Source: Phycisphaerales bacterium (lineage in GTDB: Bacteria > Planctomycetota > Phycisphaerae > Phycisphaerales > UBA1924). From it: a stretch of DNA of 64,000 nt. Below, one piece after another: positions 1 to 64,000 of this stretch. Each line of letters begins with the position of its first letter. Position 1 is the stretch's first letter. The stretch covers positions 186,001-250,000 of the forward strand of contig JAJDDK010000002.1 of NCBI GenBank assembly GCA_029260345.1, read 5' to 3'. The notes beneath the pieces were generated by a model. The model was not told where the DNA came from. It worked only from the letters and a program-made list of their open reading frames with translations, and searched no databases. A program made the position numbers and the translations under genes.

Positions 1-1
1 C

Positions 2-319
2 CGCCGGCAGGAGTACGCCGGCGCTATTGAGATGGCCACGCAGGCGCCGCTCGCGACGTGCGCCGGGGCCGTCGCTCTTCTGCGGCATTTCGAAACCCTC
101 GCGCCAATGACCAATCAATTCCTCAAGAGCGATCTGGCGATCGCCGCCATCCTTGCAGAGGCGTGCGCCGCGGCGTCGGCACAGAATGTGCGGATCAATC
201 TGCCGTCCTTGCGCGACGCCGCAGGTCCGGAGCGTGCGTCGGATGTCGAAAATCAGCTTGAGCAATTACTGGCCGATGCAGGCTCGTTACGAAATCGAGT
301 CTTGGAAATGACCGGCTGA
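2..319 (+). CDS. Cyclodeaminase/cyclohydrolase-like protein, C-terminal fragment
   Basis: The frame is open from the left edge, so this is the 3' end of a longer gene; an internal ATG at 32 is unlikely to be the start. The residues ATQAPLATC, then an N-x5-SDLAIAAI segment and [11 protein letters not shown], match the conserved tail of the all-helical FTCD_C fold. That fold covers formimino-tetrahydrofolate cyclodeaminase and methenyl-THF cyclohydrolase-like proteins of one-carbon folate metabolism. The active-site part lies outside the window, so activity cannot be judged. The downstream genes look unrelated. Confidence 0.7.
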
Positions 320-444
320 CGCGCGGAGACGTTCATCAAGATCGGCGACAGAATTCGTCGATAAAGATGGCGATGCCCGATCCGCAGGATCAAGTCAATC
401 TGAGCTACTCATCGAACCAGCCCAATGGCGACGGCGACCGGAAT

Positions 445-627
445 ATGGCCGCACGTGAACGACGGCCATGGATCAGTGTGTGGTTTGAGTGCTGCGGGGT
501 GTATGCGCGTATCTATAGAAACAGGGCGGCCACGGCCTATGAAGGGGCATGTCCGAAGTGCCGCGCTGCCGTGCAGGCACGCATCGGCCCCGGCGGCACA
601 TCGCAGCGATTCTTCCGCGCCTCGTGA
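445..627 (+). CDS. Small zinc-ribbon-like conserved planctomycete protein
   Basis: A 60-residue protein when started at ATG 445; the frame also allows ATG 367, which adds 26 low-complexity residues. The core reads [13 protein letters not shown], then YEGACPKC, then [11 protein letters not shown]. The CC and CPKC pairs suggest one bound zinc. I recognise this arrangement from small planctomycete proteins of unknown function, and the conserved part begins near RRPWI, which favours the later start. The role is unknown; protein or nucleic-acid binding would be a guess. It precedes the pair of hypothetical genes at 715-2141 on the same strand. Confidence 0.7.
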
Positions 628-714
628 CGACCGCTCGGGATACACTGCCCGCACGGTCGCGGCGGCGTGCGGCGACCTGTCCCAGTGACCGGATGGAACG
701 GAGTCGCCCGCGTC

Positions 715-1236
715 ATGAGTGGTCTGAGCAGCGCACCCTATGAACTTGGCCGCTCCACTGGCGTTTGCTCGGCGACGGGCGAGGCGCTCGCCCCAGGAGT
801 CATCGCCGTCGCGGTGCTGATTGAAAACAGCGAAACCGGACGGCTTGAACGTCTCGATTATTCCGCCGCGGCGTGGGATGAGGGCAAGCATCCGGCCAAT
901 ATTTTCTGTTTTTGGCGGCGACGCATCCCCGCGCCGAACGACAAACCAAAACCATTCATTGATGATGACGAGCTGCTGGCGCTGTTCGATCAGCTTGCCG
1001 AAGCCGATCAGGATCGCCAACTCGCATTCCGGTTCATTCTTTCGTTGATTTTGATTCGCAAGCGATTGCTGCGACATGTCGGGTCCAAGGCGATGGATGG
1101 CCGGGCGGTCTCGCTTCTGAAGCGCAAGGGTTCGCCGGACGATCCGCCTGTTGAAGTGGTCGATCCTGGCATGGACGAGAGCGCGATCGAAGCTGCGATG
1201 GAGCAGCTTGGGCAAGTGCTGCGAGGTGATGAGTGA
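715..1236 (+). CDS. Conserved hypothetical protein (planctomycete type)
   Basis: About 173 residues from ATG 715; the frame extends to 667 but the added 16 residues look like leader sequence. The N-terminal half carries a short beta-rich region with the sequence HPANIFCFWRR and a proline-rich link. The C-terminal half is helical and charged, with LALFDQLAEADQDRQLAFRF followed by a hydrophobic SLILIRKRLL segment. There is no signal peptide or clear membrane helix. The stop overlaps the next gene, a lipoprotein, if that gene starts at GTG 1233, so the two are probably cotranscribed and work together. I do not know its biochemical function. Confidence 0.6.
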   Translation: MSGLSSAPYELGRSTGVCSATGEALAPGVIAVAVLIENSETGRLERLDYSAAAWDEGKHPANIFCFWRRRIPAPNDKPKPFIDDDELLALFDQLAEADQDRQLAFRFILSLILIRKRLLRHVGSKAMDGRAVSLLKRKGSPDDPPVEVVDPGMDESAIEAAMEQLGQVLRGDE

Positions 1237-1253
1237 GGCGGTTGGGGCGAACG

Positions 1254-2141
1254 ATGACAACCACATGCTTGTGCGCTCTAGCGGGGTTGTCGATCATCCT
1301 CGCATCGGTCGGCTGCGCGCCGCGGCAGCGGGGGGTTGTAAAGCGTGAGGCGCCGCCGCCTTCATTCGAGGATGTGGTCCAGGTGTACAACGAGCGAGCA
1401 GAGCGGCTGGATCGCGTCTGGGGCCGGGCCGTTGTTGAACTGAAATACCGCGATGAAAAAGACCGCCGCCAGCGCGAACAGGGCGAAGGGCATCTTCAGA
1501 TCCGCCAGCCGCACGAGTTTGCACTTTCCGTCGGAAAGCTTGGCGAAACGTATGCATGGCTGGGCTGCGATGAAGAGCGATTCTGGTTCTTCGATCGCTT
1601 TGATGAGCCGCGCGTGACGGTTGGGCGGCATGACAATGTCGGGCGCGTCTGCGCTGAGCCGTTGTCGTTGCCCGCTGATCCGGCGCAGATGATTGATTTG
1701 ATGGGCATCACACCAATTCCGCTCGATTCCGACGGGCGCACGGCCTGGAGTGAGGATGGACGCTGGCTCGTAGTGTCCTATGTTCGCGCCGGCGCCATCG
1801 AACGCATCTATCTGGACAGCGAGACGATGCTTCCGAATCGGATTGAGTTTCTGGCCCCGGATGGCACGGTCGACCTCGTGTCAGTCCTCGAGAACAACAG
1901 TCCGGTGGAACAGGGCGACGAGGGCGGTTTCTATCCGCGGATGGCGTCGCGCATCGACATCATGCACGTGTCCAGTGAGGCGCAGGTGATCATTCATCTG
2001 GCGGACTTGGAAGACGGCTCGACCGGTCGCGGCAAACTGCGTGACGGCGCCTTTGAGTTTGAAACACTGGTCGGGGCGTTTGCGCCGCGCGACTACCACG
2101 TGCTCGATCGTGATTGTGAGGTTCCGGCGTGGACGCAGTGA
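1254..2141 (+). CDS. Outer-envelope lipoprotein, function unknown
   Basis: Start ATG 1254 is preferred; a GTG at 1233 in the same frame overlaps the upstream stop. The protein begins with a hydrophobic segment, ALAGLSIILASVGC, that ends in a plausible lipobox, so it should be lipidated and held in the envelope. The mature part alternates short beta-strand patterns (GEGHLQIRQPHEFALSV, RIEFLAPDGTVDLVSVL) reminiscent of the LolA/LppX-type half-barrel, but this is a resemblance only. Its coding end overlaps the GTG start of the RDD membrane protein, so 715-3730 looks like one operon. Confidence 0.65.
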   Translation: MTTTCLCALAGLSIILASVGCAPRQRGVVKREAPPPSFEDVVQVYNERAERLDRVWGRAVVELKYRDEKDRRQREQGEGHLQIRQPHEFALSVGKLGETYAWLGCDEERFWFFDRFDEPRVTVGRHDNVGRVCAEPLSLPADPAQMIDLMGITPIPLDSDGRTAWSEDGRWLVVSYVRAGAIERIYLDSETMLPNRIEFLAPDGTVDLVSVLENNSPVEQGDEGGFYPRMASRIDIMHVSSEAQVIIHLADLEDGSTGRGKLRDGAFEFETLVGAFAPRDYHVLDRDCEVPAWTQ

Positions 2142-3730
2142 AGCCATCGCGGAGCAATCAATGGGTCGTGCGCGCAATGGCCGTGCTGATCATTGCAGCG
2201 GTGTGCGGCGCCGCACGAGAGGCGCGAGCGGCTGAATGGCGGGCGATGGGCGCCGGCGGATCGAAATACGCTTGGATCCTGACGCCGATCGAGATTCCAA
2301 CGGGCGGCGTGAATGATGAACGCGTTGAACGCGGTCAGATTTATTTTCTTTCGGCGCCGAAGGAACTTGGTTCCGCATTGATCATGCGCGCGCATTCCGT
2401 GTTTAACCCGCCACTCTTTATGACGGCGTTTGATGAACGATTGATGTTCATCTACGAAGCGGACCAATCCGGTTCCGCTGATGCTGAATCCGCCGGCCTG
2501 CGCATGCATCCGGTGCGGTCGCTTGACATTTTCACGACAGACGCCGGAACGCTCTTTGTTGAGCCGCGCGATCGGTATGCCGCAGAACCGCCGCTGTCGG
2601 TCAATGGTGAAATCGTTGGTGCGGCTCGGACCGCGATGGGCCTTGCCGCACTTGAACGCAGCAATGATGCATTTGTCATCCATGTCCTGCTGCGCGATGG
2701 CTGGGTCGAAGTGGCGGCGCCGAGCGGCGTCAGCGCATCAGCCACGATTCTGTCGTACCGCGAGCAGATTGCGCTGCTTGCGCGCGATATGAATGGCGAT
2801 GCGGCGCCGACGCTGTGGACGCTTGATTCGGTGGATGGTGAATGGATGGCGTCGCCGATTGATGCAGCCGCGCTCGATTCTGCGGTGCTTTGGACTCCGG
2901 GCGGGTTGGTGGGGTATGAGCGTCAGCCCGAAAGTGGCGACCTCATTTTCAAGTTGCTCCTCAAGGATCGAACGGCGGCGCTGGCGACGGTCGGCGGCGT
3001 CGGCGCCGAACACGCAGTCGCGCTCCTTGGCGAAAACATCGTGATTGTGTGGACGGATGAGGAAGCGCCGACGCGCGTCAAGATGGTTGTCGTTTCTTCC
3101 ATCACCGGACAAACGCTGTACAACGACTACGCCAATTTCGGACACCCGCTCACCCCCGCGGACCTGCGTGTCGTGGCGTTCCTGCTCTCGGCGGTGATGT
3201 TGGGAGTCCTGCTCTTTCTCTTAAAGCCCGAGACGCCAGATCAGGCAACACCCCCCGCGGGTTGGATAATCGCCGAACCCTGGCGCCGATTGAGTGCGGC
3301 GATCATTGATGGAGGCATCGCGTGGATCGTCGCGGCGGCGATTTGGCGCGTGAGTGTCGCCGACACCTTTGACGCCTTCGATCCGAGCTATCTCCTGCTG
3401 ATGAGCGATGGTGATAGCTGGCCGATGCTCACGCTGATGGGGATTTACTTTGTGCATGGAGCGATCGCGGAGTGGCTGTTCGGCCGCACCGCCGGGAAAG
3501 CCATGTTTGGGTGTCGCGTTCATTCCACGCGAGGCGATCGCGTGCGGCTGTGGCAATCCTGCGCGCGGAACCTCGTGAAGGTGATCGTGCCGCCACTCGT
3601 TGCTCTGGTTCTCTTTGAGCCGAATCGGCGCCATCCGGGCGATCTGCTCGGTGGAACCATCGTCATCACGCGCGGCGATCCAGATACGGATGAGAACGTA
3701 GCCGCGAACGACGAAACGCCCGAGGAATAA
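2129..3730 (+). CDS. RDD-family membrane protein with large exported N-terminal domain
   Basis: Starts at GTG 2129, overlapping the preceding stop by 13 bases. Residues 1-35 form a signal-like segment (VVRAMAVLIIAAVCGAA), then about 300 residues of probable exported beta-rich domain follow. A membrane helix near residue 350 (VVAFLLSAVMLGVLLFLL) leads into the RDD domain, which starts at EPWRRLSAAIIDG with the family's arginine and aspartate, and continues through FGRTAGKAMFGCRV to HPGDLLGGTIVI. RDD proteins are poorly understood; some are linked to ion transport. The fusion to a big extracytoplasmic domain suggests sensing or coupling across the membrane, which is inference. Confidence 0.75.
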   Translation: MDAVKPSRSNQWVVRAMAVLIIAAVCGAAREARAAEWRAMGAGGSKYAWILTPIEIPTGGVNDERVERGQIYFLSAPKELGSALIMRAHSVFNPPLFMTAFDERLMFIYEADQSGSADAESAGLRMHPVRSLDIFTTDAGTLFVEPRDRYAAEPPLSVNGEIVGAARTAMGLAALERSNDAFVIHVLLRDGWVEVAAPSGVSASATILSYREQIALLARDMNGDAAPTLWTLDSVDGEWMASPIDAAALDSAVLWTPGGLVGYERQPESGDLIFKLLLKDRTAALATVGGVGAEHAVALLGENIVIVWTDEEAPTRVKMVVVSSITGQTLYNDYANFGHPLTPADLRVVAFLLSAVMLGVLLFLLKPETPDQATPPAGWIIAEPWRRLSAAIIDGGIAWIVAAAIWRVSVADTFDAFDPSYLLLMSDGDSWPMLTLMGIYFVHGAIAEWLFGRTAGKAMFGCRVHSTRGDRVRLWQSCARNLVKVIVPPLVALVLFEPNRRHPGDLLGGTIVITRGDPDTDENVAANDETPEE

Positions 3731-3931
3731 GTCCGATAACAGGGTCGCCGATTCGAGGTGAAAGTGCCGCGAAATGGCCTTGTCGCGGCTGCGGTCGGCA
3801 ACCCTTGCGCACTTTCTCGACAGACACTTGCAGAAATGACGCGGCCCCGCCCGATAACACCCGGACGGCGTCGGGGCGGTCCCGTTGCATATTTGCGGTC
3901 TGTGATCAAGGCATTCGCGCCGAATTTGCGC

Positions 3932-6406
3932 ATGGCAGACGACAAATCAAAAGCGAAAGCATCGGAGGATGCGTCTGAAGGGTGGTCGCCTCAGCGCGGT
4001 TGGCGCGATCTGTGGCAAGCGCCCGCGCTAGTCCTTGGGGCCGTGTTACTGGTCGCCGGCCTGATTTCCTCCATCACGTCGGCGCCATCGCATGACTTTG
4101 AAGGGGCGCTCGATGATGTTCAGGCGCTCATTCAGCAAGAGGAATACGAAGTCGCCCTCGATCGGCTGAACAGGGAAATTCTCCCGCATCTAATCTCCAC
4201 CAAAGACGTCTCGGTCAAGACGCGCTCGCGATTCCATTTGTTGCGCGGCGACGCGATCTATTTGGCGCAAGCCGCTCGCAGCGGCAATGAGCGGGGCAAT
4301 GACCGAGCCGTCATCGAAGAGTTTGATCAAGCCCAGAAGCTGCTCGTGGAACTGGGCCCGGAGCGCATCGCCCGGTACGCCAGTTCGCTGGTCGCGCTCG
4401 GGCGGGAAGATGAAGCCATCAAGCGTGTGCGCGAACTTCCGGTCGAGTCCGCCGCCGTGCGGCATGACCTGGTGCGGCGCATCATCGAACGCTCGCTGGC
4501 AACGCCTGCCGGGAGCAACGAGAAGGCGCTCGAACTCCTGGGTGAACTGAACGCGGACCCCACGCTGAATGAGGAATACCGCGTTTGGGTGATCGTCACG
4601 CAGGCGAGGCTGCGGCTTGAAGCTGGGCTTGTCGGCGAAGCGATCGACCACATGTTGCTCGCGCTGCAGCGCAATCGATGGATGAGCGGAACAGACGCCG
4701 CACGGTTGTACGTGTTGCTCGGCCGCGCGTATGAAGAATTGGGTCAACTCGCAGACGCCGAGCGAAACATCAACCGGGCCGCCGAGCGTTTATCGCCTTC
4801 GGATCGATTGATGGGCGAGGTTCATCTGGTGGCTGGGCGCATCGCTCAAGATCGCGGAAGTCTCGAACAGGCGCGCAATGCCTATTCGCAGATCGTGACG
4901 GATTTTGCCGCCGCCGAATCGTGGATGGAAGGCTTGCTCGGTCTTGCCGAAACGCAAGCCATGCTCGGCGAACTTGTTGAATCACAGGGAATCTACGCTC
5001 AACTGTCCGATGAATTGGGCGATCGCGGCGAGCAACCGAATATCTCCCGTCGCATTGTCGCAGAGAGTTTGCTCGATCAGGTGAGCGGTGCGTTGGCTCG
5101 CGAGGATTATTCCTCCGCGCTGCAATTCGCGGAGCTTGCTCGCAATTTGTATCGCAGCGATCGCGCGCCGGCGGCGGTGTCGCTGGCGCTGGCGCGAAGT
5201 CAGCGCCTGCTCGCGGATGAAACGTTGGCCACTGCGCGCCATACACCCGCGGACCCGCCCGATCCGTCGCTCCTCGATCCGGTCACACGAGCGCAAGTGC
5301 GTGCGCATTTTCACGATGCGGGTGAGCACTATCTGGCGCACGCACGCGACATGATTCTCGCCGATGACGAATCGTTCGCCGATTCACTGTGGAACGCGGG
5401 TGAGTGCTTTGATCTGGCCGGCGATCTCGACAAAGCCATCGAGGTCTTCAGCGAATACGCCAACGGCCGGCCCACGGATGCGCGTCGGCCCGCCGCAGTT
5501 TTCAAACTCGCACAGGCGCATCAGGCCCGTGGTGAGTACGCAACGGCCGCGGAGTTCTTCCGTGAACTCATCGCGGAGAATCCAAATTCCGGTGAAGGCA
5601 CGCGGAGCCTTGTGTGGCTGGCCCGCACGTTTTTGCAGGATGACGATCCCGATAACGACAGTGAAGCCAAGCGTCTGCTGGAGCGCGTGGTTGATGGGGG
5701 GCTCCTGGCGCCGCAAGCGCTCGATTTTCGTTTGGCGCTGATTGATCTTGGCCGGTCGCACTACCACAGGCGCGAGAATGAACCGGCGATTCGTCGCCTG
5801 GATGAAGCGGTGCGCCGCTTTACGGACGACCGCGAGATTCACGCGCTGCGATTCGAATTGGCCGATTCCCATCGTCGCCGTTCGGAAGAACTGGCCGCGT
5901 CATTGAATGAAGCCATGCCCGAGGCGCAGCGCCGCCGGCTCGAACAACAGCGAACCGATCACCTGACTGAAGCCATGCGGCTTTTCGAAATGGTGCGCGC
6001 CAGCCTTCAGGAAGAAGATACCCGGCGGCTTTCCTCGGTGCAGCGGTCATACCTTCGCAATGCCTACTTCTACAAGGCCGACTGTGCCTTTGACTTGCAG
6101 CAGTACGATCGTGCAATCGAATTTTACGACACCGCGGCGCAGCGATTTGCCGAAGAGCCGGTGTCGCTCGTCGCGATGGCGCAGATCGTCAGCGCCTTCA
6201 TCGAACAAGGGCGATTCGTCGAAGCTCGAAAGGCGAACGAACGGGCGCGCCTTCGCTTGAACGAATTTCCTGATTCGTCGTTCGATTCGAGCGACCTGCC
6301 CTTCACACGGAAACACTGGGAACGCTGGCTGGACTCGACGGATGCGCTCAGCGGCACGGACGAGAGCGGCGCTACGCGAACCGCGACAGCGCCGACAGAA
6401 TCTTGA
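3932..6406 (+). CDS. Single-pass membrane protein with tetratricopeptide repeats
   Basis: The frame is open from GTG 3758, but ATG 3932 gives a natural N-terminus (MADDKSKAKASE) and is chosen. A short cytoplasmic segment is followed by one membrane helix, APALVLGAVLLVAGLISS, at about residues 31-48. The remaining roughly 770 residues are TPR-like helical hairpins, for example LYVLLGRAYEELGQLADAER and NAGECFDLAGDLDKAIEVF. It should act as a scaffold in the periplasm for protein partners. It ends 19 bases before the FlgN-like gene, so it may head or share the flagellar transcript; a flagellar role is possible but not shown. Confidence 0.75.
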   Translation: MADDKSKAKASEDASEGWSPQRGWRDLWQAPALVLGAVLLVAGLISSITSAPSHDFEGALDDVQALIQQEEYEVALDRLNREILPHLISTKDVSVKTRSRFHLLRGDAIYLAQAARSGNERGNDRAVIEEFDQAQKLLVELGPERIARYASSLVALGREDEAIKRVRELPVESAAVRHDLVRRIIERSLATPAGSNEKALELLGELNADPTLNEEYRVWVIVTQARLRLEAGLVGEAIDHMLLALQRNRWMSGTDAARLYVLLGRAYEELGQLADAERNINRAAERLSPSDRLMGEVHLVAGRIAQDRGSLEQARNAYSQIVTDFAAAESWMEGLLGLAETQAMLGELVESQGIYAQLSDELGDRGEQPNISRRIVAESLLDQVSGALAREDYSSALQFAELARNLYRSDRAPAAVSLALARSQRLLADETLATARHTPADPPDPSLLDPVTRAQVRAHFHDAGEHYLAHARDMILADDESFADSLWNAGECFDLAGDLDKAIEVFSEYANGRPTDARRPAAVFKLAQAHQARGEYATAAEFFRELIAENPNSGEGTRSLVWLARTFLQDDDPDNDSEAKRLLERVVDGGLLAPQALDFRLALIDLGRSHYHRRENEPAIRRLDEAVRRFTDDREIHALRFELADSHRRRSEELAASLNEAMPEAQRRRLEQQRTDHLTEAMRLFEMVRASLQEEDTRRLSSVQRSYLRNAYFYKADCAFDLQQYDRAIEFYDTAAQRFAEEPVSLVAMAQIVSAFIEQGRFVEARKANERARLRLNEFPDSSFDSSDLPFTRKHWERWLDSTDALSGTDESGATRTATAPTES

Positions 6407-6425
6407 TTTGAGCGGGAGGTCATGG

Positions 6426-6932
6426 ATGACCGAGCAGACAACGACGCAGACAAACACGCCGGCCTTTGACGCCGACTCCACGGACGTGGCAGTCTGGGCG
6501 CCTCGGTTGCGCCGGCTCTTGCATGAGCAGTCCGAGTTGTACGGTGCTCTGGAGCGACTCGCTGAGAATCAGTCCACGCTGATTCAAGGTGGGGATGCCT
6601 CAGGGCTTCTCTCGGTTCTTGCCGAGCGGCAAACGATTCTGACTGAGTTGCAACGGTCCAACGATGAAATGGAGCCGTTCCGTACGCAGTGGAATGATCT
6701 CATGGTCAAGCTGCCGCAGGGCGAGCGCGCTGCAATGGCGGATCATGTGGAGTCCATCGCGCAGCGCATCGAGCGCATCGCCGAACGCGACGAGGCGGAC
6801 CGCGAAGCGCTCTCCGCACGCCGTGTCGAAGTGGCGGATCGCCTGAACGAAGTTGCGCGGAGCAAGTCAGCGGTGAGCGCCTACGGCAGGCCGCACGGGG
6901 CAGGGCCGCGATTTCAGGATCGGGAGGGCTGA
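6426..6932 (+). CDS. flgN: FlgN-family flagellar export chaperone
   Basis: Start ATG 6426 follows a good ribosome binding site (GGGAGG at 6414-6419). The 168-residue product is almost wholly helical with the FlgN pattern: an N-terminal LRRLLHEQSELYGALERL, the QGGDASGLLSVLAERQTIL segment, and a long amphipathic coiled coil to the end. FlgN chaperones hold hook-filament junction proteins FlgK and FlgL before export; those substrates are not encoded in the window. It sits four bases before the sensor kinase gene and so belongs to the first part of the flagellar locus. The family call rests on helical pattern and place, so it is moderately sure. Confidence 0.65.
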   Translation: MTEQTTTQTNTPAFDADSTDVAVWAPRLRRLLHEQSELYGALERLAENQSTLIQGGDASGLLSVLAERQTILTELQRSNDEMEPFRTQWNDLMVKLPQGERAAMADHVESIAQRIERIAERDEADREALSARRVEVADRLNEVARSKSAVSAYGRPHGAGPRFQDREG

Positions 6933-6935
6933 ATT

Positions 6936-7916
6936 ATGAGCACTGTTAAAATAGCCCGCGATCTCGATGCACAGCGACTGCTGCTGAGCGACCCGGCAGC
7001 GGCAGCGAGCAATGGCCGCATTTCGCCATTGGAATTGGCGGAACTGATTCGGGCGTTCAATGACGTCACGTCGCGGCTGCAGGGCACACACGAAACACTG
7101 ACGGCTGAGGTCACGCGGCTGAAAGGTGAATTGCATCAGGCGAATCAGCAGTTGCGCCGAGCGCGCGAACTTGCCGCGCTAGGCGAAATGGCGGCCGGCA
7201 TCGCGCACGAAGTGCGAAACCCGCTTGGTTCGATTCGCTTGTACGCCTCGGCTATGGAAGAGGATCTTGCGGATCGGCCCGAGCAGCGACTCATGGCGAA
7301 AAAAATCGCCGACGCCGTGCGCGGCTTGAACGCGGTGGTGTCTGATGTGCTCGCTTTTGCCCGTGAACTGCGCATCGACCCCGAACCAATCGAAGTGGGG
7401 GAACTCATTGACCGTTCGCTTGCAGGATGCGCTGATTTGGCGGATCGAAGCGGCGTCGAGATTCGCCAGCCGAACGAAGAGATTCGATCGACCGTTTTGC
7501 ATTGCGATGCAGCGCTGGCCCAGCAGGCGCTCTCAAACGTCATGCGAAACGCGATTGAAGCGACGGAAGAATGCAGCGGTGATCGCGTGGTCGAGATCGA
7601 AGTGACAGGATGTCAGGTGCGAGCGTCGCGCGGTCGACCGGCGCCGATGGTCGCCATCAGTGTGCGCGATCATGGCCCTGGTGTCAGCGACGATGTGATG
7701 AAGCGGATGTTCAATCCGTTCTTCACGACGCGGCACGCGGGCACGGGGCTGGGGCTGGCGATTGTGCACCGCATTGTCGACGCCCACAACGGGCGAGTGA
7801 CGGTTCGAAATCATGATCGGGGTGGCGCGGTGGTTGAGCTGATGCTCCCCGCGGCGGAATTCGAAAGACTTGCCGCGCCAGTTGGCGCGGACAGCGCGCA
7901 TGGAGGCGATGAATGA
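6936..7916 (+). CDS. Cytoplasmic sensor histidine kinase, FleS/FlrB type
   Basis: A 326-residue kinase without membrane helices. Residues 40-80 form a coiled coil; the H box AAGIAHEVRNPLGSIRLYA puts the phosphorylated histidine at residue 91. The ATP-binding part has an N box (NVMRNAIEATEE), DHGPGVSDD, the F box MFNPFFTT and the G2 box GTGLGLAIV. No PAS domain is apparent, so the input is probably an internal protein signal such as assembly state. Its stop overlaps the start of the response regulator by four bases (ATGA), so the two are translationally coupled. Place and partner point to the flagellar FleSR/FlrBC class rather than nitrogen control. Confidence 0.85.
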   Translation: MSTVKIARDLDAQRLLLSDPAAAASNGRISPLELAELIRAFNDVTSRLQGTHETLTAEVTRLKGELHQANQQLRRARELAALGEMAAGIAHEVRNPLGSIRLYASAMEEDLADRPEQRLMAKKIADAVRGLNAVVSDVLAFARELRIDPEPIEVGELIDRSLAGCADLADRSGVEIRQPNEEIRSTVLHCDAALAQQALSNVMRNAIEATEECSGDRVVEIEVTGCQVRASRGRPAPMVAISVRDHGPGVSDDVMKRMFNPFFTTRHAGTGLGLAIVHRIVDAHNGRVTVRNHDRGGAVVELMLPAAEFERLAAPVGADSAHGGDE

Positions 7917-9427
7917 GCACGGTTTTGATTGTCGATGACAAAGAAATGCTTCGCGACAGCGTGGGTGTGACGCTCCAGCGCGCGGGGTTCACGATCCTCT
8001 CGGCGCCGGGAGGTGAGCAGGCGCTCGAAACCATTGCGCGCCGCCGCCCCGATGCGCTGGTGACCGACCTGAAAATGCCCGGCATGACCGGGATTGAATT
8101 GCTCGAACGTGTGCGCGAGTTTGATCAAGACCTTCCGATCATCCTGATGACAGCGTTCGGCACGATCGACACCGCGGTGAAGGCGATGCGGCTCGGCGCG
8201 TTCAACTACATCACCAAGCCGTTTGAAGGCGATGAGCTTGTCGTTTCCGTGAAGCGCGGCATCGAGCATGCGCGCTTGCGCCGCGAAAACGAAGTGCTCA
8301 AGCGGACCATTTCGAATTCGACGTCAGGATCATCAGGCAACCCCGCAGGTGTCACTGGGTTGGGACGGCTGGTAGGCGACTCACGCGGCATGCGCCGTCT
8401 CAAGGACGACATCCGATCCATCGCCGAATCACAGGGAACGGTGCTCATTCACGGCGAGTCTGGCGTCGGTAAGGAAGTCGTCGCCCGCGCCGTGCACGAA
8501 CTCAGTCCCCGTACGGAAGAACCGTTCCTCGCGGTCAATTGTGCCGCGTTGTCTGAGTCGCTTCTCGAATCTGAACTCTTCGGCCATGAAAAGGGCGCTT
8601 TCACCGGCGCGGACCAGCTCCGCAAGGGGCGATTCGAATTGGCCGATCGCGGCACCCTCTTGCTGGATGAGATCAGCGAAGTGAGCCCCAAGATTCAGGC
8701 CAAACTGCTCCGAGCCTTGCAGGAACGCGCGTTCGAACGTGTTGGCTCCAGCACGACCCTCGGTGTCGACGTGCGCGTGCTGGCGACGACGAACCGCGAT
8801 CTCGAAGACGAAGTATCACGCGGCGAATTCCGGCAAGATCTCTATTTCCGCTTAAATGTGCTGCCCGTGCATGTCCCGCCGCTGCGCGAAAGGCGCGATG
8901 ACATCCCGGAACTCGCGGAGCATTTCGTGCGTGAAATTTGCGAGCGCGAAGGTCGGTCATCCCGCCGGCTCGGCGGCGCCGCGATTGATGCGCTTCGTAC
9001 CTACGACTGGCCGGGCAATGTCCGTGAACTCCAGAACATTTGCGAGCGCGCCGTCGTGCTCGCGAAAGACGACGTCATCGATGGTGAATTGATTCGGACG
9101 TGGCTTGGCTCTTCGGGTGTGGTTGTGCGTCCCGGCGTGCAACCGCCTCCACCCCTGCGGAACGGGGCGCCGCGATTGCGGCTCGCGTCCATTGAAGAGA
9201 ATTCCTACGCAGAGATGAACGCCGACGCCGTGCCCATGCCGGCGCCGATCATGACCAACGGCATCCGCGCCCTCGAAGAGATCGAGCGGCAGGCCATCCT
9301 CGAAGCGCTCGATCATTTCAAAGGACATCGCCAAAAAACGGCGGAAGCCCTCGGCATCGGGGTGCGAACTTTGGGGCTGAAGTTGAAGAAATGGAAGGAA
9401 GCCCGCCTCGTCGCGTCGACGGTGTAA
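7913..9427 (+). CDS. Sigma-54 response regulator, FleR/FlrC type
   Basis: Three domains are clear. The receiver domain has Asp8-Asp9, phosphoacceptor Asp52 (TDLKMPGMTG) and Lys102 (ITKPF). The AAA+ domain has Walker A GESGVGKE near residue 181, the sigma-54 contact loop in ELFGHEKGAFTGA, and LADRGTLLLDEI. The C-terminal helix-turn-helix is of Fis type (HRQKTAEALGIGVRTLGLKL). It should open sigma-54 promoters after phosphorylation by the adjacent kinase. The first likely target is flgB directly downstream, where a sigma-54-like element and an array of inverted repeats lie. Intact in every recognised motif. Confidence 0.9.
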   Translation: MSTVLIVDDKEMLRDSVGVTLQRAGFTILSAPGGEQALETIARRRPDALVTDLKMPGMTGIELLERVREFDQDLPIILMTAFGTIDTAVKAMRLGAFNYITKPFEGDELVVSVKRGIEHARLRRENEVLKRTISNSTSGSSGNPAGVTGLGRLVGDSRGMRRLKDDIRSIAESQGTVLIHGESGVGKEVVARAVHELSPRTEEPFLAVNCAALSESLLESELFGHEKGAFTGADQLRKGRFELADRGTLLLDEISEVSPKIQAKLLRALQERAFERVGSSTTLGVDVRVLATTNRDLEDEVSRGEFRQDLYFRLNVLPVHVPPLRERRDDIPELAEHFVREICEREGRSSRRLGGAAIDALRTYDWPGNVRELQNICERAVVLAKDDVIDGELIRTWLGSSGVVVRPGVQPPPPLRNGAPRLRLASIEENSYAEMNADAVPMPAPIMTNGIRALEEIERQAILEALDHFKGHRQKTAEALGIGVRTLGLKLKKWKEARLVASTV

Positions 9428-9435
9428 GCAAAACT

Positions 9436-9480
9436 TGCGCGAATAATGCGCAGGGACGTACGTAGCGCATTTGTTGCGCT
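9436..9480. promoter_or_regulatory. Array of TGCGC inverted half-sites upstream of flgB
   Basis: TGCGC at 9436-9440 pairs with GCGCA at 9448-9452, AATGCGC at 9445-9451 pairs with GCGCATT at 9465-9471, and AGCGCA at 9464-9469 pairs with TGCGCT at 9475-9480. The pairs are perfect but mutually exclusive. On DNA they could be operator or enhancer half-sites for the FlrC-type activator encoded just upstream; on RNA they could end the regulator transcript. There is no T-run. Confidence 0.4.
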
Positions 9481-9494
9481 CACGAACATTCATC

Positions 9495-9511
9495 CTGGCA
9501 GGCGATGAGCC
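9495..9511 (+). promoter_or_regulatory. Candidate sigma-54 promoter for flgB
   Basis: CTGGCAGGCGATGAGCC keeps the TGGCA block, the GG and GC pairs and their exact 10-base separation, but has GAGC where TTGC is usual. It lies 53 bases before the flgB start and just after a sigma-54 activator gene, with a palindrome array 15 to 60 bases upstream. The -12 mismatches make this a weak call. Confidence 0.35.
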
Positions 9512-9563
9512 GCGACATTGACTTGTCCGCAAACCGGCCCGCCGATTGCTGAAGACTCCCTCG

Positions 9564-10004
9564 ATGCTCATTCGCGATCTGGTCACTGCTGACTCCATAC
9601 CGACGCTCGCCGCGAGCATGCAGTTCGCCGCGCGCCGTCAGCCACTGATCGCGAACAACATCGCCAACCTGTCGACCCCGGACTTTCGCCCCACGGACGT
9701 CAGCCCGCGAAAGTTTCAGGCAACGCTCGCCAAAGCGGTGGACGAGCGCCGTGAGAAATTCGGCGGCGTCCGAGGCACGCTCGAGATTGAATCAACGAGG
9801 CAGTTCGAGGTGAACCGCCGCGGTCAACTGAATCTGCGGCCGACAGAGCTCGGCGACAACATCCTCTACCACGACCGCAACGACCGCGAACTCGAAACAC
9901 TGCTGCAGTCGCAGACGGAAAACCTCGCCGTGTTTCGTACAGCGGCTCAGCTCTTCCGCACTCGAATGGACCTACTGAACACCGCGATCACCGAACGCGT
10001 CTGA
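9564..10004 (+). CDS. flgB: Flagellar basal-body rod protein FlgB
   Basis: ATG 9564 is preferred over TTG 9546. The product has 146 residues, usual for FlgB. It shows the rod-family motif RRQPLIANNIANLSTPDFRP near the N-terminus and a C-terminal helix LLQSQTENLAVFRTAAQLF. FlgB forms part of the proximal rod that crosses the periplasm above the MS ring and is exported by the flagellar type III system. It is the first structural gene after the two-component pair and is followed 30 bases later by flgC, the standard order. Confidence 0.93.
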   Translation: MLIRDLVTADSIPTLAASMQFAARRQPLIANNIANLSTPDFRPTDVSPRKFQATLAKAVDERREKFGGVRGTLEIESTRQFEVNRRGQLNLRPTELGDNILYHDRNDRELETLLQSQTENLAVFRTAAQLFRTRMDLLNTAITERV

Positions 10005-10034
10005 TCGCGCCCCCGACGACCCTGAGACCAAGAC

Positions 10035-10460
10035 ATGTACGGCGCCCTCAACATCTCGACCAGCGGCATGATCGCCCAGCGCACGCGCCTTGAGGTGATC
10101 AGCAATAACATCGCGAACGTCGATTCGCTGACGAACGACATTGGTGAAAACGTGCCGTACCGGCGTCGCTTTGCGCTCTTTGCGCCTGGCGCCGCCGATG
10201 GCGGGCTGGGCGTGCAAGTGCAGGAAATCGGCATTGATGAGGGACCGCTGCGGAAGGTGTACGATCCGAATCATCCTTTCGCAGCCAAAGAGACTGATCC
10301 GGCGCTTGATCAGGTTCAGGGCTACGTGAATTTTCCCAACGTCGATACGACCATCGAGATGATGGACGGTTACGATGCGCAGCGTGCATACGAAGCCAAC
10401 GTGGTCGCGGCGGAAGCGACGAAGGCCATGTTTGAGGCCGCCCTGCAACTGATTGCATAA
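10035..10460 (+). CDS. flgC: Flagellar basal-body rod protein FlgC
   Basis: The 141-residue product starts with MYGALNISTSGMIAQRTRLE and carries the rod signature VISNNIANVDSLTND, then the C-terminal AYEANVVAAEATKAMFEAAL helix typical of FlgC and hook/rod proteins. It polymerises with FlgB and FlgF into the proximal rod. The length is that of the family. It lies between flgB and fliE in the conserved order flgB-flgC-fliE-fliF. Confidence 0.94.
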   Translation: MYGALNISTSGMIAQRTRLEVISNNIANVDSLTNDIGENVPYRRRFALFAPGAADGGLGVQVQEIGIDEGPLRKVYDPNHPFAAKETDPALDQVQGYVNFPNVDTTIEMMDGYDAQRAYEANVVAAEATKAMFEAALQLIA

Positions 10461-10497
10461 GATGACGTCGGCGCACGACGTGTGATGGAGAACAGCC

Positions 10498-10821
10498 GTG
10501 AGTGACCCACTGGGATTGATTGGCGGAGCGGGCGGCCTTGGGCCGATTCGTCCGGTGGCGCCAGTGCAGCCTGGCGGCGCGGGTGGCCAAAAAGCCGATG
10601 GCCCGGCGTTTAAGGATGTTCTTCTCGATCACCTCAATGAAGTCAATGAACTCCAGCAGGGCGCGACCGAAGCCGTCGAAGACCTCATGACTGGCAAGCG
10701 CGATGACGTCGAAAGCGTCCTGATTGCGACCCAGCAGGCGGACGCTGCGTTCAAGATGCTGCTGCAAGTCCGCAACAAAATGATCGACGCCTACGAGGAG
10801 TTGCGTCAGATCCGAGTTTGA
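10498..10821 (+). CDS. fliE: Flagellar MS ring-rod junction protein FliE
   Basis: Start is GTG 10498 with GGAG 12 bases upstream. The 107-residue product has a glycine-rich N-terminal third and then the FliE core FKDVLLDHLNEVNELQQGA, a VEDLMTGKRDDVESVLIATQ segment and the C-terminal AFKMLLQVRNKMIDAYEELR. FliE joins the MS ring to the rod and is the first exported rod component. Long for FliE only by its glycine-rich tail at the N-terminus. The following 207-base gap to fliF is unusually rich in stem-loops. Confidence 0.92.
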   Translation: MSDPLGLIGGAGGLGPIRPVAPVQPGGAGGQKADGPAFKDVLLDHLNEVNELQQGATEAVEDLMTGKRDDVESVLIATQQADAAFKMLLQVRNKMIDAYEELRQIRV

Positions 10822-10839
10822 GTCCACTCTGTAGTGGAC
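10822..10839 (+). repeat. Perfect 7-bp stem-loop directly after fliE
   Basis: GTCCACT (10822-10828) and AGTGGAC (10833-10839) flank a CTGT loop, starting at the base after the fliE stop. No T-run follows, so it is more likely an RNA processing or stabilising hairpin than a classic terminator. Confidence 0.5.
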
Positions 10840-10860
10840 GCGTTCGTCAATGAATTCAAC

Positions 10861-10910
10861 CGAAGCGCGCAAATGGCGCCGATGGCATTCGGCGGTTCTT
10901 GCGCGCTTCG
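10861..10910 (+). repeat. Large two-part perfect stem-loop in the fliE-fliF gap
   Basis: CGAAGCGCGCAA (10861-10872) pairs perfectly with TTGCGCGCTTCG (10899-10910). Inside it, after a symmetric 4-by-4 internal loop, CGCCGA (10877-10882) pairs with TCGGCG (10889-10894) around a TGGCAT loop. That is 18 base pairs without mismatch in 50 bases of noncoding sequence. No T-run follows. It may be a transcript stabiliser, a processing site or a structured regulatory leader for fliF. Confidence 0.6.
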
Positions 10911-10963
10911 CGCAGACATTCAAGCGATCGGCCCGCAACGTCCGACCTTAATACGCTGATGCG

Positions 10964-10984
10964 CAAGAGCGTGGAGCGCTCTTG
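10964..10984 (+). promoter_or_regulatory. Hairpin with TGGAG loop upstream of fliF (possible CsrA site)
   Basis: CAAGAGCG (10964-10971) pairs perfectly with CGCTCTTG (10977-10984), leaving the pentaloop TGGAG. GGA in a hairpin loop is the core of CsrA/RsmA recognition. The site ends 44 bases before the fliF ATG. The same loop recurs in front of flhF. Confidence 0.4.
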
Positions 10985-11028
10985 GTTCCGGTGAGATTCG
11001 GACGAACCCAGGCACGGAGGCCGCAATT

Positions 11029-12696
11029 ATGGACCAGCTACGGCAGGTCCTCAACACGATTCAGGCGCAGATGACGCGCCTCACGTCGAGCCAGAAGCTG
11101 TTGATGGCTTCGCTCGCGGTCGTGATGGTGATGACATTATTTCTGGTGAGTCAATACGCCGGTGATCGACAGTTTGTTGAATTGCTTCCCGGAACCTCTG
11201 GTGATGAGCAGCAGCGAGCGCTCGACCTCCTTCGCGTGAATCAGATCACGCATGAGGTGAAGGAAGGGAAAATCTTCGTCCCGGCGGAGAATCAGCACTT
11301 TGCGCTGGCGCAACTCTCGCAGGGCGGCGCGTTGCCCCCCGATGCAAGTCTCCTCTTCTCGAACATCACTGAGAAACAGTCCTGGGCGATGTCCGCCGAC
11401 CAGCGCCGACAGATGGAGCGATTTGCGCTTCAGAACGAGATTGCGCTGACCATCAGCGAGTTCGACGGCGTACGCAGCGCCAAAGTTCTGATTGATGTTC
11501 CCGAGCCGCAGGGCCTCGGCGCCGCGACGCGACGTCCGACAGCGTCCGCGACGGTCTTTTCTTCCAACGGGCAGCCGCTCACGCAGCGCACGGTCGATGC
11601 GGTCGCCGCGCTTGTCGCGGGCGCCAAGGCTGGTCTTGCGATTGAGGATGTCCGCGTTATCGATGGTGTGCAAAACGCACAGCGTCGCCCGACCGGCGAC
11701 GACCAGGCCGTTGCTTCCACAAACTTCGATCAAACGTTGAAGGTTGAAAAATCAGTCCGCGACAAGCTGCTCAATATGCTGAGGTATATCGACGGCGTCA
11801 TTGTCGCGGTGAACGCCCAGGTCGATACGCGTCGGGTCAGCACAGACACGCGACGTGTCCTTCCCAACGGCGCCGGCAGTCAGACGTTTGCCTTGAGCGA
11901 ATCCACGAGTGAAGAGACGCAAGCGGCCGCGGCGCGCGGCGCCGAACCGGGCGCCCGGTCCAACACCGGCCTCGACATCAATCGCGGCGGCGCGACTGGT
12001 TCACAGTTCACCAAGACCGACAATCAGGCGACGCTCCGTCCCGAAGTCGGCTACGAGCAGCAGCGCATCATCGATCCGCGCGGCGTCATCACGAAACTGA
12101 ATGCCACCATCAATGTCCCTCGGTCGTACTTTGTCGCTCGGTACCGTGACCTCAACGGCCCCGATGGCGAACCCACGGACGCGGATCTACGGCCGATTAT
12201 TGAACAAGAGACCGAACGCATTCGCATGGGCGTCGAACCGATCGTCGATACGCCGGATGTTGAAGGCGGTCCCGGCGCTGTCGTCGTTTCAATGATCCCC
12301 GACTGGGCGCCCGCGACCGGGGAAGCACAAACCGCAGGCATCGGTGCGCTCGGAATGGGCGGCGGCACGTTTGCGATGACCGGTCTGGTGAAGACGATTG
12401 CCCTGGGCGGGCTCGCGATGCTCTCGCTTGGATTGATGGCGCGAACGCTGAAGCGCGCCAGCAAGCCCGCGGAACTGCCGACAGCTGAAGAACTCGTTGG
12501 CGTGCCGACCGTCACTCAAAGTTCGCCAGATCTCGTTGGTGAGGCGGGCGAAGCGGACGCGGCGCTGGCCGGCATTGAACTGAGCGTCGAAGAAATTGAT
12601 CGCCGCAAGATGCTGGAACAGGTCGGTGAACTCATCGAAGCGAAGCCCGATGTCGCGGCGTCGCTGCTCGGCAAATGGATCGAAGCGTCAGACTGA
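11029..12696 (+). CDS. fliF: Flagellar MS-ring protein FliF
   Basis: A 555-residue inner-membrane protein of normal FliF length. One membrane helix lies near residues 24-45 (LLMASLAVVMVMTLFLVSQY) and a second near 447-467 (TGLVKTIALGGLAMLSLGLM). Between them are the ring-building motifs, including the conserved KVLIDVPEP strand. The C-terminal tail (EQVGELIEAKPDVAASLLGKWI) is the FliG-binding segment. FliF multimerises into the MS ring that houses the export gate. The fliG gene follows at once, as usual. Translation may be affected by the hairpins in its leader. Confidence 0.96.
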   Translation: MDQLRQVLNTIQAQMTRLTSSQKLLMASLAVVMVMTLFLVSQYAGDRQFVELLPGTSGDEQQRALDLLRVNQITHEVKEGKIFVPAENQHFALAQLSQGGALPPDASLLFSNITEKQSWAMSADQRRQMERFALQNEIALTISEFDGVRSAKVLIDVPEPQGLGAATRRPTASATVFSSNGQPLTQRTVDAVAALVAGAKAGLAIEDVRVIDGVQNAQRRPTGDDQAVASTNFDQTLKVEKSVRDKLLNMLRYIDGVIVAVNAQVDTRRVSTDTRRVLPNGAGSQTFALSESTSEETQAAAARGAEPGARSNTGLDINRGGATGSQFTKTDNQATLRPEVGYEQQRIIDPRGVITKLNATINVPRSYFVARYRDLNGPDGEPTDADLRPIIEQETERIRMGVEPIVDTPDVEGGPGAVVVSMIPDWAPATGEAQTAGIGALGMGGGTFAMTGLVKTIALGGLAMLSLGLMARTLKRASKPAELPTAEELVGVPTVTQSSPDLVGEAGEADAALAGIELSVEEIDRRKMLEQVGELIEAKPDVAASLLGKWIEASD

Positions 12697-12711
12697 GTGA
12701 GAGCGAGGACC

Positions 12712-13743
12712 ATGCGTCGCGACAAGCTTCCGCCAAGCATTGATGAGCTCTCCGGCGTCACCAAGGCAGCCATACTCGTGCTGTCGCTGGAGACGGATCC
12801 GGCGTCTGCCATGCTCAAGATGTTGGCGCCCGAATCACTTGAAGATGTGACGCGCGAACTTGCCGGCTTGGGTGATGTGCCGCCGGAGCTACGAGCTGCA
12901 GTGATCGAGGAGTTCTACACCGTTTCGCTGGCGCATCAATTCTCAAATGAAGGCGGACTTGGATACGCCAAAACCCTCCTTTCAAAGTCGCTTGATCCCA
13001 AGACGGCGGAAAAGATTCTCAGCAAGATTTCTACGCAGGTGCAGAAGACGCCTTTCTCGTTTTTGCAAAAGGCGGAAAGCGAGAACCTGCTGCAATTTAT
13101 TCAGGACGAGCATCCGCAGACTATCGCGCTCATCTTGTGCCATCTGCCACACTTCAAAGCGGCGGAAACGCTCTCCGGTTTCCCGCTGCAGAAGCAGATC
13201 GAAGTCATCAAGCGCATCGCGTACATGGAGCAGACGAACCCAGAGGTCATTCGCGAAGTTGAGCGCGGGCTCGAATCGCGCTTGTCGTCGATGCTCATGC
13301 AATCTTCTGAGAAGGCGGGCGGCATTCCAACCGTCGCCGAGATCCTCAACCTGGCGGATCGCTCCACTGAAAAGTCCATCATGGAAGTGCTCGAAGGCGA
13401 AGACCCGGACGTCGTCGAGCAGATCCGCCGCCTGATGTTCGTGTTCGAAGACATTCTTCTTGTCAACGACAAGGGCATTCAGGCTGTGCTCAAGGAAGTG
13501 GACAACGACGAAATTGCCTTGGCGCTCAAGACCGCGTCCGAAGAACTCAAAGAGAAGATCTTCTCCAACATGTCCGAGCGCGCGGCGCAGCTCATCAAGG
13601 AAGAAATGGAATACATGGGCCCCGTGCGCATCAGCGACGTGGAGGCATGCCAGCAGCGCATCGTCGACATCGTCCGTCGCCTCGAAGAAGCGGGCGAAAT
13701 CATCATCTCCGGTCGCGGCGCCGAAAGCGAAATGATCGTCTGA
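12712..13743 (+). CDS. fliG: Flagellar motor switch protein FliG
   Basis: ATG 12712 follows GAGCGAGG and is preferred over a GTG that abuts the fliF stop. The 343-residue product has the N-terminal FliF-binding domain (LSGVTKAAILVLSLE), the middle domain with the EHPQT motif near residue 132 and LPHFKAAETLSGFP, and the C-terminal torque helix with the charged residues of LALKTASEELKEKIFSNMSE. FliG links the MS ring to the C ring and contacts MotA. In a canonical C ring it binds FliM, but fliM is not in this locus. Confidence 0.96.
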   Translation: MRRDKLPPSIDELSGVTKAAILVLSLETDPASAMLKMLAPESLEDVTRELAGLGDVPPELRAAVIEEFYTVSLAHQFSNEGGLGYAKTLLSKSLDPKTAEKILSKISTQVQKTPFSFLQKAESENLLQFIQDEHPQTIALILCHLPHFKAAETLSGFPLQKQIEVIKRIAYMEQTNPEVIREVERGLESRLSSMLMQSSEKAGGIPTVAEILNLADRSTEKSIMEVLEGEDPDVVEQIRRLMFVFEDILLVNDKGIQAVLKEVDNDEIALALKTASEELKEKIFSNMSERAAQLIKEEMEYMGPVRISDVEACQQRIVDIVRRLEEAGEIIISGRGAESEMIV

Positions 13744-13780
13744 CTCCTTTGCAATCTCTCGTTTGGTGCAGCGACGCGTC

Positions 13781-14524
13781 ATGGCTCTGATCAAGAACGC
13801 ACATTCCGGTTCGATGGCCCGCGAGGCGGTGGTGCTTGATCTTGGCGATCTTGCCGCACAAGCCGCAGCGATCATCGAGCGCGCCGAACGCGAAGCGGCT
13901 CAGGTGCGCGACGAGGCCCGAGCCGAACGCGAGCGACTCATTGCCGATGCGCATGAGATTGGGTTCAAGCAGGGGATTGAAGCAGGGCAGGAGCAGGGAC
14001 GCCGCGCAGGCTATGAGGAAGGAAAGATCGAAGCGCTGAATGCGATGCAGAATCAGCTCACGGAACTGGATGCGCGATGGAGCATGGCGGTCGAGGAGTT
14101 TGAATCGCGTCGGCAGCGACTGATCATTGAAAGCCGCACGGATGTGTTGCGTCTTGCGGTGGGCATTGCGGAGCGCATCACGCGCCGCCGCGTCGCCATT
14201 GATGCAACGGCGGTAGAAGCGCAGATCGAAGCCGCGCTGCAATATGTGCTTGAGCCCACGCGATTGGTTGTGCGCGTCCATCAAGAGGATGTGGAAGCGG
14301 CGACGCTGGCCCTGCCGCGGCTCCTCGCACGACTGTCCGCTTCGCCACACATTGACGTGCGCCCCGATGATTCGCTGACGCGCGGCGACTGCATCGTGGA
14401 AACGCGCGGCGGCGAGATCGATGCGCGCATAGAAACGCAACTCGAACGCATTGTGACTTCACTCCTTCCGCAGCGGCCAAACGAGGCGCCGATAGATCCT
14501 CCGGCGAAGGAGCCGTCCGAGTGA
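13781..14524 (+). CDS. fliH: Flagellar export ATPase regulator FliH
   Basis: ATG 13781 is chosen; an ATG at 13763 would add six residues. The product has 247 residues with a long charged coiled coil in the first half, including GFKQGIEAGQEQGRRAGYEE, the glycine-spaced GxxxG-type repeat that marks FliH, and a globular C-terminal half like the V-ATPase E subunit. FliH holds the FliI ATPase and delivers it to the export gate. The stop overlaps the fliI GTG by four bases. Confidence 0.88.
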   Translation: MALIKNAHSGSMAREAVVLDLGDLAAQAAAIIERAEREAAQVRDEARAERERLIADAHEIGFKQGIEAGQEQGRRAGYEEGKIEALNAMQNQLTELDARWSMAVEEFESRRQRLIIESRTDVLRLAVGIAERITRRRVAIDATAVEAQIEAALQYVLEPTRLVVRVHQEDVEAATLALPRLLARLSASPHIDVRPDDSLTRGDCIVETRGGEIDARIETQLERIVTSLLPQRPNEAPIDPPAKEPSE

Positions 14525-15873
14525 CTGCCCTGCAAAGCGAAATTGAACAGCTTCGCGCGCTGGAGCCGCTCCGCGTGGTTGGCTCCGTTGCCGCAGTGCG
14601 CGGCCTTGTCGTGCTCGTGGAGGACTTTCCGATTCCAGTCGGATCACTTGTCTCGATTCACTCGGGCGAAACGATGCGGCGCGGTGAGGTCGTCGGATTC
14701 GAACAACAGCGCGCTGTCATCATGCTCTATGGTCAAACAACGGGCGTGCGACCGGGCGATCGTGTGGTGGGTGAGCATTGCGCCCCGACGGTCGCGATCG
14801 GTGAAGAGTGCCTCGGTCGTGTCATCAACGCCCTTGGCACGCCCATCGACGGCGGGTCACCCCCGATGGGAGGAACGCCGATGCCGCTGGACCCTGATCC
14901 AGCCGGCGCGATGTCGCGCGAACGAATCAAGACGCCACTCGCGACGGGTGTACGCGCGATTGATGGACTGCTCACGGTCGGGCACGGTCAGCGCATTGGT
15001 GTGTTCGCAGGCCCAGGCCTTGGAAAATCCACACTGCTTGGCGCCATCGCAAGAAACACAGGCGCAGACGTCAATGTGATCGCGATGATCGGCGAGCGCG
15101 GCCGCGAAGTGCGCGACTTTATCGAATCCGTACTCGGCGAAGAAGGGTTGAAGCGATCGATCGTCGTAGTAGCGACCAGTGATGAATCGCCGCTGATGCG
15201 CATTCGCGCCATGCTCGTCGCCTGTGCGTGCGCGGAGTATTTCCGCGATCGCGGCGCCGACGTCATGCTGATGATGGATTCGATCACACGATTCGCGCAA
15301 GCGCAGCGGCAGGTCGGGCTGGCCGTGGGTGAGCCGCCCGCCACGAAGGGATTCACGCCGAGCGTGTTCGCCATGCTGCCGCGCATTCTGGAACGGGCTG
15401 GTTCACTTCGCGATCGCGGCTCCATCACTGGGTTCTACGCGGTCTTGGTGGAAGGCGAGGAAATCACTGATCCGATCGCGGACGCCGTGCGTGGTGTGCT
15501 CGACGGGCATATTTCACTGTCGCGGGAGCTGGCGCAGCGCGGGCATTATCCGGCCGTCGATGTGTTGCGATCAGTCAGCCGTGTGGCGGATGATGTCAGC
15601 GACGCCATGCTGAATGCCGCCCGAAAGCGGGCCGTCAAATTGATGGCAGACTATGAAGACGTCGCCGACCTTGTGCAAATCGGCGCCTACGCGCGCGGCT
15701 CAAACTCCGCAAGCGATCTGGCCATTGAGATGAAGCCGCACATTGATGCCTACCTTCAGCAAGGATCGCGCGAGCGCACGACTTTTGATATGGCCAAAGA
15801 AGGGCTGTTTGAACTTGTGAATCGTGCCGGCAGTCTTGAGCAGTCGCTACAGAATCAAAAGGCGCCGCGATGA
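14521..15873 (+). CDS. fliI: Flagellum-specific export ATPase FliI
   Basis: Starts at GTG 14521 inside the fliH stop. The 450-residue product is an F1-beta-like ATPase: P-loop AGPGLGKST near residue 162, the GERGREVRDFIE motif, Walker B MLMMDSITRFAQAQR near 248, and GSITGFYAVLVEGEEITDPI. It energises early export by loading chaperone-substrate complexes at the FlhA/FlhB gate. Length and motifs are those of FliI rather than of the F1 beta subunit or Rho. Confidence 0.95.
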   Translation: MTALQSEIEQLRALEPLRVVGSVAAVRGLVVLVEDFPIPVGSLVSIHSGETMRRGEVVGFEQQRAVIMLYGQTTGVRPGDRVVGEHCAPTVAIGEECLGRVINALGTPIDGGSPPMGGTPMPLDPDPAGAMSRERIKTPLATGVRAIDGLLTVGHGQRIGVFAGPGLGKSTLLGAIARNTGADVNVIAMIGERGREVRDFIESVLGEEGLKRSIVVVATSDESPLMRIRAMLVACACAEYFRDRGADVMLMMDSITRFAQAQRQVGLAVGEPPATKGFTPSVFAMLPRILERAGSLRDRGSITGFYAVLVEGEEITDPIADAVRGVLDGHISLSRELAQRGHYPAVDVLRSVSRVADDVSDAMLNAARKRAVKLMADYEDVADLVQIGAYARGSNSASDLAIEMKPHIDAYLQQGSRERTTFDMAKEGLFELVNRAGSLEQSLQNQKAPR

Positions 15874-15893
15874 CGGCGATGCAGGTCTAGCCC

Positions 15894-16373
15894 GTGGCCG
15901 CGCGATTGGACCAACTTCGGGTCGTGCTGGAGCAGCGCGAGCGTGTTGAACAGGAGAAGCAGCGCGCCGTCGCAGAGCTCACGCGAAGCGCGAACGCCAT
16001 CGAGGAACGCATGCGCCGATCGCACGCCTCTCTGATGACCATTCGCAGTGAACTGCGCACCGTGCTCGCGCCGCAATCCGGCGCAGCGGTCGCCATGTCG
16101 GATATCCGGTTGCAGGCTGGCGCCACATTGCACGGCCAGGTGCAGCTCCAGGCCATGGCGATTGAATTAGCTGGTGTGCAGTCTCGCCTCCGCGCGGCTC
16201 GCGAATCACTCATGGAAGCGACCGCCTCACGAAAAGCGGTTCAGCTCCTGCGAGATCGCCGAGTGCAGGAAGCGAGATGTGCGGCGGAGCGACGAGAGTC
16301 CGTCGAGCTTGACGAAATCTCGACCGTGCGGCACGGCCGCGCCGATGCCTCGTTGCAGGAGACGCAATCATGA
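15894..16373 (+). CDS. fliJ: FliJ-like flagellar export coiled-coil protein
   Basis: GTG 15894 starts a 159-residue protein that is nearly all charged coiled coil (LDQLRVVLEQRERVEQEKQR) with a short break in the middle. FliJ, the stalk-like subunit of the export ATPase, is a short coiled coil encoded just after fliI, and this gene holds that place. The sequence itself is too low in information to be decisive, so the call depends on position and shape. Its stop overlaps the next ATG by four bases. Confidence 0.7.
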   Translation: MAARLDQLRVVLEQRERVEQEKQRAVAELTRSANAIEERMRRSHASLMTIRSELRTVLAPQSGAAVAMSDIRLQAGATLHGQVQLQAMAIELAGVQSRLRAARESLMEATASRKAVQLLRDRRVQEARCAAERRESVELDEISTVRHGRADASLQETQS

Positions 16374-17053
16374 TTCGCTCAATCTGGACTGTGGTGACAA
16401 CGCTGGCGCTGGCTAATCTGCTGGTCATCCTTGGCTTGACGCTTTGGCTGGGAATCAGTGGGCGCCTGACAACCGATCGATTTGAGCGCGTGCGCGAAAT
16501 GCTCAAGGAGACGGCGCTCGAGGAACTGGATCGTCTCGAGATTGAAGCGGAAGAACTCGCCGCGGCTGAGCTTGCGGAACTCGAAGCGAAAAAGGCAATG
16601 TTGCCGCCGATTTCGTCGGAAGATCGCCTGGCGTTGCAATCTCAGCACGATGCTGTGATGCAGCAGAGTCTGGAGCGCACTCGGCGCACGCTGGACGACA
16701 TGCGCCGAACGCTCGAACTTGAGCGCACCGAACTGGATCGAAGCATTGCCGAGTTTCGAGCCGAAAAGGAAGCCTTCGAGCAAATGCGCGAGCGAATTGC
16801 TCAAATCGAGGGCGATGCCCAATTCGGCAAGGCGCTGACGCTCTACCAGTCGCTTCAGCCCAAAGACGCCGCGAACACCCTGAAAGAGTTATACGACCGA
16901 GGCGATGTCGAGCAGGTCGTCGCGTACCTCAATTCGATGGAATCGCGGAAGGCGTCCAAGGTCGTGGCTCAATTCGAGCCGGCAGTGGCAGCGGATTTGC
17001 TTGAACGTCTCAGGACGCGCGGCTTGGTCGCCGCCGTTCCTGAGGGACGTTAA
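16370..17053 (+). CDS. MotE-like membrane-anchored coiled-coil protein with MgtE-N-type domain
   Basis: The 227-residue product has one N-terminal membrane helix (TLALANLLVILGLTLWLGI), a coiled coil over about residues 40-140, and a C-terminal domain reading YQSLQPKDAANTLKELYD, then VVAYLNSMESRKASKVVAQF. The last part matches the MgtE intracellular N-domain pattern found in MotE-type proteins, which help stator or FliG-related assembly in several bacteria. It lies between fliJ and fliK, the usual place of this gene in Firmicute-like flagellar operons, and abuts fliK. Confidence 0.75.
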   Translation: MIRSIWTVVTTLALANLLVILGLTLWLGISGRLTTDRFERVREMLKETALEELDRLEIEAEELAAAELAELEAKKAMLPPISSEDRLALQSQHDAVMQQSLERTRRTLDDMRRTLELERTELDRSIAEFRAEKEAFEQMRERIAQIEGDAQFGKALTLYQSLQPKDAANTLKELYDRGDVEQVVAYLNSMESRKASKVVAQFEPAVAADLLERLRTRGLVAAVPEGR

Positions 17054-18433
17054 ATGATCTCTGCCGGATTCGGACTCCTCCAACCTGAAGCATTCGCCGC
17101 CCGAGTCGGCCGCGCTGTGCCATCAGCGGCGGCGCCGGACGCGAAAGAGTCATTTCAATCCACTCTGCAACGTCAGTCAGATTCGGATGCGCCGGCGCTC
17201 GAAGCGCCAGCAGGGGTAGAAGATGCGCCCCGCGATGCGCAAGAATCGGCAGAAGCCGCGCAAGAGTCATCTGACGATCGCGATCTTGCGGACGCAAGCG
17301 AAGCTGATGAAGAATTGAAGTCTTCAGATTCTGCCGTAGCGGATGAAGAGGCTGAAACAACGGAAGACATCGAGACCGCAGCGGCCGAAGTTTCTTTTGC
17401 CCCGGCTTTGGCTGGCGCTGCATCGGCAGCCGTCACAGACACTTCGAATAGTGTGAAACCGACCGCCGGCGCCGAATCCGGAACGCAGGGGACTCCGAAT
17501 TCCGAGACCGCCGCACGATTGGCCGCGGAGTTGGAACAGCCAGAACATGCGGCAAGGTCGAGCAAGACGTCGCAGAACGCGCCGGCTCCTTCGGGCGCCG
17601 ATCGCATTGCAAATTCCGCAGCCGCCGCGCAGGCGGAAAACATCAATCCAACAGAAACATCCGCGCCGGATGAGAATATTGCCGCCACCGCCTCGGCAGC
17701 AGTCGACAAGAAATCGACCACACCGGATGCGGCGCGAGAAGGCGTCGAATCGGCGCGACCACTCCAGGATGGCGTCGAAACGAATTCATCGCATCGCATA
17801 AATCCTGTGGAATCAACGTCTTCATCGCCGGACGCAGCGCTTCGCAGCACAGACGGTCGCCAATTCATTGATTCACTCAACCGCGCCGGTACGCAGGCGT
17901 CGCCCGGACAGCCATCCGCGGAGTCGAGTGGCGAGAATCGCGTCTTCGAAGCGCAGGTCACGCGCGGCCTGGAAGCGGCGCTGCGCCAGAACGGTGGATC
18001 GGTGACAATTCGGCTCAAGCCCGAAACGCTTGGCGCGATGAAAATCGACCTTCAAATCGCGCAAGGCTCGGTTGCCGCACAACTCGAGGCCACCACAGCC
18101 GAGGCACGCGATTTGCTGACAAAGCATCTTGCAACGCTGCGCACCGCGCTGGAATCAAAGGGTTTCAACGTTCGCAGCATTGAGATTCAGGCGCCCGCCT
18201 CACAAAGTGGCGGCGAGGCACAATCCGAGTTTGGTCGCTCGTTCTCCGGTCAGTCCAATGCGCATTCTCATGATGCGCAGGCCGGATCAGACGGGCACGC
18301 GTCAGGCCGCCGGGAGGATTCGGGCGGCGCCCAATGGAACAATCAGTCCATCGATGCGCTCGCGGAGGACGAGTTGATCGAACCGGGCTGGCGGCCGGTG
18401 TATGTCAACGGTTCATTGAACGCCGTTGCGTAA
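17054..18433 (+). CDS. fliK: Flagellar hook-length control protein FliK
   Basis: ATG 17054 follows the previous stop directly. The first 300 of 459 residues are Ala-, Ser-, Glu- and Asp-rich and disordered, as in other FliK rulers. The C-terminal Flg_hook domain reads GGSVTIRLKPETLGAMKIDL, then VAAQLEATTAEARDLLTKHL and LRTALESKGFNVRSIEI. FliK is exported, measures the hook and switches FlhB to late substrates. Placement before flgD and flgE, the hook cap and hook, fits. Confidence 0.9.
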   Translation: MISAGFGLLQPEAFAARVGRAVPSAAAPDAKESFQSTLQRQSDSDAPALEAPAGVEDAPRDAQESAEAAQESSDDRDLADASEADEELKSSDSAVADEEAETTEDIETAAAEVSFAPALAGAASAAVTDTSNSVKPTAGAESGTQGTPNSETAARLAAELEQPEHAARSSKTSQNAPAPSGADRIANSAAAAQAENINPTETSAPDENIAATASAAVDKKSTTPDAAREGVESARPLQDGVETNSSHRINPVESTSSSPDAALRSTDGRQFIDSLNRAGTQASPGQPSAESSGENRVFEAQVTRGLEAALRQNGGSVTIRLKPETLGAMKIDLQIAQGSVAAQLEATTAEARDLLTKHLATLRTALESKGFNVRSIEIQAPASQSGGEAQSEFGRSFSGQSNAHSHDAQAGSDGHASGRREDSGGAQWNNQSIDALAEDELIEPGWRPVYVNGSLNAVA

Positions 18434-18479
18434 CACCAGTCGTCCGCGCACCACCGGTCTTTGCTCGGAAAGCCGCGCT

Positions 18480-18935
18480 ATGTCTGCGATCACATCGAAT
18501 CCAGGCGCCACGCCGCCTAGCTCCACGAATGCATTCAACTCAATCACGAGCGAAGACTTCATTCGCATCATGTTCAGCGAGTTGACGAACCAGGATCCGC
18601 TGGCGCCGAACGACACCAAAGCGGTTCTCGATCAGATCAGTTCGATTCGATCGATTGAATCCGACCTCAAGCTTTCCGACAAGCTTGAGTCGCTGGTGTC
18701 CCAGAATGAACTTGCCTCCGCCGGAACGCTGATCGGAAAGTTCGTCACCGGGCTCAATGGTGAAGGACAACGTGTTGGCGATCTTGTGCTCTCGGTGAGC
18801 AGCACACGCGATGGCGCTGTGCTGAATCTTGCCAATGGCGCCCGCCTTGAGATGAGCCGTGTTGAAGAAATCATCGACACCGGTTTGCTTGAAGCACTCT
18901 CGAACAGTGCGGCGCCGGCCGCAGCCACTCCCTGA
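18480..18935 (+). CDS. flgD: Flagellar hook-capping protein FlgD (short form)
   Basis: ATG 18480 gives 151 residues, much shorter than enteric FlgD. The conserved N-terminal hook-cap region is present: ITSEDFIRIMFSELTNQDPL, then DQISSIRSIESDLKL, and SASTLIGKF-like ASAGTLIGKFVTGL. The Ig-like insert of longer homologues is missing, and the last 60 residues keep only a small beta domain (GDLVLSVSSTRDGAVLNL). FlgD caps the growing hook so that FlgE can polymerise. It lies between fliK and flgE. Confidence 0.88.
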   Translation: MSAITSNPGATPPSSTNAFNSITSEDFIRIMFSELTNQDPLAPNDTKAVLDQISSIRSIESDLKLSDKLESLVSQNELASAGTLIGKFVTGLNGEGQRVGDLVLSVSSTRDGAVLNLANGARLEMSRVEEIIDTGLLEALSNSAAPAAATP

Positions 18936-18959
18936 TCACGTGCGAGAAAGGTTGCGACC

Positions 18960-19517
18960 ATGGGCCTGAATGCAGCTCAACTCCTGAAGACACTCGGCGC
19001 CGGGATCATTCCCGGTGGCTCGCCGCAAACCAAAGCGACAGAGAATCCAACCTTCGACTTCGCCAACCTGCTTCAGAAAGCGGAGCGCGGAGAATTGTCG
19101 AGCGGACAATCGATCACCGTCAATGATTCAGTTGATGTCGAATTCTCTCCTGAACAGCTCACTCGCCTGAGCCAGGCGGCGGATTCGGCGGACGTCGCCG
19201 GCGCCAGCAAGCTCTTCGCCATCATCGATGGTGTCGGCGTGGTGGTGGATATCGCAAGCCGCACGATTGAACATGCGGCCGCGATTGACGGCAGTTCCGG
19301 CGACAAAGTCTTGCCGGCGGATGTGCTGGTCGGTGTGGATGCCGTCGCGGTGGTTCCGGAGGAGGACCCGTCCGGGGTTGAACTCGATCAACCGGCGCAG
19401 CGGCTTTCCTCGCGCCGCGCTGCGAATCTTGGCGCGCCGGGTCGCATCGAGAATCAATCTCTCTTGTCGCGTCTTGCGTCGCTGTATGGCGAAGCGGCGG
19501 ACACTCATTCGTTCTAA
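18960..19517 (+). CDS. Flagellar operon protein, TIGR02530-like
   Basis: The 185-residue product has no signal peptide. Its middle, VEFSPEQLTRLSQAADSAD followed by SKLFAIIDGVGVVVDIASRT, matches the pattern of the small flagellar operon protein (TIGR02530) found between flgD and flgE in Firmicutes, spirochaetes and relatives. The C-terminal 80 residues are a variable tail not usual for the family. The role is not established; the position suggests help in hook assembly or export. Confidence 0.7.
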   Translation: MGLNAAQLLKTLGAGIIPGGSPQTKATENPTFDFANLLQKAERGELSSGQSITVNDSVDVEFSPEQLTRLSQAADSADVAGASKLFAIIDGVGVVVDIASRTIEHAAAIDGSSGDKVLPADVLVGVDAVAVVPEEDPSGVELDQPAQRLSSRRAANLGAPGRIENQSLLSRLASLYGEAADTHSF

Positions 19518-19529
19518 GCAGATCATTCA

Positions 19530-19543
19530 CGGGCTCTTGCCCG
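19530..19543 (+). repeat. Short stem-loop before flgE
   Basis: CGGGC (19530-19534) and GCCCG (19539-19543) enclose a TCTT loop, followed by the T-containing stretch GTCTTGTTG. It may weakly attenuate read-through into flgE or protect the flgE transcript. It ends 30 bases before the ATG. Confidence 0.35.
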
Positions 19544-19573
19544 GTCTTGTTGAAATAATCAGGAGCCGCTGTC

Positions 19574-21325
19574 ATGGCCTCAACCACATCACTGCTCACC
19601 GGTCTTTCCGGTCTGTCCGCCAACTCGGCGCGCCTCGAAGTCATCGGTAATAACATCTCGAACGTCAACACCACGGCGTTCAAGTCGAGCCGCGCTTTAT
19701 TCTCAGCAAACTTTAGCAAGAACCTGAGCCTCGGATCAGGGCCGTCTGCAAGCAGCGGCGGCTCCAACCCCGGTCAGATTGGTCTTGGTGTCGGTGTTTC
19801 GGGCACCCAGCGCAATTTCACGAGTGGATCGATTTCACCAACGGGCGTGAATACGGATCTCGCCATCGAAGGCGACGGATTCTTCATCGTCGAACGCGAT
19901 TCGGAACAGTTCTTTACGCGGTCCGGTTCGTTTCGATTGAACAGTTTGAACGAACTGGTCAGCAGCACAGGCGATCGTGTGCTGGGTTTCGGCGTTGATC
20001 CGCAGTTCAATATCGTGACCGGGCAGGCGACATCGCTTTCGATCCCGGTTGGATCACTGACGATCGCCGAAGCGACGGAAAACGTTTCGTTTTCTGGCAA
20101 TCTCAACGCAGACTTCAATGGCATTCCGACGCAGGGCGGACTGCTGACCTTCGACCAGCCCCTGAACGACACGGGCGGCGCCCCGCTCGCCGGACCGGGC
20201 GCTCTGCTCTTCAACAACCTTGAAGACCCGAACAACCCCGGAACGGCGCTGTTCCCGGCTGGCGGCGAGCCCTACTCGCTGGTCATTTCTGGCGCACAGA
20301 AGGGCGAAAAGACGGTGTCGGCCGTCTCGATGGTCATCGACGCCGCCAATGGCACCGTGCAGGATCTCATTGATCTAATCAATGACGCCTACGGAATCAT
20401 TCCCGGCATGACGAATCCGGATGGCTCAATCACGGGCGCGGCGTACAACGCTGGCACCGGTGAGTTCACGGTCGTGAGTAATTCCGGTGAACTCAACGAT
20501 GTGTCACTCGCGGCTTCGAATGTTCTTCTGTACGACAGCGCCGGCGCCGCGATCGCCAACCCGTTCACGATCACGCAAGACGCGGCGACCAACGTCGCTG
20601 ACGGCGAGAGCGTTCGCACGTCGTTCTTGATCTTCGATTCACTGGGCACGCCGCTTTCGGTGGACATGACGATGGTGCTCGAGAGCGCGGACAGCACCGG
20701 AACGCAATGGCGCTACTACCTGGATTCATCAGACAAGATTGATCCGACGGACGCGAGTTTGAGTCTCGGCACCGGCATGATCTCATTTGACACGAGCGGT
20801 CAGCTCTTGACGCAGGGCGGCATTCAGTTGACGTTGCCGCGCGTCGGCACGGGCGCCGAGAATCCCAACACGGTCACACTCAATCTGTCTGGCGGCGAAG
20901 ACGGCATCACCGCTCTGGTGGACACGGCGTCTTCTTTGGGCGCAACGTTCCAGGACGGCACGCCAATCGGCACGCTTTCAAACTTCACGGTGAATGAGAA
21001 CGGCGTCATCACCGGCGGATTTTCCAATGGTTTGTCGCGCACGGTGGGTCAGATCGCGCTGGCGACATTCACCAATGCCGCCGGCCTGGTGGAATCCGGC
21101 AACAATCTGTTCCGCGTTGGCGCCAACTCGGGCACGGCTTTGGTGACGAATCCAGGTGAATTCGGCACGGGCCGCGTGATTGGTGGTGCGCTGGAGCTCT
21201 CCAATGTCGACCTCGGTCAGGAGTTCATTGACATGATTCTGACCAGCACGGGGTATTCGGCGTCATCGCGCGTGATCACGACAGCGGACGAACTCCTTCA
21301 ACAGCTCGTCCAGATCAGCCGATGA
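19574..21325 (+). CDS. flgE: Flagellar hook protein FlgE
   Basis: ATG 19574 with AGGAG 8 bases upstream. The 583-residue product starts with STTSLLTGLSGLSANSARLE and the rod/hook signature VIGNNISNVNTTAFKSSR, and ends with the helical SNVDLGQEFIDMILTSTGYS motif that packs in the hook core. The middle is Gly-, Thr- and Asn-rich beta structure forming the surface domains. It is longer than enteric FlgE (about 400), in line with the enlarged surface domains of many environmental bacteria. Confidence 0.95.
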   Translation: MASTTSLLTGLSGLSANSARLEVIGNNISNVNTTAFKSSRALFSANFSKNLSLGSGPSASSGGSNPGQIGLGVGVSGTQRNFTSGSISPTGVNTDLAIEGDGFFIVERDSEQFFTRSGSFRLNSLNELVSSTGDRVLGFGVDPQFNIVTGQATSLSIPVGSLTIAEATENVSFSGNLNADFNGIPTQGGLLTFDQPLNDTGGAPLAGPGALLFNNLEDPNNPGTALFPAGGEPYSLVISGAQKGEKTVSAVSMVIDAANGTVQDLIDLINDAYGIIPGMTNPDGSITGAAYNAGTGEFTVVSNSGELNDVSLAASNVLLYDSAGAAIANPFTITQDAATNVADGESVRTSFLIFDSLGTPLSVDMTMVLESADSTGTQWRYYLDSSDKIDPTDASLSLGTGMISFDTSGQLLTQGGIQLTLPRVGTGAENPNTVTLNLSGGEDGITALVDTASSLGATFQDGTPIGTLSNFTVNENGVITGGFSNGLSRTVGQIALATFTNAAGLVESGNNLFRVGANSGTALVTNPGEFGTGRVIGGALELSNVDLGQEFIDMILTSTGYSASSRVITTADELLQQLVQISR

Positions 21326-21369
21326 CGTGATCGGACCTTCGGCAGGCGCTGAGTCCGGAGAATGACGCC

Positions 21370-21567
21370 GTGATCCCACTGACGCGATTGAATGGACAAC
21401 CTCTGGTGGTCAACGTTGATCTGGTTCGGACCGTGGAAGAGCGGCCCGACACCACGATTACGCTGACAACCGGTGATCACATCCTGGTGAAGGAATCCAT
21501 GACGGAAGTCGTGGAACGCGCGATTGAGTACGGACGCCGCCTGCGCACCTTGCTGCCGCCGGATTAA
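21370..21567 (+). CDS. flbD: FlbD-family small flagellar protein
   Basis: GTG 21370 starts a 65-residue protein: IPLTRLNGQPLVVNVDLVRT, then ERPDTTITLTTGDHILVKES and VVERAIEY. This is the full FlbD (PF06289) pattern, seen between flgE and motA in Firmicutes and spirochaetes. The function is not settled; it is unrelated to the Caulobacter transcription factor of the same name. It is of normal size. Confidence 0.9.
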   Translation: MIPLTRLNGQPLVVNVDLVRTVEERPDTTITLTTGDHILVKESMTEVVERAIEYGRRLRTLLPPD

Positions 21568-21666
21568 CGCGTCCGGATTTTGCACACTTTCCGTCATTCT
21601 TGAGTTACCTGTTGTTTGCTTTCGGACCTCACTCAAGTCCGCCTCGGCGACCTCCGATCTGATTCT

Positions 21667-21687
21667 CGAGCGCCTGTCATGCGCTCG
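21667..21687 (+). repeat. 7-bp stem-loop upstream of motA
   Basis: CGAGCGC (21667-21673) and GCGCTCG (21681-21687) are perfect complements around a CTGTCAT loop. The stem ends 21 bases before the motA GTG at 21708, whose ribosome binding site (ACGGAGG) lies between. It could mark the start of a separate motA transcript or be a processing site. Confidence 0.4.
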
Positions 21688-21707
21688 TGAAGACGGAGGC
21701 CTCAGAC

Positions 21708-22505
21708 GTGGATATCGCCACCATTATCGGTCTGATTCTTGGAGCGCTCGTGGTGGTGGGCTCCATCCTGCTTGGCGGCACGGTGGGGATGTTTGTCAAT
21801 GTCCCTTCCATCATCGTCGTCATCATTGGATCGTTCGCGGCGTTGATGATCGCGTTTCCGCTCTCAAGCGTCTTGAAGCTGCCCGGCGTCATGAAGAATG
21901 CGTTCTTCGCAAAGCCGCTCGACCTGATGGCGCTGATTGAGGAACTCGTTCGATACGCGGAAATCGCCCGCCGCGACGGCATCCTCTCCCTCGAGAATCA
22001 CACCGAAGACATGTCCGATGAATTCATCGTGCAAGGCGTGCGGATGGCGGTCGATGGCACCGATCCTGAACTCATTGAGCAGATCATGGACATTGATCTC
22101 GACAACTTGCTCGAGCGCCACAAAACCGGAAAAGCAACGCTCGACGCGATGGGGCGGTACGCGCCTGCGTTCGGCATGATTGGAACGCTCATTGGTCTGG
22201 TCGCCATGCTCGGCAACATGGAAGACCCATCTGGCATCGGCGCCGGCATGGCGGTCGCGCTGCTCACAACGTTGTATGGCGCCATCATGGCCAATGTGGT
22301 CTTCCTGCCGCTGGCCGACAAGCTGGCCCTACGCAGCAATGAAGAGGCGCTCGCCAAAACAATCATCATCAAAGGCGTGATGAGTATTCAGGCGGGCGAC
22401 AACCCGCGTGTCGTGGAAAGCAAGCTGAAGACGTTCCTGCCGGCCGCGCGTCGTCGCGCCGCTGCCGCCGAAGAAGGCGCAGCGGAACTGAAGCAGGCCG
22501 CCTGA
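21708..22505 (+). CDS. motA: Flagellar stator protein MotA
   Basis: GTG 21708 is chosen because ACGGAGG lies 9 bases upstream and the product then starts MDIATIIGLILGALVVVGSI, the usual MotA start; a GTG at 21687 is open too. Four membrane helices are visible (for example VNVPSIIVVIIGSFAALMIA and VAVALLTTLYGAIMANVVFL). The cytoplasmic loop has the charged residues that meet FliG. MotA with MotB forms the ion channel that drives rotation. The family signature around APAFGMIGTLIGLVAML is intact. Confidence 0.95.
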   Translation: MDIATIIGLILGALVVVGSILLGGTVGMFVNVPSIIVVIIGSFAALMIAFPLSSVLKLPGVMKNAFFAKPLDLMALIEELVRYAEIARRDGILSLENHTEDMSDEFIVQGVRMAVDGTDPELIEQIMDIDLDNLLERHKTGKATLDAMGRYAPAFGMIGTLIGLVAMLGNMEDPSGIGAGMAVALLTTLYGAIMANVVFLPLADKLALRSNEEALAKTIIIKGVMSIQAGDNPRVVESKLKTFLPAARRRAAAAEEGAAELKQAA

Positions 22506-22529
22506 TTCGCGGCGTTTCCGAGCATCATC

Positions 22530-23300
22530 ATGGCCAAGAAGAAGAAATGTGAGTGCAGCGGAGGAATCCCCGAGTGGGTCGTGACCTATGGCGACATGAT
22601 GTCGCTCCTGCTGACGTTCTTCATTCTTCTGGCGGCGTTCAGCGAACTCAAGAAAGAGCATGAGTACCAAAAGGTCATCACCGCGGTGAAGGAAGCCTTC
22701 GGGTATGCGGGGGGCGTCGGCGTGATGCCATCGCGCGATCCGCCACTGCGCTCCATGATCGAGACCCTTGAGAACATGGCGCGCAAGCAGCTTGACGAGA
22801 ACACAGTCAGTCAGGCGTCGGCGGAAGGGCCACAGGGCAAGCGCGTGAAAGTGTCGCGCGTTCAGGAAGGTCTGATGTTCACCATCGGCGGCAGTCTCGG
22901 CTTTGAGCCGGGATCGGCCGTGCTGTTGCCGAGCGCTCGCGAGCCATTGCTCAACGTGGCGAAGCTCTTGCGCGGTCGAAACAACAAGGTTGAGATTCGC
23001 GGTCATGCCGCGACGAAGGCGCTCCCACCCGGATCACCATTCAAGGATCTCTGGGATCTGTCGTATGCCCGGGCCAAAGCGGTGAAGGATTTCTTGATTC
23101 TCGAAGGCGGACTTCATGAGGAGGTCATGGTCGTCATGGCGCTATCGGACACTGAGCCAGTGGCTCCCAGAACGTACGACCCCGAGGCGCAGGCCGAGAA
23201 TCGCCGCGTGGAGATCATCATGACTGAAGCGATGGTCGATGACCTTCATCCAGACGCCAACTTCAGCAACCCGACGCATGCGCTCGGAGCTGCGCCGTAA
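22530..23300 (+). CDS. motB: Flagellar stator protein MotB
   Basis: The 256-residue product begins with a lysine-rich tail and one membrane helix with the essential channel aspartate at residue 22 in WVVTYGDMMSLLLTFF. An OmpA-like peptidoglycan-binding domain follows (GFEPGSAVLLPSAREPL, VEIRGHAATKA, AQAENRRVEIIM). MotB anchors the stator to the wall. The presence of a wall-binding domain fits the mur genes downstream. I cannot tell proton from sodium use by eye. Confidence 0.94.
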   Translation: MAKKKKCECSGGIPEWVVTYGDMMSLLLTFFILLAAFSELKKEHEYQKVITAVKEAFGYAGGVGVMPSRDPPLRSMIETLENMARKQLDENTVSQASAEGPQGKRVKVSRVQEGLMFTIGGSLGFEPGSAVLLPSAREPLLNVAKLLRGRNNKVEIRGHAATKALPPGSPFKDLWDLSYARAKAVKDFLILEGGLHEEVMVVMALSDTEPVAPRTYDPEAQAENRRVEIIMTEAMVDDLHPDANFSNPTHALGAAP

Positions 23301-23323
23301 CGACTCGCCTTGAGGAACTGATC

Positions 23324-23872
23324 ATGCCGGACACTGAGACTACGGAAGTCAAATCGACCGAGGCCGAATCCACGCCGAAGCCTGCCAAGAAGGGGCTGCC
23401 CTTGAAGACGATTCTGGTCGTCCTAGGTCTTCTCCTGGCTGAAGGTGGCGTCGTCATCGGCTTTGTCATGTTCAGTGGTTCGCCGGATACGGTGCAGGGC
23501 GGCGAGCTGGAACTGACGCCCATTGATGAGTTGGAATCCGTTTCCGAACTCATGATCGTGCGGGACAAGTTCCCCAATCACCACACCGGCCGCGTCTGGC
23601 TGTGGGACATCGAGGCGCAGGTGCAGGTGAAGCAGAAGCACCGCGAGCGAGTGGAGAAAGTCCTGCAGGATCGGGGCGCCGAGATCAAGACGGGGATCAG
23701 CCAGATCATCCGGACGGCCCACCAGAATCATCTCCAGGAACCGAATCTGGAGACGTTGACGCGGCAGTTGACGCAATATTTGCGCGATGTCTTCGGGACG
23801 GACGCCGATGGTGAGCCGCGAATCCTTCGCGTGCTGCTCCCGAACTGTGTTGGCTTCCCTGCAGATTTTTAA
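23324..23872 (+). CDS. fliL: Flagellar basal body-associated protein FliL
   Basis: A 182-residue protein with a charged N-terminal tail, one membrane helix (LKTILVVLGLLLAEGGVVIG) near residues 26-46 and a periplasmic stomatin-like domain containing VWLWDIEAQVQVKQK and a terminal LRVLLPNCVGF strand. FliL surrounds or stabilises the stator. Here the next gene is fliN; the fliM that normally follows fliL is absent. The sequence is divergent, so position adds weight. Confidence 0.8.
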   Translation: MPDTETTEVKSTEAESTPKPAKKGLPLKTILVVLGLLLAEGGVVIGFVMFSGSPDTVQGGELELTPIDELESVSELMIVRDKFPNHHTGRVWLWDIEAQVQVKQKHRERVEKVLQDRGAEIKTGISQIIRTAHQNHLQEPNLETLTRQLTQYLRDVFGTDADGEPRILRVLLPNCVGFPADF

Positions 23873-23908
23873 TCACGGGACACGTCGAAACCTGACCTGA
23901 GAAAAAGC

Positions 23909-23940
23909 TATCGGACGAGCGCCGGTCTTGCCGATACCGG
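23909..23940 (+). repeat. Two competing stem-loops in the fliL-fliN gap
   Basis: TATCGG (23909-23914) pairs with CCGATA (23931-23936), while CCGGT (23922-23926) pairs with ACCGG (23936-23940). The two stems are interleaved and cannot form together. GCCGATA at 23930 resembles a sigma-28 -10 element, but no matching -35 is found at the right distance. The gap of 159 bases is where fliM would be expected. Confidence 0.4.
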
Positions 23941-24031
23941 GATGCTATCTGCGCGAGTTCGCGCATCGGTGGCGCACATTGTGCGCTCTCAGTCTCGAGG
24001 TCTCGATCGCGGCTTTTCATACGGCGGGTGC

Positions 24032-24616
24032 ATGGCGGATCAGGACGAAACCAAACCGGTTGATCAATCGGACGACCAGGCTATCGATGACGTTGGCGCT
24101 GCGGCTCAGGAAGCCATCAAGTCCGCGCAGAAAAGAGCGGCGGAGGTTGGCGAAGGCGCCGCAGACCCCGCGACGCCCGTGGATGCTGATATGGAAGAGC
24201 AGACGACTGAAGCGCTCAAAGCGGCTCAGGAAGCGGTCGCCAGCGTGCAGGGTGAAGACGGAGGCGATCCGATTAGTCAGATCGCGTCCGAGGTTGCGCA
24301 GCAATCCGGACATACCGGTGCTGCGTTCACGCCTCCCTCGATCACGCCCAATGGGCAGAATGGACAGGCGGGCGGCGTCGATCTTCTTTCAGATGTGAAT
24401 CTGCATGTCAAGATCGAACTTGGACGCACCAAGATGTTTGTCGAAGATGTGCTGAAACTGAACGAAGGCGCTGTCGTCGAATTGGACAAAGCCGCTGGTG
24501 ATCCCGTTGACATCTACGTGAACGAACGACACGTGGCCCGCGGTGAAGTGCTGGTGATTAACGATTGTTTCTGCGTGCGCGTCAGCGAGATTGTGCAGGC
24601 GCCGACCGCTGACTGA
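24032..24616 (+). CDS. fliN: Flagellar motor switch protein FliN with long N-terminal extension
   Basis: ATG 24032 is preferred to the upstream in-frame ATG 23942. The last 75 of 194 residues are a SpoA domain: VDLLSDVNLHVKIELGRTKM, VLKLNEGAVVELDK, DPVDIYVNERHVARGEVLVI and FCVRVSEIV. This is clearly FliN. The first 120 residues are acidic and alanine-rich with no fold that I recognise; a stretch DDQAIDDV near residue 14 faintly recalls the EIDALL motif of FliM and FliY. FliN forms the base of the C ring. Confidence 0.92.
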   Translation: MADQDETKPVDQSDDQAIDDVGAAAQEAIKSAQKRAAEVGEGAADPATPVDADMEEQTTEALKAAQEAVASVQGEDGGDPISQIASEVAQQSGHTGAAFTPPSITPNGQNGQAGGVDLLSDVNLHVKIELGRTKMFVEDVLKLNEGAVVELDKAAGDPVDIYVNERHVARGEVLVINDCFCVRVSEIVQAPTAD

Positions 24617-24661
24617 GATGGGTGAGGACGGCGCGAGGATCGCGTCAGAGTTTGAAACGAT

Positions 24662-24693
24662 CGCCGCAGGATGCGGCGGCAAGCCAGGATGGC
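24662..24693 (+). promoter_or_regulatory. Tandem GGA-loop hairpins just before fliO (possible CsrA sites)
   Basis: CGCCGC (24662-24667) pairs with GCGGCG (24673-24678) around AGGAT, and GCCA (24683-24686) pairs with TGGC (24690-24693) around GGA. Both stems are perfect and the second ends 5 bases before the preferred fliO ATG at 24699. Paired GGA-loop hairpins beside a start codon are the usual form of a CsrA-repressed leader. Confidence 0.4.
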
Positions 24694-24698
24694 GAACC

Positions 24699-25523
24699 AT
24701 GGGCAGGAGGCCCGCAGACAATTTGTGCCGCTGGCTCGTTTTGCAATGCCGGTGCGCACGTTCGGCTTTGGCCATTTCTATTTTGCTTCTTGCGACCACT
24801 GACTCCGCATTCGCGGCGGATTCAGCCTCTCCAAATCAAAACGAGATCGGCCCGCACATTCTCGTCGAAGCCGCACCCTCGGAATCTGAAACTTTGGATG
24901 GCGCTTTGCCGCCGATTGAGCGACTTCCCATCGGGCCTCCGCCTCGTGGCGTTGATGGCTCCAGCGATGCCGCAGCCGGCTCGGCGGGGCCGTCATCGAC
25001 GCGCACTATCATGGCGCTTGGCGTTGTCATCGCTTTGATCTTCGTAACGCGATGGGTCATGCGCAAAGCCGCGACGCGTGTGGGCGGAATGTCCTCGCAG
25101 CTTGGGCCGGGCGGTCGGGCGCCATCCGGAGTCTTGACCGTGTTGGCGCGTTACCCGGTTGGTCGCGGCCAATCACTCGTCATGTTGCAGATGGATCAGC
25201 GCATTTTGCTGCTGAACCAAACAGGACAGGGATTTCAGACGCTCGCGGAAATCACGGACCCTGAAGAGGTCGCATCGCTGCTGATCAAGACGCGCGATGA
25301 GGAAAATGACTCACTCTCAACGCGATTCACCGGTCTTCTGAAGCGTTTTGAACGTGATCCGGAGATCGTCGATCGCAACGAATGGCCGAGCCGCAACCCA
25401 ACGACGGTGGACGCGGCGCTGCGGCTTTTCCCGAATCAAGCCGCAACCCGGGCAACATCGAACACTGATCCGCTGGCCGCCATACGCGAGCGCGTCGCCG
25501 AACTCGAAGGAACGCTGGCATGA
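24699..25523 (+). CDS. fliO: Flagellar biosynthesis protein FliO
   Basis: Start ATG 24699 gives a natural signal-like N-terminus (ALAISILLLATTDSAFA); the frame is open to ATG 24618 as well. After about 65 exported residues comes one membrane helix, TIMALGVVIALIFVTRWVM, and then the cytoplasmic FliO core with LTVLARYPVGRGQSLVMLQM and RILLLNQTGQGFQTL. The C-terminal 100 residues are an extension. FliO helps assemble the FliP-FliR export gate and lies next to fliP with a four-base overlap. Confidence 0.85.
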   Translation: MGRRPADNLCRWLVLQCRCARSALAISILLLATTDSAFAADSASPNQNEIGPHILVEAAPSESETLDGALPPIERLPIGPPPRGVDGSSDAAAGSAGPSSTRTIMALGVVIALIFVTRWVMRKAATRVGGMSSQLGPGGRAPSGVLTVLARYPVGRGQSLVMLQMDQRILLLNQTGQGFQTLAEITDPEEVASLLIKTRDEENDSLSTRFTGLLKRFERDPEIVDRNEWPSRNPTTVDAALRLFPNQAATRATSNTDPLAAIRERVAELEGTLA

Positions 25524-26419
25524 GGCGCGGCTTCCTTTGCATCCTGTGCGTCCTTGCGACGCTGCTGCTGAGCGCCAGCTCAATGGCGCAATCGGAATAC
25601 GGCCCGCCCACGGAAAGCAGCGCGATGCGCGCCGGGGAAACGTTTGGATTCAATCCGGTCAGTGCGCTGGAAGACGCCGCGGGGGCTGTTCCGGGGTTCG
25701 ACGGCGGCCTCTCCGGCGCGGTGAATATTCTCGTTCTGCTCACGGTGCTGACACTCGCGCCGGCCATTCTCATCATGACGACGAGCTTTGTGCGCATCAT
25801 CGTCGTGCTTGGGCTTCTCAAGCAGGCGATGGGAACGCAGACGTTGCCGCCGTCGCAGGTGATCCTTGGACTCAGTTTGTTCACGACGTTCCTGGTGATG
25901 TCGCCCACGATGGAGCGTGTCTACAACGAAGCCATCGGACCGTATCAGCGCGGCGAGATCGTCAATCAACTCGAAATGTGGGAGAAGGCGAAGCAGCCGA
26001 TGCGCGACTTCATGTTTGCGCAGATTGAGGCGACCGGCAATTGGTCAAGCCTCTACATGATTCTCAATTACAAGGGCGTCGATACATCTGACCCGGCCCT
26101 CATCGAACGCGCGGAAGTGGACACGATGTCGCTCGCGGCGGCATTTATGCTCAGTGAACTCAAGACCGCGTTCCTGATGGGATTTCGGATTTATCTGCCG
26201 TTCCTCGTGATCGACATCATCATTTCAAGCGTGCTCATCTCCATGAGCATGATGATGCTGCCGCCTGTGTTGATCAGTCTTCCATTCAAAATATTGCTCT
26301 TCGTCATGGTGGACGGGTGGCAACTGGTCGTCGGGAGTCTGCTCACCAGTTTCGTGCAGCCGGGAGCGCCGGCGCAAACGGCGCTCATTGATTTCGCGTC
26401 GCTTGGGGTGTTCGTATAG
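25520..26419 (+). CDS. fliP: Flagellar export gate protein FliP
   Basis: The 299-residue product has a signal peptide (FLCILCVLATLLLSASSMA), and then the conserved core: ILTVLTLAPAILIMT-like LLTVLTLAPAILIMTTSFVR, IVVLGLLKQAMGTQTLPPSQ, LGLSLFTTFLVMSP and the C-terminal LPFLVIDIIISSVLISMSMM. FliP forms the pentameric core of the type III gate with FliQ and FliR. All family signatures are intact. Confidence 0.97.
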   Translation: MRRGFLCILCVLATLLLSASSMAQSEYGPPTESSAMRAGETFGFNPVSALEDAAGAVPGFDGGLSGAVNILVLLTVLTLAPAILIMTTSFVRIIVVLGLLKQAMGTQTLPPSQVILGLSLFTTFLVMSPTMERVYNEAIGPYQRGEIVNQLEMWEKAKQPMRDFMFAQIEATGNWSSLYMILNYKGVDTSDPALIERAEVDTMSLAAAFMLSELKTAFLMGFRIYLPFLVIDIIISSVLISMSMMMLPPVLISLPFKILLFVMVDGWQLVVGSLLTSFVQPGAPAQTALIDFASLGVFV

Positions 26420-26436
26420 CAGGGAGGCGCCGGGCG

Positions 26437-26694
26437 ATGTACGCAGATGAAACACTCCTGGATATGGTGCGGCAAGCGCTGTGGCTCGCCGTCGTTGTTT
26501 CCGCGCCAATTCTTGGCGCTGGCGTGCTCGTCGGGCTTCTCATCAGCATTTTTCAGTCCGTCACCAGCATTCAGGAACAGACGCTGACGTTTGTGCCAAA
26601 GATTCTCGTCATGATTGGCGTGTCCATCGCTCTTATGGCGTGGATCGTTGATCGGCTTGTCGCCTTCACCAGCCAGATGATGACCTTTGTGTGA
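26437..26694 (+). CDS. fliQ: Flagellar export gate protein FliQ
   Basis: An 85-residue protein with two membrane helices, ALWLAVVVSAPILGAGVLVG and FVPKILVMIGVSIALMAWIV, with the conserved SIFQSVTSIQEQTLTF loop between them. Size and motif are those of FliQ. Four copies join FliP and FliR in the export gate. It starts 18 bases after fliP and ends 7 bases before fliR. Confidence 0.96.
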   Translation: MYADETLLDMVRQALWLAVVVSAPILGAGVLVGLLISIFQSVTSIQEQTLTFVPKILVMIGVSIALMAWIVDRLVAFTSQMMTFV

Positions 26695-26700
26695 GGCGCG

Positions 26701-27477
26701 ATGACGATCGTTGATTTCATCCTGCCGCATGTCACGTCATTCTCGCTGGTATTGGCGCGGATCGGCGGCATTTTTCTGTTTGCGCCGGCGCTCGGCAGCC
26801 CGATCATTCCGGCGCGCATTAAAGGATTAATCGTTGTTGCACTGACGTTTGTGGTCTACCCGAGTGTTGCGGCGACACCAATTGCCGGCCCGGTCGATCT
26901 CATTTCGCTGGCGCCTATGATGCTCGGCGAAACGCTCATCGGTTTATCGATCGGACTTATCGTCGCGATCCCGGTGATGAGTGTGCAGATGGGTGGTCTG
27001 CTCATTGGCCAGCAGATGGGACTTGGGCTCGGCACCGTCTACAACCCCGCGATTGACGCGGATGGCGATGTGATCGGACAGGTCCTCTTCTACCTCGCGC
27101 TTGCAATTTTTATGGCGATCGGCGGCCTTGAATTGATTCATATCGCCGTGATGCGCACGTTTGAGCATGTGCCACTGGGCGCGTTTACGACCGGGCAGGC
27201 GCCGCTGGAATTGCTCACCGGAGTGGTCGCCTCCGGATATGCGCTTGCGATTCGTGTCGCGGCGCCGGTGCTGTGCATCATCATGCTCGAAACGATTTCA
27301 ACCGGCGTCTTGATGAAGACTGTGCCGCAACTCAATGTGCTGACGTTTGGTTTTCCAATCAAGATTATCGCGGCGTCAACGATGTTGATCGCGGCGTTGC
27401 CGTTCATCGACCAAGCCGTGCGAGGCGAAACGATCGCCGTGATTGACAGTGTCTTTCTCTGGATCAGGGGTCTGTGA
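26701..27477 (+). CDS. fliR: Flagellar export gate protein FliR
   Basis: A 258-residue membrane protein with about six hydrophobic helices. It shows the FliR patterns LARIGGIFLFAPALGSPIIP, GLLIGQQMGLGLGTVYNPA and LNVLTFGFPIKI. FliR contributes one copy to the FliP-Q-R gate. The next gene, flhB, starts four bases after the stop, and the two proteins act at the same gate. Confidence 0.95.
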   Translation: MTIVDFILPHVTSFSLVLARIGGIFLFAPALGSPIIPARIKGLIVVALTFVVYPSVAATPIAGPVDLISLAPMMLGETLIGLSIGLIVAIPVMSVQMGGLLIGQQMGLGLGTVYNPAIDADGDVIGQVLFYLALAIFMAIGGLELIHIAVMRTFEHVPLGAFTTGQAPLELLTGVVASGYALAIRVAAPVLCIIMLETISTGVLMKTVPQLNVLTFGFPIKIIAASTMLIAALPFIDQAVRGETIAVIDSVFLWIRGL

Positions 27478-27480
27478 TTC

Positions 27481-28554
27481 GTGGCCGAAGACCTGGGCGA
27501 AAAAACCGAGGATCCGACGCAGCGAAAGCTGACGGAAGCGCGCGAGCGTGGACAGGTGGCGCGGAGCGCCGACCTTTCCGCGGCGATTGTGCTGACCGGC
27601 GCCGCGCTGCTGTTGTATGTCTTTGGCAGTGACATCCTGGGCGGCATGGGCACGTTCATGCGCAACACGCTTGAGCCGGAGTCGCTCGGGCGAGGCATAC
27701 ATCTGCAGACAGTTGAGGACTCGGTTCGATTCGCCGTGCAGGTTGGCATGAGACTGCTCGGTCCGGTGCTGGCGATCATGGCGATCATTGCGTGGCTCGA
27801 TCAACTCGGACAGGTCGGCTGGAACTTCACCACAAAGCCTCTGACGCCGAAATTTGATCGCATGAGCCCCGCCAAGGGGATCAAGAACATCTTCTCACGG
27901 CGCAGTTTGGTGAAGGCCATCATCAACATCGTGAAGCTCACCGTGATTGCGACGGTCGCGTTTCTGGTGATTCACGGCGCTGAGGATCGGATCGTGGCAT
28001 TGCCGGCGCTGACGCCTGCGGGCGCGATGCTGATCACTGCGCAATTGGTCGTGGAGCTTGGGCTCTGGATCATTGCGGTGCTCCTTTTGATTGGGGCGAT
28101 TGATCGCACGTACCAATCGTGGCAACACAATCATGACCTTCGCATGACGAAGCAGGAGGTCAAGGATGAACGAAAGAGCACGGAAGGCGATCCGGAAACC
28201 AAGGCCCGCCGCATGCGCATAGCGCGTGAAATCACGCGGCAGCGTTTGCGGGCCGCCGTGCCGAAGGCAGACGTTGTCGTCACCAATCCCACGCACTATT
28301 CCGTGGCGATTCAGTACGACGCCGATCGCATGAACGCGCCGGTCGTCGTCGCCAAGGGTGCGGACTTCATGGCGATTCAGATTCGACTGATCGCTTCGGC
28401 GAACAATGTTCCCATCGTGGAGCGCAAGCCGCTGGCTCGTGCACTGTATCGCTCGGTTGAAGTGGGGCAGGAGGTTCCGGCGGATCTGTACGAAGCCGTC
28501 GCGGAACTGCTGGCCTATGTCTATCGCCTCGAAGGGCGCCTCGCGGCGTCGTAA
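27481..28554 (+). CDS. flhB: Flagellar export switch protein FlhB
   Basis: Starts at GTG 27481. The N-terminus EKTEDPTQRKLTEARERGQV is the family hallmark. Four membrane helices follow, then the cytoplasmic domain with the autocleavage motif NPTH near residue 270 (ADVVVTNPTHYSVAIQY). Cleavage between Asn and Pro switches export from rod/hook to filament substrates in concert with FliK. The length of 357 is normal and the motif intact, so the switch should work. Confidence 0.97.
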   Translation: MAEDLGEKTEDPTQRKLTEARERGQVARSADLSAAIVLTGAALLLYVFGSDILGGMGTFMRNTLEPESLGRGIHLQTVEDSVRFAVQVGMRLLGPVLAIMAIIAWLDQLGQVGWNFTTKPLTPKFDRMSPAKGIKNIFSRRSLVKAIINIVKLTVIATVAFLVIHGAEDRIVALPALTPAGAMLITAQLVVELGLWIIAVLLLIGAIDRTYQSWQHNHDLRMTKQEVKDERKSTEGDPETKARRMRIAREITRQRLRAAVPKADVVVTNPTHYSVAIQYDADRMNAPVVVAKGADFMAIQIRLIASANNVPIVERKPLARALYRSVEVGQEVPADLYEAVAELLAYVYRLEGRLAAS

Positions 28555-28572
28555 GAAAGGAATCACTGATTC

Positions 28573-30771
28573 GTGCCGAAGGGCGCTCCGACGAAGACCG
28601 TGCCGCACTGGGCCTTGATGCTGGCGAAGCATCGCGGGCTCATGGTGCCGCTCGGATTCATCGGGCTGCTCGTGGTCATTGTGATTCCGCTTCCGCCGGT
28701 GTTGATGGATGTGTTCATCTCCTTCAACATCTGCATCGCGGTGGTGATGTTGCTGACCACGGTCTATGCGAAGGATCCGCTTGAATTCAGTGTGTTTCCG
28801 TCGCTGCTGCTCTTTACGACGCTGATACGGCTGGTGCTGAATATCGCATCGACGCGCTTGATTTTGTCCGCTAAAGCGAGCAGCCCGGCCGAGGCTGAGG
28901 ACGTGGCAGGAAAAGTGATCGGCGCGTTCGGGACGTTCGTCGCCGGTGATTCGCTGGTGGTCGGCGGCATCATCTTTCTCATTTTGATCATTGTGCAGTT
29001 TGTGGTGATTACCAAGGGCGCCACGCGCATTAGTGAAGTCGCAGCGCGATTCACACTCGACGCCATGCCCGGTAAGCAGATGGCGATTGACGCTGATCTC
29101 AACGCCGGTCTGATCGATGAACAACAGGCGCGTTCGCGCCGCCAGGCGATTCAGGAAGAGGCTGACTTTTATGGAGCGATGGACGGCGCCAGCAAGTTTG
29201 TGCGTGGCGACGCCATTGCGGGCATCATCATCACGGTCGTCAATATCATTGGTGGGTTCACCGTCGGCGCTCTGGAAAAAGGCTGGTCGATGGGCGAGAC
29301 GGCGTCGCTCTTTACACGCCTGACGATTGGTGACGGTCTGGTCTCTCAGATTCCCGCGTTCGTGATTTCGATCGCCGCGGGCTTGCTCGTCACGCGAGCG
29401 GGATCAAAATCGAGTCTCGGCGAAGACTTGGCGAATCAGCTCACGAGTCAGCCGGTGGCGCTTGGAATCGCGGCTGGATTTATGGCGCTCCTCGCGACCA
29501 CGCCACTGCCGACGACGCCGATGCTGCTCGCGGCGGGCGTTCTGGGTGTCACTGCATTGATGATGCGTCGTCAAGCAAAGGTCACCACCGAACAAAGCGA
29601 TGCGAAGAATCGCAGCGATGCGGCGGCAGCGCCGATGGAGCCGCCGGCCGTCGAGAAGCTGATGAAAGTCGATGCGCTGGAACTCGAGGTGGGGTATGGC
29701 CTCGTTCCATTAGTTGACGCGGGGCAGGGGGGCGACCTTCTTGATCGCATCGCAGCGGTGAGAAGGCAGTTGGCCGTTGAGCTCGGTCTCGTCATGCCGC
29801 CGGTGCGCATTCGCGACAACATGACGCTGGACCCGAACGTTTACAACGTGAAGATCCGCGGGAGTCTGGTGGCGCAGGGCCTCGCGTATCCGGATCGGCT
29901 GCTGGCGATGGATTCCGGCATTGCGACAGGTCGCATTGAAGGCACGCCGACGAAGGAGCCGGCGTTTGGGCTGGATGCATGGTGGATCGATCGTTCGCTG
30001 AAACAGCGTGCAGAAGGATTCAACTACACCGTGGTTGATCCATCCAGCGTCATCACGACGCATCTGACCGAACTCGTCCGGACCCACGCCAGCGAACTGC
30101 TGACGCGTGAAGAGGTCAACAACCTGATCGAACAGTTGAAGGAGAAGTCGCCGAAGCTTGTGGAAGAAGCGATTCCCGCCGTGGTCAAGCCGGGTGATCT
30201 TCAGAAGATTCTCCAGAACCTGCTTCGCGAAGGCGTGCCGGTGCGCGATCTGGAGACCATCATCGAAACACTCACGGACTGGGCGCCGAAGACGAAGGAT
30301 CTCGACGTGCTGACAGAGTATGTCCGGCACGGTCTGCGGCGATCCATTTGCCAGATGTACGCGACTCCCGTGACGGATCGGTCGGATGGCGGCGGTTTTG
30401 GCGCTCCGCTTCCCACGCCCGGCGATGCGCGGCTCAAATTGGTCTGTGTCACGCTCGATCCGGGCTTTGAGGATGTGGTCAATGGGTACATCGACCGGTC
30501 GTCGGCGGGCACGTCGCTCACCGTGCCGGCTCATATCGCCAACGCGATGGCTCGCCGCATTCTGGAAGCGATCCAGCCGGTGTTGACGGCTGGACACCAG
30601 CCGGTGGTCATCGCGTCGCCTCAAGTGCGCGCCGCCGTGCGACAGATTCTTGAGCCTCACTTGCCGAATGCGGCGGTGCTCGGGTACAACGAAATAGTTG
30701 CGGGCGTCGAAGTCGAGTCCCTGGGGCTCGTCACGAAGGGCGAAGAGCGCCAGCCCGTGACCGCGGCGTAG
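28573..30771 (+). CDS. flhA: Flagellar export protein FlhA
   Basis: Starts at GTG 28573, 18 bases after flhB. The 732-residue product has an N-terminal membrane half with eight helices and the FHIPEP signature (RFTLDAMPGKQMAIDADL) near residues 157-175. The C-terminal cytoplasmic half, from about residue 370 (ALELEVGYGLVPLVD), docks chaperones and the ATPase. It ends with EPHLPNAAVLGYNEI, the standard FlhA tail. FlhA forms the nonameric ring under the export gate. Confidence 0.97.
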   Translation: MPKGAPTKTVPHWALMLAKHRGLMVPLGFIGLLVVIVIPLPPVLMDVFISFNICIAVVMLLTTVYAKDPLEFSVFPSLLLFTTLIRLVLNIASTRLILSAKASSPAEAEDVAGKVIGAFGTFVAGDSLVVGGIIFLILIIVQFVVITKGATRISEVAARFTLDAMPGKQMAIDADLNAGLIDEQQARSRRQAIQEEADFYGAMDGASKFVRGDAIAGIIITVVNIIGGFTVGALEKGWSMGETASLFTRLTIGDGLVSQIPAFVISIAAGLLVTRAGSKSSLGEDLANQLTSQPVALGIAAGFMALLATTPLPTTPMLLAAGVLGVTALMMRRQAKVTTEQSDAKNRSDAAAAPMEPPAVEKLMKVDALELEVGYGLVPLVDAGQGGDLLDRIAAVRRQLAVELGLVMPPVRIRDNMTLDPNVYNVKIRGSLVAQGLAYPDRLLAMDSGIATGRIEGTPTKEPAFGLDAWWIDRSLKQRAEGFNYTVVDPSSVITTHLTELVRTHASELLTREEVNNLIEQLKEKSPKLVEEAIPAVVKPGDLQKILQNLLREGVPVRDLETIIETLTDWAPKTKDLDVLTEYVRHGLRRSICQMYATPVTDRSDGGGFGAPLPTPGDARLKLVCVTLDPGFEDVVNGYIDRSSAGTSLTVPAHIANAMARRILEAIQPVLTAGHQPVVIASPQVRAAVRQILEPHLPNAAVLGYNEIVAGVEVESLGLVTKGEERQPVTAA

Positions 30772-30826
30772 GATGCGCCGTGATGGGAGGCCGACCACGA
30801 AGGTCAGCCGCGGACAATGCGATCGA

Positions 30827-30843
30827 ACCGGCTGGAGGCCGGT
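30827..30843 (+). promoter_or_regulatory. Hairpin with TGGAG loop upstream of flhF (possible CsrA site)
   Basis: ACCGGC (30827-30832) pairs perfectly with GCCGGT (30838-30843), leaving TGGAG in the loop. It sits 25 bases before the preferred flhF GTG, whose ribosome binding site (GGAGGG at 30859-30864) supplies a second GGA. The same loop is found upstream of fliF. Confidence 0.35.
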
Positions 30844-30868
30844 GAACCAACGCGCCATGGAGGGCAGC

Positions 30869-32149
30869 GTGAACCTGCGGACGTATCACGCACCATCGAT
30901 CGCCGATGCGCTCGGCCAGATCAAACGCGATCTGGGGTCGAGCGCTGTCATTCTCCATACACGCACTTATAAGCGCGGCGGCTTCCTCGGCTTTGGCGGT
31001 CGCACCGCGGTCGAAGTCACAGCGTCCAGCAATGTAAATGTTGTTAACCCGCTCGTGCGCAAAGGCAAGGCGCCAGTTGAGACCTTGCGCCCGCGCGAAG
31101 AAAGTTTGCGCCGTGCATATGGCGCGGCGCCGCTGAAGCAGGTGGAGTCGCCCGCCGAAGCTCCGCCACGACCGGCCACCGATGAGTATCACCCCGCAGC
31201 GCGCGAAGTCGCAAGCGCCGTCGTCGCGGCGGCCACGGTGGAATCACCGGACGCCAATCTCATGCGTGATGAACTGGCGTCCATCAAACGACTGGTCGGC
31301 CAGGTGCTTCGCACAAATGGCGGCAAGTCGGGGCCGGCGCTGCCGGAATCACTCACCGCGATGTATCTCAGGCTGATTGAATCTGAAGTTGCGGCTGAAA
31401 TCGCGGACGCCGTCGTCGCCGAAGTGCGGGATGAACTGACGGCGCGCGATCTCGACAATGCGGACCGTGTGCGAGAATGTGTGCTGCGGCGACTTGAACA
31501 GTACGTCGCCGTCAGCGAATGCGTCCCCGATCCGGGACAGATGCCGGATGGCCGCCCCTTGACGATTGCGCTTGTGGGTCCGACGGGTGTAGGTAAAACG
31601 ACCACGATCGCCAAACTCGCCGCGACCTACAAACTGCGGCACGGCAAGCGCGTCGGACTGGTCACGTGCGACACGTACCGCATTGCCGCGGTCGAGCAGT
31701 TGCGCACGTATGCCAACATCATCGGGCTTCGATTGAATGTTGCGCTGACTCCGCCGGAGATGGGCGCGTGCTGTTCCTCACTCAGTGATTGTGACGTCAT
31801 TCTGATTGATACGGCGGGACGGTCTCAGCATGACGGCGATCGACTCACTGATCTTGGCGCGTTGCTTGACGCGGCGAAGCCGCACGAAACACATCTGGTG
31901 CTGTCAGGCGCGGCGAGCGAGTCCGTGCTGTTGCGCGCCGCCGAGCGATTCGAAGTCGCCAAACCAAACCGCGTGATCCTGACCAAACTCGATGAGACCG
32001 TGAGTTTCGGTGTGCTCGTCAACGTGGCGCACCGCATCGGTAAATCGCTGAGCTACATCACGACCGGCCAGGAAGTGCCGGATCACATTGAGCCGGGCCG
32101 GGCGGATCGATTGGCGCAGCTTGTCCTTGATGGAAGTGGTGTACGGTGA
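30869..32149 (+). CDS. flhF: Flagellar placement GTPase FlhF
   Basis: GTG 30869 is chosen because GGAGGG precedes it and the protein then starts MNLRTYHAPSIADALGQIKR, the typical FlhF start; the frame is open to ATG 30773. The SRP-type GTPase domain shows LVGPTGVGKTTTIAKLA, VTCDTYRIAAVEQLRTYA, ILIDTAGRSQHD and LTKLDE. A variable basic region links it to the N-terminus. FlhF sets the site and number of flagella, usually at a pole. Its stop overlaps flhG by four bases. Confidence 0.94.
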   Translation: MNLRTYHAPSIADALGQIKRDLGSSAVILHTRTYKRGGFLGFGGRTAVEVTASSNVNVVNPLVRKGKAPVETLRPREESLRRAYGAAPLKQVESPAEAPPRPATDEYHPAAREVASAVVAAATVESPDANLMRDELASIKRLVGQVLRTNGGKSGPALPESLTAMYLRLIESEVAAEIADAVVAEVRDELTARDLDNADRVRECVLRRLEQYVAVSECVPDPGQMPDGRPLTIALVGPTGVGKTTTIAKLAATYKLRHGKRVGLVTCDTYRIAAVEQLRTYANIIGLRLNVALTPPEMGACCSSLSDCDVILIDTAGRSQHDGDRLTDLGALLDAAKPHETHLVLSGAASESVLLRAAERFEVAKPNRVILTKLDETVSFGVLVNVAHRIGKSLSYITTGQEVPDHIEPGRADRLAQLVLDGSGVR

Positions 32150-33165
32150 GCGTGCGCGCGGACCAATCCGTGAACCCTCGTGACGATCAGGCGACACGCC
32201 TTCGCGAACTTGTGGCGCGGCTGGATCATGTGCGGGATGCGGGTGAATCGTCCGTCCGAAGTGCGCCGCGCGCGCGGCACAATCGTGCCGGCAAAGATTC
32301 CTCACCGAAGCCGCACGCCAGAGTCATCGCGATCGCATCCGGCAAAGGCGGCGTCGGCAAGACCAGTCTTTCGGTCAACCTTTCTGCGGCGCTGGCCCAA
32401 GTCGGATCGCGCGTGGTGCTGCTGGATGGAGATTTTGGCCTGGCCAATGCTGACCTCCTGTGCGGCGTTCGTGTGACCTCGCACCTCGGGCACGTCATTG
32501 AGGGGAAGCGAACGCTCGAAGAAACCCTTGTGCCGACAGCGGCCGGCTTCCGTCTGGCGCCGGGCGCTTCGGGTTTGGCCACACTACTCAACGCGCCGGT
32601 TGAGCAGCGGCGTCGACTCGTCGAACAACTCGCCGTGCTAGATCAAGCCTGTGACGTTGTTGTGATAGATTGCGGCGCCGGGATGAATGACGGCGTCCTT
32701 GCTTTTTTGCGATCCGCAGATCTTGCGCTTGTGGTGACAACACCGGAGCCAACCGCCATCGCCGATGCGTACGCACTCATCAAGACCATGCTGCGCACCC
32801 CCAACGAATGGGGGAGTGACGATGCGCCACCACGACTGATTGTGAACATGTGCAATGATGAGCGCGATGCACTTCGCGCGCATGCGCGAATCAGTTCTGT
32901 GGCGGAGCGATTCCTGGGAGTTGGAATTCCCATGGCGGGATGGGCGCCGCGTGATCCGCTTGTCTGTGATGCGGTCCGGGCCCGATCCATGTTTGTGCAG
33001 CGCACGCCTCACGCAAATGCTTCGCGCGCGGTGGTCCGCCTCGCGCGTGAGCTGGACCGAGAATTCAGTCTGCACGCCGCAATGGCTACACCGTCGCGCG
33101 GCTTCTGGCGCCGATTGTTCGGGTTGCCGGGGTTAAATCGTCGAGAAATAGCTGGGGCGGACTGA
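32146..33165 (+). CDS. flhG: MinD-like flagellar number regulator FlhG
   Basis: Starts at GTG 32146 within the flhF stop. A 339-residue P-loop ATPase of the MinD/ParA group with the deviant Walker A motif ASGKGGVGKTSLSVNLSA, LDGDFGLANADLLCGV and VVIDCGAGMNDGVLAFL. The N-terminal 60 residues are charged and may contact FlhF, whose GTPase it stimulates. The flhF-flhG pair limits flagellar number. MinD itself is excluded by the context and the N-terminal tail. Confidence 0.93.
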   Translation: MSVRADQSVNPRDDQATRLRELVARLDHVRDAGESSVRSAPRARHNRAGKDSSPKPHARVIAIASGKGGVGKTSLSVNLSAALAQVGSRVVLLDGDFGLANADLLCGVRVTSHLGHVIEGKRTLEETLVPTAAGFRLAPGASGLATLLNAPVEQRRRLVEQLAVLDQACDVVVIDCGAGMNDGVLAFLRSADLALVVTTPEPTAIADAYALIKTMLRTPNEWGSDDAPPRLIVNMCNDERDALRAHARISSVAERFLGVGIPMAGWAPRDPLVCDAVRARSMFVQRTPHANASRAVVRLARELDREFSLHAAMATPSRGFWRRLFGLPGLNRREIAGAD

Positions 33166-33242
33166 AGTAACGCCTGATTCGGGTCGAAACCGACAACGAG
33201 CGCATGCGCCGCAGCGTTGTTCGATCCCCTGGAGACCGTCAC

Positions 33243-33557
33243 GTGACCGAGACATCATCTGCGAAAGTCGTCGCTGGATGCCTTGGATTGGCGGCTTTTG
33301 CGATTGCGCTCATTGCAGGTCTTGGATCCGGCGCCGAAGCTGACGTTGTGCTTGGCCGAGCCGTCATCAGCATGTTTGTTTGCTTTTTGGTCGGGTATGC
33401 AGTCGGCCTTGCCGGTGAGCGCGCGATTGATGAAGCCGCGCAGCGTTTCCGCAACGAACACCCAATCGAAGAACTCCCGTCGGACAACGACGCGGAGCAC
33501 GAACACTATCACGTGACTGATTCTGAACGCGGCGCCGTCATGGAGACGGCGTCATGA
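33243..33557 (+). CDS. Small two-helix membrane protein between flhG and the fliA-type gene
   Basis: GTG 33243 with GGAG 8 bases upstream gives 104 residues; an ATG at 33204 is possible. Two membrane helices are clear (VVAGCLGLAAFAIALIAGL and AVISMFVCFLVGYAVGLAG). The remaining 45 residues are hydrophilic and acidic with a histidine cluster (HEHYH). I do not recognise a named family. It is wedged in the flagellar operon after flhG, so a motor or assembly role is possible. Confidence 0.6.
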   Translation: MTETSSAKVVAGCLGLAAFAIALIAGLGSGAEADVVLGRAVISMFVCFLVGYAVGLAGERAIDEAAQRFRNEHPIEELPSDNDAEHEHYHVTDSERGAVMETAS

Positions 33558-33580
33558 AGCGCACGCCAAAAAGAAAAAAC

Positions 33581-33608
33581 TTGGCGAAGCGCGCGCGATC
33601 TGTATACT
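33581..33608 (+). promoter_or_regulatory. Sigma-70-type promoter for the fliA-like gene
   Basis: TTGGCG (33581-33586) and TATACT (33603-33608) are 16 bases apart, in an A-rich context just after the preceding stop. The expected transcript would have a leader of about 100 bases, including the GGA-loop hairpin at 33627. The sigma factor can therefore be made apart from the main flagellar transcript. Confidence 0.6.
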
Positions 33609-33626
33609 GCTTGCCATAACCCGGCT

Positions 33627-33640
33627 GCCCAAGGATGGGC
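33627..33640 (+). promoter_or_regulatory. GGA-loop hairpin in the fliA-like leader (strong CsrA-like motif)
   Basis: GCCCA (33627-33631) pairs perfectly with TGGGC (33636-33640) around AGGA. The run CAAGGATG equals the core of the known CsrA/RsmA consensus CARGGATG. A second GGA lies in the ribosome binding site (AAGGAGAGG just before ATG 33716), giving the usual two-site layout. Confidence 0.5.
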
Positions 33641-33715
33641 GAACGGTCTGGCGCGCGCCGCGGCGCAATGGCAAGGCGCGCAACGACATCCCGCGAGTAG
33701 GTCAAGGAGAGGACC

Positions 33716-34597
33716 ATGCCGAGCGCTCAAGCGAAGCCCCGAACCACGAAGTCCAAATCGCGCACAAGCGGTACGCGCAGTCGTGCGAAGAGTCTGGACT
33801 TTCAGACACTCACCCGCGAGGAGTTGGACGCGCTTCCGGTGGAAGAAGTTTGGAAGGAATACCAGAAGAACTCTTCTGAACGCCTTCGCAATTACTTCAT
33901 GGAACGGTATCTGCAGCTCGTGCGTTACAACGCGGAGCGCATCTATGCTCGCCTTCCAGATGAAGTTGATATCGAAGATCTGATGTCCGCCGGCCTCTTT
34001 GGTTTGATGGACGCGATTGACGCTTTTGATCTTGCTCGCGCTGTGAAGTTTGAAACCTATTGCGCCCCGCGCATTCGTGGCGCCATCCTTGATGAGCTTC
34101 GTTCAATGGACTGGGTGCCGCGACTCGTGCGGCATCGCTCGGCGAAGGTCGAGTCGGTGCGTCAGCGCATTGAAAAGGAATCCGGCGTCAAGCCGACGAG
34201 CGATGAGATCGCGAAGCGCCTCGGTGTGGACAAAGAAGAATTCAAGAAAATTCATCGTGACTCGAGCGCGGTCGGCGTCATCAGTCTTTCCCGCAACTGG
34301 CGCCAGTCCGATGGCGGACGCGAAGTGCGTGAGATCGATGTGATTCGCGACGATCGTCAGACGAATCCGCTGACGGAAACGCAGCGGCGCGATCTCAAGG
34401 GCTTGATCACGAAGGGCCTGAGCCGCGCCGAGCGACTGATTGTCATCCTCTACTACTACGAAGAGATGACGATGAAAGAGATCGGCGCGACGCTGGATCT
34501 TTCCGAGTCACGCGTCAGCCAGATGCACAGCTCGATCTTGGCCCGCCTCAAGGCGCAGATGATGCACCGCGAGCGCGAGTTCGAAACCGCGAAGTGA
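33716..34597 (+). CDS. fliA: FliA/WhiG-type RNA polymerase sigma factor (sigma-28)
   Basis: The 293-residue product starts with 30 basic residues not found in enteric FliA. Region 2 reads YLQLVRYNAERIYARLPDEV, then DLMSAGLFGLMDAIDAF and KFETYCAPRIRGAILDEL; region 3 has KPTSDEIAKRLGV and region 4 EEMTMKEIGATLDLSESRVS. This is the sigma-28 group that transcribes late flagellar genes. It closes the flagellar locus. The 5' leader with its own promoter suggests separate control. Confidence 0.92.
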   Translation: MPSAQAKPRTTKSKSRTSGTRSRAKSLDFQTLTREELDALPVEEVWKEYQKNSSERLRNYFMERYLQLVRYNAERIYARLPDEVDIEDLMSAGLFGLMDAIDAFDLARAVKFETYCAPRIRGAILDELRSMDWVPRLVRHRSAKVESVRQRIEKESGVKPTSDEIAKRLGVDKEEFKKIHRDSSAVGVISLSRNWRQSDGGREVREIDVIRDDRQTNPLTETQRRDLKGLITKGLSRAERLIVILYYYEEMTMKEIGATLDLSESRVSQMHSSILARLKAQMMHREREFETAK

Positions 34598-34616
34598 TCC
34601 TGAGTACGATGGCGTC

Positions 34617-35120
34617 GTGACGAAAACCGTTCACGACGCATACCTCGCGCTCGGCGCCAACCTTGGCGACCGGGCGGCGACGTTGCACGCCGCGATTGCG
34701 GCGATCGGCGAGCTACCAGGAACACGCGTTACGGCTGAGTCGACGTTTCACGAGACGGCGCCCGTGGTTCCCGATCCGTCAGCCGCATCGGAACAGCCAC
34801 GCTATTTGAACGCTGCTGTTGCGATTGAAACGACGCTGAGTCCATTGGAATTGATAGCGGCGCTACAGCAGATCGAAAAATTGCATGGTCGCGTGCGCTC
34901 AAAGTCCGAGCGCTGGGCTGCACGAACACTCGATTTGGACATTCTTTTTTTTGACGACCAAATCATTGATGAACCCGGATTGACCATCCCACATTTGCGC
35001 CTGCATGAACGCCGATTTGTCTTGGCGCCGCTGGCGGAGATCGCGCCGGACCTGGCGCATCCAGTCCTCGACAGAACCGTGCGAGAATTGCTGGAAGATC
35101 TCCCGGCGGACGCCGACTGA
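34617..35120 (+). CDS. folK: Folate pathway pyrophosphokinase HPPK (FolK)
   Basis: GTG 34617 begins a 167-residue protein with AYLALGANLGDRAATLHAAI at the N-terminus and the HPPK signature WAARTLDLDILFFDD, whose two aspartates bind magnesium. The terminal LHERRFVLAPLAEIAPDLAHP is also standard. FolK transfers pyrophosphate from ATP to 6-hydroxymethyl-dihydropterin. It follows the sigma factor by 19 bases but is unrelated to motility. Confidence 0.95.
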   Translation: MTKTVHDAYLALGANLGDRAATLHAAIAAIGELPGTRVTAESTFHETAPVVPDPSAASEQPRYLNAAVAIETTLSPLELIAALQQIEKLHGRVRSKSERWAARTLDLDILFFDDQIIDEPGLTIPHLRLHERRFVLAPLAEIAPDLAHPVLDRTVRELLEDLPADAD

Positions 35121-35166
35121 GTCACAACTCAATCCACATATGTGTTGAGCCTTTCCAAAATTGACA

Positions 35167-35194
35167 AGCCCCTGCCCAAACCGGGGAAGGGGCT
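35167..35194. terminator. Hairpin between convergent folK and DUF4139 genes
   Basis: AGCCCCT (35167-35173) pairs with AGGGGCT (35188-35194), and the interior CCC and GGG can extend the stem. It lies between the ends of two convergent genes. A second, imperfect stem (CTCAA to TTGAG, about 35128-35149) lies before it. T-runs are short, so termination may be two-way but weak. Confidence 0.5.
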
Positions 35195-35237
35195 GTGTCA
35201 TTCGCGGATGGTGGGACCAGCGAAGGAGAGAAAACGG

Positions 35238-37271
35238 TCAGCGAACGTTGAGATTGGTCAGGAACGCCTTGAGTTCTGCGGCGGCCTGGTCGTACTGCTT
35301 CTGCAAGCTCGCGCGCTGTTCGCGGATGTCTTCGAGCCGCGTTTCCTGTTCGTTGAGTTTGGTCATGTAGCGACCGTAGAGGTCGGTGCGGTTGTCTACG
35401 GCGTTCATATTCGCGCGAATGCGGCCTTGCTCATTGGTGATTTCGGACGATTCGTTGTTTAGGCGGCTGATGCGCTCCTGAAGGTCGTTCATGCGGCCCT
35501 TGATCTCCGCGGCTTTGGCCACCGCGTCCATCACGGCCTGACTGGCCTTGTTGCTGCGCACAAAGCTGAGCACTTCGTCAATGTTCATGTCCGCGACGGC
35601 GAGCGTCTGCGACCACACGCGTTCGACAACGACGTTGAGTTCTTCAGTCGCGCCTGCCGGAACAAGCGCTTCGTAGCGATACTTCGTTTCGGTCAGTTCA
35701 TTCGGCTTCTGCTCGCCGAGGATTTCCCAACCTGGAATGCGCAGGTGTTCGATCAGGACGGTGCGCTCATTCGTGTCGTTGTTGGTGATGGTGTAGGTCG
35801 TGGTCTGTTGTGACGCGTGCGTGCGTTCGAGCAATCCGTTGACGATGCGCAGGCGGCGGATTTCGTTGACAACGTCCTGCTCGCGGTCGATCTCGAGGTC
35901 GTGATCGACGGCGTAGGAGATGAGGCGTTCGGCGCCGCGTGCGATGTGTTCGATCTGGGCGTCGCCGGCAAAGGCGCCTTCGTCATAGACAGCGATGGGG
36001 CCGGGCATGAGTTGGAGGCCGCTGTTGTTGGTGAGTTCGACGCCGCGCATGGCGCGAGAATTGGGACCATTGAATTGGTAAATCGAGAGGCGTCGTCCTT
36101 CGATGGCTTCATTGATGATTGGCAACATCGAGGACTGGCCGCGGCGGATGGAGACGGGCGCATTGATCGTGTAGAGGAATTGTTCGCCGACTTCGTTGCC
36201 GGAGGCGACGGGTGGTTGAAAGGGGGATGCGCCTGAAGGGCTCGCACTAATACTCATGCCTGAACGCTCGGCACGATCTCTTGCAGATTCATGGGCCCTA
36301 TTCCGACCATTCATTTCAAGAGCTTGGCGATCAGCGTTGCTCTTCAACATCTCATCGTAAATCACGCCACTTTCATAAACAGTCGGCGGCAAACCCGCGA
36401 TCGCCGGCACTGCGATGATCGGCCGATCCAGAATCAGCGGCGTCTGCAAATCCATGATGAAGCTCACCGGCCGCCCGGACGCCAGCGAAAGATTGACGCC
36501 CTGCCAGTCTTCATCCGTGTCGTTTTCAACGATGGCCCATCCTTGAATAGATGTCTTCGCATCCGTTCCGGCGGGAAGCACGAGGCGGTAGCTCGTCTTC
36601 CACACCGGCGCTTCGTGCGTGTACGCCACCATGACGCGGCGTTCGCGATCACCATCAAACTTCAAATCAATGTTCGTCCAGCGATCGTCACGATGTTCCG
36701 CCACGACGGTCAGCGCGCGGCTCAGTTCGTCCGCGAGCGATTCATCGAGAATCTCAAAAGAGCGGACATCAGCTTGCGGCACCGTCGCGACGCCGCTCTT
36801 GGTGACGAGCGTAATTGACCAGTCGTCAACGACTCTGCCGTTGGTGGCGTTGCCGATCGGCGTTGGGCGTTTCTCAACGCCGAGCACGACGCCTCGCACT
36901 TCGCCGCCGGTGGTCTTGAGGCTGACTTCCGTGCCTTTGAGCTGGCCCATAAGTTCGATCACGCTGCCGGCCTGCATCGGATTGATGCGGAAGTCTTCGA
37001 GACGTCGCTGCAATGGCTGGTTGGGTTGGTATTCAGCGCCGGCGATTCGTCCGCCGCCGTAGTCCACCGCGATCATGGACTTGAGAATGTCATTGACGCG
37101 ATCCACTTCAAAACGGAGCGTGACCGTATCGTCACCGTCGACCGTTCCGTTGTGTTCGAAATAACCGACTCCGGACCGGTACAAGGTGATGGACTTGAGG
37201 GGCAGTTCGGCGCCGAGGGCGGCATGACTCAGTGCAAAGCCGGCGGCGAGGGTCAGGGCGAGCGTGCGCAT
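35238..37271 (-). CDS. Secreted DUF4139 protein with C-terminal coiled coil
   Basis: The 677-residue product has a signal peptide (RTLALTLAAGFALSHAALGA) and begins the mature part with LPLKSITLYRSGVGYFEHNG. A DUF4139-type region shows MVAYTHEAPVWKTSYRLVLP, then GWAIVENDTDEDWQGVNLSL and later TYTITNNDTNERTVLIEHLR. The last 120 residues are a coiled coil. DUF4139 proteins are exported and beta-rich; some are called MuiA-like. Function unknown. It is transcribed alone between two plus-strand blocks. Confidence 0.8.
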   Translation of the reverse strand: MRTLALTLAAGFALSHAALGAELPLKSITLYRSGVGYFEHNGTVDGDDTVTLRFEVDRVNDILKSMIAVDYGGGRIAGAEYQPNQPLQRRLEDFRINPMQAGSVIELMGQLKGTEVSLKTTGGEVRGVVLGVEKRPTPIGNATNGRVVDDWSITLVTKSGVATVPQADVRSFEILDESLADELSRALTVVAEHRDDRWTNIDLKFDGDRERRVMVAYTHEAPVWKTSYRLVLPAGTDAKTSIQGWAIVENDTDEDWQGVNLSLASGRPVSFIMDLQTPLILDRPIIAVPAIAGLPPTVYESGVIYDEMLKSNADRQALEMNGRNRAHESARDRAERSGMSISASPSGASPFQPPVASGNEVGEQFLYTINAPVSIRRGQSSMLPIINEAIEGRRLSIYQFNGPNSRAMRGVELTNNSGLQLMPGPIAVYDEGAFAGDAQIEHIARGAERLISYAVDHDLEIDREQDVVNEIRRLRIVNGLLERTHASQQTTTYTITNNDTNERTVLIEHLRIPGWEILGEQKPNELTETKYRYEALVPAGATEELNVVVERVWSQTLAVADMNIDEVLSFVRSNKASQAVMDAVAKAAEIKGRMNDLQERISRLNNESSEITNEQGRIRANMNAVDNRTDLYGRYMTKLNEQETRLEDIREQRASLQKQYDQAAAELKAFLTNLNVR

Positions 37272-37352
37272 AAACGGGACCTCCGTGAAAGTGTGCGTCC
37301 TTCAGTATCTCAGACGCATGAGGCGCGGGGATGGTTCCACGCCTTTCCCTGA

Positions 37353-37372
37353 ATCGGCCCGGTTGGGCCGAT
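37353..37372. promoter_or_regulatory. 8-bp perfect palindrome between divergent genes
   Basis: ATCGGCCC (37353-37360) and GGGCCGAT (37365-37372) flank GGTT in the 161-base gap between two divergent genes. This could be an operator acting on one or both promoters, or a hairpin in the leader of the FAD/Fe-S gene. No clear -35/-10 pair could be fixed. Confidence 0.4.
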
Positions 37373-37432
37373 AGGCTTTGCATTGGTGCGGGTTGTGCCG
37401 AAGAATCGCTTTTCGGTCGTTGACGGGAGCCT

Positions 37433-40423
37433 ATGGACGAAGCCATCGAGAAGCCGGATCAGCCGGACCTGATAGAGCTGGAGAAGGCTCTGCGGCGCGT
37501 CGTGGACGGTGAAGTCCGCTTCGGTCGCCATGACCGGATGCTGTATGCGACGGATGCGTCGCTGTACCAGGTCGAACCGATCGGTGTGGTGATTCCGTCA
37601 AGCATGGCGGATGCGGAACGCGCCGTTGCGGTGTGCGCGGAACTTGGCGCCGCGATCCTGCCGCGCGGCGGGGGGACGAGCCTCGCCGGGCAGTGTACGA
37701 ATCATGCGGTGGTCATTGACTTCTCGGCGCATTGTCGGGGCGTTTCGAAAGTCAATGTTTCGAATCGGCGCGTTCATGTTGAGCCGGGCGTGACGCTTGA
37801 TGAATTGAATGAAGAGATTGCGCGGCGGGGGCACGGGTTGTTCTTCGCGCCGGATGTGGCGACGAGCCGGCACGCCAATGTCGGCGGCATGATCGGGAAT
37901 AACTCCGCCGGGGCGCGGAGTGTGTTGTACGGACGCACCGTCGAGCATGTGCTGGGGCTAGATGTAATGCTGTTGGATCAGCCGGGCCGACCGGCGCGGG
38001 CCACGCTGGATGAATCTGCCGCGGTGCGTGATGAGCGTGTGAGGCTCATCACTGAGCGCGTGATCACAGTAGTGAAAGAGCATGCGAACGCGATTCGCGA
38101 GCGATTTCCCAAACTGACGCGACGATCCGACGGTTACAACCTTGATTTGATTCTGGATCAGATCGAGCAGCCCGGTGAAACCCTTGCCAATGTGAATCTC
38201 GCGAAACTGGTGTGCGGCAGCGAGGGCACGCTCGCGCCCATCATCGGTGCTGAACTCCATCTGGAGACTGTGCCGGTCGCCAAGGGGCTTGCAGTGGTCA
38301 GCTTCGATTCGGTGCGCAGCGCCATTGAAGCAGTGAATCCGATACTTGCGACAACGCCGAGCGCTGTTGAACTGCTGGATGATCTGGTGATTTCACTAGC
38401 GCGTGAAAATCGCAGTCACCGATCGGCGGTTGATTTGCTGCCGCGTGCGGACGGTATGGATCCGCAAGCGGTGTTGTACGTCGAGTATTACGCCATTCAT
38501 GATGCGGCTGAATTGGAAGAGCGTTTCGCGGCCTTGCGAACGGTGGTAACGGGCCGGCCGATGAAGACTTTTACGACGCCGCAGGAGATGACGCAGGCGT
38601 GGGCACTGCGCAAAGCGGCGGAGCCACTGCTGCACGGATTGCCCGGCCTTCGCAAGCCGATCACGTTTGTTGAAGACACGGCAGTCAATCCGAAGCGATT
38701 GCCGGAGTTCGTCGAGCGATTCCGCGCGATTGTGGAAAAGCATGGCACCAAAGCCGCGTATTTCGCGCATGCGTCGGTTGGGTGCTTACATATCCGGCCG
38801 CTCCTGAATCCGCACGATCCGAATGATCGGGATCTGTTGAGAACCATTGCCGTCGAAGTCGCAGATCTGGTTCATGAATTCGGCGGCGCGCTTTCTGGAG
38901 AGCATGGTGATGGTCGCGTGCGCGGGCCGCTGCTGGAGCGTGTTTACGGCCCGCAGATCATGCAGGCTTTTCGAGAAATTAAGGCGATTTTCGATCCGGC
39001 GAATCTTCTGAATCCGGGGAATCTCGTCGATCCGGGGCCGGTCGAGTCAATCACGACAAAGTTGCGTGTGTTGCCGGAGCGCGAGCCGGTCGCTGTGCCG
39101 CAGGTCGAGACGTACTTCGAATACGACGATCAGCACGGGTTCGGCGGCGCGGTGGAAATGTGCAATGGCGCGGGTGTGTGCCGCAAGAAGCAGGGCGGCA
39201 CGATGTGTCCGTCGTACATGGCGACTTTGGACGAACGGCATTCGACGCGCGGGCGTGGCAATGCGTTGCGGCTTGCAATCACGGGGCAGTTTGGCGCCCT
39301 TGGATCGGCGGACTGGAATGATAAGGAAACGAAGTCAACGCTTGATTTGTGCTTGTCCTGTAAAGCGTGCAAGTCTGAGTGCCCGAGCAACGTGGATATT
39401 GCACGATTAAAGGCGGAGTACACGGCGCAGGGGTACAAGAACGGGGCGCGGCCGCCGCGACGAGATCGCATGTTGGCGCGGGTGCGTCAATTGAATGAGA
39501 TGGCGGCGCTGGCGCCGGGACTGGCGAACTGGGCGCAGCGGTTCGGGCCGATTCGCGCGATGATGAATGCGGCGCTCGGGCTGCCGCGGGAGCGTTCGCT
39601 GCCGCTGTTTGGGGCGGCGCTGACGCGGCGAGTCGCTGACCGTTCAATGACAAGTGCGCAGGGAAGTAAGCCGCGCGGAACGGCTGGGCTGTTTGTCGAT
39701 TGTTTTGCCGGATTTGGTGAGTCGAATATTGGAGTCGCCGCAGTCGAAGCGCTGGAAGCGGTCGGGTATGACGTGAAGCTGATCGACGCGGGGTGCTGCC
39801 AGCGCCCGGCGATTTCGCTGGGGCTGCTGGATCGTGCGGTGACGCGCGGCGAGCAATTCATCGCGACGATGGCGCCCTATGCGTTGGATGAGTCGATTGA
39901 AGCGATCCTCTTCCTGGAGCCGTCGTGTCTGAGCGCGGTGACAGACGATCTACAAACTCTGAAACTAGACATTTCCAAAGAGGTGCGGCAGCGGCTGGCG
40001 CAGCGTTCAATGCTCGCTGAGGAATTCCTTGGTCGAGCCATTTCCGAGGAAGCAAACCCACTTCAGCCAAAAGGTCCGCCGGTCATCCTGCATGGGCACT
40101 GCCATCAGAAGGCACTCTTTGGCATTGAGTCATCCGCTGCGATGTTGCGTGCGCTCGTTGGGGATCGCCTGACGGTGCTTGACTCTGGCTGTTGCGGCAT
40201 GGCGGGCGCCTTCGGGATGTCGCGCGACCGGTACGATCTCTCGATGCAGATTGGTGAATTGACGCTGTTGCCGGCGGTGCGCGCAGCCGCGAATGATGCG
40301 ATCATCGTTGCGCCGGGCGCCTCGTGCCGTCACCAGATTCACGACGGCGCTGACCGGTGCTCGCTGCATCCAATGGAAGTCGCGGCGAGTATCCTGCAGA
40401 GAATGAATTCGAAGGAGAGATGA
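37433..40423 (+). CDS. FAD-linked oxidoreductase with Fe-S and CCG domains (D-lactate dehydrogenase-like)
   Basis: The 996-residue protein fuses three parts. Residues 1-470 are FAD_binding_4 and FAD-oxidase_C (PRGGGTSLAGQC, NVGGMIGNNSAGARSVLYGR, GALSGEHGDGRVRGPL). Residues 570-665 carry iron-sulphur ligands, CNGAGVCRKKQGGTMCP and CLSCKACKSECP. The rest has two CCG half-modules, DAGCCQRPAI and LDSGCCGMAGAFG. This is the YdiJ/Dld-type layout that oxidises D-lactate or another 2-hydroxyacid and passes electrons to the chain. Substrate is not certain. It overlaps the peptidase gene that follows. Confidence 0.88.
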   Translation: MDEAIEKPDQPDLIELEKALRRVVDGEVRFGRHDRMLYATDASLYQVEPIGVVIPSSMADAERAVAVCAELGAAILPRGGGTSLAGQCTNHAVVIDFSAHCRGVSKVNVSNRRVHVEPGVTLDELNEEIARRGHGLFFAPDVATSRHANVGGMIGNNSAGARSVLYGRTVEHVLGLDVMLLDQPGRPARATLDESAAVRDERVRLITERVITVVKEHANAIRERFPKLTRRSDGYNLDLILDQIEQPGETLANVNLAKLVCGSEGTLAPIIGAELHLETVPVAKGLAVVSFDSVRSAIEAVNPILATTPSAVELLDDLVISLARENRSHRSAVDLLPRADGMDPQAVLYVEYYAIHDAAELEERFAALRTVVTGRPMKTFTTPQEMTQAWALRKAAEPLLHGLPGLRKPITFVEDTAVNPKRLPEFVERFRAIVEKHGTKAAYFAHASVGCLHIRPLLNPHDPNDRDLLRTIAVEVADLVHEFGGALSGEHGDGRVRGPLLERVYGPQIMQAFREIKAIFDPANLLNPGNLVDPGPVESITTKLRVLPEREPVAVPQVETYFEYDDQHGFGGAVEMCNGAGVCRKKQGGTMCPSYMATLDERHSTRGRGNALRLAITGQFGALGSADWNDKETKSTLDLCLSCKACKSECPSNVDIARLKAEYTAQGYKNGARPPRRDRMLARVRQLNEMAALAPGLANWAQRFGPIRAMMNAALGLPRERSLPLFGAALTRRVADRSMTSAQGSKPRGTAGLFVDCFAGFGESNIGVAAVEALEAVGYDVKLIDAGCCQRPAISLGLLDRAVTRGEQFIATMAPYALDESIEAILFLEPSCLSAVTDDLQTLKLDISKEVRQRLAQRSMLAEEFLGRAISEEANPLQPKGPPVILHGHCHQKALFGIESSAAMLRALVGDRLTVLDSGCCGMAGAFGMSRDRYDLSMQIGELTLLPAVRAAANDAIIVAPGASCRHQIHDGADRCSLHPMEVAASILQRMNSKER

Positions 40424-41568
40424 TGAGCGATCGAGCAGAGATTCTTGCGGGAGCGCCATTGCACAATCCGTGGCTGTATCGGCGAGCGCCGTTTCACATG
40501 GGCGATCCGATGGCGCTGATCACGCTGCCTGGCGGCGAAACGCACGCGATTTTGCGGGACATTGAGCTGGATCGTTTTCAGAAGGCCAAGCTGGTGGACC
40601 ACGCCGCGGCGCCGAAGGATTTTGAGCCGGCGGGCGGACTGTCTGGTGATCGCGAAACGGCGACGGCGCAAGCTGCGGCAGAGTTTCTGGTGCGCAAAGG
40701 CATAAAGGAAGTGTGGGCGGATCGGTCGTTGCCGATGATCTTTGCGCACGAAATCAGCGAGCGCGGCGTTGCTGTGAAATGCGATCCGATCATGGGTGTG
40801 CTTGAACGTCGAGCGAAATCTGATGCAGAGATCGAACATCTTCGCACTGCGCAATCCATGACCGAGCAAGCCGTGCAGTTCGCGTGCGAATTGATTGCGA
40901 AGTCCGAAACCGGGGCTGGTGGTGTGCTTCAGCACAATGGCGAACCGCTGACCTCTGAAATCGTGATGTCCGAGATCAATATCTGGCTGCTGCGTCACGG
41001 CATGGGCACGAGCGGCAGCATTGTCGCGGGCGGGACACAAGGCGCGGATTGTCACAATCGCGGCGCGGGGCCGCTCAAGACCGGCGAACTCATCATCATT
41101 GATGTGTTCCCGATGCACACGGCGTCGCGGTACTTCGGTGATTGCACGCGAACGGTTGTGCATGGCGAGGCGCCAAAGGAAGCCGCGCAGATGCATGAGG
41201 TAGTGGTCAACGCGAAGGCCAAAGCAATCGCTGCGACGAAGGCGGGCGTCACCGGTGAGGCGATTCACGAAGCGACGGCGGACGCGATTCGTGCAGGGGG
41301 GTTTGCCATGGGGCTGCCGGGGCCGAATGATCCGCCATCTCGAGCGGCGATGGTGCACGGCACAGGTCACGGGGTCGGACTCGAAGTGCACGAGCCGCCG
41401 CTACTGGATGCGAGCGGACCGGAACTGGTCGTCGGCGATTGCTTGACCATCGAACCGGGCTTGTACCGGCTGGATTTGGGCGGCGTGCGCGTCGAGGACA
41501 TGGTCATTGTGACGCGTGACGGCTGCGTGAATCTCAATTCAATTCCCGACGGCCTGACCTGGGCGTAG
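40423..41568 (+). CDS. M24-family metallopeptidase (Xaa-Pro dipeptidase-like)
   Basis: ATG 40423 follows AAGGAG by 5 bases; ATG 40420 is also open. The 381-residue product has a creatinase-like N-terminal domain and a pita-bread fold with the metal ligands IIIDVFP, GDCTRT, HGTGHGVG, TIEPGL and VRVEDM, all present. It should cleave dipeptides or N-terminal residues next to proline using two metal ions. It is coupled to the preceding oxidoreductase by start-stop overlap, a pairing with no clear metabolic reason. Confidence 0.9.
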   Translation: MSDRAEILAGAPLHNPWLYRRAPFHMGDPMALITLPGGETHAILRDIELDRFQKAKLVDHAAAPKDFEPAGGLSGDRETATAQAAAEFLVRKGIKEVWADRSLPMIFAHEISERGVAVKCDPIMGVLERRAKSDAEIEHLRTAQSMTEQAVQFACELIAKSETGAGGVLQHNGEPLTSEIVMSEINIWLLRHGMGTSGSIVAGGTQGADCHNRGAGPLKTGELIIIDVFPMHTASRYFGDCTRTVVHGEAPKEAAQMHEVVVNAKAKAIAATKAGVTGEAIHEATADAIRAGGFAMGLPGPNDPPSRAAMVHGTGHGVGLEVHEPPLLDASGPELVVGDCLTIEPGLYRLDLGGVRVEDMVIVTRDGCVNLNSIPDGLTWA

Positions 41569-41661
41569 CTGCGCGGAGATGCGGCTTGGTGAGGAGTCGG
41601 GCGCTGGCCGATATTCTGTTGAGCGTCGCCAGTAAGGCGGGCAGGCAAGGAGGCCAATGCC

Positions 41662-43170
41662 GTGCAATTGCGGGATCTTATACGAGGATTGGCGCCTGAC
41701 CTTGCTGGGAATGTTGATTCCCTGCTTGAGATTGGCGCCATCACGGAGGACAGCCGCGAGGTGACGGCTGGCTCACTCTTTGTCGCACGCGGCGGCATGG
41801 CGTCGCATGGCGGAGCATTTGTCGCAGATGCGGTCGCACGCGGCGCTGTGGCAGTCGTGACCGATCATGAGACGGAAACCCCCGAGGGCGTCTGCACGAT
41901 TCGAACGCGCGATGTTGCGCGCGTCGGGGCGGCGATCGCGGAGCGATTCTACGGGTCACCATCTTCAGATTTGGCGCTGCTCGGCGTGACCGGGACGAAC
42001 GGGAAAACGACCGTTGCGCATCTGACCCAGCAGATTCTGACACGTTGCGGCATGAAGTGCGGATTGCTTGGCACCGTGCTTATTGATGATGGCGCTGTGC
42101 GCACGCCGGCGTGTCTGACGACGCCCAGCGCGATTGAAATCAGCCGCACGTTGTCGCGAATGGTGGCGAATCAGTGCGGCGGCGCGGTGATGGAAGTGTC
42201 CAGCCACGCCTTGCATCAACATCGTGTGGCCGGCCTGACATTTCGCGGCGGCGTGTTCACGAATCTAAGCGGCGATCATCTCGATTATCACGGATCAATG
42301 GAGGAGTACGCCGCCGCGAAGGCGACGTTGTTCGACGAACTGGGGCCGGAAGCCTTCGCCATTGTCAATGTTGATGATCCGGCGTCGGCGCGGATGGTGC
42401 AGAACTGCGCGGCTCGTGTAGTGCGATGCTCGGCGCACGATGACAGGGCGGATGCGTTTATATCCGCGGAGCCAGCGACAATTGATGGCGCGGCTGTGAC
42501 GCTGCACGGGCCATTCGGTGTGGTGTGCGGACGCACGCGATTGCATGGCGCGCACAATCTGATGAATCTGCTTCAGGCCGTTGCTGCGGCACATGCCATC
42601 GGGGTTGATGTGAGCAGGCTCGCGGGCGAACTTGAGACGCTGGAAGCGCCGCCGGGACGGCTTGAGCCTGTACTGCTCGATGAGGCGACGCGCCCCACCG
42701 TGCTTGTCGATTATGCGCATACGGATGATGCGCTTGCCAATGCGCTCCGTGCGGTGCGGCCGATCGTGCCGGCGGGCGGGCGGTTGTGGGTCGTTTTCGG
42801 ATGCGGTGGCGATAGGGACACCAGCAAACGCCCGCGCATGGGGCAAGTCGCGGCGAGTTTTGCGGACTGTGTCGTCGTGACGAGTGACAATCCGCGAAGC
42901 GAAGATCCGCAACTGATTGTGGATCAGATCGTGGCGGGAATTGATGACGCCGGTCATTCAGAGGTCGTCGTCAAAGTGGATCGCGCGGCGGCAATACAAC
43001 ATGCGATCGATGGCGCTGATGATCGAGATGTCATCGTGATCGCGGGCAAGGGGCACGAGGACTATCAGATCATTTCCGATGGCGCCGGCGGTGTGGTGCG
43101 ACGTGATTTCGACGATCGCATCGAAGCGCGCCGCGCGCTGGCGGCTCGGGCGAGGGCGGTGACGCCATGA
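41662..43170 (+). CDS. murE: UDP-MurNAc-tripeptide ligase MurE (meso-DAP type)
   Basis: GTG 41662 with AAGGAGG 8 bases upstream. The Mur-ligase ATP site is GVTGTNGKTT at about residue 108, and the substrate region shows TPSAIEISRTL and VMEVSSHALHQHRV. The motif DNPRSEDP near residue 409 is the mark of enzymes that add meso-diaminopimelate. The peptidoglycan of this organism should thus contain DAP. MurE and murF overlap by four bases. Confidence 0.96.
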   Translation: MQLRDLIRGLAPDLAGNVDSLLEIGAITEDSREVTAGSLFVARGGMASHGGAFVADAVARGAVAVVTDHETETPEGVCTIRTRDVARVGAAIAERFYGSPSSDLALLGVTGTNGKTTVAHLTQQILTRCGMKCGLLGTVLIDDGAVRTPACLTTPSAIEISRTLSRMVANQCGGAVMEVSSHALHQHRVAGLTFRGGVFTNLSGDHLDYHGSMEEYAAAKATLFDELGPEAFAIVNVDDPASARMVQNCAARVVRCSAHDDRADAFISAEPATIDGAAVTLHGPFGVVCGRTRLHGAHNLMNLLQAVAAAHAIGVDVSRLAGELETLEAPPGRLEPVLLDEATRPTVLVDYAHTDDALANALRAVRPIVPAGGRLWVVFGCGGDRDTSKRPRMGQVAASFADCVVVTSDNPRSEDPQLIVDQIVAGIDDAGHSEVVVKVDRAAAIQHAIDGADDRDVIVIAGKGHEDYQIISDGAGGVVRRDFDDRIEARRALAARARAVTP

Positions 43171-44579
43171 GTTTTCGTCTCGGTGATTTGCCGCGCATGG
43201 TGGACGGCACATGGTGTGGGACGCCAACGGATGAGACGCTGCATGCGCCGTACTCAGGCGTTTGCATTGACTCGCGAGAGACGCAGCCCGGCGATGTGTT
43301 CATTGCGATGCGCGGCGAGCGAACTGACGGACACACTCATATTGATCACGCATTGGGCGATGGTGCGATGGTTGCGATCACTCGGCGCGATGCAGTTGAT
43401 TCAGTGACTCATCCGAATCGCACAATTATTGTGGATGATCCGCTTGGGGCGCTTTGGAAAGTTGCGGCGGCGTGGCGCACATACCTTGGGGCAACAAAGG
43501 TCATTGCCGTCACCGGATCCAACGGGAAAACCACGACGTGCCGGCTGATTCATTCTGTGCTTTCATCACGACTGAGTGGAACACGAAGCCGACGGAGTTT
43601 CAACAATCATCTCGGCGTGCCGCTCACGATTCTTCGGGCACGCTCGAAGGATGACTTTGTGGTGTGTGAGATCGGCGCCAATGCGCCGGGCGAAGTTGCG
43701 TCCCTTGGCGCGCTGGCGAAGCCACATATTGCGGTCATCACCAGCGTCGGTCGGGCGCACGTGGGCGGGTTCGGGTCTGTTGCGGCGATCGTGCATGAGA
43801 AATCATCGCTGGCGACGTGTGTTGCGCCGGATGGCGTCATCTTTGCTGCGGATGCGCCGGAGGCGTTCGTTGATGCGCTTGCGGCGTCGCCTGCGGAGGT
43901 GGTTCTTGTCGGGCTGACCGAGCGCGCTGGCGTTCGTCTACGGCGCGTCGGGCATGATGAATCAGAGGGGCGGCATCGGCTGCATATTGATCTTGCGGAT
44001 GGCGCGTCATTCACGGCGCCCTTGATCGGGCGTCACAACGCAGCCAATGTCGCGTATGCAGTCGCGATCGGCAGGCGGTTCGGTCTCTGTGATGAGGACA
44101 TTCAACGCGGACTGGATCGTGTCGAACTCCCGGCGATGCGTCAGGAAGTGATCGATTTCGGCGGCATCCGCGTTTTCAATGATGCGTACAACGCCAATCC
44201 GGATTCGATGCGGGCGGGAATTGCGACGTTTTTGGACCTGACGCGCGATGCAGAGCGCCGTGTGCTGGTGCTCGGGGACATGCTCGAACTGGGCGAGCAT
44301 GCCGGCGCGGCGCATGCAGAGTTGTTGACCGCGGCACTCGCGGATCGCTCGGTCGACCTCATCCTCACGGTCGGTGAAGAATTTGCGGGCTGCAACGTCG
44401 ATCCGGAGTCTCGCCTGCGGCGGGAGCGGGAATCATCAGACGAGGTGATCGATCGGATCGTGGCTTCGTTGCAGCCGGGTGACACAGTGCTGTTGAAAGG
44501 GTCGCGCCGATTGCGACTGGAGCGCATCGCCGAATGCCTGCAATCACGCGTGGCGCGTACTGAGGCGCTCTCGCCATGA
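43167..44579 (+). CDS. murF: UDP-MurNAc-pentapeptide synthase MurF
   Basis: The 470-residue product begins inside the murE stop. It has the P-loop VTGSNGKTTTCRLIHSVL near residue 115, then SFNNHLGVPLTILR, CEIGANAPGEVASL, IGRHNAANVAYAVAIG and FNDAYNANPDSMRAGI, all MurF marks. It adds D-Ala-D-Ala to the tripeptide. The order murE-murF-mraY is that of the standard division and wall cluster. Confidence 0.96.
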   Translation: MSFRLGDLPRMVDGTWCGTPTDETLHAPYSGVCIDSRETQPGDVFIAMRGERTDGHTHIDHALGDGAMVAITRRDAVDSVTHPNRTIIVDDPLGALWKVAAAWRTYLGATKVIAVTGSNGKTTTCRLIHSVLSSRLSGTRSRRSFNNHLGVPLTILRARSKDDFVVCEIGANAPGEVASLGALAKPHIAVITSVGRAHVGGFGSVAAIVHEKSSLATCVAPDGVIFAADAPEAFVDALAASPAEVVLVGLTERAGVRLRRVGHDESEGRHRLHIDLADGASFTAPLIGRHNAANVAYAVAIGRRFGLCDEDIQRGLDRVELPAMRQEVIDFGGIRVFNDAYNANPDSMRAGIATFLDLTRDAERRVLVLGDMLELGEHAGAAHAELLTAALADRSVDLILTVGEEFAGCNVDPESRLRRERESSDEVIDRIVASLQPGDTVLLKGSRRLRLERIAECLQSRVARTEALSP

Positions 44580-44672
44580 TCGGGATGAGATTAAGACACT
44601 TCGCGGGGGCTCATTCACGGCCGGACGGCGCATTCGCCGACGATTGATTCATCGCCCATTCGAAGTGAATTC

Positions 44673-45848
44673 ATGCTCTATGTGCTTTTGGACATTCTGC
44701 GATCGTGGCTGGTGGAGAACAATCTCTACCGCTTTGTCATGGTGTTTGACCAGAGCACGTTTCGAGCGTTTGCATCGGCGCTCTTATCCTTCGGGATTGT
44801 GCTTGCGGCTGGGAGGCCGGTGGTGCGGTGGCTGGCGGCGAAGAAGATTGGCGATGCGGCCAAGTTTGATGTGGCGGCGCTCGATCGAGCGCTGGCGTCC
44901 AAGGCAAACACGCCCACGATGGGCGGCATTCTGATCGCGGGCGCGATCGGGGTGTCCACGCTCTTGCTCGCGGACTTTCGCGATTTCTACATTCAGATGG
45001 CGCTGATCGTTCTGGTGTGGACGGCGGTGCTTGGCGGCGCCGATGACTGGCTCAAACTCACCAACACATCACGCGGGCCTGGCGCTCGACAAGGGTTGTA
45101 CTCGTGGGAGAAGCTGGTCTTTCAGCTTGGGCTTGGGCTGCTGATTGGGTGGTTTGCGTACAACCATGGGGATGCGCGGCCGGAGGCGCCGGACCTCGCT
45201 CACGTCTTGAATCTTCCATTTCAGCGGACGTATGAGCCGGGCGCCGCGGATGTGAATCCATCGCTGTTTTATTTATCGCGCGGCGCCTTTGTCGTCATGA
45301 CAATGCTGATGATCACGGGACTCTCCAATGCCGTGAACATCACTGATGGCATGGATGGACTCGCGACGGGGATTTGCACTTTCGTTGGCGCGGGCGTGTT
45401 CATCCTGACACTGATTGCAGGGCGTGAACTGTTTGCACAGTACCTCCTGGTGCCCTTTCTGCCCTTTACGTCAGAGCTTGCAATTGTCGTCGGAGCGCTG
45501 GTTGGCGCTTGTCTTGGGTTTCTTTGGTGGAATTGTTCGCCGGCGATTGTGTTCATGGGCGACACGGGGTCGCTGTGTCTGGGCGGCATGCTTGGATTTA
45601 TCGCAGTCGTGATTCGGCAGGAGGCGCTGGTGTTGCTGATGAGCGGTGTGTTGCTGCTCGAGATTGGCAGCGTGGCGCTGCAGGTTGGGTATTTCAAAGC
45701 GAGCGGCGGGAAGCGCATATTTCGGTGCGCGCCGTATCACTGGCATCTGCATCTGGGCGGATGGACTGAGCAGAAAATCGTGGTTCGACTCTGGATTATT
45801 TCGCTCGTCTTGCTTGCGATTGGTTTGGCGTCGCTGAAACTCCGCTGA
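44673..45848 (+). CDS. mraY: Phospho-MurNAc-pentapeptide transferase MraY
   Basis: The 391-residue product has about ten membrane helices and the active-site aspartates in GADDWLK, NAVNITDGMDGLATG and FMGDTGSL. Near the end the usual HHH motif reads YHWHLHLGGW, with the middle histidine changed to tryptophan. MraY makes lipid I on undecaprenyl phosphate at the inner membrane; UppS encoded at 56141 supplies the lipid. It is followed by an unrelated MATE gene rather than murD. Confidence 0.95.
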   Translation: MLYVLLDILRSWLVENNLYRFVMVFDQSTFRAFASALLSFGIVLAAGRPVVRWLAAKKIGDAAKFDVAALDRALASKANTPTMGGILIAGAIGVSTLLLADFRDFYIQMALIVLVWTAVLGGADDWLKLTNTSRGPGARQGLYSWEKLVFQLGLGLLIGWFAYNHGDARPEAPDLAHVLNLPFQRTYEPGAADVNPSLFYLSRGAFVVMTMLMITGLSNAVNITDGMDGLATGICTFVGAGVFILTLIAGRELFAQYLLVPFLPFTSELAIVVGALVGACLGFLWWNCSPAIVFMGDTGSLCLGGMLGFIAVVIRQEALVLLMSGVLLLEIGSVALQVGYFKASGGKRIFRCAPYHWHLHLGGWTEQKIVVRLWIISLVLLAIGLASLKLR

Positions 45849-45939
45849 GCGCCGAATCGAGGCATTCCCAGTACAGTTGCACCACGAGGCGGCCGTTTCG
45901 GTACCACCCGCGTCCGTTCTCAACGTCTGAACCCTTCAT

Positions 45940-45957
45940 CTCCGTTTTCATCCGGAG
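45940..45957 (+). promoter_or_regulatory. Hairpin that holds the ribosome binding site of the MATE gene
   Basis: CTCCG (45940-45944) pairs with CGGAG (45953-45957) around TTTTCATC. CGGAG is the only good ribosome binding site for the TTG start at 45964, so the stem could hide it. CTTCTTTTG follows, so the element might equally be a terminator for mraY. Confidence 0.45.
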
Positions 45958-45963
45958 CTTCTT

Positions 45964-47526
45964 TTGCCTTCTCCCGGCGCCAGTCAGGGACAAGCTGACC
46001 TTTTGCAAACGACGCCCAACGAAGCGGCGGCGGCGGTTGCATTGGCGGAGCAGCCGCGCACGACGGCGCCGGAGGGTCGCATTCGCACCGGGCGGCTCGC
46101 CGGGTTGTCGATGTGGGCGGCGATCTGGGTGTTGTCGTGGCCAATTCTGGTTGAATCATTTCTGACGTCGATGGTCGGGCTGGTGGACACGACGTTGTCC
46201 GCCGGTTTGAGTGAAGCCGCGACGGACGCGATTGGCGCGGCTTCGTACGTGCAGTGGTTCATTCAGATGATCGGAATGGCGGTCGGCGTCGGTGCGACGG
46301 CGCTGGTGAGTCGCTCGATCGGCAGGGGACGACAGGCGATCGCGGATGCGGTGACAGCGCAGGCGCTGTTGCTTTCTGTGACGGCGAGTTTTGTCGTCGG
46401 GGCCCTGCTGTTCTTCGCGGCGCCGGCGGTGGCGACTGTGCTTCAGATGTCAGAGGACGCGTCGGATGCAGTTGTTCTGTATTTGCGTGTGACGGCGTTT
46501 GGCGTGCCGCTGAGCGGCATTCTGGTATCGGGCATTGCATGTTGTCGCGGCGCCGGTGATGCGAAGCGTCCGCTGCTCGTGATGGTCGCGGTGAACATCG
46601 TGAACATCATCGTGAGCTGGGCGCTGTCGGGTGTTGATCTGGCGCGCGCGACGGCCGACGGCGGGCGCCAGGTGTATATGGTGAATCCGTTCACTTTTGA
46701 TCTGGGCATTCTGGGAGTGGCGCTCGGAACGGTGGCGGCATGGTTTACTGGCGCGTGTCTGGTGTGCTGGTGGCTTTGGAAAGGCACGCCGGGAGTACGA
46801 CTAAAGCCACGGCGCATGAAGCCGAACTGGATCACGATGTCGCGTGTCGCCCGCGTTGGATTGCCGAATTTCTTTGAGAGCAGCGGCATGTGGCTCGGCA
46901 ACTTCATGGTGCTGCTGATCGTCGGATGGATGGCGGCGGGCCAGGAAGGTTTGCTCGGCGCGCACATCATCGCGATACGCATTGAGGCGTTCAGTTTCCT
47001 GCCGGGATTTTCGATGGGCATGGCGGCGGCGACGCTTGCCGGGCAATATCTCGGCGCCGGTCGTGCGGACCTCGCGGCTCGTGCGATGGTGCGCTGCTGT
47101 GCAATTGCGACGGCGATCATGGGGACGATGGGGATTCTGTTCATCGTTATCCCCAAGCCGATTGTGGGACTGCTTTCCCAACAGGCGACGCATCTGGAAT
47201 ACGCGCCGTACATGCTCATGATCGCCGGCTGCGTGCAGGCGCCGTTTGCGATTGGTCTTGTCTTGCGCACGGCCATGCGCGGCGCCGGGGACACCAAAGT
47301 TGTCATGCTCTTGACCTGGTTCTCGACGTATGCCGTGCGGTTGCCGCTGGCGTGGTTCTTCTCCGGCGTGGATATTCCGCTGTGGAATGGCATGGTCATC
47401 CCGAACCCGGGTCCGGACTGGGGCTTGGTCGGGGTCTGGGTGGGGCTGTGCAGCGAACTGATTGTGCGGGCGCTGCTCTTTGGCGGACGGTTCGTCGAAG
47501 GCGGCTGGCGACGCATTCGGGTGTGA
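45964..47526 (+). CDS. MATE-family multidrug or toxin efflux transporter
   Basis: TTG 45964 is the start that the CGGAG at 45953-45957 supports. The 520-residue product has twelve hydrophobic helices in two halves. Typical MATE patterns are seen: LSWPILVESFLTSMVGLVDT, AASYVQWFIQMIGMAVGVGA and the second-half LPNFFESSGMWLGNFMVLL and IRIEAFSFLPGFSMGMAA. It exports drugs or metabolites in exchange for sodium or protons. The first 50 residues are a polar extension. The exact substrate is unknown. Confidence 0.9.
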   Translation: MPSPGASQGQADLLQTTPNEAAAAVALAEQPRTTAPEGRIRTGRLAGLSMWAAIWVLSWPILVESFLTSMVGLVDTTLSAGLSEAATDAIGAASYVQWFIQMIGMAVGVGATALVSRSIGRGRQAIADAVTAQALLLSVTASFVVGALLFFAAPAVATVLQMSEDASDAVVLYLRVTAFGVPLSGILVSGIACCRGAGDAKRPLLVMVAVNIVNIIVSWALSGVDLARATADGGRQVYMVNPFTFDLGILGVALGTVAAWFTGACLVCWWLWKGTPGVRLKPRRMKPNWITMSRVARVGLPNFFESSGMWLGNFMVLLIVGWMAAGQEGLLGAHIIAIRIEAFSFLPGFSMGMAAATLAGQYLGAGRADLAARAMVRCCAIATAIMGTMGILFIVIPKPIVGLLSQQATHLEYAPYMLMIAGCVQAPFAIGLVLRTAMRGAGDTKVVMLLTWFSTYAVRLPLAWFFSGVDIPLWNGMVIPNPGPDWGLVGVWVGLCSELIVRALLFGGRFVEGGWRRIRV

Positions 47527-47550
47527 GCCGCAGTCCATTAGAATGTGGCG

Positions 47551-48051
47551 ATGCACCTTCGCCCAGCCACCGCAGACGACCTCGACGCGATCTTCGATAT
47601 TTACGAAGACGAAGTGCTCAATGGCGTGGCGACGTTTGATACGAATCGGTTTTCGACCGAGGAGCGGCGCGCGTGGTTTGATCGGCACGGCAGCGCGGCC
47701 CATCCGGCGATCGTTCTTGAAGACAACGGCGTTGTCGTCGGCTGGGCGTCGCTCTCGCAGTTTTCAACGAAGCAAGCGTACGACAGGACTGCGGAAGTGT
47801 CGGTGTACGTTCACAAGGACCATCGCGGCAAGGGCGTGGGGCGCCGGCTATTGACGGAACTTATTCAACAGGGACGCAATGGCGGCCTCGGCGTGCTGCT
47901 GGCGCGCATCGCAGCGGAGCAGGTGCCGAGTCTGGGGCTGCATTTGGCGCTTGGGTTTCAGCATGTGGGGACGATGCGCCGCGTGGGAGAGAAGTTTGGG
48001 CGCGTGCTGGATGTGGAGCTTTTGGATTATCAGTTGGATGGGGAGGGGTGA
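47551..48051 (+). CDS. GNAT-family N-acetyltransferase (phosphinothricin acetyltransferase-like)
   Basis: ATG 47551 or GTG 47545 can start this roughly 166-residue protein. It shows HLRPATADDLDAIFDIYEDE at the N-terminus, the acetyl-CoA motif VYVHKDHRGKGVGRRLLTEL, and the C-terminal GLHLALGFQHVGTMRRVGEK. The layout is that of the Pat/YncA subgroup, which acetylates small amines such as phosphinothricin or methionine sulphoximine. The true substrate is unknown. It is in the same direction as the flanking genes. Confidence 0.88.
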   Translation: MHLRPATADDLDAIFDIYEDEVLNGVATFDTNRFSTEERRAWFDRHGSAAHPAIVLEDNGVVVGWASLSQFSTKQAYDRTAEVSVYVHKDHRGKGVGRRLLTELIQQGRNGGLGVLLARIAAEQVPSLGLHLALGFQHVGTMRRVGEKFGRVLDVELLDYQLDGEG

Positions 48052-48054
48052 GGG

Positions 48055-48786
48055 ATGGGGCTGGACACCGTTGAAATGGTGCTTCGCATTGAAGACGAAT
48101 TCAAGATCAAGATTCGGGATGAAGAAGCCTGGCAGATTCGAACGGTGGGGCAGCTCATTCGGCATGTGCAAGACGCGGTCTTGGGACCGCGCCCTTCAAT
48201 TGCGTGTGAGAGTGCGGCGTGTTTTTACGCGTTTCGCCGAGTTCTTGTAAGCGAGCTTGGACTGGCGCCGGTCGCAGTGCGCCCAAGCGTCGCGGTCGCC
48301 GCGCTCGTCCCGGCGGTTGAGCGGCGGCATGTTTGGGATGCGCTCGATGAAGCGGGCTTGCCGGTGCATCGGCTACAGTTTTTGCCAACGCATTGGCGAC
48401 GATTTGTCGCGATCGTGTTTTGGATTGGCTTTCTAGGTGTTCCCGCCCTGCTCGGATTCTTGTATGCGTGGATGTTCGGTGTGTTCTCAGAGTGGGTTGG
48501 CGCGGGCATTGTCGTTACGCAGATTCTCCTCTTCATGCTGTTGTACGCACGAATTGAGGCGCGATTGGAGCCTCGACGGACACGAATGAAGCATCCGGGA
48601 ATCACCGTGCGCGAGCTGATTCATCAGCAGGTTTTGCCGAGTTGGCGATTGCCGGCTCGGGGGAATCGCGCGGCGCTGGAGCCGCTCATTCGCGATCGCG
48701 TACGTGTGATAGTCTCAGAAGAGTTGGCGGTTTCGCTGGAGAAGCTTCGTGACGGTGATCAGTTTGTTGAAGATTTAGGGTGCTAG
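48055..48786 (+). CDS. Acyl-carrier-like membrane protein lacking the phosphopantetheine serine
   Basis: The product starts GLDTVEMVLRIEDEFKIKI and continues DEEAWQIRTVGQLIRHV, which fits helices II to IV of an acyl carrier protein beginning where the DSL motif should be, with no serine there. The middle (FYAFRRVLVSELGLAP, VRPSVAVAALVPAVERR) is a second domain, then two membrane helices occupy about residues 120-165. The C-terminus ends LRDGDQFVEDLGC, like the segment that precedes DSL in a carrier protein. I recall similar planctomycete proteins without known function. It may be a non-acylated scaffold. Confidence 0.65.
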   Translation: MGLDTVEMVLRIEDEFKIKIRDEEAWQIRTVGQLIRHVQDAVLGPRPSIACESAACFYAFRRVLVSELGLAPVAVRPSVAVAALVPAVERRHVWDALDEAGLPVHRLQFLPTHWRRFVAIVFWIGFLGVPALLGFLYAWMFGVFSEWVGAGIVVTQILLFMLLYARIEARLEPRRTRMKHPGITVRELIHQQVLPSWRLPARGNRAALEPLIRDRVRVIVSEELAVSLEKLRDGDQFVEDLGC

Positions 48787-48797
48787 TGCGGTTTCGC

Positions 48798-48821
48798 CAT
48801 GCCCACGGAGACGTGGGCATG
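48798..48821. repeat. REP-like perfect 10-bp hairpin with GAGA loop
   Basis: CATGCCCACG (48798-48807) and CGTGGGCATG (48812-48821) enclose GAGA, 11 bases after the stop of the ACP-like gene. The arms resemble a dispersed planctomycete intergenic hairpin that I remember, so it may be a REP-type repeat that also stops or protects the transcript. Only one copy is in the window. Confidence 0.5.
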
Positions 48822-48932
48822 CCACCCGTGGATTTTCGCTGGTTTGGTGTGTGCTAAACCTCAGCGTTTAAGTGCGTGAGGTCTTGGTTTGCGCAGGATT
48901 GCTTTGGAAACCGCTTCCTGACGGGCGCGGTT

Positions 48933-49012
48933 CGGATTTGAGAGTTCAAATTTGAGATTTGAGATTTGGGATCTGGGATTTGAGATTTCAAATTTTGGAT
49001 TTGAGATTTAAA
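48933..49012. repeat. AT-rich tandem repeat of a GATTTGA-type unit
   Basis: About 80 bases are built from imperfect copies of GATTTGA and close variants, separated by GATCTGG and TTCAAA. The composition differs sharply from the GC-rich surroundings. The stretch ends 4 bases from the stop of the minus-strand phosphoesterase gene. Translation in one frame would give a heptad-like SQI-N-LK peptide, which is a known artefact of such repeats. Confidence 0.75.
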
Positions 49013-49016
49013 CCGC

Positions 49017-49772
49017 TTACGCTCCGACGCGGAGGCGTTCGTGCAGGAAGTCCGGCAGGCCGCGTTCGCGGATTTTGCGTTCGGTGGTGTCGATGTCGTA
49101 CACCACGCGGCGGGTGCGGAACGTGCGATCTGTCGTATCAAGCAGCGCCCATGACGCATCTGGGTTGCGGTCGCGCGGCTGTCCGACTGAACCGGGGTTC
49201 AGCAGCACGCGCTCACCGACGGGCAGTTGCGTCAGCACATCGGACGGCATCGGCAGACTGCCACGAATGATGTCCATGGTGGGGGACTCGCCTTCCGGGC
49301 AGGCGAACATCGCGGGCATGTGCGTGTGACCGAAGGCGCCCATGCCGTCGTCGAGGCCGGCGAAGGACTCGGCGGCGACTCGCTTGTTCAGGACGTAGGC
49401 GTAAGGACGGGCGCCGAAGGAAGCGTGCGCGAGCTGCACGCCGTGGATTTCATCCCGCATTGGCCAGTTGGCGATGGTCTCGAAATGATGATCAGAAAGG
49501 AGCGACCGGGTGACTCCGAGAGAGTGAGCCGCGGTGGGGTTGAAGTTGACCGGGGTCTCGTCGACGAGGGCGGCCTCATCGTGGTTTCCAAGAATGACCT
49601 TGTCGCACACGCGGGAGATCAAATCGACGCACGGGCCGGGGTCGGGGCCGTAGCCGACGACGTCACCCAGGCACAGGACGTGATCCACGTTTGAACCATC
49701 GATCTCGCGGAGGACCGCGATGAGCGCTTCAAGGTTGCCGTGGATGTCCGAAATAAGTGCGAGCCTGGGCAT
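49017..49772 (-). CDS. Metallophosphoesterase (YfcE/MJ0936-like)
   Basis: The 251-residue product has all calcineurin-like metal motifs: LALISDIHGNLEAL at the N-terminus, LCLGDVVGYGPDP, ILGNHDEAA, a lone histidine in LAHASFG and FGHTHMP. NPGSVGQPRDRNPDASWALL is typical of the YfcE-like group of phosphodiesterases and phosphatases. Substrate unknown; members cleave cyclic or di-nucleotides in other bacteria. It is transcribed after infC, where rpmI and rplT would normally be. Confidence 0.88.
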   Translation of the reverse strand: MPRLALISDIHGNLEALIAVLREIDGSNVDHVLCLGDVVGYGPDPGPCVDLISRVCDKVILGNHDEAALVDETPVNFNPTAAHSLGVTRSLLSDHHFETIANWPMRDEIHGVQLAHASFGARPYAYVLNKRVAAESFAGLDDGMGAFGHTHMPAMFACPEGESPTMDIIRGSLPMPSDVLTQLPVGERVLLNPGSVGQPRDRNPDASWALLDTTDRTFRTRRVVYDIDTTERKIRERGLPDFLHERLRVGA

Positions 49773-50039
49773 CGGGTCTCCGGGGTGCGAACAGCGGTGG
49801 GACGACTATCGGCAGAATCCGTGATCCAGCGGCAGTCGAGGTTGGAACGATGACTGATTCCGCATGTAGGCGGATCAATTGCATCGCCGGCGTGTCCTGG
49901 GCGGGATTGGATGGGACATCGCCGCTGGTCGCCGGTCCGAGAATGGCGCCCGCGGGTCCGAGAACGTGCAATTCGCGCGCATTAAAAGCGGCGCGAAGAA
50001 GCTTCGCGTCGCTGAGTCTCAACTCACGAATTCGGCGAT

Positions 50040-50726
50040 TCAGTCCTTGGCGGACGAGGTCTCGACAGCCTCGGCGTCGTTGTCGGCGCTGGCTTCAGGC
50101 TTCTCGTTGCTGGGGGCCGGCGCCGGAGCGTTGGCGGCCTGCTCCTTCTCGAGCTTGCGCTTGTAGACCTGAATCTTGTTCTTGTCCGGGGCGATGATCA
50201 TGGACACGCGCCGGCCCATCTGGCGAGGCGGCGTTTCCACCTTGCCAATGTCGGCGAGCTGATCAACGACACCCCTGAGCAAATCCTGACCGATGTTGCG
50301 ATGCTGCATTTCGCGGCCGCGGAACTGCTGGACGATGAGCACTTTGTGACCATCGAGGAGGAATTTGCGGGCGCGATCGACGCGAATTTTCACGTCGTGC
50401 GGGTCGATCTTGATGGATCGTCCGAGGCGCACTTCCTTCATTTCGGCCTGCTTTGACGCAGCCCGATTCTTCTGGTCCTTTTTGGACTGCTCATACTTGT
50501 ACTTGCCGTAGTCCATGATCTTGCAGACGGGCGGACGTGAGTCCGACGCAATCTCCACCAGATCAAGTCCCGCGGCCTCGGCGCGCTTGAGCGCGTCGGA
50601 CGTTTCCACAACACCCATCATTTCGTCGTCCTCATTAATCAGACGAATGGGCGTGATGCGGATCATGTGGTTGACGCGGGTCCGCTTGACGGGCCCGGTC
50701 TCTCGAAAAAATCGTCTCCTGGCGAT
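50040..50726 (-). CDS. infC: Translation initiation factor IF-3, likely with an ATC start codon
   Basis: The core reads INEDDEMMGVVETSDALKRA, then SRPPVCKIMDYGKYKYEQSK and VKIRVDRARKFLLDGHKVLI, intact for IF-3. The first ATG (minus strand, 50666) would cut into the conserved segment VNHMIRITPIRLI. The frame runs upstream through 20 sense codons to ATC at 50726-50724, which has AAGGAG 8 bases before it (50740-50735). Rare ATT, ATC and ATA starts are a known feature of infC and let IF-3 limit its own synthesis. The 25-residue alanine- and glutamate-rich tail is an extension. Confidence 0.92.
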   Translation of the reverse strand: MARRRFFRETGPVKRTRVNHMIRITPIRLINEDDEMMGVVETSDALKRAEAAGLDLVEIASDSRPPVCKIMDYGKYKYEQSKKDQKNRAASKQAEMKEVRLGRSIKIDPHDVKIRVDRARKFLLDGHKVLIVQQFRGREMQHRNIGQDLLRGVVDQLADIGKVETPPRQMGRRVSMIIAPDKNKIQVYKRKLEKEQAANAPAPAPSNEKPEASADNDAEAVETSSAKD

Positions 50727-50937
50727 CGTGCATTCTCCTTGGAAAGAAAAACAGATGAGGAACGGTCGCTGTCACACCGACAGCAGGGCGCCAAGGCGGC
50801 GCCGATTCACCGTGATATCGGGCATGGAGCGGAGCGGATTCATGCGAGCAGCGCACAACCGGAACGGTGGCGCCGCGAATCCTGAATGGGCAGCATGTCG
50901 TGGATCAGATTCCAGACTCCGCGGAAAAGGGGAAAGA

Positions 50938-50951
50938 GCCCACAAACGGGC
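50938..50951 (-). terminator. Possible thrS terminator
   Basis: Read on the minus strand, GCCC-GTTTGT-GGGC is followed by TCTTTCCCCTTTTCC, a T/C-rich run. It lies 66 bases after the thrS stop and before the infC leader. A perfect GCTGTC-ACACC-GACAGC hairpin lies further on, near 50768-50784. The stem is only 4 bp, so termination may be partial. Confidence 0.35.
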
Positions 50952-51016
50952 CCCGGACCGGATAAAGCTATCGCGCTCAATGCCGAGCGGCAAGGAGAAA
51001 TAGGGATTCGATCCGT

Positions 51017-53089
51017 TTAGTTCGGGACAAGATGATCCTTGACGCTCTCCGCCCCGCGGGACTGAATCTCCCGCGTCACGCCCGAGACGAAGTCCTCCAG
51101 CGGCATGGCCCCCAGGTCTTTTTCGACACCAAACGCCCGGACAGACACCGCACGGTTCTCCGCGTCGCGAGGGCCGACGACGACGAGGTACGGGATTTTT
51201 TCCTCGGCCCCAGCGCGAATCTTGGCCTGCACGCGATCATTGGAGTGATCGACGGTGCACCGCACTCCGGCTTCGCGGAGGGCGGCGCGGACTTCGTCGG
51301 CGTATGCCGCGCTTTTCTCGCTGATGGGCAGGACGCGCACCTGCTCGGGCGAGAGCCATGTCGGGAAGGCGCCGGCAAAGTGCTCGATGAGCACGCCGAC
51401 GAAACGCTCCATGGAGCCGAACGGGGCGCGGTGAATCATGACGGGCCGGTGAGTTGCGTTGTCGGCGCCGACGTAGGTCAGGTCGAATCGCTCGGGCAGG
51501 TTGTAATCCACCTGCACGGTGCCGAGTTGCCATTCGCGCCCGATGACGTCCTTCACGACGAAGTCGATCTTCGGGCCGTAGAACGCGGCCTCACCCGGCT
51601 CTTCGGTGTAATTGGCGCCGAGCGACTTTGCCGCGTTGCGGCAGGCGCGTTCGGCTTTTTCCCAGTTCTTCGGATCGCCGACGTATTTGTCAGAGTCAGG
51701 ATCGCGAAGTCCCACGCGCACGCGGTAATCATCAATGCCGAGCGTTGTGAAAATGTGCTTCACGATGGACAAGCAGCCCTGCACTTCTTCAGCGACCTGA
51801 TCCTCGGTGCAGAAGAGGTGCGCATCGTCCTGGGTGAAGCCGCGCACGCGGGTCATCCCGTTGAGCTCGCCGGATTGCTCCCAGCGGTACACCGTGCCGA
51901 ATTCGGCGAGGCGCACCGGCAGGTCGCGATATGAGCGCGGCTCCGACGCGAATATGCGGATGTGATGCGGACAGTTCATCGGACGCAGCAGATAGCCGTC
52001 GATGTCGCCGGTGCGCAAGCGGTTTGAAAGCTCGGAGCACGAACAGCCTTCATCCGAAAGTGCCTTGAGCGTGTCGCGATCGACGATCGGCGGATACTGT
52101 GAATCCTGGTAGTAGGGGAAGTGCCCGCTGGTGCGGTAGAGATCAAGTTTGCCGATCTGCGGCGTATAGACCGTGTCGTAGCCCTGTCGGGTCAGTTCTT
52201 CAGTAATGAATCGCTGCAGTTCGGTGCGAATGACCGCGCCCTTGGGCTTCCAGAGAATGAGGCCTTGGCCGACCATGTCGTCGATGTGGAACAGTCCGAG
52301 CTTCTTGCCGATCACGCGGTGATCGCGGGCGCGGGCTTCTTCGAGTTGATGCAGGTAGGCGTCGAGGTCTTTCTGGCTCGGGAACGCGGTGCCGTACACA
52401 CGAGTGAGGCGGTCGCTGTTCTCATCACCGTGCCAGTAGCTCGACGCGATGGACATTATCTTCACGGCGCCGATGCGGCCGGTGCTGGGCACGTGCGGGC
52501 CGCGGCAGAGATCTTCCCAGTCTTTGCCGGGGTTTCCGGTGGCGTACCACGAGAGTTCGTCTGAGCCTGCTTGAACGGCGCGTTCGGCGTTGTCGAGTTT
52601 GAATTTGCTGCCTTCGGCGCGCAATTTCTGAATGCCTTGATCAACGGGCATTTCGTAGCGCGTGAAGGCGCGATCTTCCTTGATGATGCGATTGATCTCG
52701 GTTTCGATCTTTTCAAAGTCGTCGCCGGAGATCATGCGCCCTTCAGGGAACGCGATGTCGTAAAAGAAACCGTTCTCGACGGGCGGGCCGTAGACGAGCT
52801 TCGCTTCCGGGAAGAATTTCTGAATCGCCTCCGCCATCACGTGGGCGGCGGAGTGACGCATGAGGAACACCGCATCGGGATCGACGCCGCCGTCGCGGGA
52901 TTTCGCTGTGACGATGCTCAGCGAAGCGTCGTGATCGATCGGAAAGCTGAGATCGACCAGTTCACCGTCCACCCGCGCTCCGAGGGCGGCTTTGGCCAGC
53001 CCTGGGCCGATGGACGCCGCGACTTCCGCGGCGGAGACGGTGTGGTCGAATTCCTTGATGGTTCCGTCGGGAAGCGTAATACGTGGCAT
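51017..53089 (-). CDS. thrS: Threonyl-tRNA synthetase
   Basis: The 690-residue product has the TGS domain (ITLPDGTIKEFDHTVSAAEV), the editing domain with HSAAHVMAEAIQKFF and the SAD motif region YWHGDENSDRLTRVYGTAF, the class II core with GLILWKPKGAVIRTELQ, LLRPMNCPHHIRIF (zinc-binding cysteine) and MTRVRGFTQDDAHLFC, and the anticodon domain ending VRAFGVEKDLGAMPLEDF. Length and layout are complete. It lies just upstream of infC, a common bacterial arrangement. Confidence 0.97.
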   Translation of the reverse strand: MPRITLPDGTIKEFDHTVSAAEVAASIGPGLAKAALGARVDGELVDLSFPIDHDASLSIVTAKSRDGGVDPDAVFLMRHSAAHVMAEAIQKFFPEAKLVYGPPVENGFFYDIAFPEGRMISGDDFEKIETEINRIIKEDRAFTRYEMPVDQGIQKLRAEGSKFKLDNAERAVQAGSDELSWYATGNPGKDWEDLCRGPHVPSTGRIGAVKIMSIASSYWHGDENSDRLTRVYGTAFPSQKDLDAYLHQLEEARARDHRVIGKKLGLFHIDDMVGQGLILWKPKGAVIRTELQRFITEELTRQGYDTVYTPQIGKLDLYRTSGHFPYYQDSQYPPIVDRDTLKALSDEGCSCSELSNRLRTGDIDGYLLRPMNCPHHIRIFASEPRSYRDLPVRLAEFGTVYRWEQSGELNGMTRVRGFTQDDAHLFCTEDQVAEEVQGCLSIVKHIFTTLGIDDYRVRVGLRDPDSDKYVGDPKNWEKAERACRNAAKSLGANYTEEPGEAAFYGPKIDFVVKDVIGREWQLGTVQVDYNLPERFDLTYVGADNATHRPVMIHRAPFGSMERFVGVLIEHFAGAFPTWLSPEQVRVLPISEKSAAYADEVRAALREAGVRCTVDHSNDRVQAKIRAGAEEKIPYLVVVGPRDAENRAVSVRAFGVEKDLGAMPLEDFVSGVTREIQSRGAESVKDHLVPN

Positions 53090-53291
53090 GGCGAAGGTGC
53101 GGCGCTCGAAAGTGTCAGGGCGGGAAAAAGGAACAGGTCGGCACTATACGGCATGGGTCGGCGATGGACGATTGCCGGTGTGGTTTGACGTTCTCCAGCC
53201 GCGCCCTCACCATAACGGGGCAATACGCACTGGAACCACAGGATGCGGTGGGTGGCGCCGGTCGCGATTGTTGCTGAAAGAGGTGGCTCTC

Positions 53292-53789
53292 GTGCGATGT
53301 CCATACTGCGGCGCCAACGACGACCGCGTCATTGACTCGCGATTGAGCGAGGGCGGGGCCGCAATCCGGCGCCGGCGTCAATGCAATGCTTGTGCGCGCC
53401 GAAGCACAACGTACGAGCGTGTCGAGGGTGGCAATCGCCTGACGGTCATCAAACGCGACGGATCGCGAGTTCCGTTTGACCCCGAGAAAGTGTTGCGATC
53501 AATTCAGCTCGCGTGCGGCAAGCGACCGGTCCCCGAAGTGGACCGCGTCCGCGTCGCCGAGGAAGTCGAAGAGGAACTGCACCGTACCTTCGATCGCGAA
53601 GTGGAATCCATCGAGATCGGGCGGCGGGTCGCGGCGAAGTTGCGTGACCTGGATGAAATCGCGTACATCCGATTTGCGAGCGAATACGAACACTTTCGCA
53701 GCGTCGGAGATATTCTTGAAATGGCGCAGCAGCTCTCGCAGCGTGTCCGCGATCATCGGGATCAACAGCCGCTCTTCGGCGAAGAATAA
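53292..53789 (+). CDS. nrdR: Ribonucleotide reductase regulator NrdR
   Basis: GTG 53292 gives the standard start VRCPYCGANDDRVIDSR. The zinc ribbon uses two CxxC pairs (CPYC and CNAC). The ATP cone follows: RLTVIKRDGSRVPFDPEKVL, and AYIRFASEYEHFRSVGDIL ends the conserved part. The 165-residue length is normal. NrdR represses ribonucleotide reductase genes according to dATP or ATP bound. It is divergent from thrS across a 202-base gap in which no clear NrdR box was seen. Confidence 0.96.
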   Translation: MRCPYCGANDDRVIDSRLSEGGAAIRRRRQCNACARRSTTYERVEGGNRLTVIKRDGSRVPFDPEKVLRSIQLACGKRPVPEVDRVRVAEEVEEELHRTFDREVESIEIGRRVAAKLRDLDEIAYIRFASEYEHFRSVGDILEMAQQLSQRVRDHRDQQPLFGEE

Positions 53790-53799
53790 GATTGTGAGC

Positions 53800-54363
53800 A
53801 TGAGTCACGTGAACCGAGTGTTGATTTGGATACGCCCGGCGGGCGCCGCTGTTGCGGTGATGGCGCTGGTCAGTTGTGCCGGAGGTCAGGAAGCGGCGCC
53901 ACGACCGGAGTTGACCGCTCCGACTGCGGAATCACCGGCGACGACGTCGTATGGTCCGACCACGCCACCGGTCGCTTCGACGCATGCGGACGAGACGTCG
54001 GCGGCGACCGCTGCGAAATCAAAGAAGGATCAGACCAAGACCGCGATCGCACCGCCTGAAACGACGATTTCCACGGCGGACTCTTCCGGTCGGCGCACGG
54101 ACGGGCGACCATCTTGGTGGATTGACGGGACGGAGCGTCAGAATGGCGAAGTGCTGATCGCTGCCGAAGCGCTCGGGTCTGATATTCGAATGGCGCGCCG
54201 GGCTGCCATTGACGCGGGCCTTGGCCGGCTGGAGCGCGAGCTTGGTCACTCACCCGATGATTGGGTGGTCAAAGCGACGATCATCAAGCCGCTTCGCGCG
54301 GTGCGCGGGCCTGAGAGCGTCAATCGATTCGTTGGATATGTGTTGATTGCCGCGGCGGACTAA
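53800..54363 (+). CDS. Small lipoprotein, function unknown
   Basis: ATG 53800 (or GTG 53794) starts a 187-residue protein with a lipoprotein signal ending VMALVSC. The next 80 residues are Thr-, Ala- and Pro-rich and probably disordered, forming a spacer. The last 80 residues form a compact domain: PSWWIDGTERQNGEVLIAAE, then ARRAAIDAGLGRLERELGHS. This resembles LPP20-type domains that start with a conserved tryptophan pair and an AxxxA helix, a loose similarity. It follows nrdR by 10 bases. Confidence 0.65.
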   Translation: MSHVNRVLIWIRPAGAAVAVMALVSCAGGQEAAPRPELTAPTAESPATTSYGPTTPPVASTHADETSAATAAKSKKDQTKTAIAPPETTISTADSSGRRTDGRPSWWIDGTERQNGEVLIAAEALGSDIRMARRAAIDAGLGRLERELGHSPDDWVVKATIIKPLRAVRGPESVNRFVGYVLIAAAD

Positions 54364-54385
54364 CTACCGCATCAGCGATCGTCTA

Positions 54386-55144
54386 CTAGCGCTTCCCGCT
54401 CGGGAGCGCCGCTTCGCGTGTCGCTTCTTCGATGTAGAGGAAGGCGTTGCAATTTGAGCACTTTGTCAATGTATTGCCGTTGATGGAGGCGCTGACGATC
54501 TCCATCGGGAGCAACACCTGGCAGGCGCCGCAGCAGTATTCCATGGCGCGCCGGTTCATTTCTTCGATGGGCGCCATGACTTCGTCTTCGCGGAGTTCAA
54601 GTTCAGACTCGAATTCCTGAAGCACGTCGGCCGGCAGTTCGCCCGCGGCGACATCGCGCTCCGCCTGCAATTCTTCGAGACGTGATTTGATTTCGGCGGC
54701 TTTCTCGTCGCGTTCCGCTGCGGCGTGATCGCGCAACTTCACGATGTCGCCGCGTTTGTTCTGCAGCTCTTCGAGCTGACCGTTGACCTCTTCGAGGCGC
54801 GTCAGGGTTTCCAGTGCGCGTTCTTCGATCGCGCCACGATCAGCTTTGAACGTGTTGACCTCGGTGAGGAGGGCTGAGTACTGCTTGTTGGTGGTGGCGG
54901 AGTTGAGCTGGTCTCGCAATTTGGTGATGTGCTCGTCGATGCCTTTGATTTCGGACTCATCGTTGTGCGCTGTTGCCTGGAGCTGGCGGGATTGCGCTTT
55001 GAGCGAGTCTCGCTTGGCGTCCAGTTCTGCGAGTTCGCGTTCCCGCAGGGTGAGGAATCGCTCGGCGGTCTTGACCCGACTCTGCAGGCCTCTGACCTGT
55101 TTATCGACTTGGTACAGGCGCAGCAGTTTCGCGGTCAGAGCCAT
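54386..55144 (-). CDS. Coiled-coil protein with C4 zinc ribbon (zf-RING_7 family)
   Basis: The 252-residue product is a long coiled coil for its first 175 residues (LLRLYQVDKQVRGLQSRVKT onward) and ends with a zinc ribbon formed by CCGACQVLLP and LTKCSNCNAFLYI. This is the PF02591 layout, known from bacterial proteins of unclear role, one of which (CT398) binds sigma-54 and type III secretion ATPase factors in Chlamydia. A link to the flagellar sigma-54 system here is speculation. It is transcribed after cdsA on the minus strand with its own possible promoter. Confidence 0.82.
   Translation of the reverse strand: MALTAKLLRLYQVDKQVRGLQSRVKTAERFLTLRERELAELDAKRDSLKAQSRQLQATAHNDESEIKGIDEHITKLRDQLNSATTNKQYSALLTEVNTFKADRGAIEERALETLTRLEEVNGQLEELQNKRGDIVKLRDHAAAERDEKAAEIKSRLEELQAERDVAAGELPADVLQEFESELELREDEVMAPIEEMNRRAMEYCCGACQVLLPMEIVSASINGNTLTKCSNCNAFLYIEEATREAALPSGKR
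54389..54409 (+). terminator. Bulged hairpin after the lipoprotein gene
   Basis: GCGCTTCCC (54389-54397) pairs with GGGAGCGC (54402-54409) with one bulged T around GCTC. It lies inside the last codons of the convergent zinc-ribbon gene, so it may serve as a terminator for the plus-strand gene. No T-run follows. Confidence 0.3.
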
Positions 55145-55190
55145 TCATTCCTCGCAGGCGGAAATTTCAGAAGCAAACGTCGCATATCAA

Positions 55191-55219
55191 ACTATAGCAC
55201 GACGCCTCGTCGATGTCGT
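55191..55219 (-). promoter_or_regulatory. Candidate promoter of the zinc-ribbon gene
   Basis: On the minus strand ACGACA (55219-55214) and TATAGT (55196-55191) are 17 bases apart. The distance to the ATG at 55144 is about 40 bases from the expected start point. The spacer holds a perfect inverted repeat, given as a separate feature. Confidence 0.5.
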
Positions 55220-55221
55220 GC
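55197..55221. promoter_or_regulatory. Inverted repeat inside the zinc-ribbon gene promoter
   Basis: GCACGAC (55197-55203) and GTCGTGC (55215-55221) are perfect complements 11 bases apart, filling the space between the -35 and -10 boxes. It could be a repressor operator. It also lies 32 bases past the cdsA stop, so on RNA it could act as a cdsA terminator, followed by TATAGTTTG. Confidence 0.45.
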
Positions 55222-55252
55222 GCGAATGTGGAGCGCTCGTTGACCTTTTCAC

Positions 55253-56122
55253 TTATCCGAGCGCCACTATCAGCCAATGCGCCGCCGGCGCCGCAAAGAT
55301 CAGCGAATCAATGACATCCAGCACGCCGCCCAAGCCGGGAAGTGTCGCCGAGGCGTCTTTCAGTCCCGAATCCCGCTTGAACAGGCTGGCGGCGAGGTCG
55401 CCGAACTGGCCGATCAGCGCGAGGGCGGCGCCAAGCGCGAGCGCCGGAATCGGGCTGACCGGAAATGCCAGCCATTCAGACCCGCCACCAGAGCGGCCGA
55501 TCCACGAAATGAGCGCGGCAACGCCCGCCGACACTACAACCCCGCCGATCAAGCCTTCCCACGTCTTGCCGGGACTTAGCCAGGGGATGAGCTTCCGGCG
55601 TCCAATCGCGCGGCCGGTGAAATACGCCCCCATGTCGCAGGACTTCACGATCAGGATGATCGACATGAGCGTCCACGCCGTGGTGTGCTGTCGCAGGACG
55701 AGGAAGTACGCCGGGATCAATCCGAGATAGGCGAATATGAGCACGGCGCCGGCGGCGCCAAGCAGGGCGCCCTCGGTGCGGCGATGCCACGAGACGCAGA
55801 CCAGTGTCACGATGAGCCACAACGCTAGCAGCGGCGTGATCAGGAATCGCGTGTCGGCGCCGGCGCTGGACATCGCAGACACGGCGCCGGTGAGAAATCC
55901 AGCCAGGGCGCTGGCGCCAGCCAAACCCCGCGGGATGCGCGTTCCAACAGCACGGAGCATCGTGGAGAGTTCGAGCGCGGCGAGTGTTAGGAGGGGCGCC
56001 GCGGCCACGGCGAGGGCGAGACCTCGGATGGACCATTTGGATTCAATCCACTGGTCGAGCCATGCGATCAAGATGGCCAGCGCGATCAGAGCCGCGCCCG
56101 TTGGCAGGCGATGTTTCAGCAC
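55253..56122 (-). CDS. cdsA: Phosphatidate cytidylyltransferase CdsA
   Basis: The 289-residue product has about eight membrane helices and the family core LSPGKTWEGLIGGVVVSAGV followed by SLFKRDSGLKDASATLPGLG and GVLDVIDSL. In the strict signature the end reads PGHGGxLDRxDS; here His is Leu and Arg is Val, a change I associate with planctomycete enzymes. The aspartates that bind metal are kept. It makes CDP-diacylglycerol for phospholipid synthesis. It follows uppS, a common pair. Confidence 0.9.
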   Translation of the reverse strand: MLKHRLPTGAALIALAILIAWLDQWIESKWSIRGLALAVAAAPLLTLAALELSTMLRAVGTRIPRGLAGASALAGFLTGAVSAMSSAGADTRFLITPLLALWLIVTLVCVSWHRRTEGALLGAAGAVLIFAYLGLIPAYFLVLRQHTTAWTLMSIILIVKSCDMGAYFTGRAIGRRKLIPWLSPGKTWEGLIGGVVVSAGVAALISWIGRSGGGSEWLAFPVSPIPALALGAALALIGQFGDLAASLFKRDSGLKDASATLPGLGGVLDVIDSLIFAAPAAHWLIVALG

Positions 56123-56140
56123 GGCTGGACAAGGTACCGA

Positions 56141-56998
56141 TCAGGCGGGGCTGACGCCGCCGAATCGGCGCTCGCGTCGTGCAAAATCACGAATTGCCTC
56201 GTGAAGTTGCGGCGCCCGGAAGTCCGGCCACAGCACATCGGTCACGTGAATCTCGGCGTAGCTAATCTGCCACAGCAGGAAATTACTGATCCGCATCTCG
56301 CCGCTGGTGCGAATGAGGAGGTCCGGCTCGGGGATTCCCGCGGTGTAAAGACTCGCTTCGATGACCGATTCGTCGATGGATGCGGGGTCAATCAGGCCTT
56401 CGACGGCCTCTTGAGCAATCGCGCGGACCGCATCGACTATTTCCGTTCGACCGCCGTAGTTCATTGCGACGCACAGCGTCGGGCCGGTGCAGTGCCGCGT
56501 CGCCGCGACGGTGGCGTCGAGCTCTTCGAGCACTTCATCGGGAAGTCCGGCGCGCCGGCCAATCGGCACGAATCGAATGTTGTTCTCGATGAGATGGTGA
56601 CGCTCGGCGCGCATGTATTGGAGTGAGAGCCCCATCAATGCGGCGACTTCGTCGTGTGGCCGTTTCCAATTCTCGCTGGAGAAAGAGAAGAGCGTCAGCG
56701 TCTCAATGCCGAGCCTTCCGGCTTCCTCAATCGTCGCTCTGATGGATTCGGCGCCGGCCTGATGCCCCATGATGCGAATCAGTCCGCGTTCATGGGCCCA
56801 GCGACCATTTCCATCCATGATGATGGCGATGTGCCGCGGAATGCGCTCGGGCAAAACGTCAGGAAGGTGCGTGAGCGGATCGGCGTGCGGATTTCTCGCT
56901 CGCATGCGCTCCAAAGCGCGGCGCGAAAGCTCCGAAAGTGATTGGTCGCCCATCACTGCCGTTTCCGTCGCCGAATTGGAACGTTCGATGCCTCCCAT
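56141..56998 (-). CDS. uppS: Undecaprenyl diphosphate synthase (isoprenyl transferase) UppS
   Basis: ATG 56998 is taken; ATG 56953 (MGDQS) is also possible. The motif HIAIIMDGNGRWAHERGL holds the catalytic aspartate at residue 62, and FSFSSENWKRP, AMNYGGRTEIVDAVR and PEPDLLIRTSGEMRISNFLL are complete. The enzyme adds isopentenyl units to make the C55 carrier used by MraY and O-antigen enzymes. It lies 18 bases before cdsA. Confidence 0.95.
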   Translation of the reverse strand: MGGIERSNSATETAVMGDQSLSELSRRALERMRARNPHADPLTHLPDVLPERIPRHIAIIMDGNGRWAHERGLIRIMGHQAGAESIRATIEEAGRLGIETLTLFSFSSENWKRPHDEVAALMGLSLQYMRAERHHLIENNIRFVPIGRRAGLPDEVLEELDATVAATRHCTGPTLCVAMNYGGRTEIVDAVRAIAQEAVEGLIDPASIDESVIEASLYTAGIPEPDLLIRTSGEMRISNFLLWQISYAEIHVTDVLWPDFRAPQLHEAIRDFARRERRFGGVSPA

Positions 56999-57121
56999 GA
57001 CGCGATCCTACCCTATCGGTCGATTTCCGGTCCGTCCTTGGCGATGTACGAAGCTATGTCGCCTCAAGTGCGGCGGCCGTACCGATTCTTTGGAATTCGC
57101 GTGCTGGCGTTACTGCCGAAA

Positions 57122-58000
57122 TCAGGGCTGCTCCGGCCACGACTCGGTCGTTGCTGCAATGCGATCGGCCAGGTCAATCATGGCCGTGCTTGGCGTGAGG
57201 TAGCTCCAGTTGTTCAGCACGACCACGCGGCCGGAATCGACGGCGCTGACGCCTAACTCCCGCCACGGCTCAATCGCGGCAGCAAGTTCAGCTTCACCGA
57301 TGTCCGGCGTCAGAATGAAAATTGAATCGGGATTGAGTCGCTTCAGGTCTTCGCGGTCGAGCGTGATGTATGCCGAACCGGTGGCAGGAAGCGCGTCAAA
57401 GCCCATGCGAACCAGCAGGTCATGATGAAATGATCCCGGCCCCGCGACGCCGATGGGGCTGACCCAATACACACACAGAGTGGCGCCGGCTCTCTTGGCA
57501 AGGTCCGGGCGCTCCGACCATGCGGCGTTCATTCGTTCATGCAATGACTCAGCTCGTTCTGGAACACCAGGCTCGTTTGAAAACGTTTCAGCAAGGACAT
57601 TCAGGGCATCCGGAATCTCACTGAGCTCCAAGAGTGGCAAAGACTGCACGCTCCAGTTGCGCTCAGCCGCAAGTTCATCGAGGAGCTTTGGTGCGCCTTC
57701 GACCGATTGTTGAAGGAGGACATGTGTCGGCTTCAGCCGCGCGAGCGATTCATAGTCGATGCCTGATTGGTCGCCGATCACTGGGATGGAGCTGTCCAGC
57801 GATGTGTCCGAGCCGTGCCGCCCGACAATCAGCGACGACAGCCCAAGATCATCAAGCATGATGGAGATCGCCGGACTCATCGATGCAATTCGCGGCTGCT
57901 CGCTGGCCGTCGCTATCTCAGGGGGCGTCCCCTCTTTGCAACTCAGGACCATGCAGGTGAATGCGAGCAATGACACCGTGATGAACGACCGACGCTTCAC
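57122..58000 (-). CDS. BtuF-like periplasmic substrate-binding lipoprotein
   Basis: The 292-residue product has a lipoprotein signal (VSLLAFTCMVLSC). The mature part begins PRIASMSPAISIMLDDLGL and goes on LIVGRHGSDTSLDSSIPVIG, then YESLARLKPTHVLLQ, the pattern of class III binding proteins for cobalamin and iron chelates. The C-terminal lobe has LDREDLKRLNPDSIFILTPD. No permease or ATPase gene is adjacent, so the partner ABC transporter is elsewhere or the protein has another job. Confidence 0.85.
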   Translation of the reverse strand: MKRRSFITVSLLAFTCMVLSCKEGTPPEIATASEQPRIASMSPAISIMLDDLGLSSLIVGRHGSDTSLDSSIPVIGDQSGIDYESLARLKPTHVLLQQSVEGAPKLLDELAAERNWSVQSLPLLELSEIPDALNVLAETFSNEPGVPERAESLHERMNAAWSERPDLAKRAGATLCVYWVSPIGVAGPGSFHHDLLVRMGFDALPATGSAYITLDREDLKRLNPDSIFILTPDIGEAELAAAIEPWRELGVSAVDSGRVVVLNNWSYLTPSTAMIDLADRIAATTESWPEQP

Positions 58001-58025
58001 GCGAATGTGCTCCTGAATCGATGGA

Positions 58026-59426
58026 CTAATTCACGGTCGCAGTGGAAGGACACACGGACGCGTCGATGCGCTCCGCAAGCTCCGACAGGGCGGCGCCGTC
58101 ATGGAAAAAGAACGGCCAGGTGCGATCCGCCGCGACTTCTGATTGCTGACGGAGCGCGAGCATGGCGTTCGCCTCGTGCCGCAGGGAGTCGAGCGATTCT
58201 CGGTGCGCCGTCCGGTATTGGGTGAGAAATTCTTGCAAAGCGCGGAACGCCGGGGACGGGTCTTCACCATGAGATTTCAGAGCGTCGATGCGTCGTGCAA
58301 TTGAATCTCGCTCTTCCTGGAGTTCATCCTGACTAATGAATCTCGGGTGGTGAAGCGCATGATGCGCTTTCCACACGGCGCGATTGATGTCATGCGGCGT
58401 CGGGCCATCGCTTCCCAGCGGCAGTCGGAGTGTGGCGCTGACGACGAGCACGGGCGCCAGGTCTTCACCGAGCCAGTTCTTGAACCATCGTTCGGTGACC
58501 TGGTCGTACACACCGCCGCCCGTTCCGTGGATGAACAGATCGCACGCCGCGAATCGGAGGAATCCGGTGAAGAGCAACGCTTTGGGCGCAAGCTGCTCGC
58601 GCGGGATTGCGTTGACCTCGTGTGCGAAGACCGTTCGCCGAGGTTTGCTGGGTTCAAGCCGCCAGAGAGGAAGTTCGAATCGTCCTGACGCAGTAACTCG
58701 CATCAGTGGCGCCACGCGCGCCTGGGGAACGGCCGCCGCGGCTTCGTTGTACAGGCGGGTTGCTTCGGAGGCGTCTTCGCGCAGCCGGTCCACAACGCGA
58801 TTGAAGAGATCAGTCTTGTGCAATTCGCTTGCAAAAACGACCGGCGCCGGTGAAACGTGCGGCGCCATGAGGTCGGTGAGAGCCGCGCTCACCTGTTTCG
58901 CGGCGGTTGATTCACTCTCGTGCGTTCGCAAGGTGCGATTCAAACGATCCAAACCGCTTTTCACGGATGCAAGCGCCGGCGACGAATCCGTTGATACTTC
59001 AGCATTGCGAATCACTGGCGCCGACGCCGCTGGCAATCGTGTTGCCGACGTCACGTCGGTCAATGCAAGCACCTCGCGCTGGATCGTTCCAGCTTTGTCG
59101 CGAACGGGCGCGGCAAGCTCGGGGTAGTCGCTTTCATCCTGATCCGGCGTGACCCAGACGGCTTCGCCACCGATGCAGTGCGCAATTGATTCGCACGCGA
59201 TGTATTTCGCAAGGATGCCCGCATGCCACCACGCAACCTGGTGACCGGTCATAACGATCGGGCGATCGATCGCGAGCCCCAGTGCCTTTCGTGTCTCGGC
59301 GATATCGCGTTTGCCGGCGATGGAATCATGGAATGCGCTGGCGCGTGCACCGGCATTGGCGTCGTTCGGCTCGACCAGAATGTCGATCGGCGCCTTCGTC
59401 GCCCGCGATGCCGTCATCCCCGACAC
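58026..59426 (-). CDS. Uncharacterised protein, distantly BshC-like
   Basis: The 466-residue soluble product has two marks: PIVMTGHQVAWWHAGILAKY followed by EAVWVTPDQDESDYPEL, and later FIHGTGGGVYDQVTERWF. BshC, the cysteine-adding enzyme of bacillithiol synthesis, has a TGQQ-x-GLFGGP loop and a Rossmann-like core with a similar layout, so a distant tie is possible. Key BshC residues cannot be confirmed by eye. It overlaps the glycosyltransferase gene by 13 bases, so the two are coupled. Confidence 0.6.
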   Translation of the reverse strand: MSGMTASRATKAPIDILVEPNDANAGARASAFHDSIAGKRDIAETRKALGLAIDRPIVMTGHQVAWWHAGILAKYIACESIAHCIGGEAVWVTPDQDESDYPELAAPVRDKAGTIQREVLALTDVTSATRLPAASAPVIRNAEVSTDSSPALASVKSGLDRLNRTLRTHESESTAAKQVSAALTDLMAPHVSPAPVVFASELHKTDLFNRVVDRLREDASEATRLYNEAAAAVPQARVAPLMRVTASGRFELPLWRLEPSKPRRTVFAHEVNAIPREQLAPKALLFTGFLRFAACDLFIHGTGGGVYDQVTERWFKNWLGEDLAPVLVVSATLRLPLGSDGPTPHDINRAVWKAHHALHHPRFISQDELQEERDSIARRIDALKSHGEDPSPAFRALQEFLTQYRTAHRESLDSLRHEANAMLALRQQSEVAADRTWPFFFHDGAALSELAERIDASVCPSTATVN

Positions 59427-60160
59427 CCCGCGGCGACATCAACCAGCGCGGACGCGGGAAGTCGATCCGCACAGCGCTCCAGTTCACAGTGCAGCGCCTG
59501 CCGATAGTGCGCAATGCGCTGTTCGGCGTCATCAAGCGGACCGCCGAACGAGCGGGTCGGGTCGTTGTAAATCAAACGCACCGGAATTTCGGAGATGCGC
59601 AGTCCTGCGGCAACACATTGCACCCAAAGTTGCATCGGAAATGCATATCCAGTCTCGGTGATCTCGAGTTTGCGAAGCGAAGCGGTTCGGTGCGCCTTGA
59701 AGCCGCAGAATGCATCCGTGAGCGACAAACCGAGCCGTTCGTTGATTTCACTGGTGATCTGGCGGTTGATGGCGCGACGGTCCTCCGGGGGACTGCCACT
59801 GGCATCATCAAGATTGAGATAGCGCGAACCGCTGATGATGTCCGCCTTGTTCGACTCAATCGCTTCAACAAAGCGCGGGATCGCGGCGGGCTCGTGCTGC
59901 TCATCGCAGTCCATCGTGATGACCCAGTCGAATCCGAAGGCGTCCGCCCAGCGGAACGCATCGCCGAGGGAGCGGCCGTAGCCGCGATTCTCCGCGTGGC
60001 GGATCACTTCGACGCGGTGCTTGGGCAGCATGCATGGAGTGGAGTCCGTCGAGCCATCGTCGATGACGAGCACGTCCGGCGCAAATTGCAACACGCGCTC
60101 CAGCACAGAGTCGACGTACTTCTCTTCGTTGTAGACAGGGATCGCGACCAAAATACGCAT
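59414..60160 (-). CDS. Family 2 glycosyltransferase (DPM/DPG-synthase-like)
   Basis: ATG 60160 follows CCGGAGGT and is chosen over the frame's earlier start. The 248-residue product has MRILVAIPVYNEEKYVDSVL, then VLVIDDGSTDSTP, ENRGYGRSLGDAFRWA and VITMDCDEQHEP, in which the aspartates bind metal and nucleotide-sugar. The C-terminal part has SEIPVRLIYNDPTRSFGG and no membrane helix. Such enzymes pass a sugar to polyprenyl phosphate or to lipid. The neighbours suggest envelope glycolipid synthesis. Confidence 0.88.
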   Translation of the reverse strand: MRILVAIPVYNEEKYVDSVLERVLQFAPDVLVIDDGSTDSTPCMLPKHRVEVIRHAENRGYGRSLGDAFRWADAFGFDWVITMDCDEQHEPAAIPRFVEAIESNKADIISGSRYLNLDDASGSPPEDRRAINRQITSEINERLGLSLTDAFCGFKAHRTASLRKLEITETGYAFPMQLWVQCVAAGLRISEIPVRLIYNDPTRSFGGPLDDAEQRIAHYRQALHCELERCADRLPASALVDVAAGCRG

Positions 60161-60271
60161 CACACCTCCGGGGGTCAGGACTGTTCCCTCGATACCGGTG
60201 AAAGGGACCGGGCGGTGCGAGACAGTTTTCTCGCGATCGCAATCCATGGTAGCGCCGTCGCGCGGCCAGGA

Positions 60272-63205
60272 TCAATCGGGCGCGGCAGTTGGGCGGGCGC
60301 CGCGCCATTCGACACGATCACGCAGCAGATCCCAGCGAAGCAAATCACCGGTGAGCGGCGTGGGGGCGTCCGCATCAAAGAGTGTGACTGCATTTCCGGG
60401 CCATGCGGTGAGTTCAGCAAAGCCGAGCGCATTATCAAAAAGCATCCGGTCGGCGACGACCTGGCGACGACCCTGAGCCGCGTACACGGCGCCTTGCGCT
60501 TGTGCCCACAGCAAATCCGCGGAACCCGCGCTTGCGTTGGTTTGAGCGTCAGGGTCGAACGAAAGATCGAGTCGCTCGCATTCAAGCTCGGTCACTCTTG
60601 GCGCGCCGAGCGGGCGATACCGCACGCGCACCTGCCGACGAAACTCTGCGGCGCCGACTTCGCGTTTCAGGACAAAGGCGCCGTCCCATTCCACGAGCGT
60701 GGTGCCGCGCAGATCAGTTTGGGCGTTACCGCCGGACGCGGCTTCATCGAGTCGCCGATTTTCAATCAAGAGTTTTCCGGGGTGCGGCACTTGCAACTCA
60801 CCGTCGGTCACATCGGCGATGATTTCTGGTCCGTCGAGGTAGACGAGGCGCGTAAGCCGCAGATTGCCCGGCGCCGTTTCATCACGAATGTATCGACGTG
60901 ATTCGACGCGAGCCAGATTGACGGAATCGACACCGGACGAAGCGCCATACGCGACGGCACGGCGGATGGACTGATCGTTGTCTTGTCGTTCCTGTCGCTC
61001 CGCATATGGCGTGGTCGAGAGTTCGATCCGTCCGGCGGTGACGACGTCGCGGGCGAGGTCTGAGACATCGGCCGTGAGAACACACTCGCCGAGAAAGAGC
61101 GCTTCGCCGATAAGATCGTCGTAGCGCATGGAGTCCGCCCATTCGAGCAGGAGGTTTTCATATCCAAGGCCATCATCGGCGGTCGAGCGGCGAAGCGCGC
61201 CGTTGCCGAAAACCGTGAGCGTGCGTTCAGTCTGATTGATGCGCATTTCGGCGCCGGAAATCGCGCTGGCGCCGAAAGAAATCTCTGCGGGTTCGCCGAT
61301 CAGATCAGCGATGCTGCGCTCCGGGTCGGCGTTCAATGAATCCGCCGTCATGCGCACGCCGTCAGCGGTTTGCACCACGACGCCGAGATCGGCGCTGAAT
61401 GCGTCGACGCGGGATCGGCCGGAGATGTCGCGCACAAACGTCGCTTCGGCAAGGTCGGCGCGCAACGTCGAACCTTCACGAGCGGCGCGCACGTCGCCCT
61501 GGGCGGTGGCAATTGTTGGCGCAACAGCATCGGCGTCCAGATCAAACTCAATGTCGAGCCGATTGGCGGTGAGAAGCCCTTCGACACCGGCGTCGACCCG
61601 AGCCTCGCCCATGACGACCGCCCGAGCGATGGTCGTCTGTCCGGCGCGGTTCAATGCATAGAACGATTGCACCTGCTCACCGGTGACGACGACGCCCTCG
61701 TTCGACGCTTGCACGGCGCCGTAGAACTGTGAACGAATGAGCAGGGGATTCGCGCTGAAGTCAATGCCGAATTCGGATCGGGCAAGTGAGAGGTAGGCGC
61801 GGTCGCGCCAGAGGATCTGCGCGGGGGTCAACGGTTTATCGAGCGACGCCGCGACAGGCTCCGCAAGAGAAACGATCACGCCGGGGCCGGGAAAAGTCGC
61901 GTCACCCGTGGCCAAATCGAGTTCGAAACGATTGGTTGTGGCTTCAAACAATTCTTCGGCGCGCATGACGACGCCGCGCGGGCCGACGCCGGTCCACAAG
62001 AGATTTCGAGACGCGATGGCGTATTCAAGTGCGACGCTTGTCGTCGAAAGCTGTGTGATTTCGTCCTCGACACGAACGATGCCGCGCGTGGGAGAGGCGA
62101 GACGTGCGAAGGCGTCTTCTTCCTGGAGTTCGACCGGGGTGTCATCGCGCGGTTGAATCGTGAGGCCGTTCGTCCAAGTAATCGTGAGGACGTCATTCTC
62201 ACCAGGATCACTTGGCTGGTCGATTGAGGATTCACCTGTTGCCGTTTCATCACGTGGCGGCGAAAGCAGACGCAACCCTTCAATCGTGCGCGGCGTGGGT
62301 CGGTTATCGAGCAGGCGCGCCCAAAGGTCGAATCGTTCGGCGGTGGCGACACGCGGGCCGAATTCAATCGTCACGTTGCCAGTCATCGCGGCGTGGTACA
62401 GCGATTCAATGACGGCCGCCACGGGAGAGGAAGATTCATTACCCGATTCGCTCTCGTCACTCTTTGATTCAGCGAGTTGCGATGGATCAATAACAGCGCT
62501 GCCCGCGGAATTCGTTTGAAACAGCGAGAGGCGGCTGTGCACTTCATCAATGATGAGCGTGAATCCCGTGAATTCGATCGCGAGGCCGGCGGCGGTGATT
62601 TGCACGTGATCTGTCGTGCGCAATTCGCCCATGGTTGTGTCGAAGCTCAGCGTGTCCGTCGCAAACGTCACGGCAGGGGCGATGTCCTCGCGCGGGCGGG
62701 GATCTTCATCGAAGACGCGAACGCGGACTTCACCCTCGAATCGACCGGATTCCGGTTCGCGGCGACCTTGTGGCTGAAGCAGGCTTCCGTGATTCGCCTG
62801 GAGGTGCGCTACGCCGCCGTTAGAGAGATGCATCCACGCCTGCGGCTGGTCGACTTCGATGCGACCGCCTTCGCGCGGCTCGAGTGTCTCGTAAAGAAGT
62901 TCGCGGACAATGCGACCGTCCTCGTCAACAAACTCAATTCGACCTTGTTCGGAGCCTTCCACGGCCGGGCCGAGCAGGTCTTCCACGGCGCCGACTCGCG
63001 ACGATGTCCCATTCGTCGCCGTGATGGTGTTGTCAATTGGTTGGAGTTGCGGCTCGGGCGCAACATCGCCATCGGTGGCGCCTGGTGATCGTGTCGAAAC
63101 GACCGACCACGTCACGATGGTGATCGCCACGACGGTCAGCGCCGCTGCCGCCACAAGCGCTATGCGTCGCCCGCCGCCCTCGGATTGTCCGTGCGCTTTC
63201 GTCAT
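60272..63205 (-). CDS. Very large LptC/OstA-like envelope protein
   Basis: The 977-residue product has one N-terminal membrane anchor (IALVAAAALTVVAITIVTWSVV) and then a very long beta-rich periplasmic part. Repeated units such as ATDTLSFDTTMGELRTTDHV, LEYAIASRNLLWTGVGP and LTANRLDIEFDLDADAVAP follow the LptC/LptA (OstA) beta-jellyroll style. LptC is normally about 190 residues, so this would be a fused or repeated form that may span the periplasm as an LPS bridge. It lies next to kdsD, as lptC does in many bacteria. Confidence 0.7.
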   Translation of the reverse strand: MTKAHGQSEGGGRRIALVAAAALTVVAITIVTWSVVSTRSPGATDGDVAPEPQLQPIDNTITATNGTSSRVGAVEDLLGPAVEGSEQGRIEFVDEDGRIVRELLYETLEPREGGRIEVDQPQAWMHLSNGGVAHLQANHGSLLQPQGRREPESGRFEGEVRVRVFDEDPRPREDIAPAVTFATDTLSFDTTMGELRTTDHVQITAAGLAIEFTGFTLIIDEVHSRLSLFQTNSAGSAVIDPSQLAESKSDESESGNESSSPVAAVIESLYHAAMTGNVTIEFGPRVATAERFDLWARLLDNRPTPRTIEGLRLLSPPRDETATGESSIDQPSDPGENDVLTITWTNGLTIQPRDDTPVELQEEDAFARLASPTRGIVRVEDEITQLSTTSVALEYAIASRNLLWTGVGPRGVVMRAEELFEATTNRFELDLATGDATFPGPGVIVSLAEPVAASLDKPLTPAQILWRDRAYLSLARSEFGIDFSANPLLIRSQFYGAVQASNEGVVVTGEQVQSFYALNRAGQTTIARAVVMGEARVDAGVEGLLTANRLDIEFDLDADAVAPTIATAQGDVRAAREGSTLRADLAEATFVRDISGRSRVDAFSADLGVVVQTADGVRMTADSLNADPERSIADLIGEPAEISFGASAISGAEMRINQTERTLTVFGNGALRRSTADDGLGYENLLLEWADSMRYDDLIGEALFLGECVLTADVSDLARDVVTAGRIELSTTPYAERQERQDNDQSIRRAVAYGASSGVDSVNLARVESRRYIRDETAPGNLRLTRLVYLDGPEIIADVTDGELQVPHPGKLLIENRRLDEAASGGNAQTDLRGTTLVEWDGAFVLKREVGAAEFRRQVRVRYRPLGAPRVTELECERLDLSFDPDAQTNASAGSADLLWAQAQGAVYAAQGRRQVVADRMLFDNALGFAELTAWPGNAVTLFDADAPTPLTGDLLRWDLLRDRVEWRGARPTAAPD

Positions 63206-63261
63206 TCGCGTGCAATCCTACTCATTCAGGGCAAAATATTCGGGGAGGCGCCTCGACGGGG

Positions 63262-64000
63262 TCAATCACGGACAACTTTCAGCGCGATCAGATCCTGCAC
63301 GTCGAGGAGGCCGACGGGTCGGCCTTGGTCGTCCACCACCGGGATCTCGTCCTGGCGCGCCTCGCGAATCAGGTTGACGGCGTCGCGCACGATCGCCGTT
63401 GCGGGAAGTGTGCGCGGCGATCGCGTCATCACCGTGCTGATCGGCTTCGCAAGTTCGGACGTGTCGCGGAGGATGAGCCGCCGCAGATCGCCATCGGTGA
63501 AGACGCCGCTGAGAATGCCGTTTGCGTCAATAAGCACTAAGGCGCCAGGTCGTCGGCCAACTTCGGCGGCTTGCTTCAGCGCATCAGCGACCGTGAGCGT
63601 TTCCTGCAACACCGGGAGAGATTCGCCGGCTTTAAATCGAATGATTTCGGTGATTGGCCGCAGGAGATCGCCGAGGAGGCCGCCGGGATGACGCCGAGCG
63701 AAATCGTCCGCACTGAAGGCGCGTCGTCGGCTGGCAGTGAGAGCCAATGCATCGCCAAGCGCGAGCGTTGCGGTCGTTGAACTGGTCGGAGCGAGACTGA
63801 GCGGGCAGGCTTCCTCGACAATGCCGATGCCAAGAGCGACGGTCGAAAGCCGCTCCAGCGATGAGCCGCCGGCGCCCTTTGTGATCGAAATGATGGGGAC
63901 GGCGTCCTGCTTCAGAATCCCGGCCAGCCCGACCAGTTCATCCGTCTCGCCGGAATAGCTCAGGGCAAGGAGGCAGTCGCCGCGCCGAATACGGCCCAAA
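63262..64000 (-). CDS. kdsD: Arabinose-5-phosphate isomerase KdsD, C-terminal part
   Basis: The 5' end lies beyond the window edge; the frame is open to base 64000. The visible part has the SIS-domain end GDCLLALSYSGETDELVGLA, the segment CPLSLAPTSSTTATLALGDA, and two CBS domains (LTVADALKQAAEVGRRPGAL and AIVRDAVNLIREARQDEIPV). This is the KpsF/GutQ/KdsD family, which converts ribulose 5-phosphate to arabinose 5-phosphate for Kdo in LPS. It is upstream of the LptC/OstA-like gene. Confidence 0.9.
   Translation of the reverse strand, partial: LGRIRRGDCLLALSYSGETDELVGLAGILKQDAVPIISITKGAGGSSLERLSTVALGIGIVEEACPLSLAPTSSTTATLALGDALALTASRRRAFSADDFARRHPGGLLGDLLRPITEIIRFKAGESLPVLQETLTVADALKQAAEVGRRPGALVLIDANGILSGVFTDGDLRRLILRDTSELAKPISTVMTRSPRTLPATAIVRDAVNLIREARQDEIPVVDDQGRPVGLLDVQDLIALKVVRD

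Follow-up and report, generated by a model that had tools for sequence, protein, structure and literature searches.

GGA-loop hairpins as predicted CsrA-family translational operators on early flagellar genes of a Phycisphaerales-type planctomycete

Background

Control of flagellar genes by CsrA has been described in Campylobacter jejuni and Bacillus subtilis. The flaA leader of C. jejuni is bound by CsrA and contains two stem-loops with ANGGA, the second of which lies on the ribosome-binding site; several other flagellar mRNAs of this species (flgI, flaG and flaB) also have GGA-containing leaders (PMC4894983). In the CsrA-FliW-Hag switch of B. subtilis the described target is hag, the site lying on the Shine-Dalgarno sequence of the flagellin mRNA (PMC6529632, PMC7652899). 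The glgC leader of Escherichia coli pairs an upstream hairpin anchor with a Shine-Dalgarno site, although it has four sites and a different function, and E. coli uses the CsrB/C RNAs rather than FliW (PMC7652899). CsrA SELEX ligands have the consensus RUACARGGAUGU and mostly four or fewer base pairs, and both a model in which CsrA bridges an anchor and the Shine-Dalgarno sequence and the antagonism of CsrA by FliW have been set out (PMC7652899). A search of the literature found no study of CsrA in planctomycetes.

The planctomycete leaders considered here resemble flaA in having two GGA stem-loops, the second on the ribosome-binding site, with compensatory changes, and the genome resembles those of C. 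jejuni and B. subtilis in encoding both CsrA and FliW, with GGA sites on several flagellar leaders and on the flagellin Shine-Dalgarno sequence. The anchor-plus-Shine-Dalgarno arrangement is that of glgC. Unlike in C. jejuni, the elements are found on the early genes fliF, fliO, flhF and fliA, together with smc, in a different phylum and with CsrA binding predicted; the genomes here also usually have two csrA genes, and this one three. More mRNAs carry sites than the one described in B. subtilis. The mechanism is already known; judging from the papers searched, its targets and the phylum are new. If correct, this would carry into another phylum the FliW-CsrA flagellar circuit known from Bacillus and Campylobacter, with operators on genes for early assembly steps (MS ring, export gate, polar placement and sigma factor) and on smc.

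Results and discussion

GGA hairpins in the flagellar leaders

The window, the whole 64,000-nucleotide stretch of DNA that was analysed, is part of contig C2 in a genome of 3.4 Mb. The closest named relatives in a comparison of FlhA are Phycisphaerales and other Planctomycetota metagenome-assembled genomes, and the host is a Phycisphaerales-type planctomycete. Matches to protein families identify a long flagellar operon including fliF, fliG, fliN, fliO, fliP, flhB, flhA, flhF, a MinD-like ATPase and a FliA/WhiG sigma factor. The starts of fliF, fliO, flhF and fliA were inferred from protein families, homology and Shine-Dalgarno sequences, those of fliO and flhF being revised (Table 1). As these starts fall downstream of the GGA hairpins, the latter sit in leaders rather than in coding sequence; the long open reading frames that begin upstream of the fliO and flhF hairpins are artefacts, ruled out by homology.

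All five perfect GGA-loop stems listed in an earlier note, at fliF, fliO (two), flhF and fliA, are present in the sequence. Further stems had been missed, comprising two at fliO and those enclosing the Shine-Dalgarno GGA of fliF, flhF and fliA, each of which lies within a short stem. Each leader thus has at least two sites, one of them on the Shine-Dalgarno sequence, with the stem at the latter reduced to 4 bp in fliA. The three hairpins of the fliO leader fall within 64 nt and all present AGGAT. The loop TGGAG is indeed the same at fliF and flhF, as had been remarked, but this is a coincidence of one genome: relatives mostly have AGGAN at flhF and a mixture of loops at fliF.

Table 1. Flagellar genes, GGA hairpins and promoter-like sites in the window.
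Feature	Position	Strand	Evidence
fliF (MS ring), start ATG	11029..12696	+	TIGR00206, E 5.9e-26, below curated cut-off
Putative promoter box TCAAG-N17-CCGA 5' of fliF leader	10920..10945	+	identical spacing in 18/28 fliF leaders searched
fliF upstream GGA hairpin, 8 bp, loop TGGAG	10964..10984	+	stem covaries
fliF Shine-Dalgarno GGA hairpin GGC-ACGGAG-GCC	11011..11022	+	GGC-A(N)GGAG-GCC at Shine-Dalgarno in most relatives
fliO, start ATG	24699..25523	+	PF04347, E 1.8e-8; start from signal-peptide-like N-terminus and Shine-Dalgarno
fliO GGA hairpin 1, CGCG-AGGAT-CGCG core	24630..24646	+	missed in earlier note
fliO GGA hairpin 2, CGCCGC-AGGAT-GCGGCG	24662..24678	+	compensatory changes
fliO Shine-Dalgarno hairpin GCC-AGGAU-GGC	24683..24693	+	almost invariant in relatives
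GGA hairpin over fliO first codons, GGGC-AGGAG-GCCC	24701..24713	+	missed in earlier note; also in L035, otherwise not general
flhF, start GTG	30869..32149	+	TIGR03499, E 3.4e-63; homologues align from this GTG
flhF upstream GGA hairpin, 6 bp, loop TGGAG	30827..30843	+	independent match to fliO model R1
flhF Shine-Dalgarno hairpin GCC-ATGGAG-GGC	30854..30865	+	leaders read in relatives
fliA-type sigma factor, start ATG	33716..34597	+	TIGR02479, 240.7 bits, above cut-off
Sigma-70-like fliA promoter TTGGCG-N16-TATACT	33581..33608	+	TATACT-like box visible in many relatives too
fliA GGA hairpin GCCC-AAGGAT-GGGC	33627..33640	+	17/36 leaders at score at least 12
fliA Shine-Dalgarno stem GGTC-AAGGAGAG-GACC immediately 5' of ATG	33700..33715	+	4-bp stem

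Given the conserved box upstream of fliF, the leader of this gene is probably a 5' untranslated region as well. Leaders with this box in relatives are found among L115-L139. The box is not supported as a flagellin-type promoter, since a search upstream of the flagellin genes gave only one stray match. At fliA, the sigma-70-like promoter ends at 33608 and would place the hairpin near the 5' end of the gene's own transcript. Of the several internal points at which the earlier note would have the operon tuned, fliO and flhF do lie inside it; fliA has its own promoter-like site a short way upstream of its hairpin.

Conservation and covariation in relatives

The chance background was estimated from 679 called genes in 864 kb of this genome, a sample that takes in the window. 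As the earlier note had cautioned, GGA stems arise by chance in such GC-rich DNA, 26 being present on the + strand of the window, and leaders in the sample show only a mild enrichment (15 hairpins at a score of at least 18, against a shuffled mean of 3.5 and maximum of 8). Furthermore, GGA is not special in 100 generic leaders (7 against 3.5 shuffled). Single stems therefore prove little, and it is the comparison across relatives that decides. The two-hairpin layout is itself found in 11 of the 679 sampled genes, and the ranked list of such leaders is topped by fliF, flhF, flagellin and smc, with flgI and flgA lower down.

In relatives, by contrast with this mild overall enrichment, the excess is massive. 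An upstream GGA hairpin scoring at least 14 is present in 25 of 28 fliF leaders (shuffled mean 1.7), 13 of 20 flhF leaders (0.6) and 13 of 36 fliA leaders (1.4), as well as in all 26 selected fliO leaders (1.1), these having been chosen for carrying CCA(N)GGA proximally and a GGA 16-46 nt farther upstream; seven other loci did not qualify. The lower frequency at fliA, under half of leaders, may perhaps be due in part to uncertain starts; at the Shine-Dalgarno sequence of this gene, GGTCAAGGAG(N)2GACC recurs in many relatives. GGA is the best of the 64 possible loop triplets in the fliO, fliF, flhF, fliA and smc leaders.

The sequences of the stems vary from species to species, and exchanging their 3' arms between species drops pairing far below that observed: from 22 stems to 9.8 for fliF, from 14 to 3.1 for flhF, from 19 to 7.2 for fliO, and from 21 of 49 GGAs paired to 3.3 for fliA. 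These anchored tests were used in place of RNAalifold for fliO, as the latter returned no consensus structure or pairs, probably because the alignment mixes two pairing registers. In a MAFFT alignment of 20 fliO leaders, seven of the eight pairs of the upstream helix (helix 1), to which these counts are confined, have changed on both sides, with a covariation of 0.303 against 0.143 and none of 500 shuffles reaching the observed value. Compensatory change is accordingly a property of the upstream hairpins; the Shine-Dalgarno hairpins, including those of fliO and flhF, are mostly too invariant in sequence for pairing to be tested in this way, flagellin being the exception. The hairpins anticipated by the earlier note are thus kept in relatives and change in a compensatory manner.

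A covariance model built from fliO leaders alone (R1) had the flhF leader as its second match in the window (E 0.017). Other matches in the genome, among them one ahead of a TolQ/ExbB-like gene, had E above 0.5, and the model is too unspecific to define a regulon. A scan with Rfam gave three sub-threshold matches, none at these leaders.

csrA, fliW and flagellin

The genome contains three csrA genes, all above the Pfam cut-off, and one fliW; csrA is found in 61 of 61 genomes searched and fliW in 60 of 61. The first copy, csrA1, adjoins fliW, and the flagellin genes are next to this pair. The divergent csrA2 is at C6:794395 and the third copy at C2:167; all three proteins have an arginine at position 6 and the V-H-R segment. 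The Shine-Dalgarno sequence of flagellin is presented in the hairpin GCAAUC-ACGGAG-GAUUGC, whose stem also occurs in compensated forms such as ACAAUC/GAUUGU and GACAAAC/GUUUGUC, so that fliW, csrA and a GGA site on the flagellin Shine-Dalgarno sequence occur together, as in the known FliW-CsrA-flagellin circuits. Both csrA and fliW are retained in four genomes (G048, G050, G054 and G058) that have no flagellin or fliF matches, which may reflect either a role for FliW without a filament or flagellar genes missing from these assemblies.

A model of translational control and its alternatives

The starts of fliF, fliO, flhF and fliA very probably constitute CsrA-family dual-site translational operators relieved by FliW. 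The upstream hairpin would present its GGA as a high-affinity anchor for CsrA. The second GGA, that of the Shine-Dalgarno sequence itself, usually looped out a few bases 5' of the start codon by a short C-A(N)GGAN-G hairpin, would then be bridged to the first by a CsrA dimer, excluding the ribosome. The distance between the two GGAs in fliO leaders, 21-24 nt in 19 of 25, would be compatible with bridging by one dimer. Each start, including fliO and flhF within the operon, could then be repressed separately; because these two are internal, CsrA could tune them apart from the remaining operon genes. Repression would be relieved by partner switching through FliW, whose gene neighbours one csrA and the flagellin genes. 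By analogy with C. jejuni flaA, we infer the same action here for CsrA binding, bridging, repression and FliW control alike. The possible CsrA regulon on flagellar genes put forward in the earlier note thereby gains support from the presence of csrA and fliW, the enrichment over shuffles and other triplets, and the covarying stems, with binding putative. Two features count against the involvement of CsrA: the upstream stems, at 6-9 bp, are longer than those of most SELEX ligands, and the TGGAG loops of fliF and flhF in this genome deviate from the preferred A(N)GGA with C-G closure. A site for CsrA also need not mean a strong effect, since some of the flagellar targets bound in C. jejuni showed no substantial change in level on deletion of csrA (PMC4894983).

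That the hairpins are instead general translation elements independent of CsrA, providing ribosome standby or an accessible Shine-Dalgarno sequence, with GGA kept for pairing to the 16S rRNA, is unlikely. Such a role would fit the coincidence of the proximal GGA with the Shine-Dalgarno sequence in every case, and 76 of the 679 sampled genes have some GGA-loop stem at this position, but it leaves unexplained the second GGA hairpin 20-60 nt upstream, the covariation of its stem and the preference for GGA over all other triplets. The upstream hairpin is moreover rare in ordinary leaders, scoring at least 14 in 28 of the 431 whose gap is 60 nt or more (6.5%), and is concentrated on flagellar genes and smc. 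It is more improbable still that a different RNA-binding protein of the flagellar system reads the hairpins: contact with CsrA is predicted here, and the literature searched contained no planctomycete study of it, but CsrA paralogues are universal in the sampled genomes, a fliW-csrA pair lies next to flagellin, and both the loop and its closing pair, C-A(N)GGAN-G, fit the CsrA consensus. Chance palindromes, of the kind expected in a GC-rich genome, or DNA sites for a transcription factor can scarcely be entertained, as pairing is kept despite complete change of the stem sequence, which argues against both. Translational operators for CsrA, the preferred reading, have the merit of offering concrete leaders with conserved, covarying structure that are directly testable.

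Distribution among families and csrA paralogues

Within the order, whose sampled families are here labelled f1 to f6, the fliO hairpin pair is found in f1, f3, f4 and f5; it was not seen in the one fliO leader from the same class, or in those from elsewhere in the phylum, that could be anchored. The dual layout at fliF is present in f1, f2 and f3, in several f6 genomes and, in weaker form, in f4; f5 leaders have the Shine-Dalgarno site only. Hairpins at flhF are found in f1-f4 and in neither f5 nor f6.

Alone among the sampled families of the order, f5 (G040, G044, G048, G052 and G060) has no divergent csrA2; one of its genomes has a short, odd csrA pair instead. Its readable fliF and flhF leaders are without the upstream hairpin, while the fliO pair is kept (L184, L199). 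This gives a hint, from one lineage, that the absence of csrA2 is tied to the loss of the upstream fliF and flhF hairpins. CsrA2 cannot be the sole cognate of all the hairpins, because f5 retains the fliO pair without csrA2, and f6 has csrA2 and lacks the flhF hairpins. A division of labour, in which the FliW-linked CsrA1 acts on flagellin and fliO, and CsrA2 on the starts of fliF and flhF and perhaps smc, is a tentative and rather doubtful proposal. If true, early steps of flagellar assembly and the organisation of the chromosome would be coupled through translation. Family f5 offers a natural contrast for matching paralogues to targets. In the csrA2 leader itself (L003:1390-1500), the Shine-Dalgarno sequence lies in GGAC-AGGAG-GUCC just before the ATG, and autoregulation of csrA2 through this hairpin is possible.

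smc and other leaders

The two-hairpin GGA layout also occurs in leaders of smc (L224:5700-5817, on contig C6 of the host genome, and L295-L318 in relatives), for example as AGCCCCA-TGGA-TGGGGCT followed by CGGC-ATGGAG-GCCG. The upstream hairpin is present in 9 of 24 leaders at a score of at least 14, against a shuffled mean of 1.6, and in 17 of 24 at a score of at least 12; the Shine-Dalgarno hairpin is found in 16 of 24. This pattern suggests that the chromosome-organising protein SMC may be under CsrA control.

Shine-Dalgarno GGA hairpins are additionally observed at flgI (L249:13994-15085; AATCGC-GGAG-GCGATT) and flgA (L249:15805-16869; GAGCC-ACGGAG-GGCTC), the leaders of both of which are bound by CsrA in C. 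jejuni (PMC4894983). The murE leader, at 41570-41662 of the window, likewise has the two-hairpin GGA layout in this genome.
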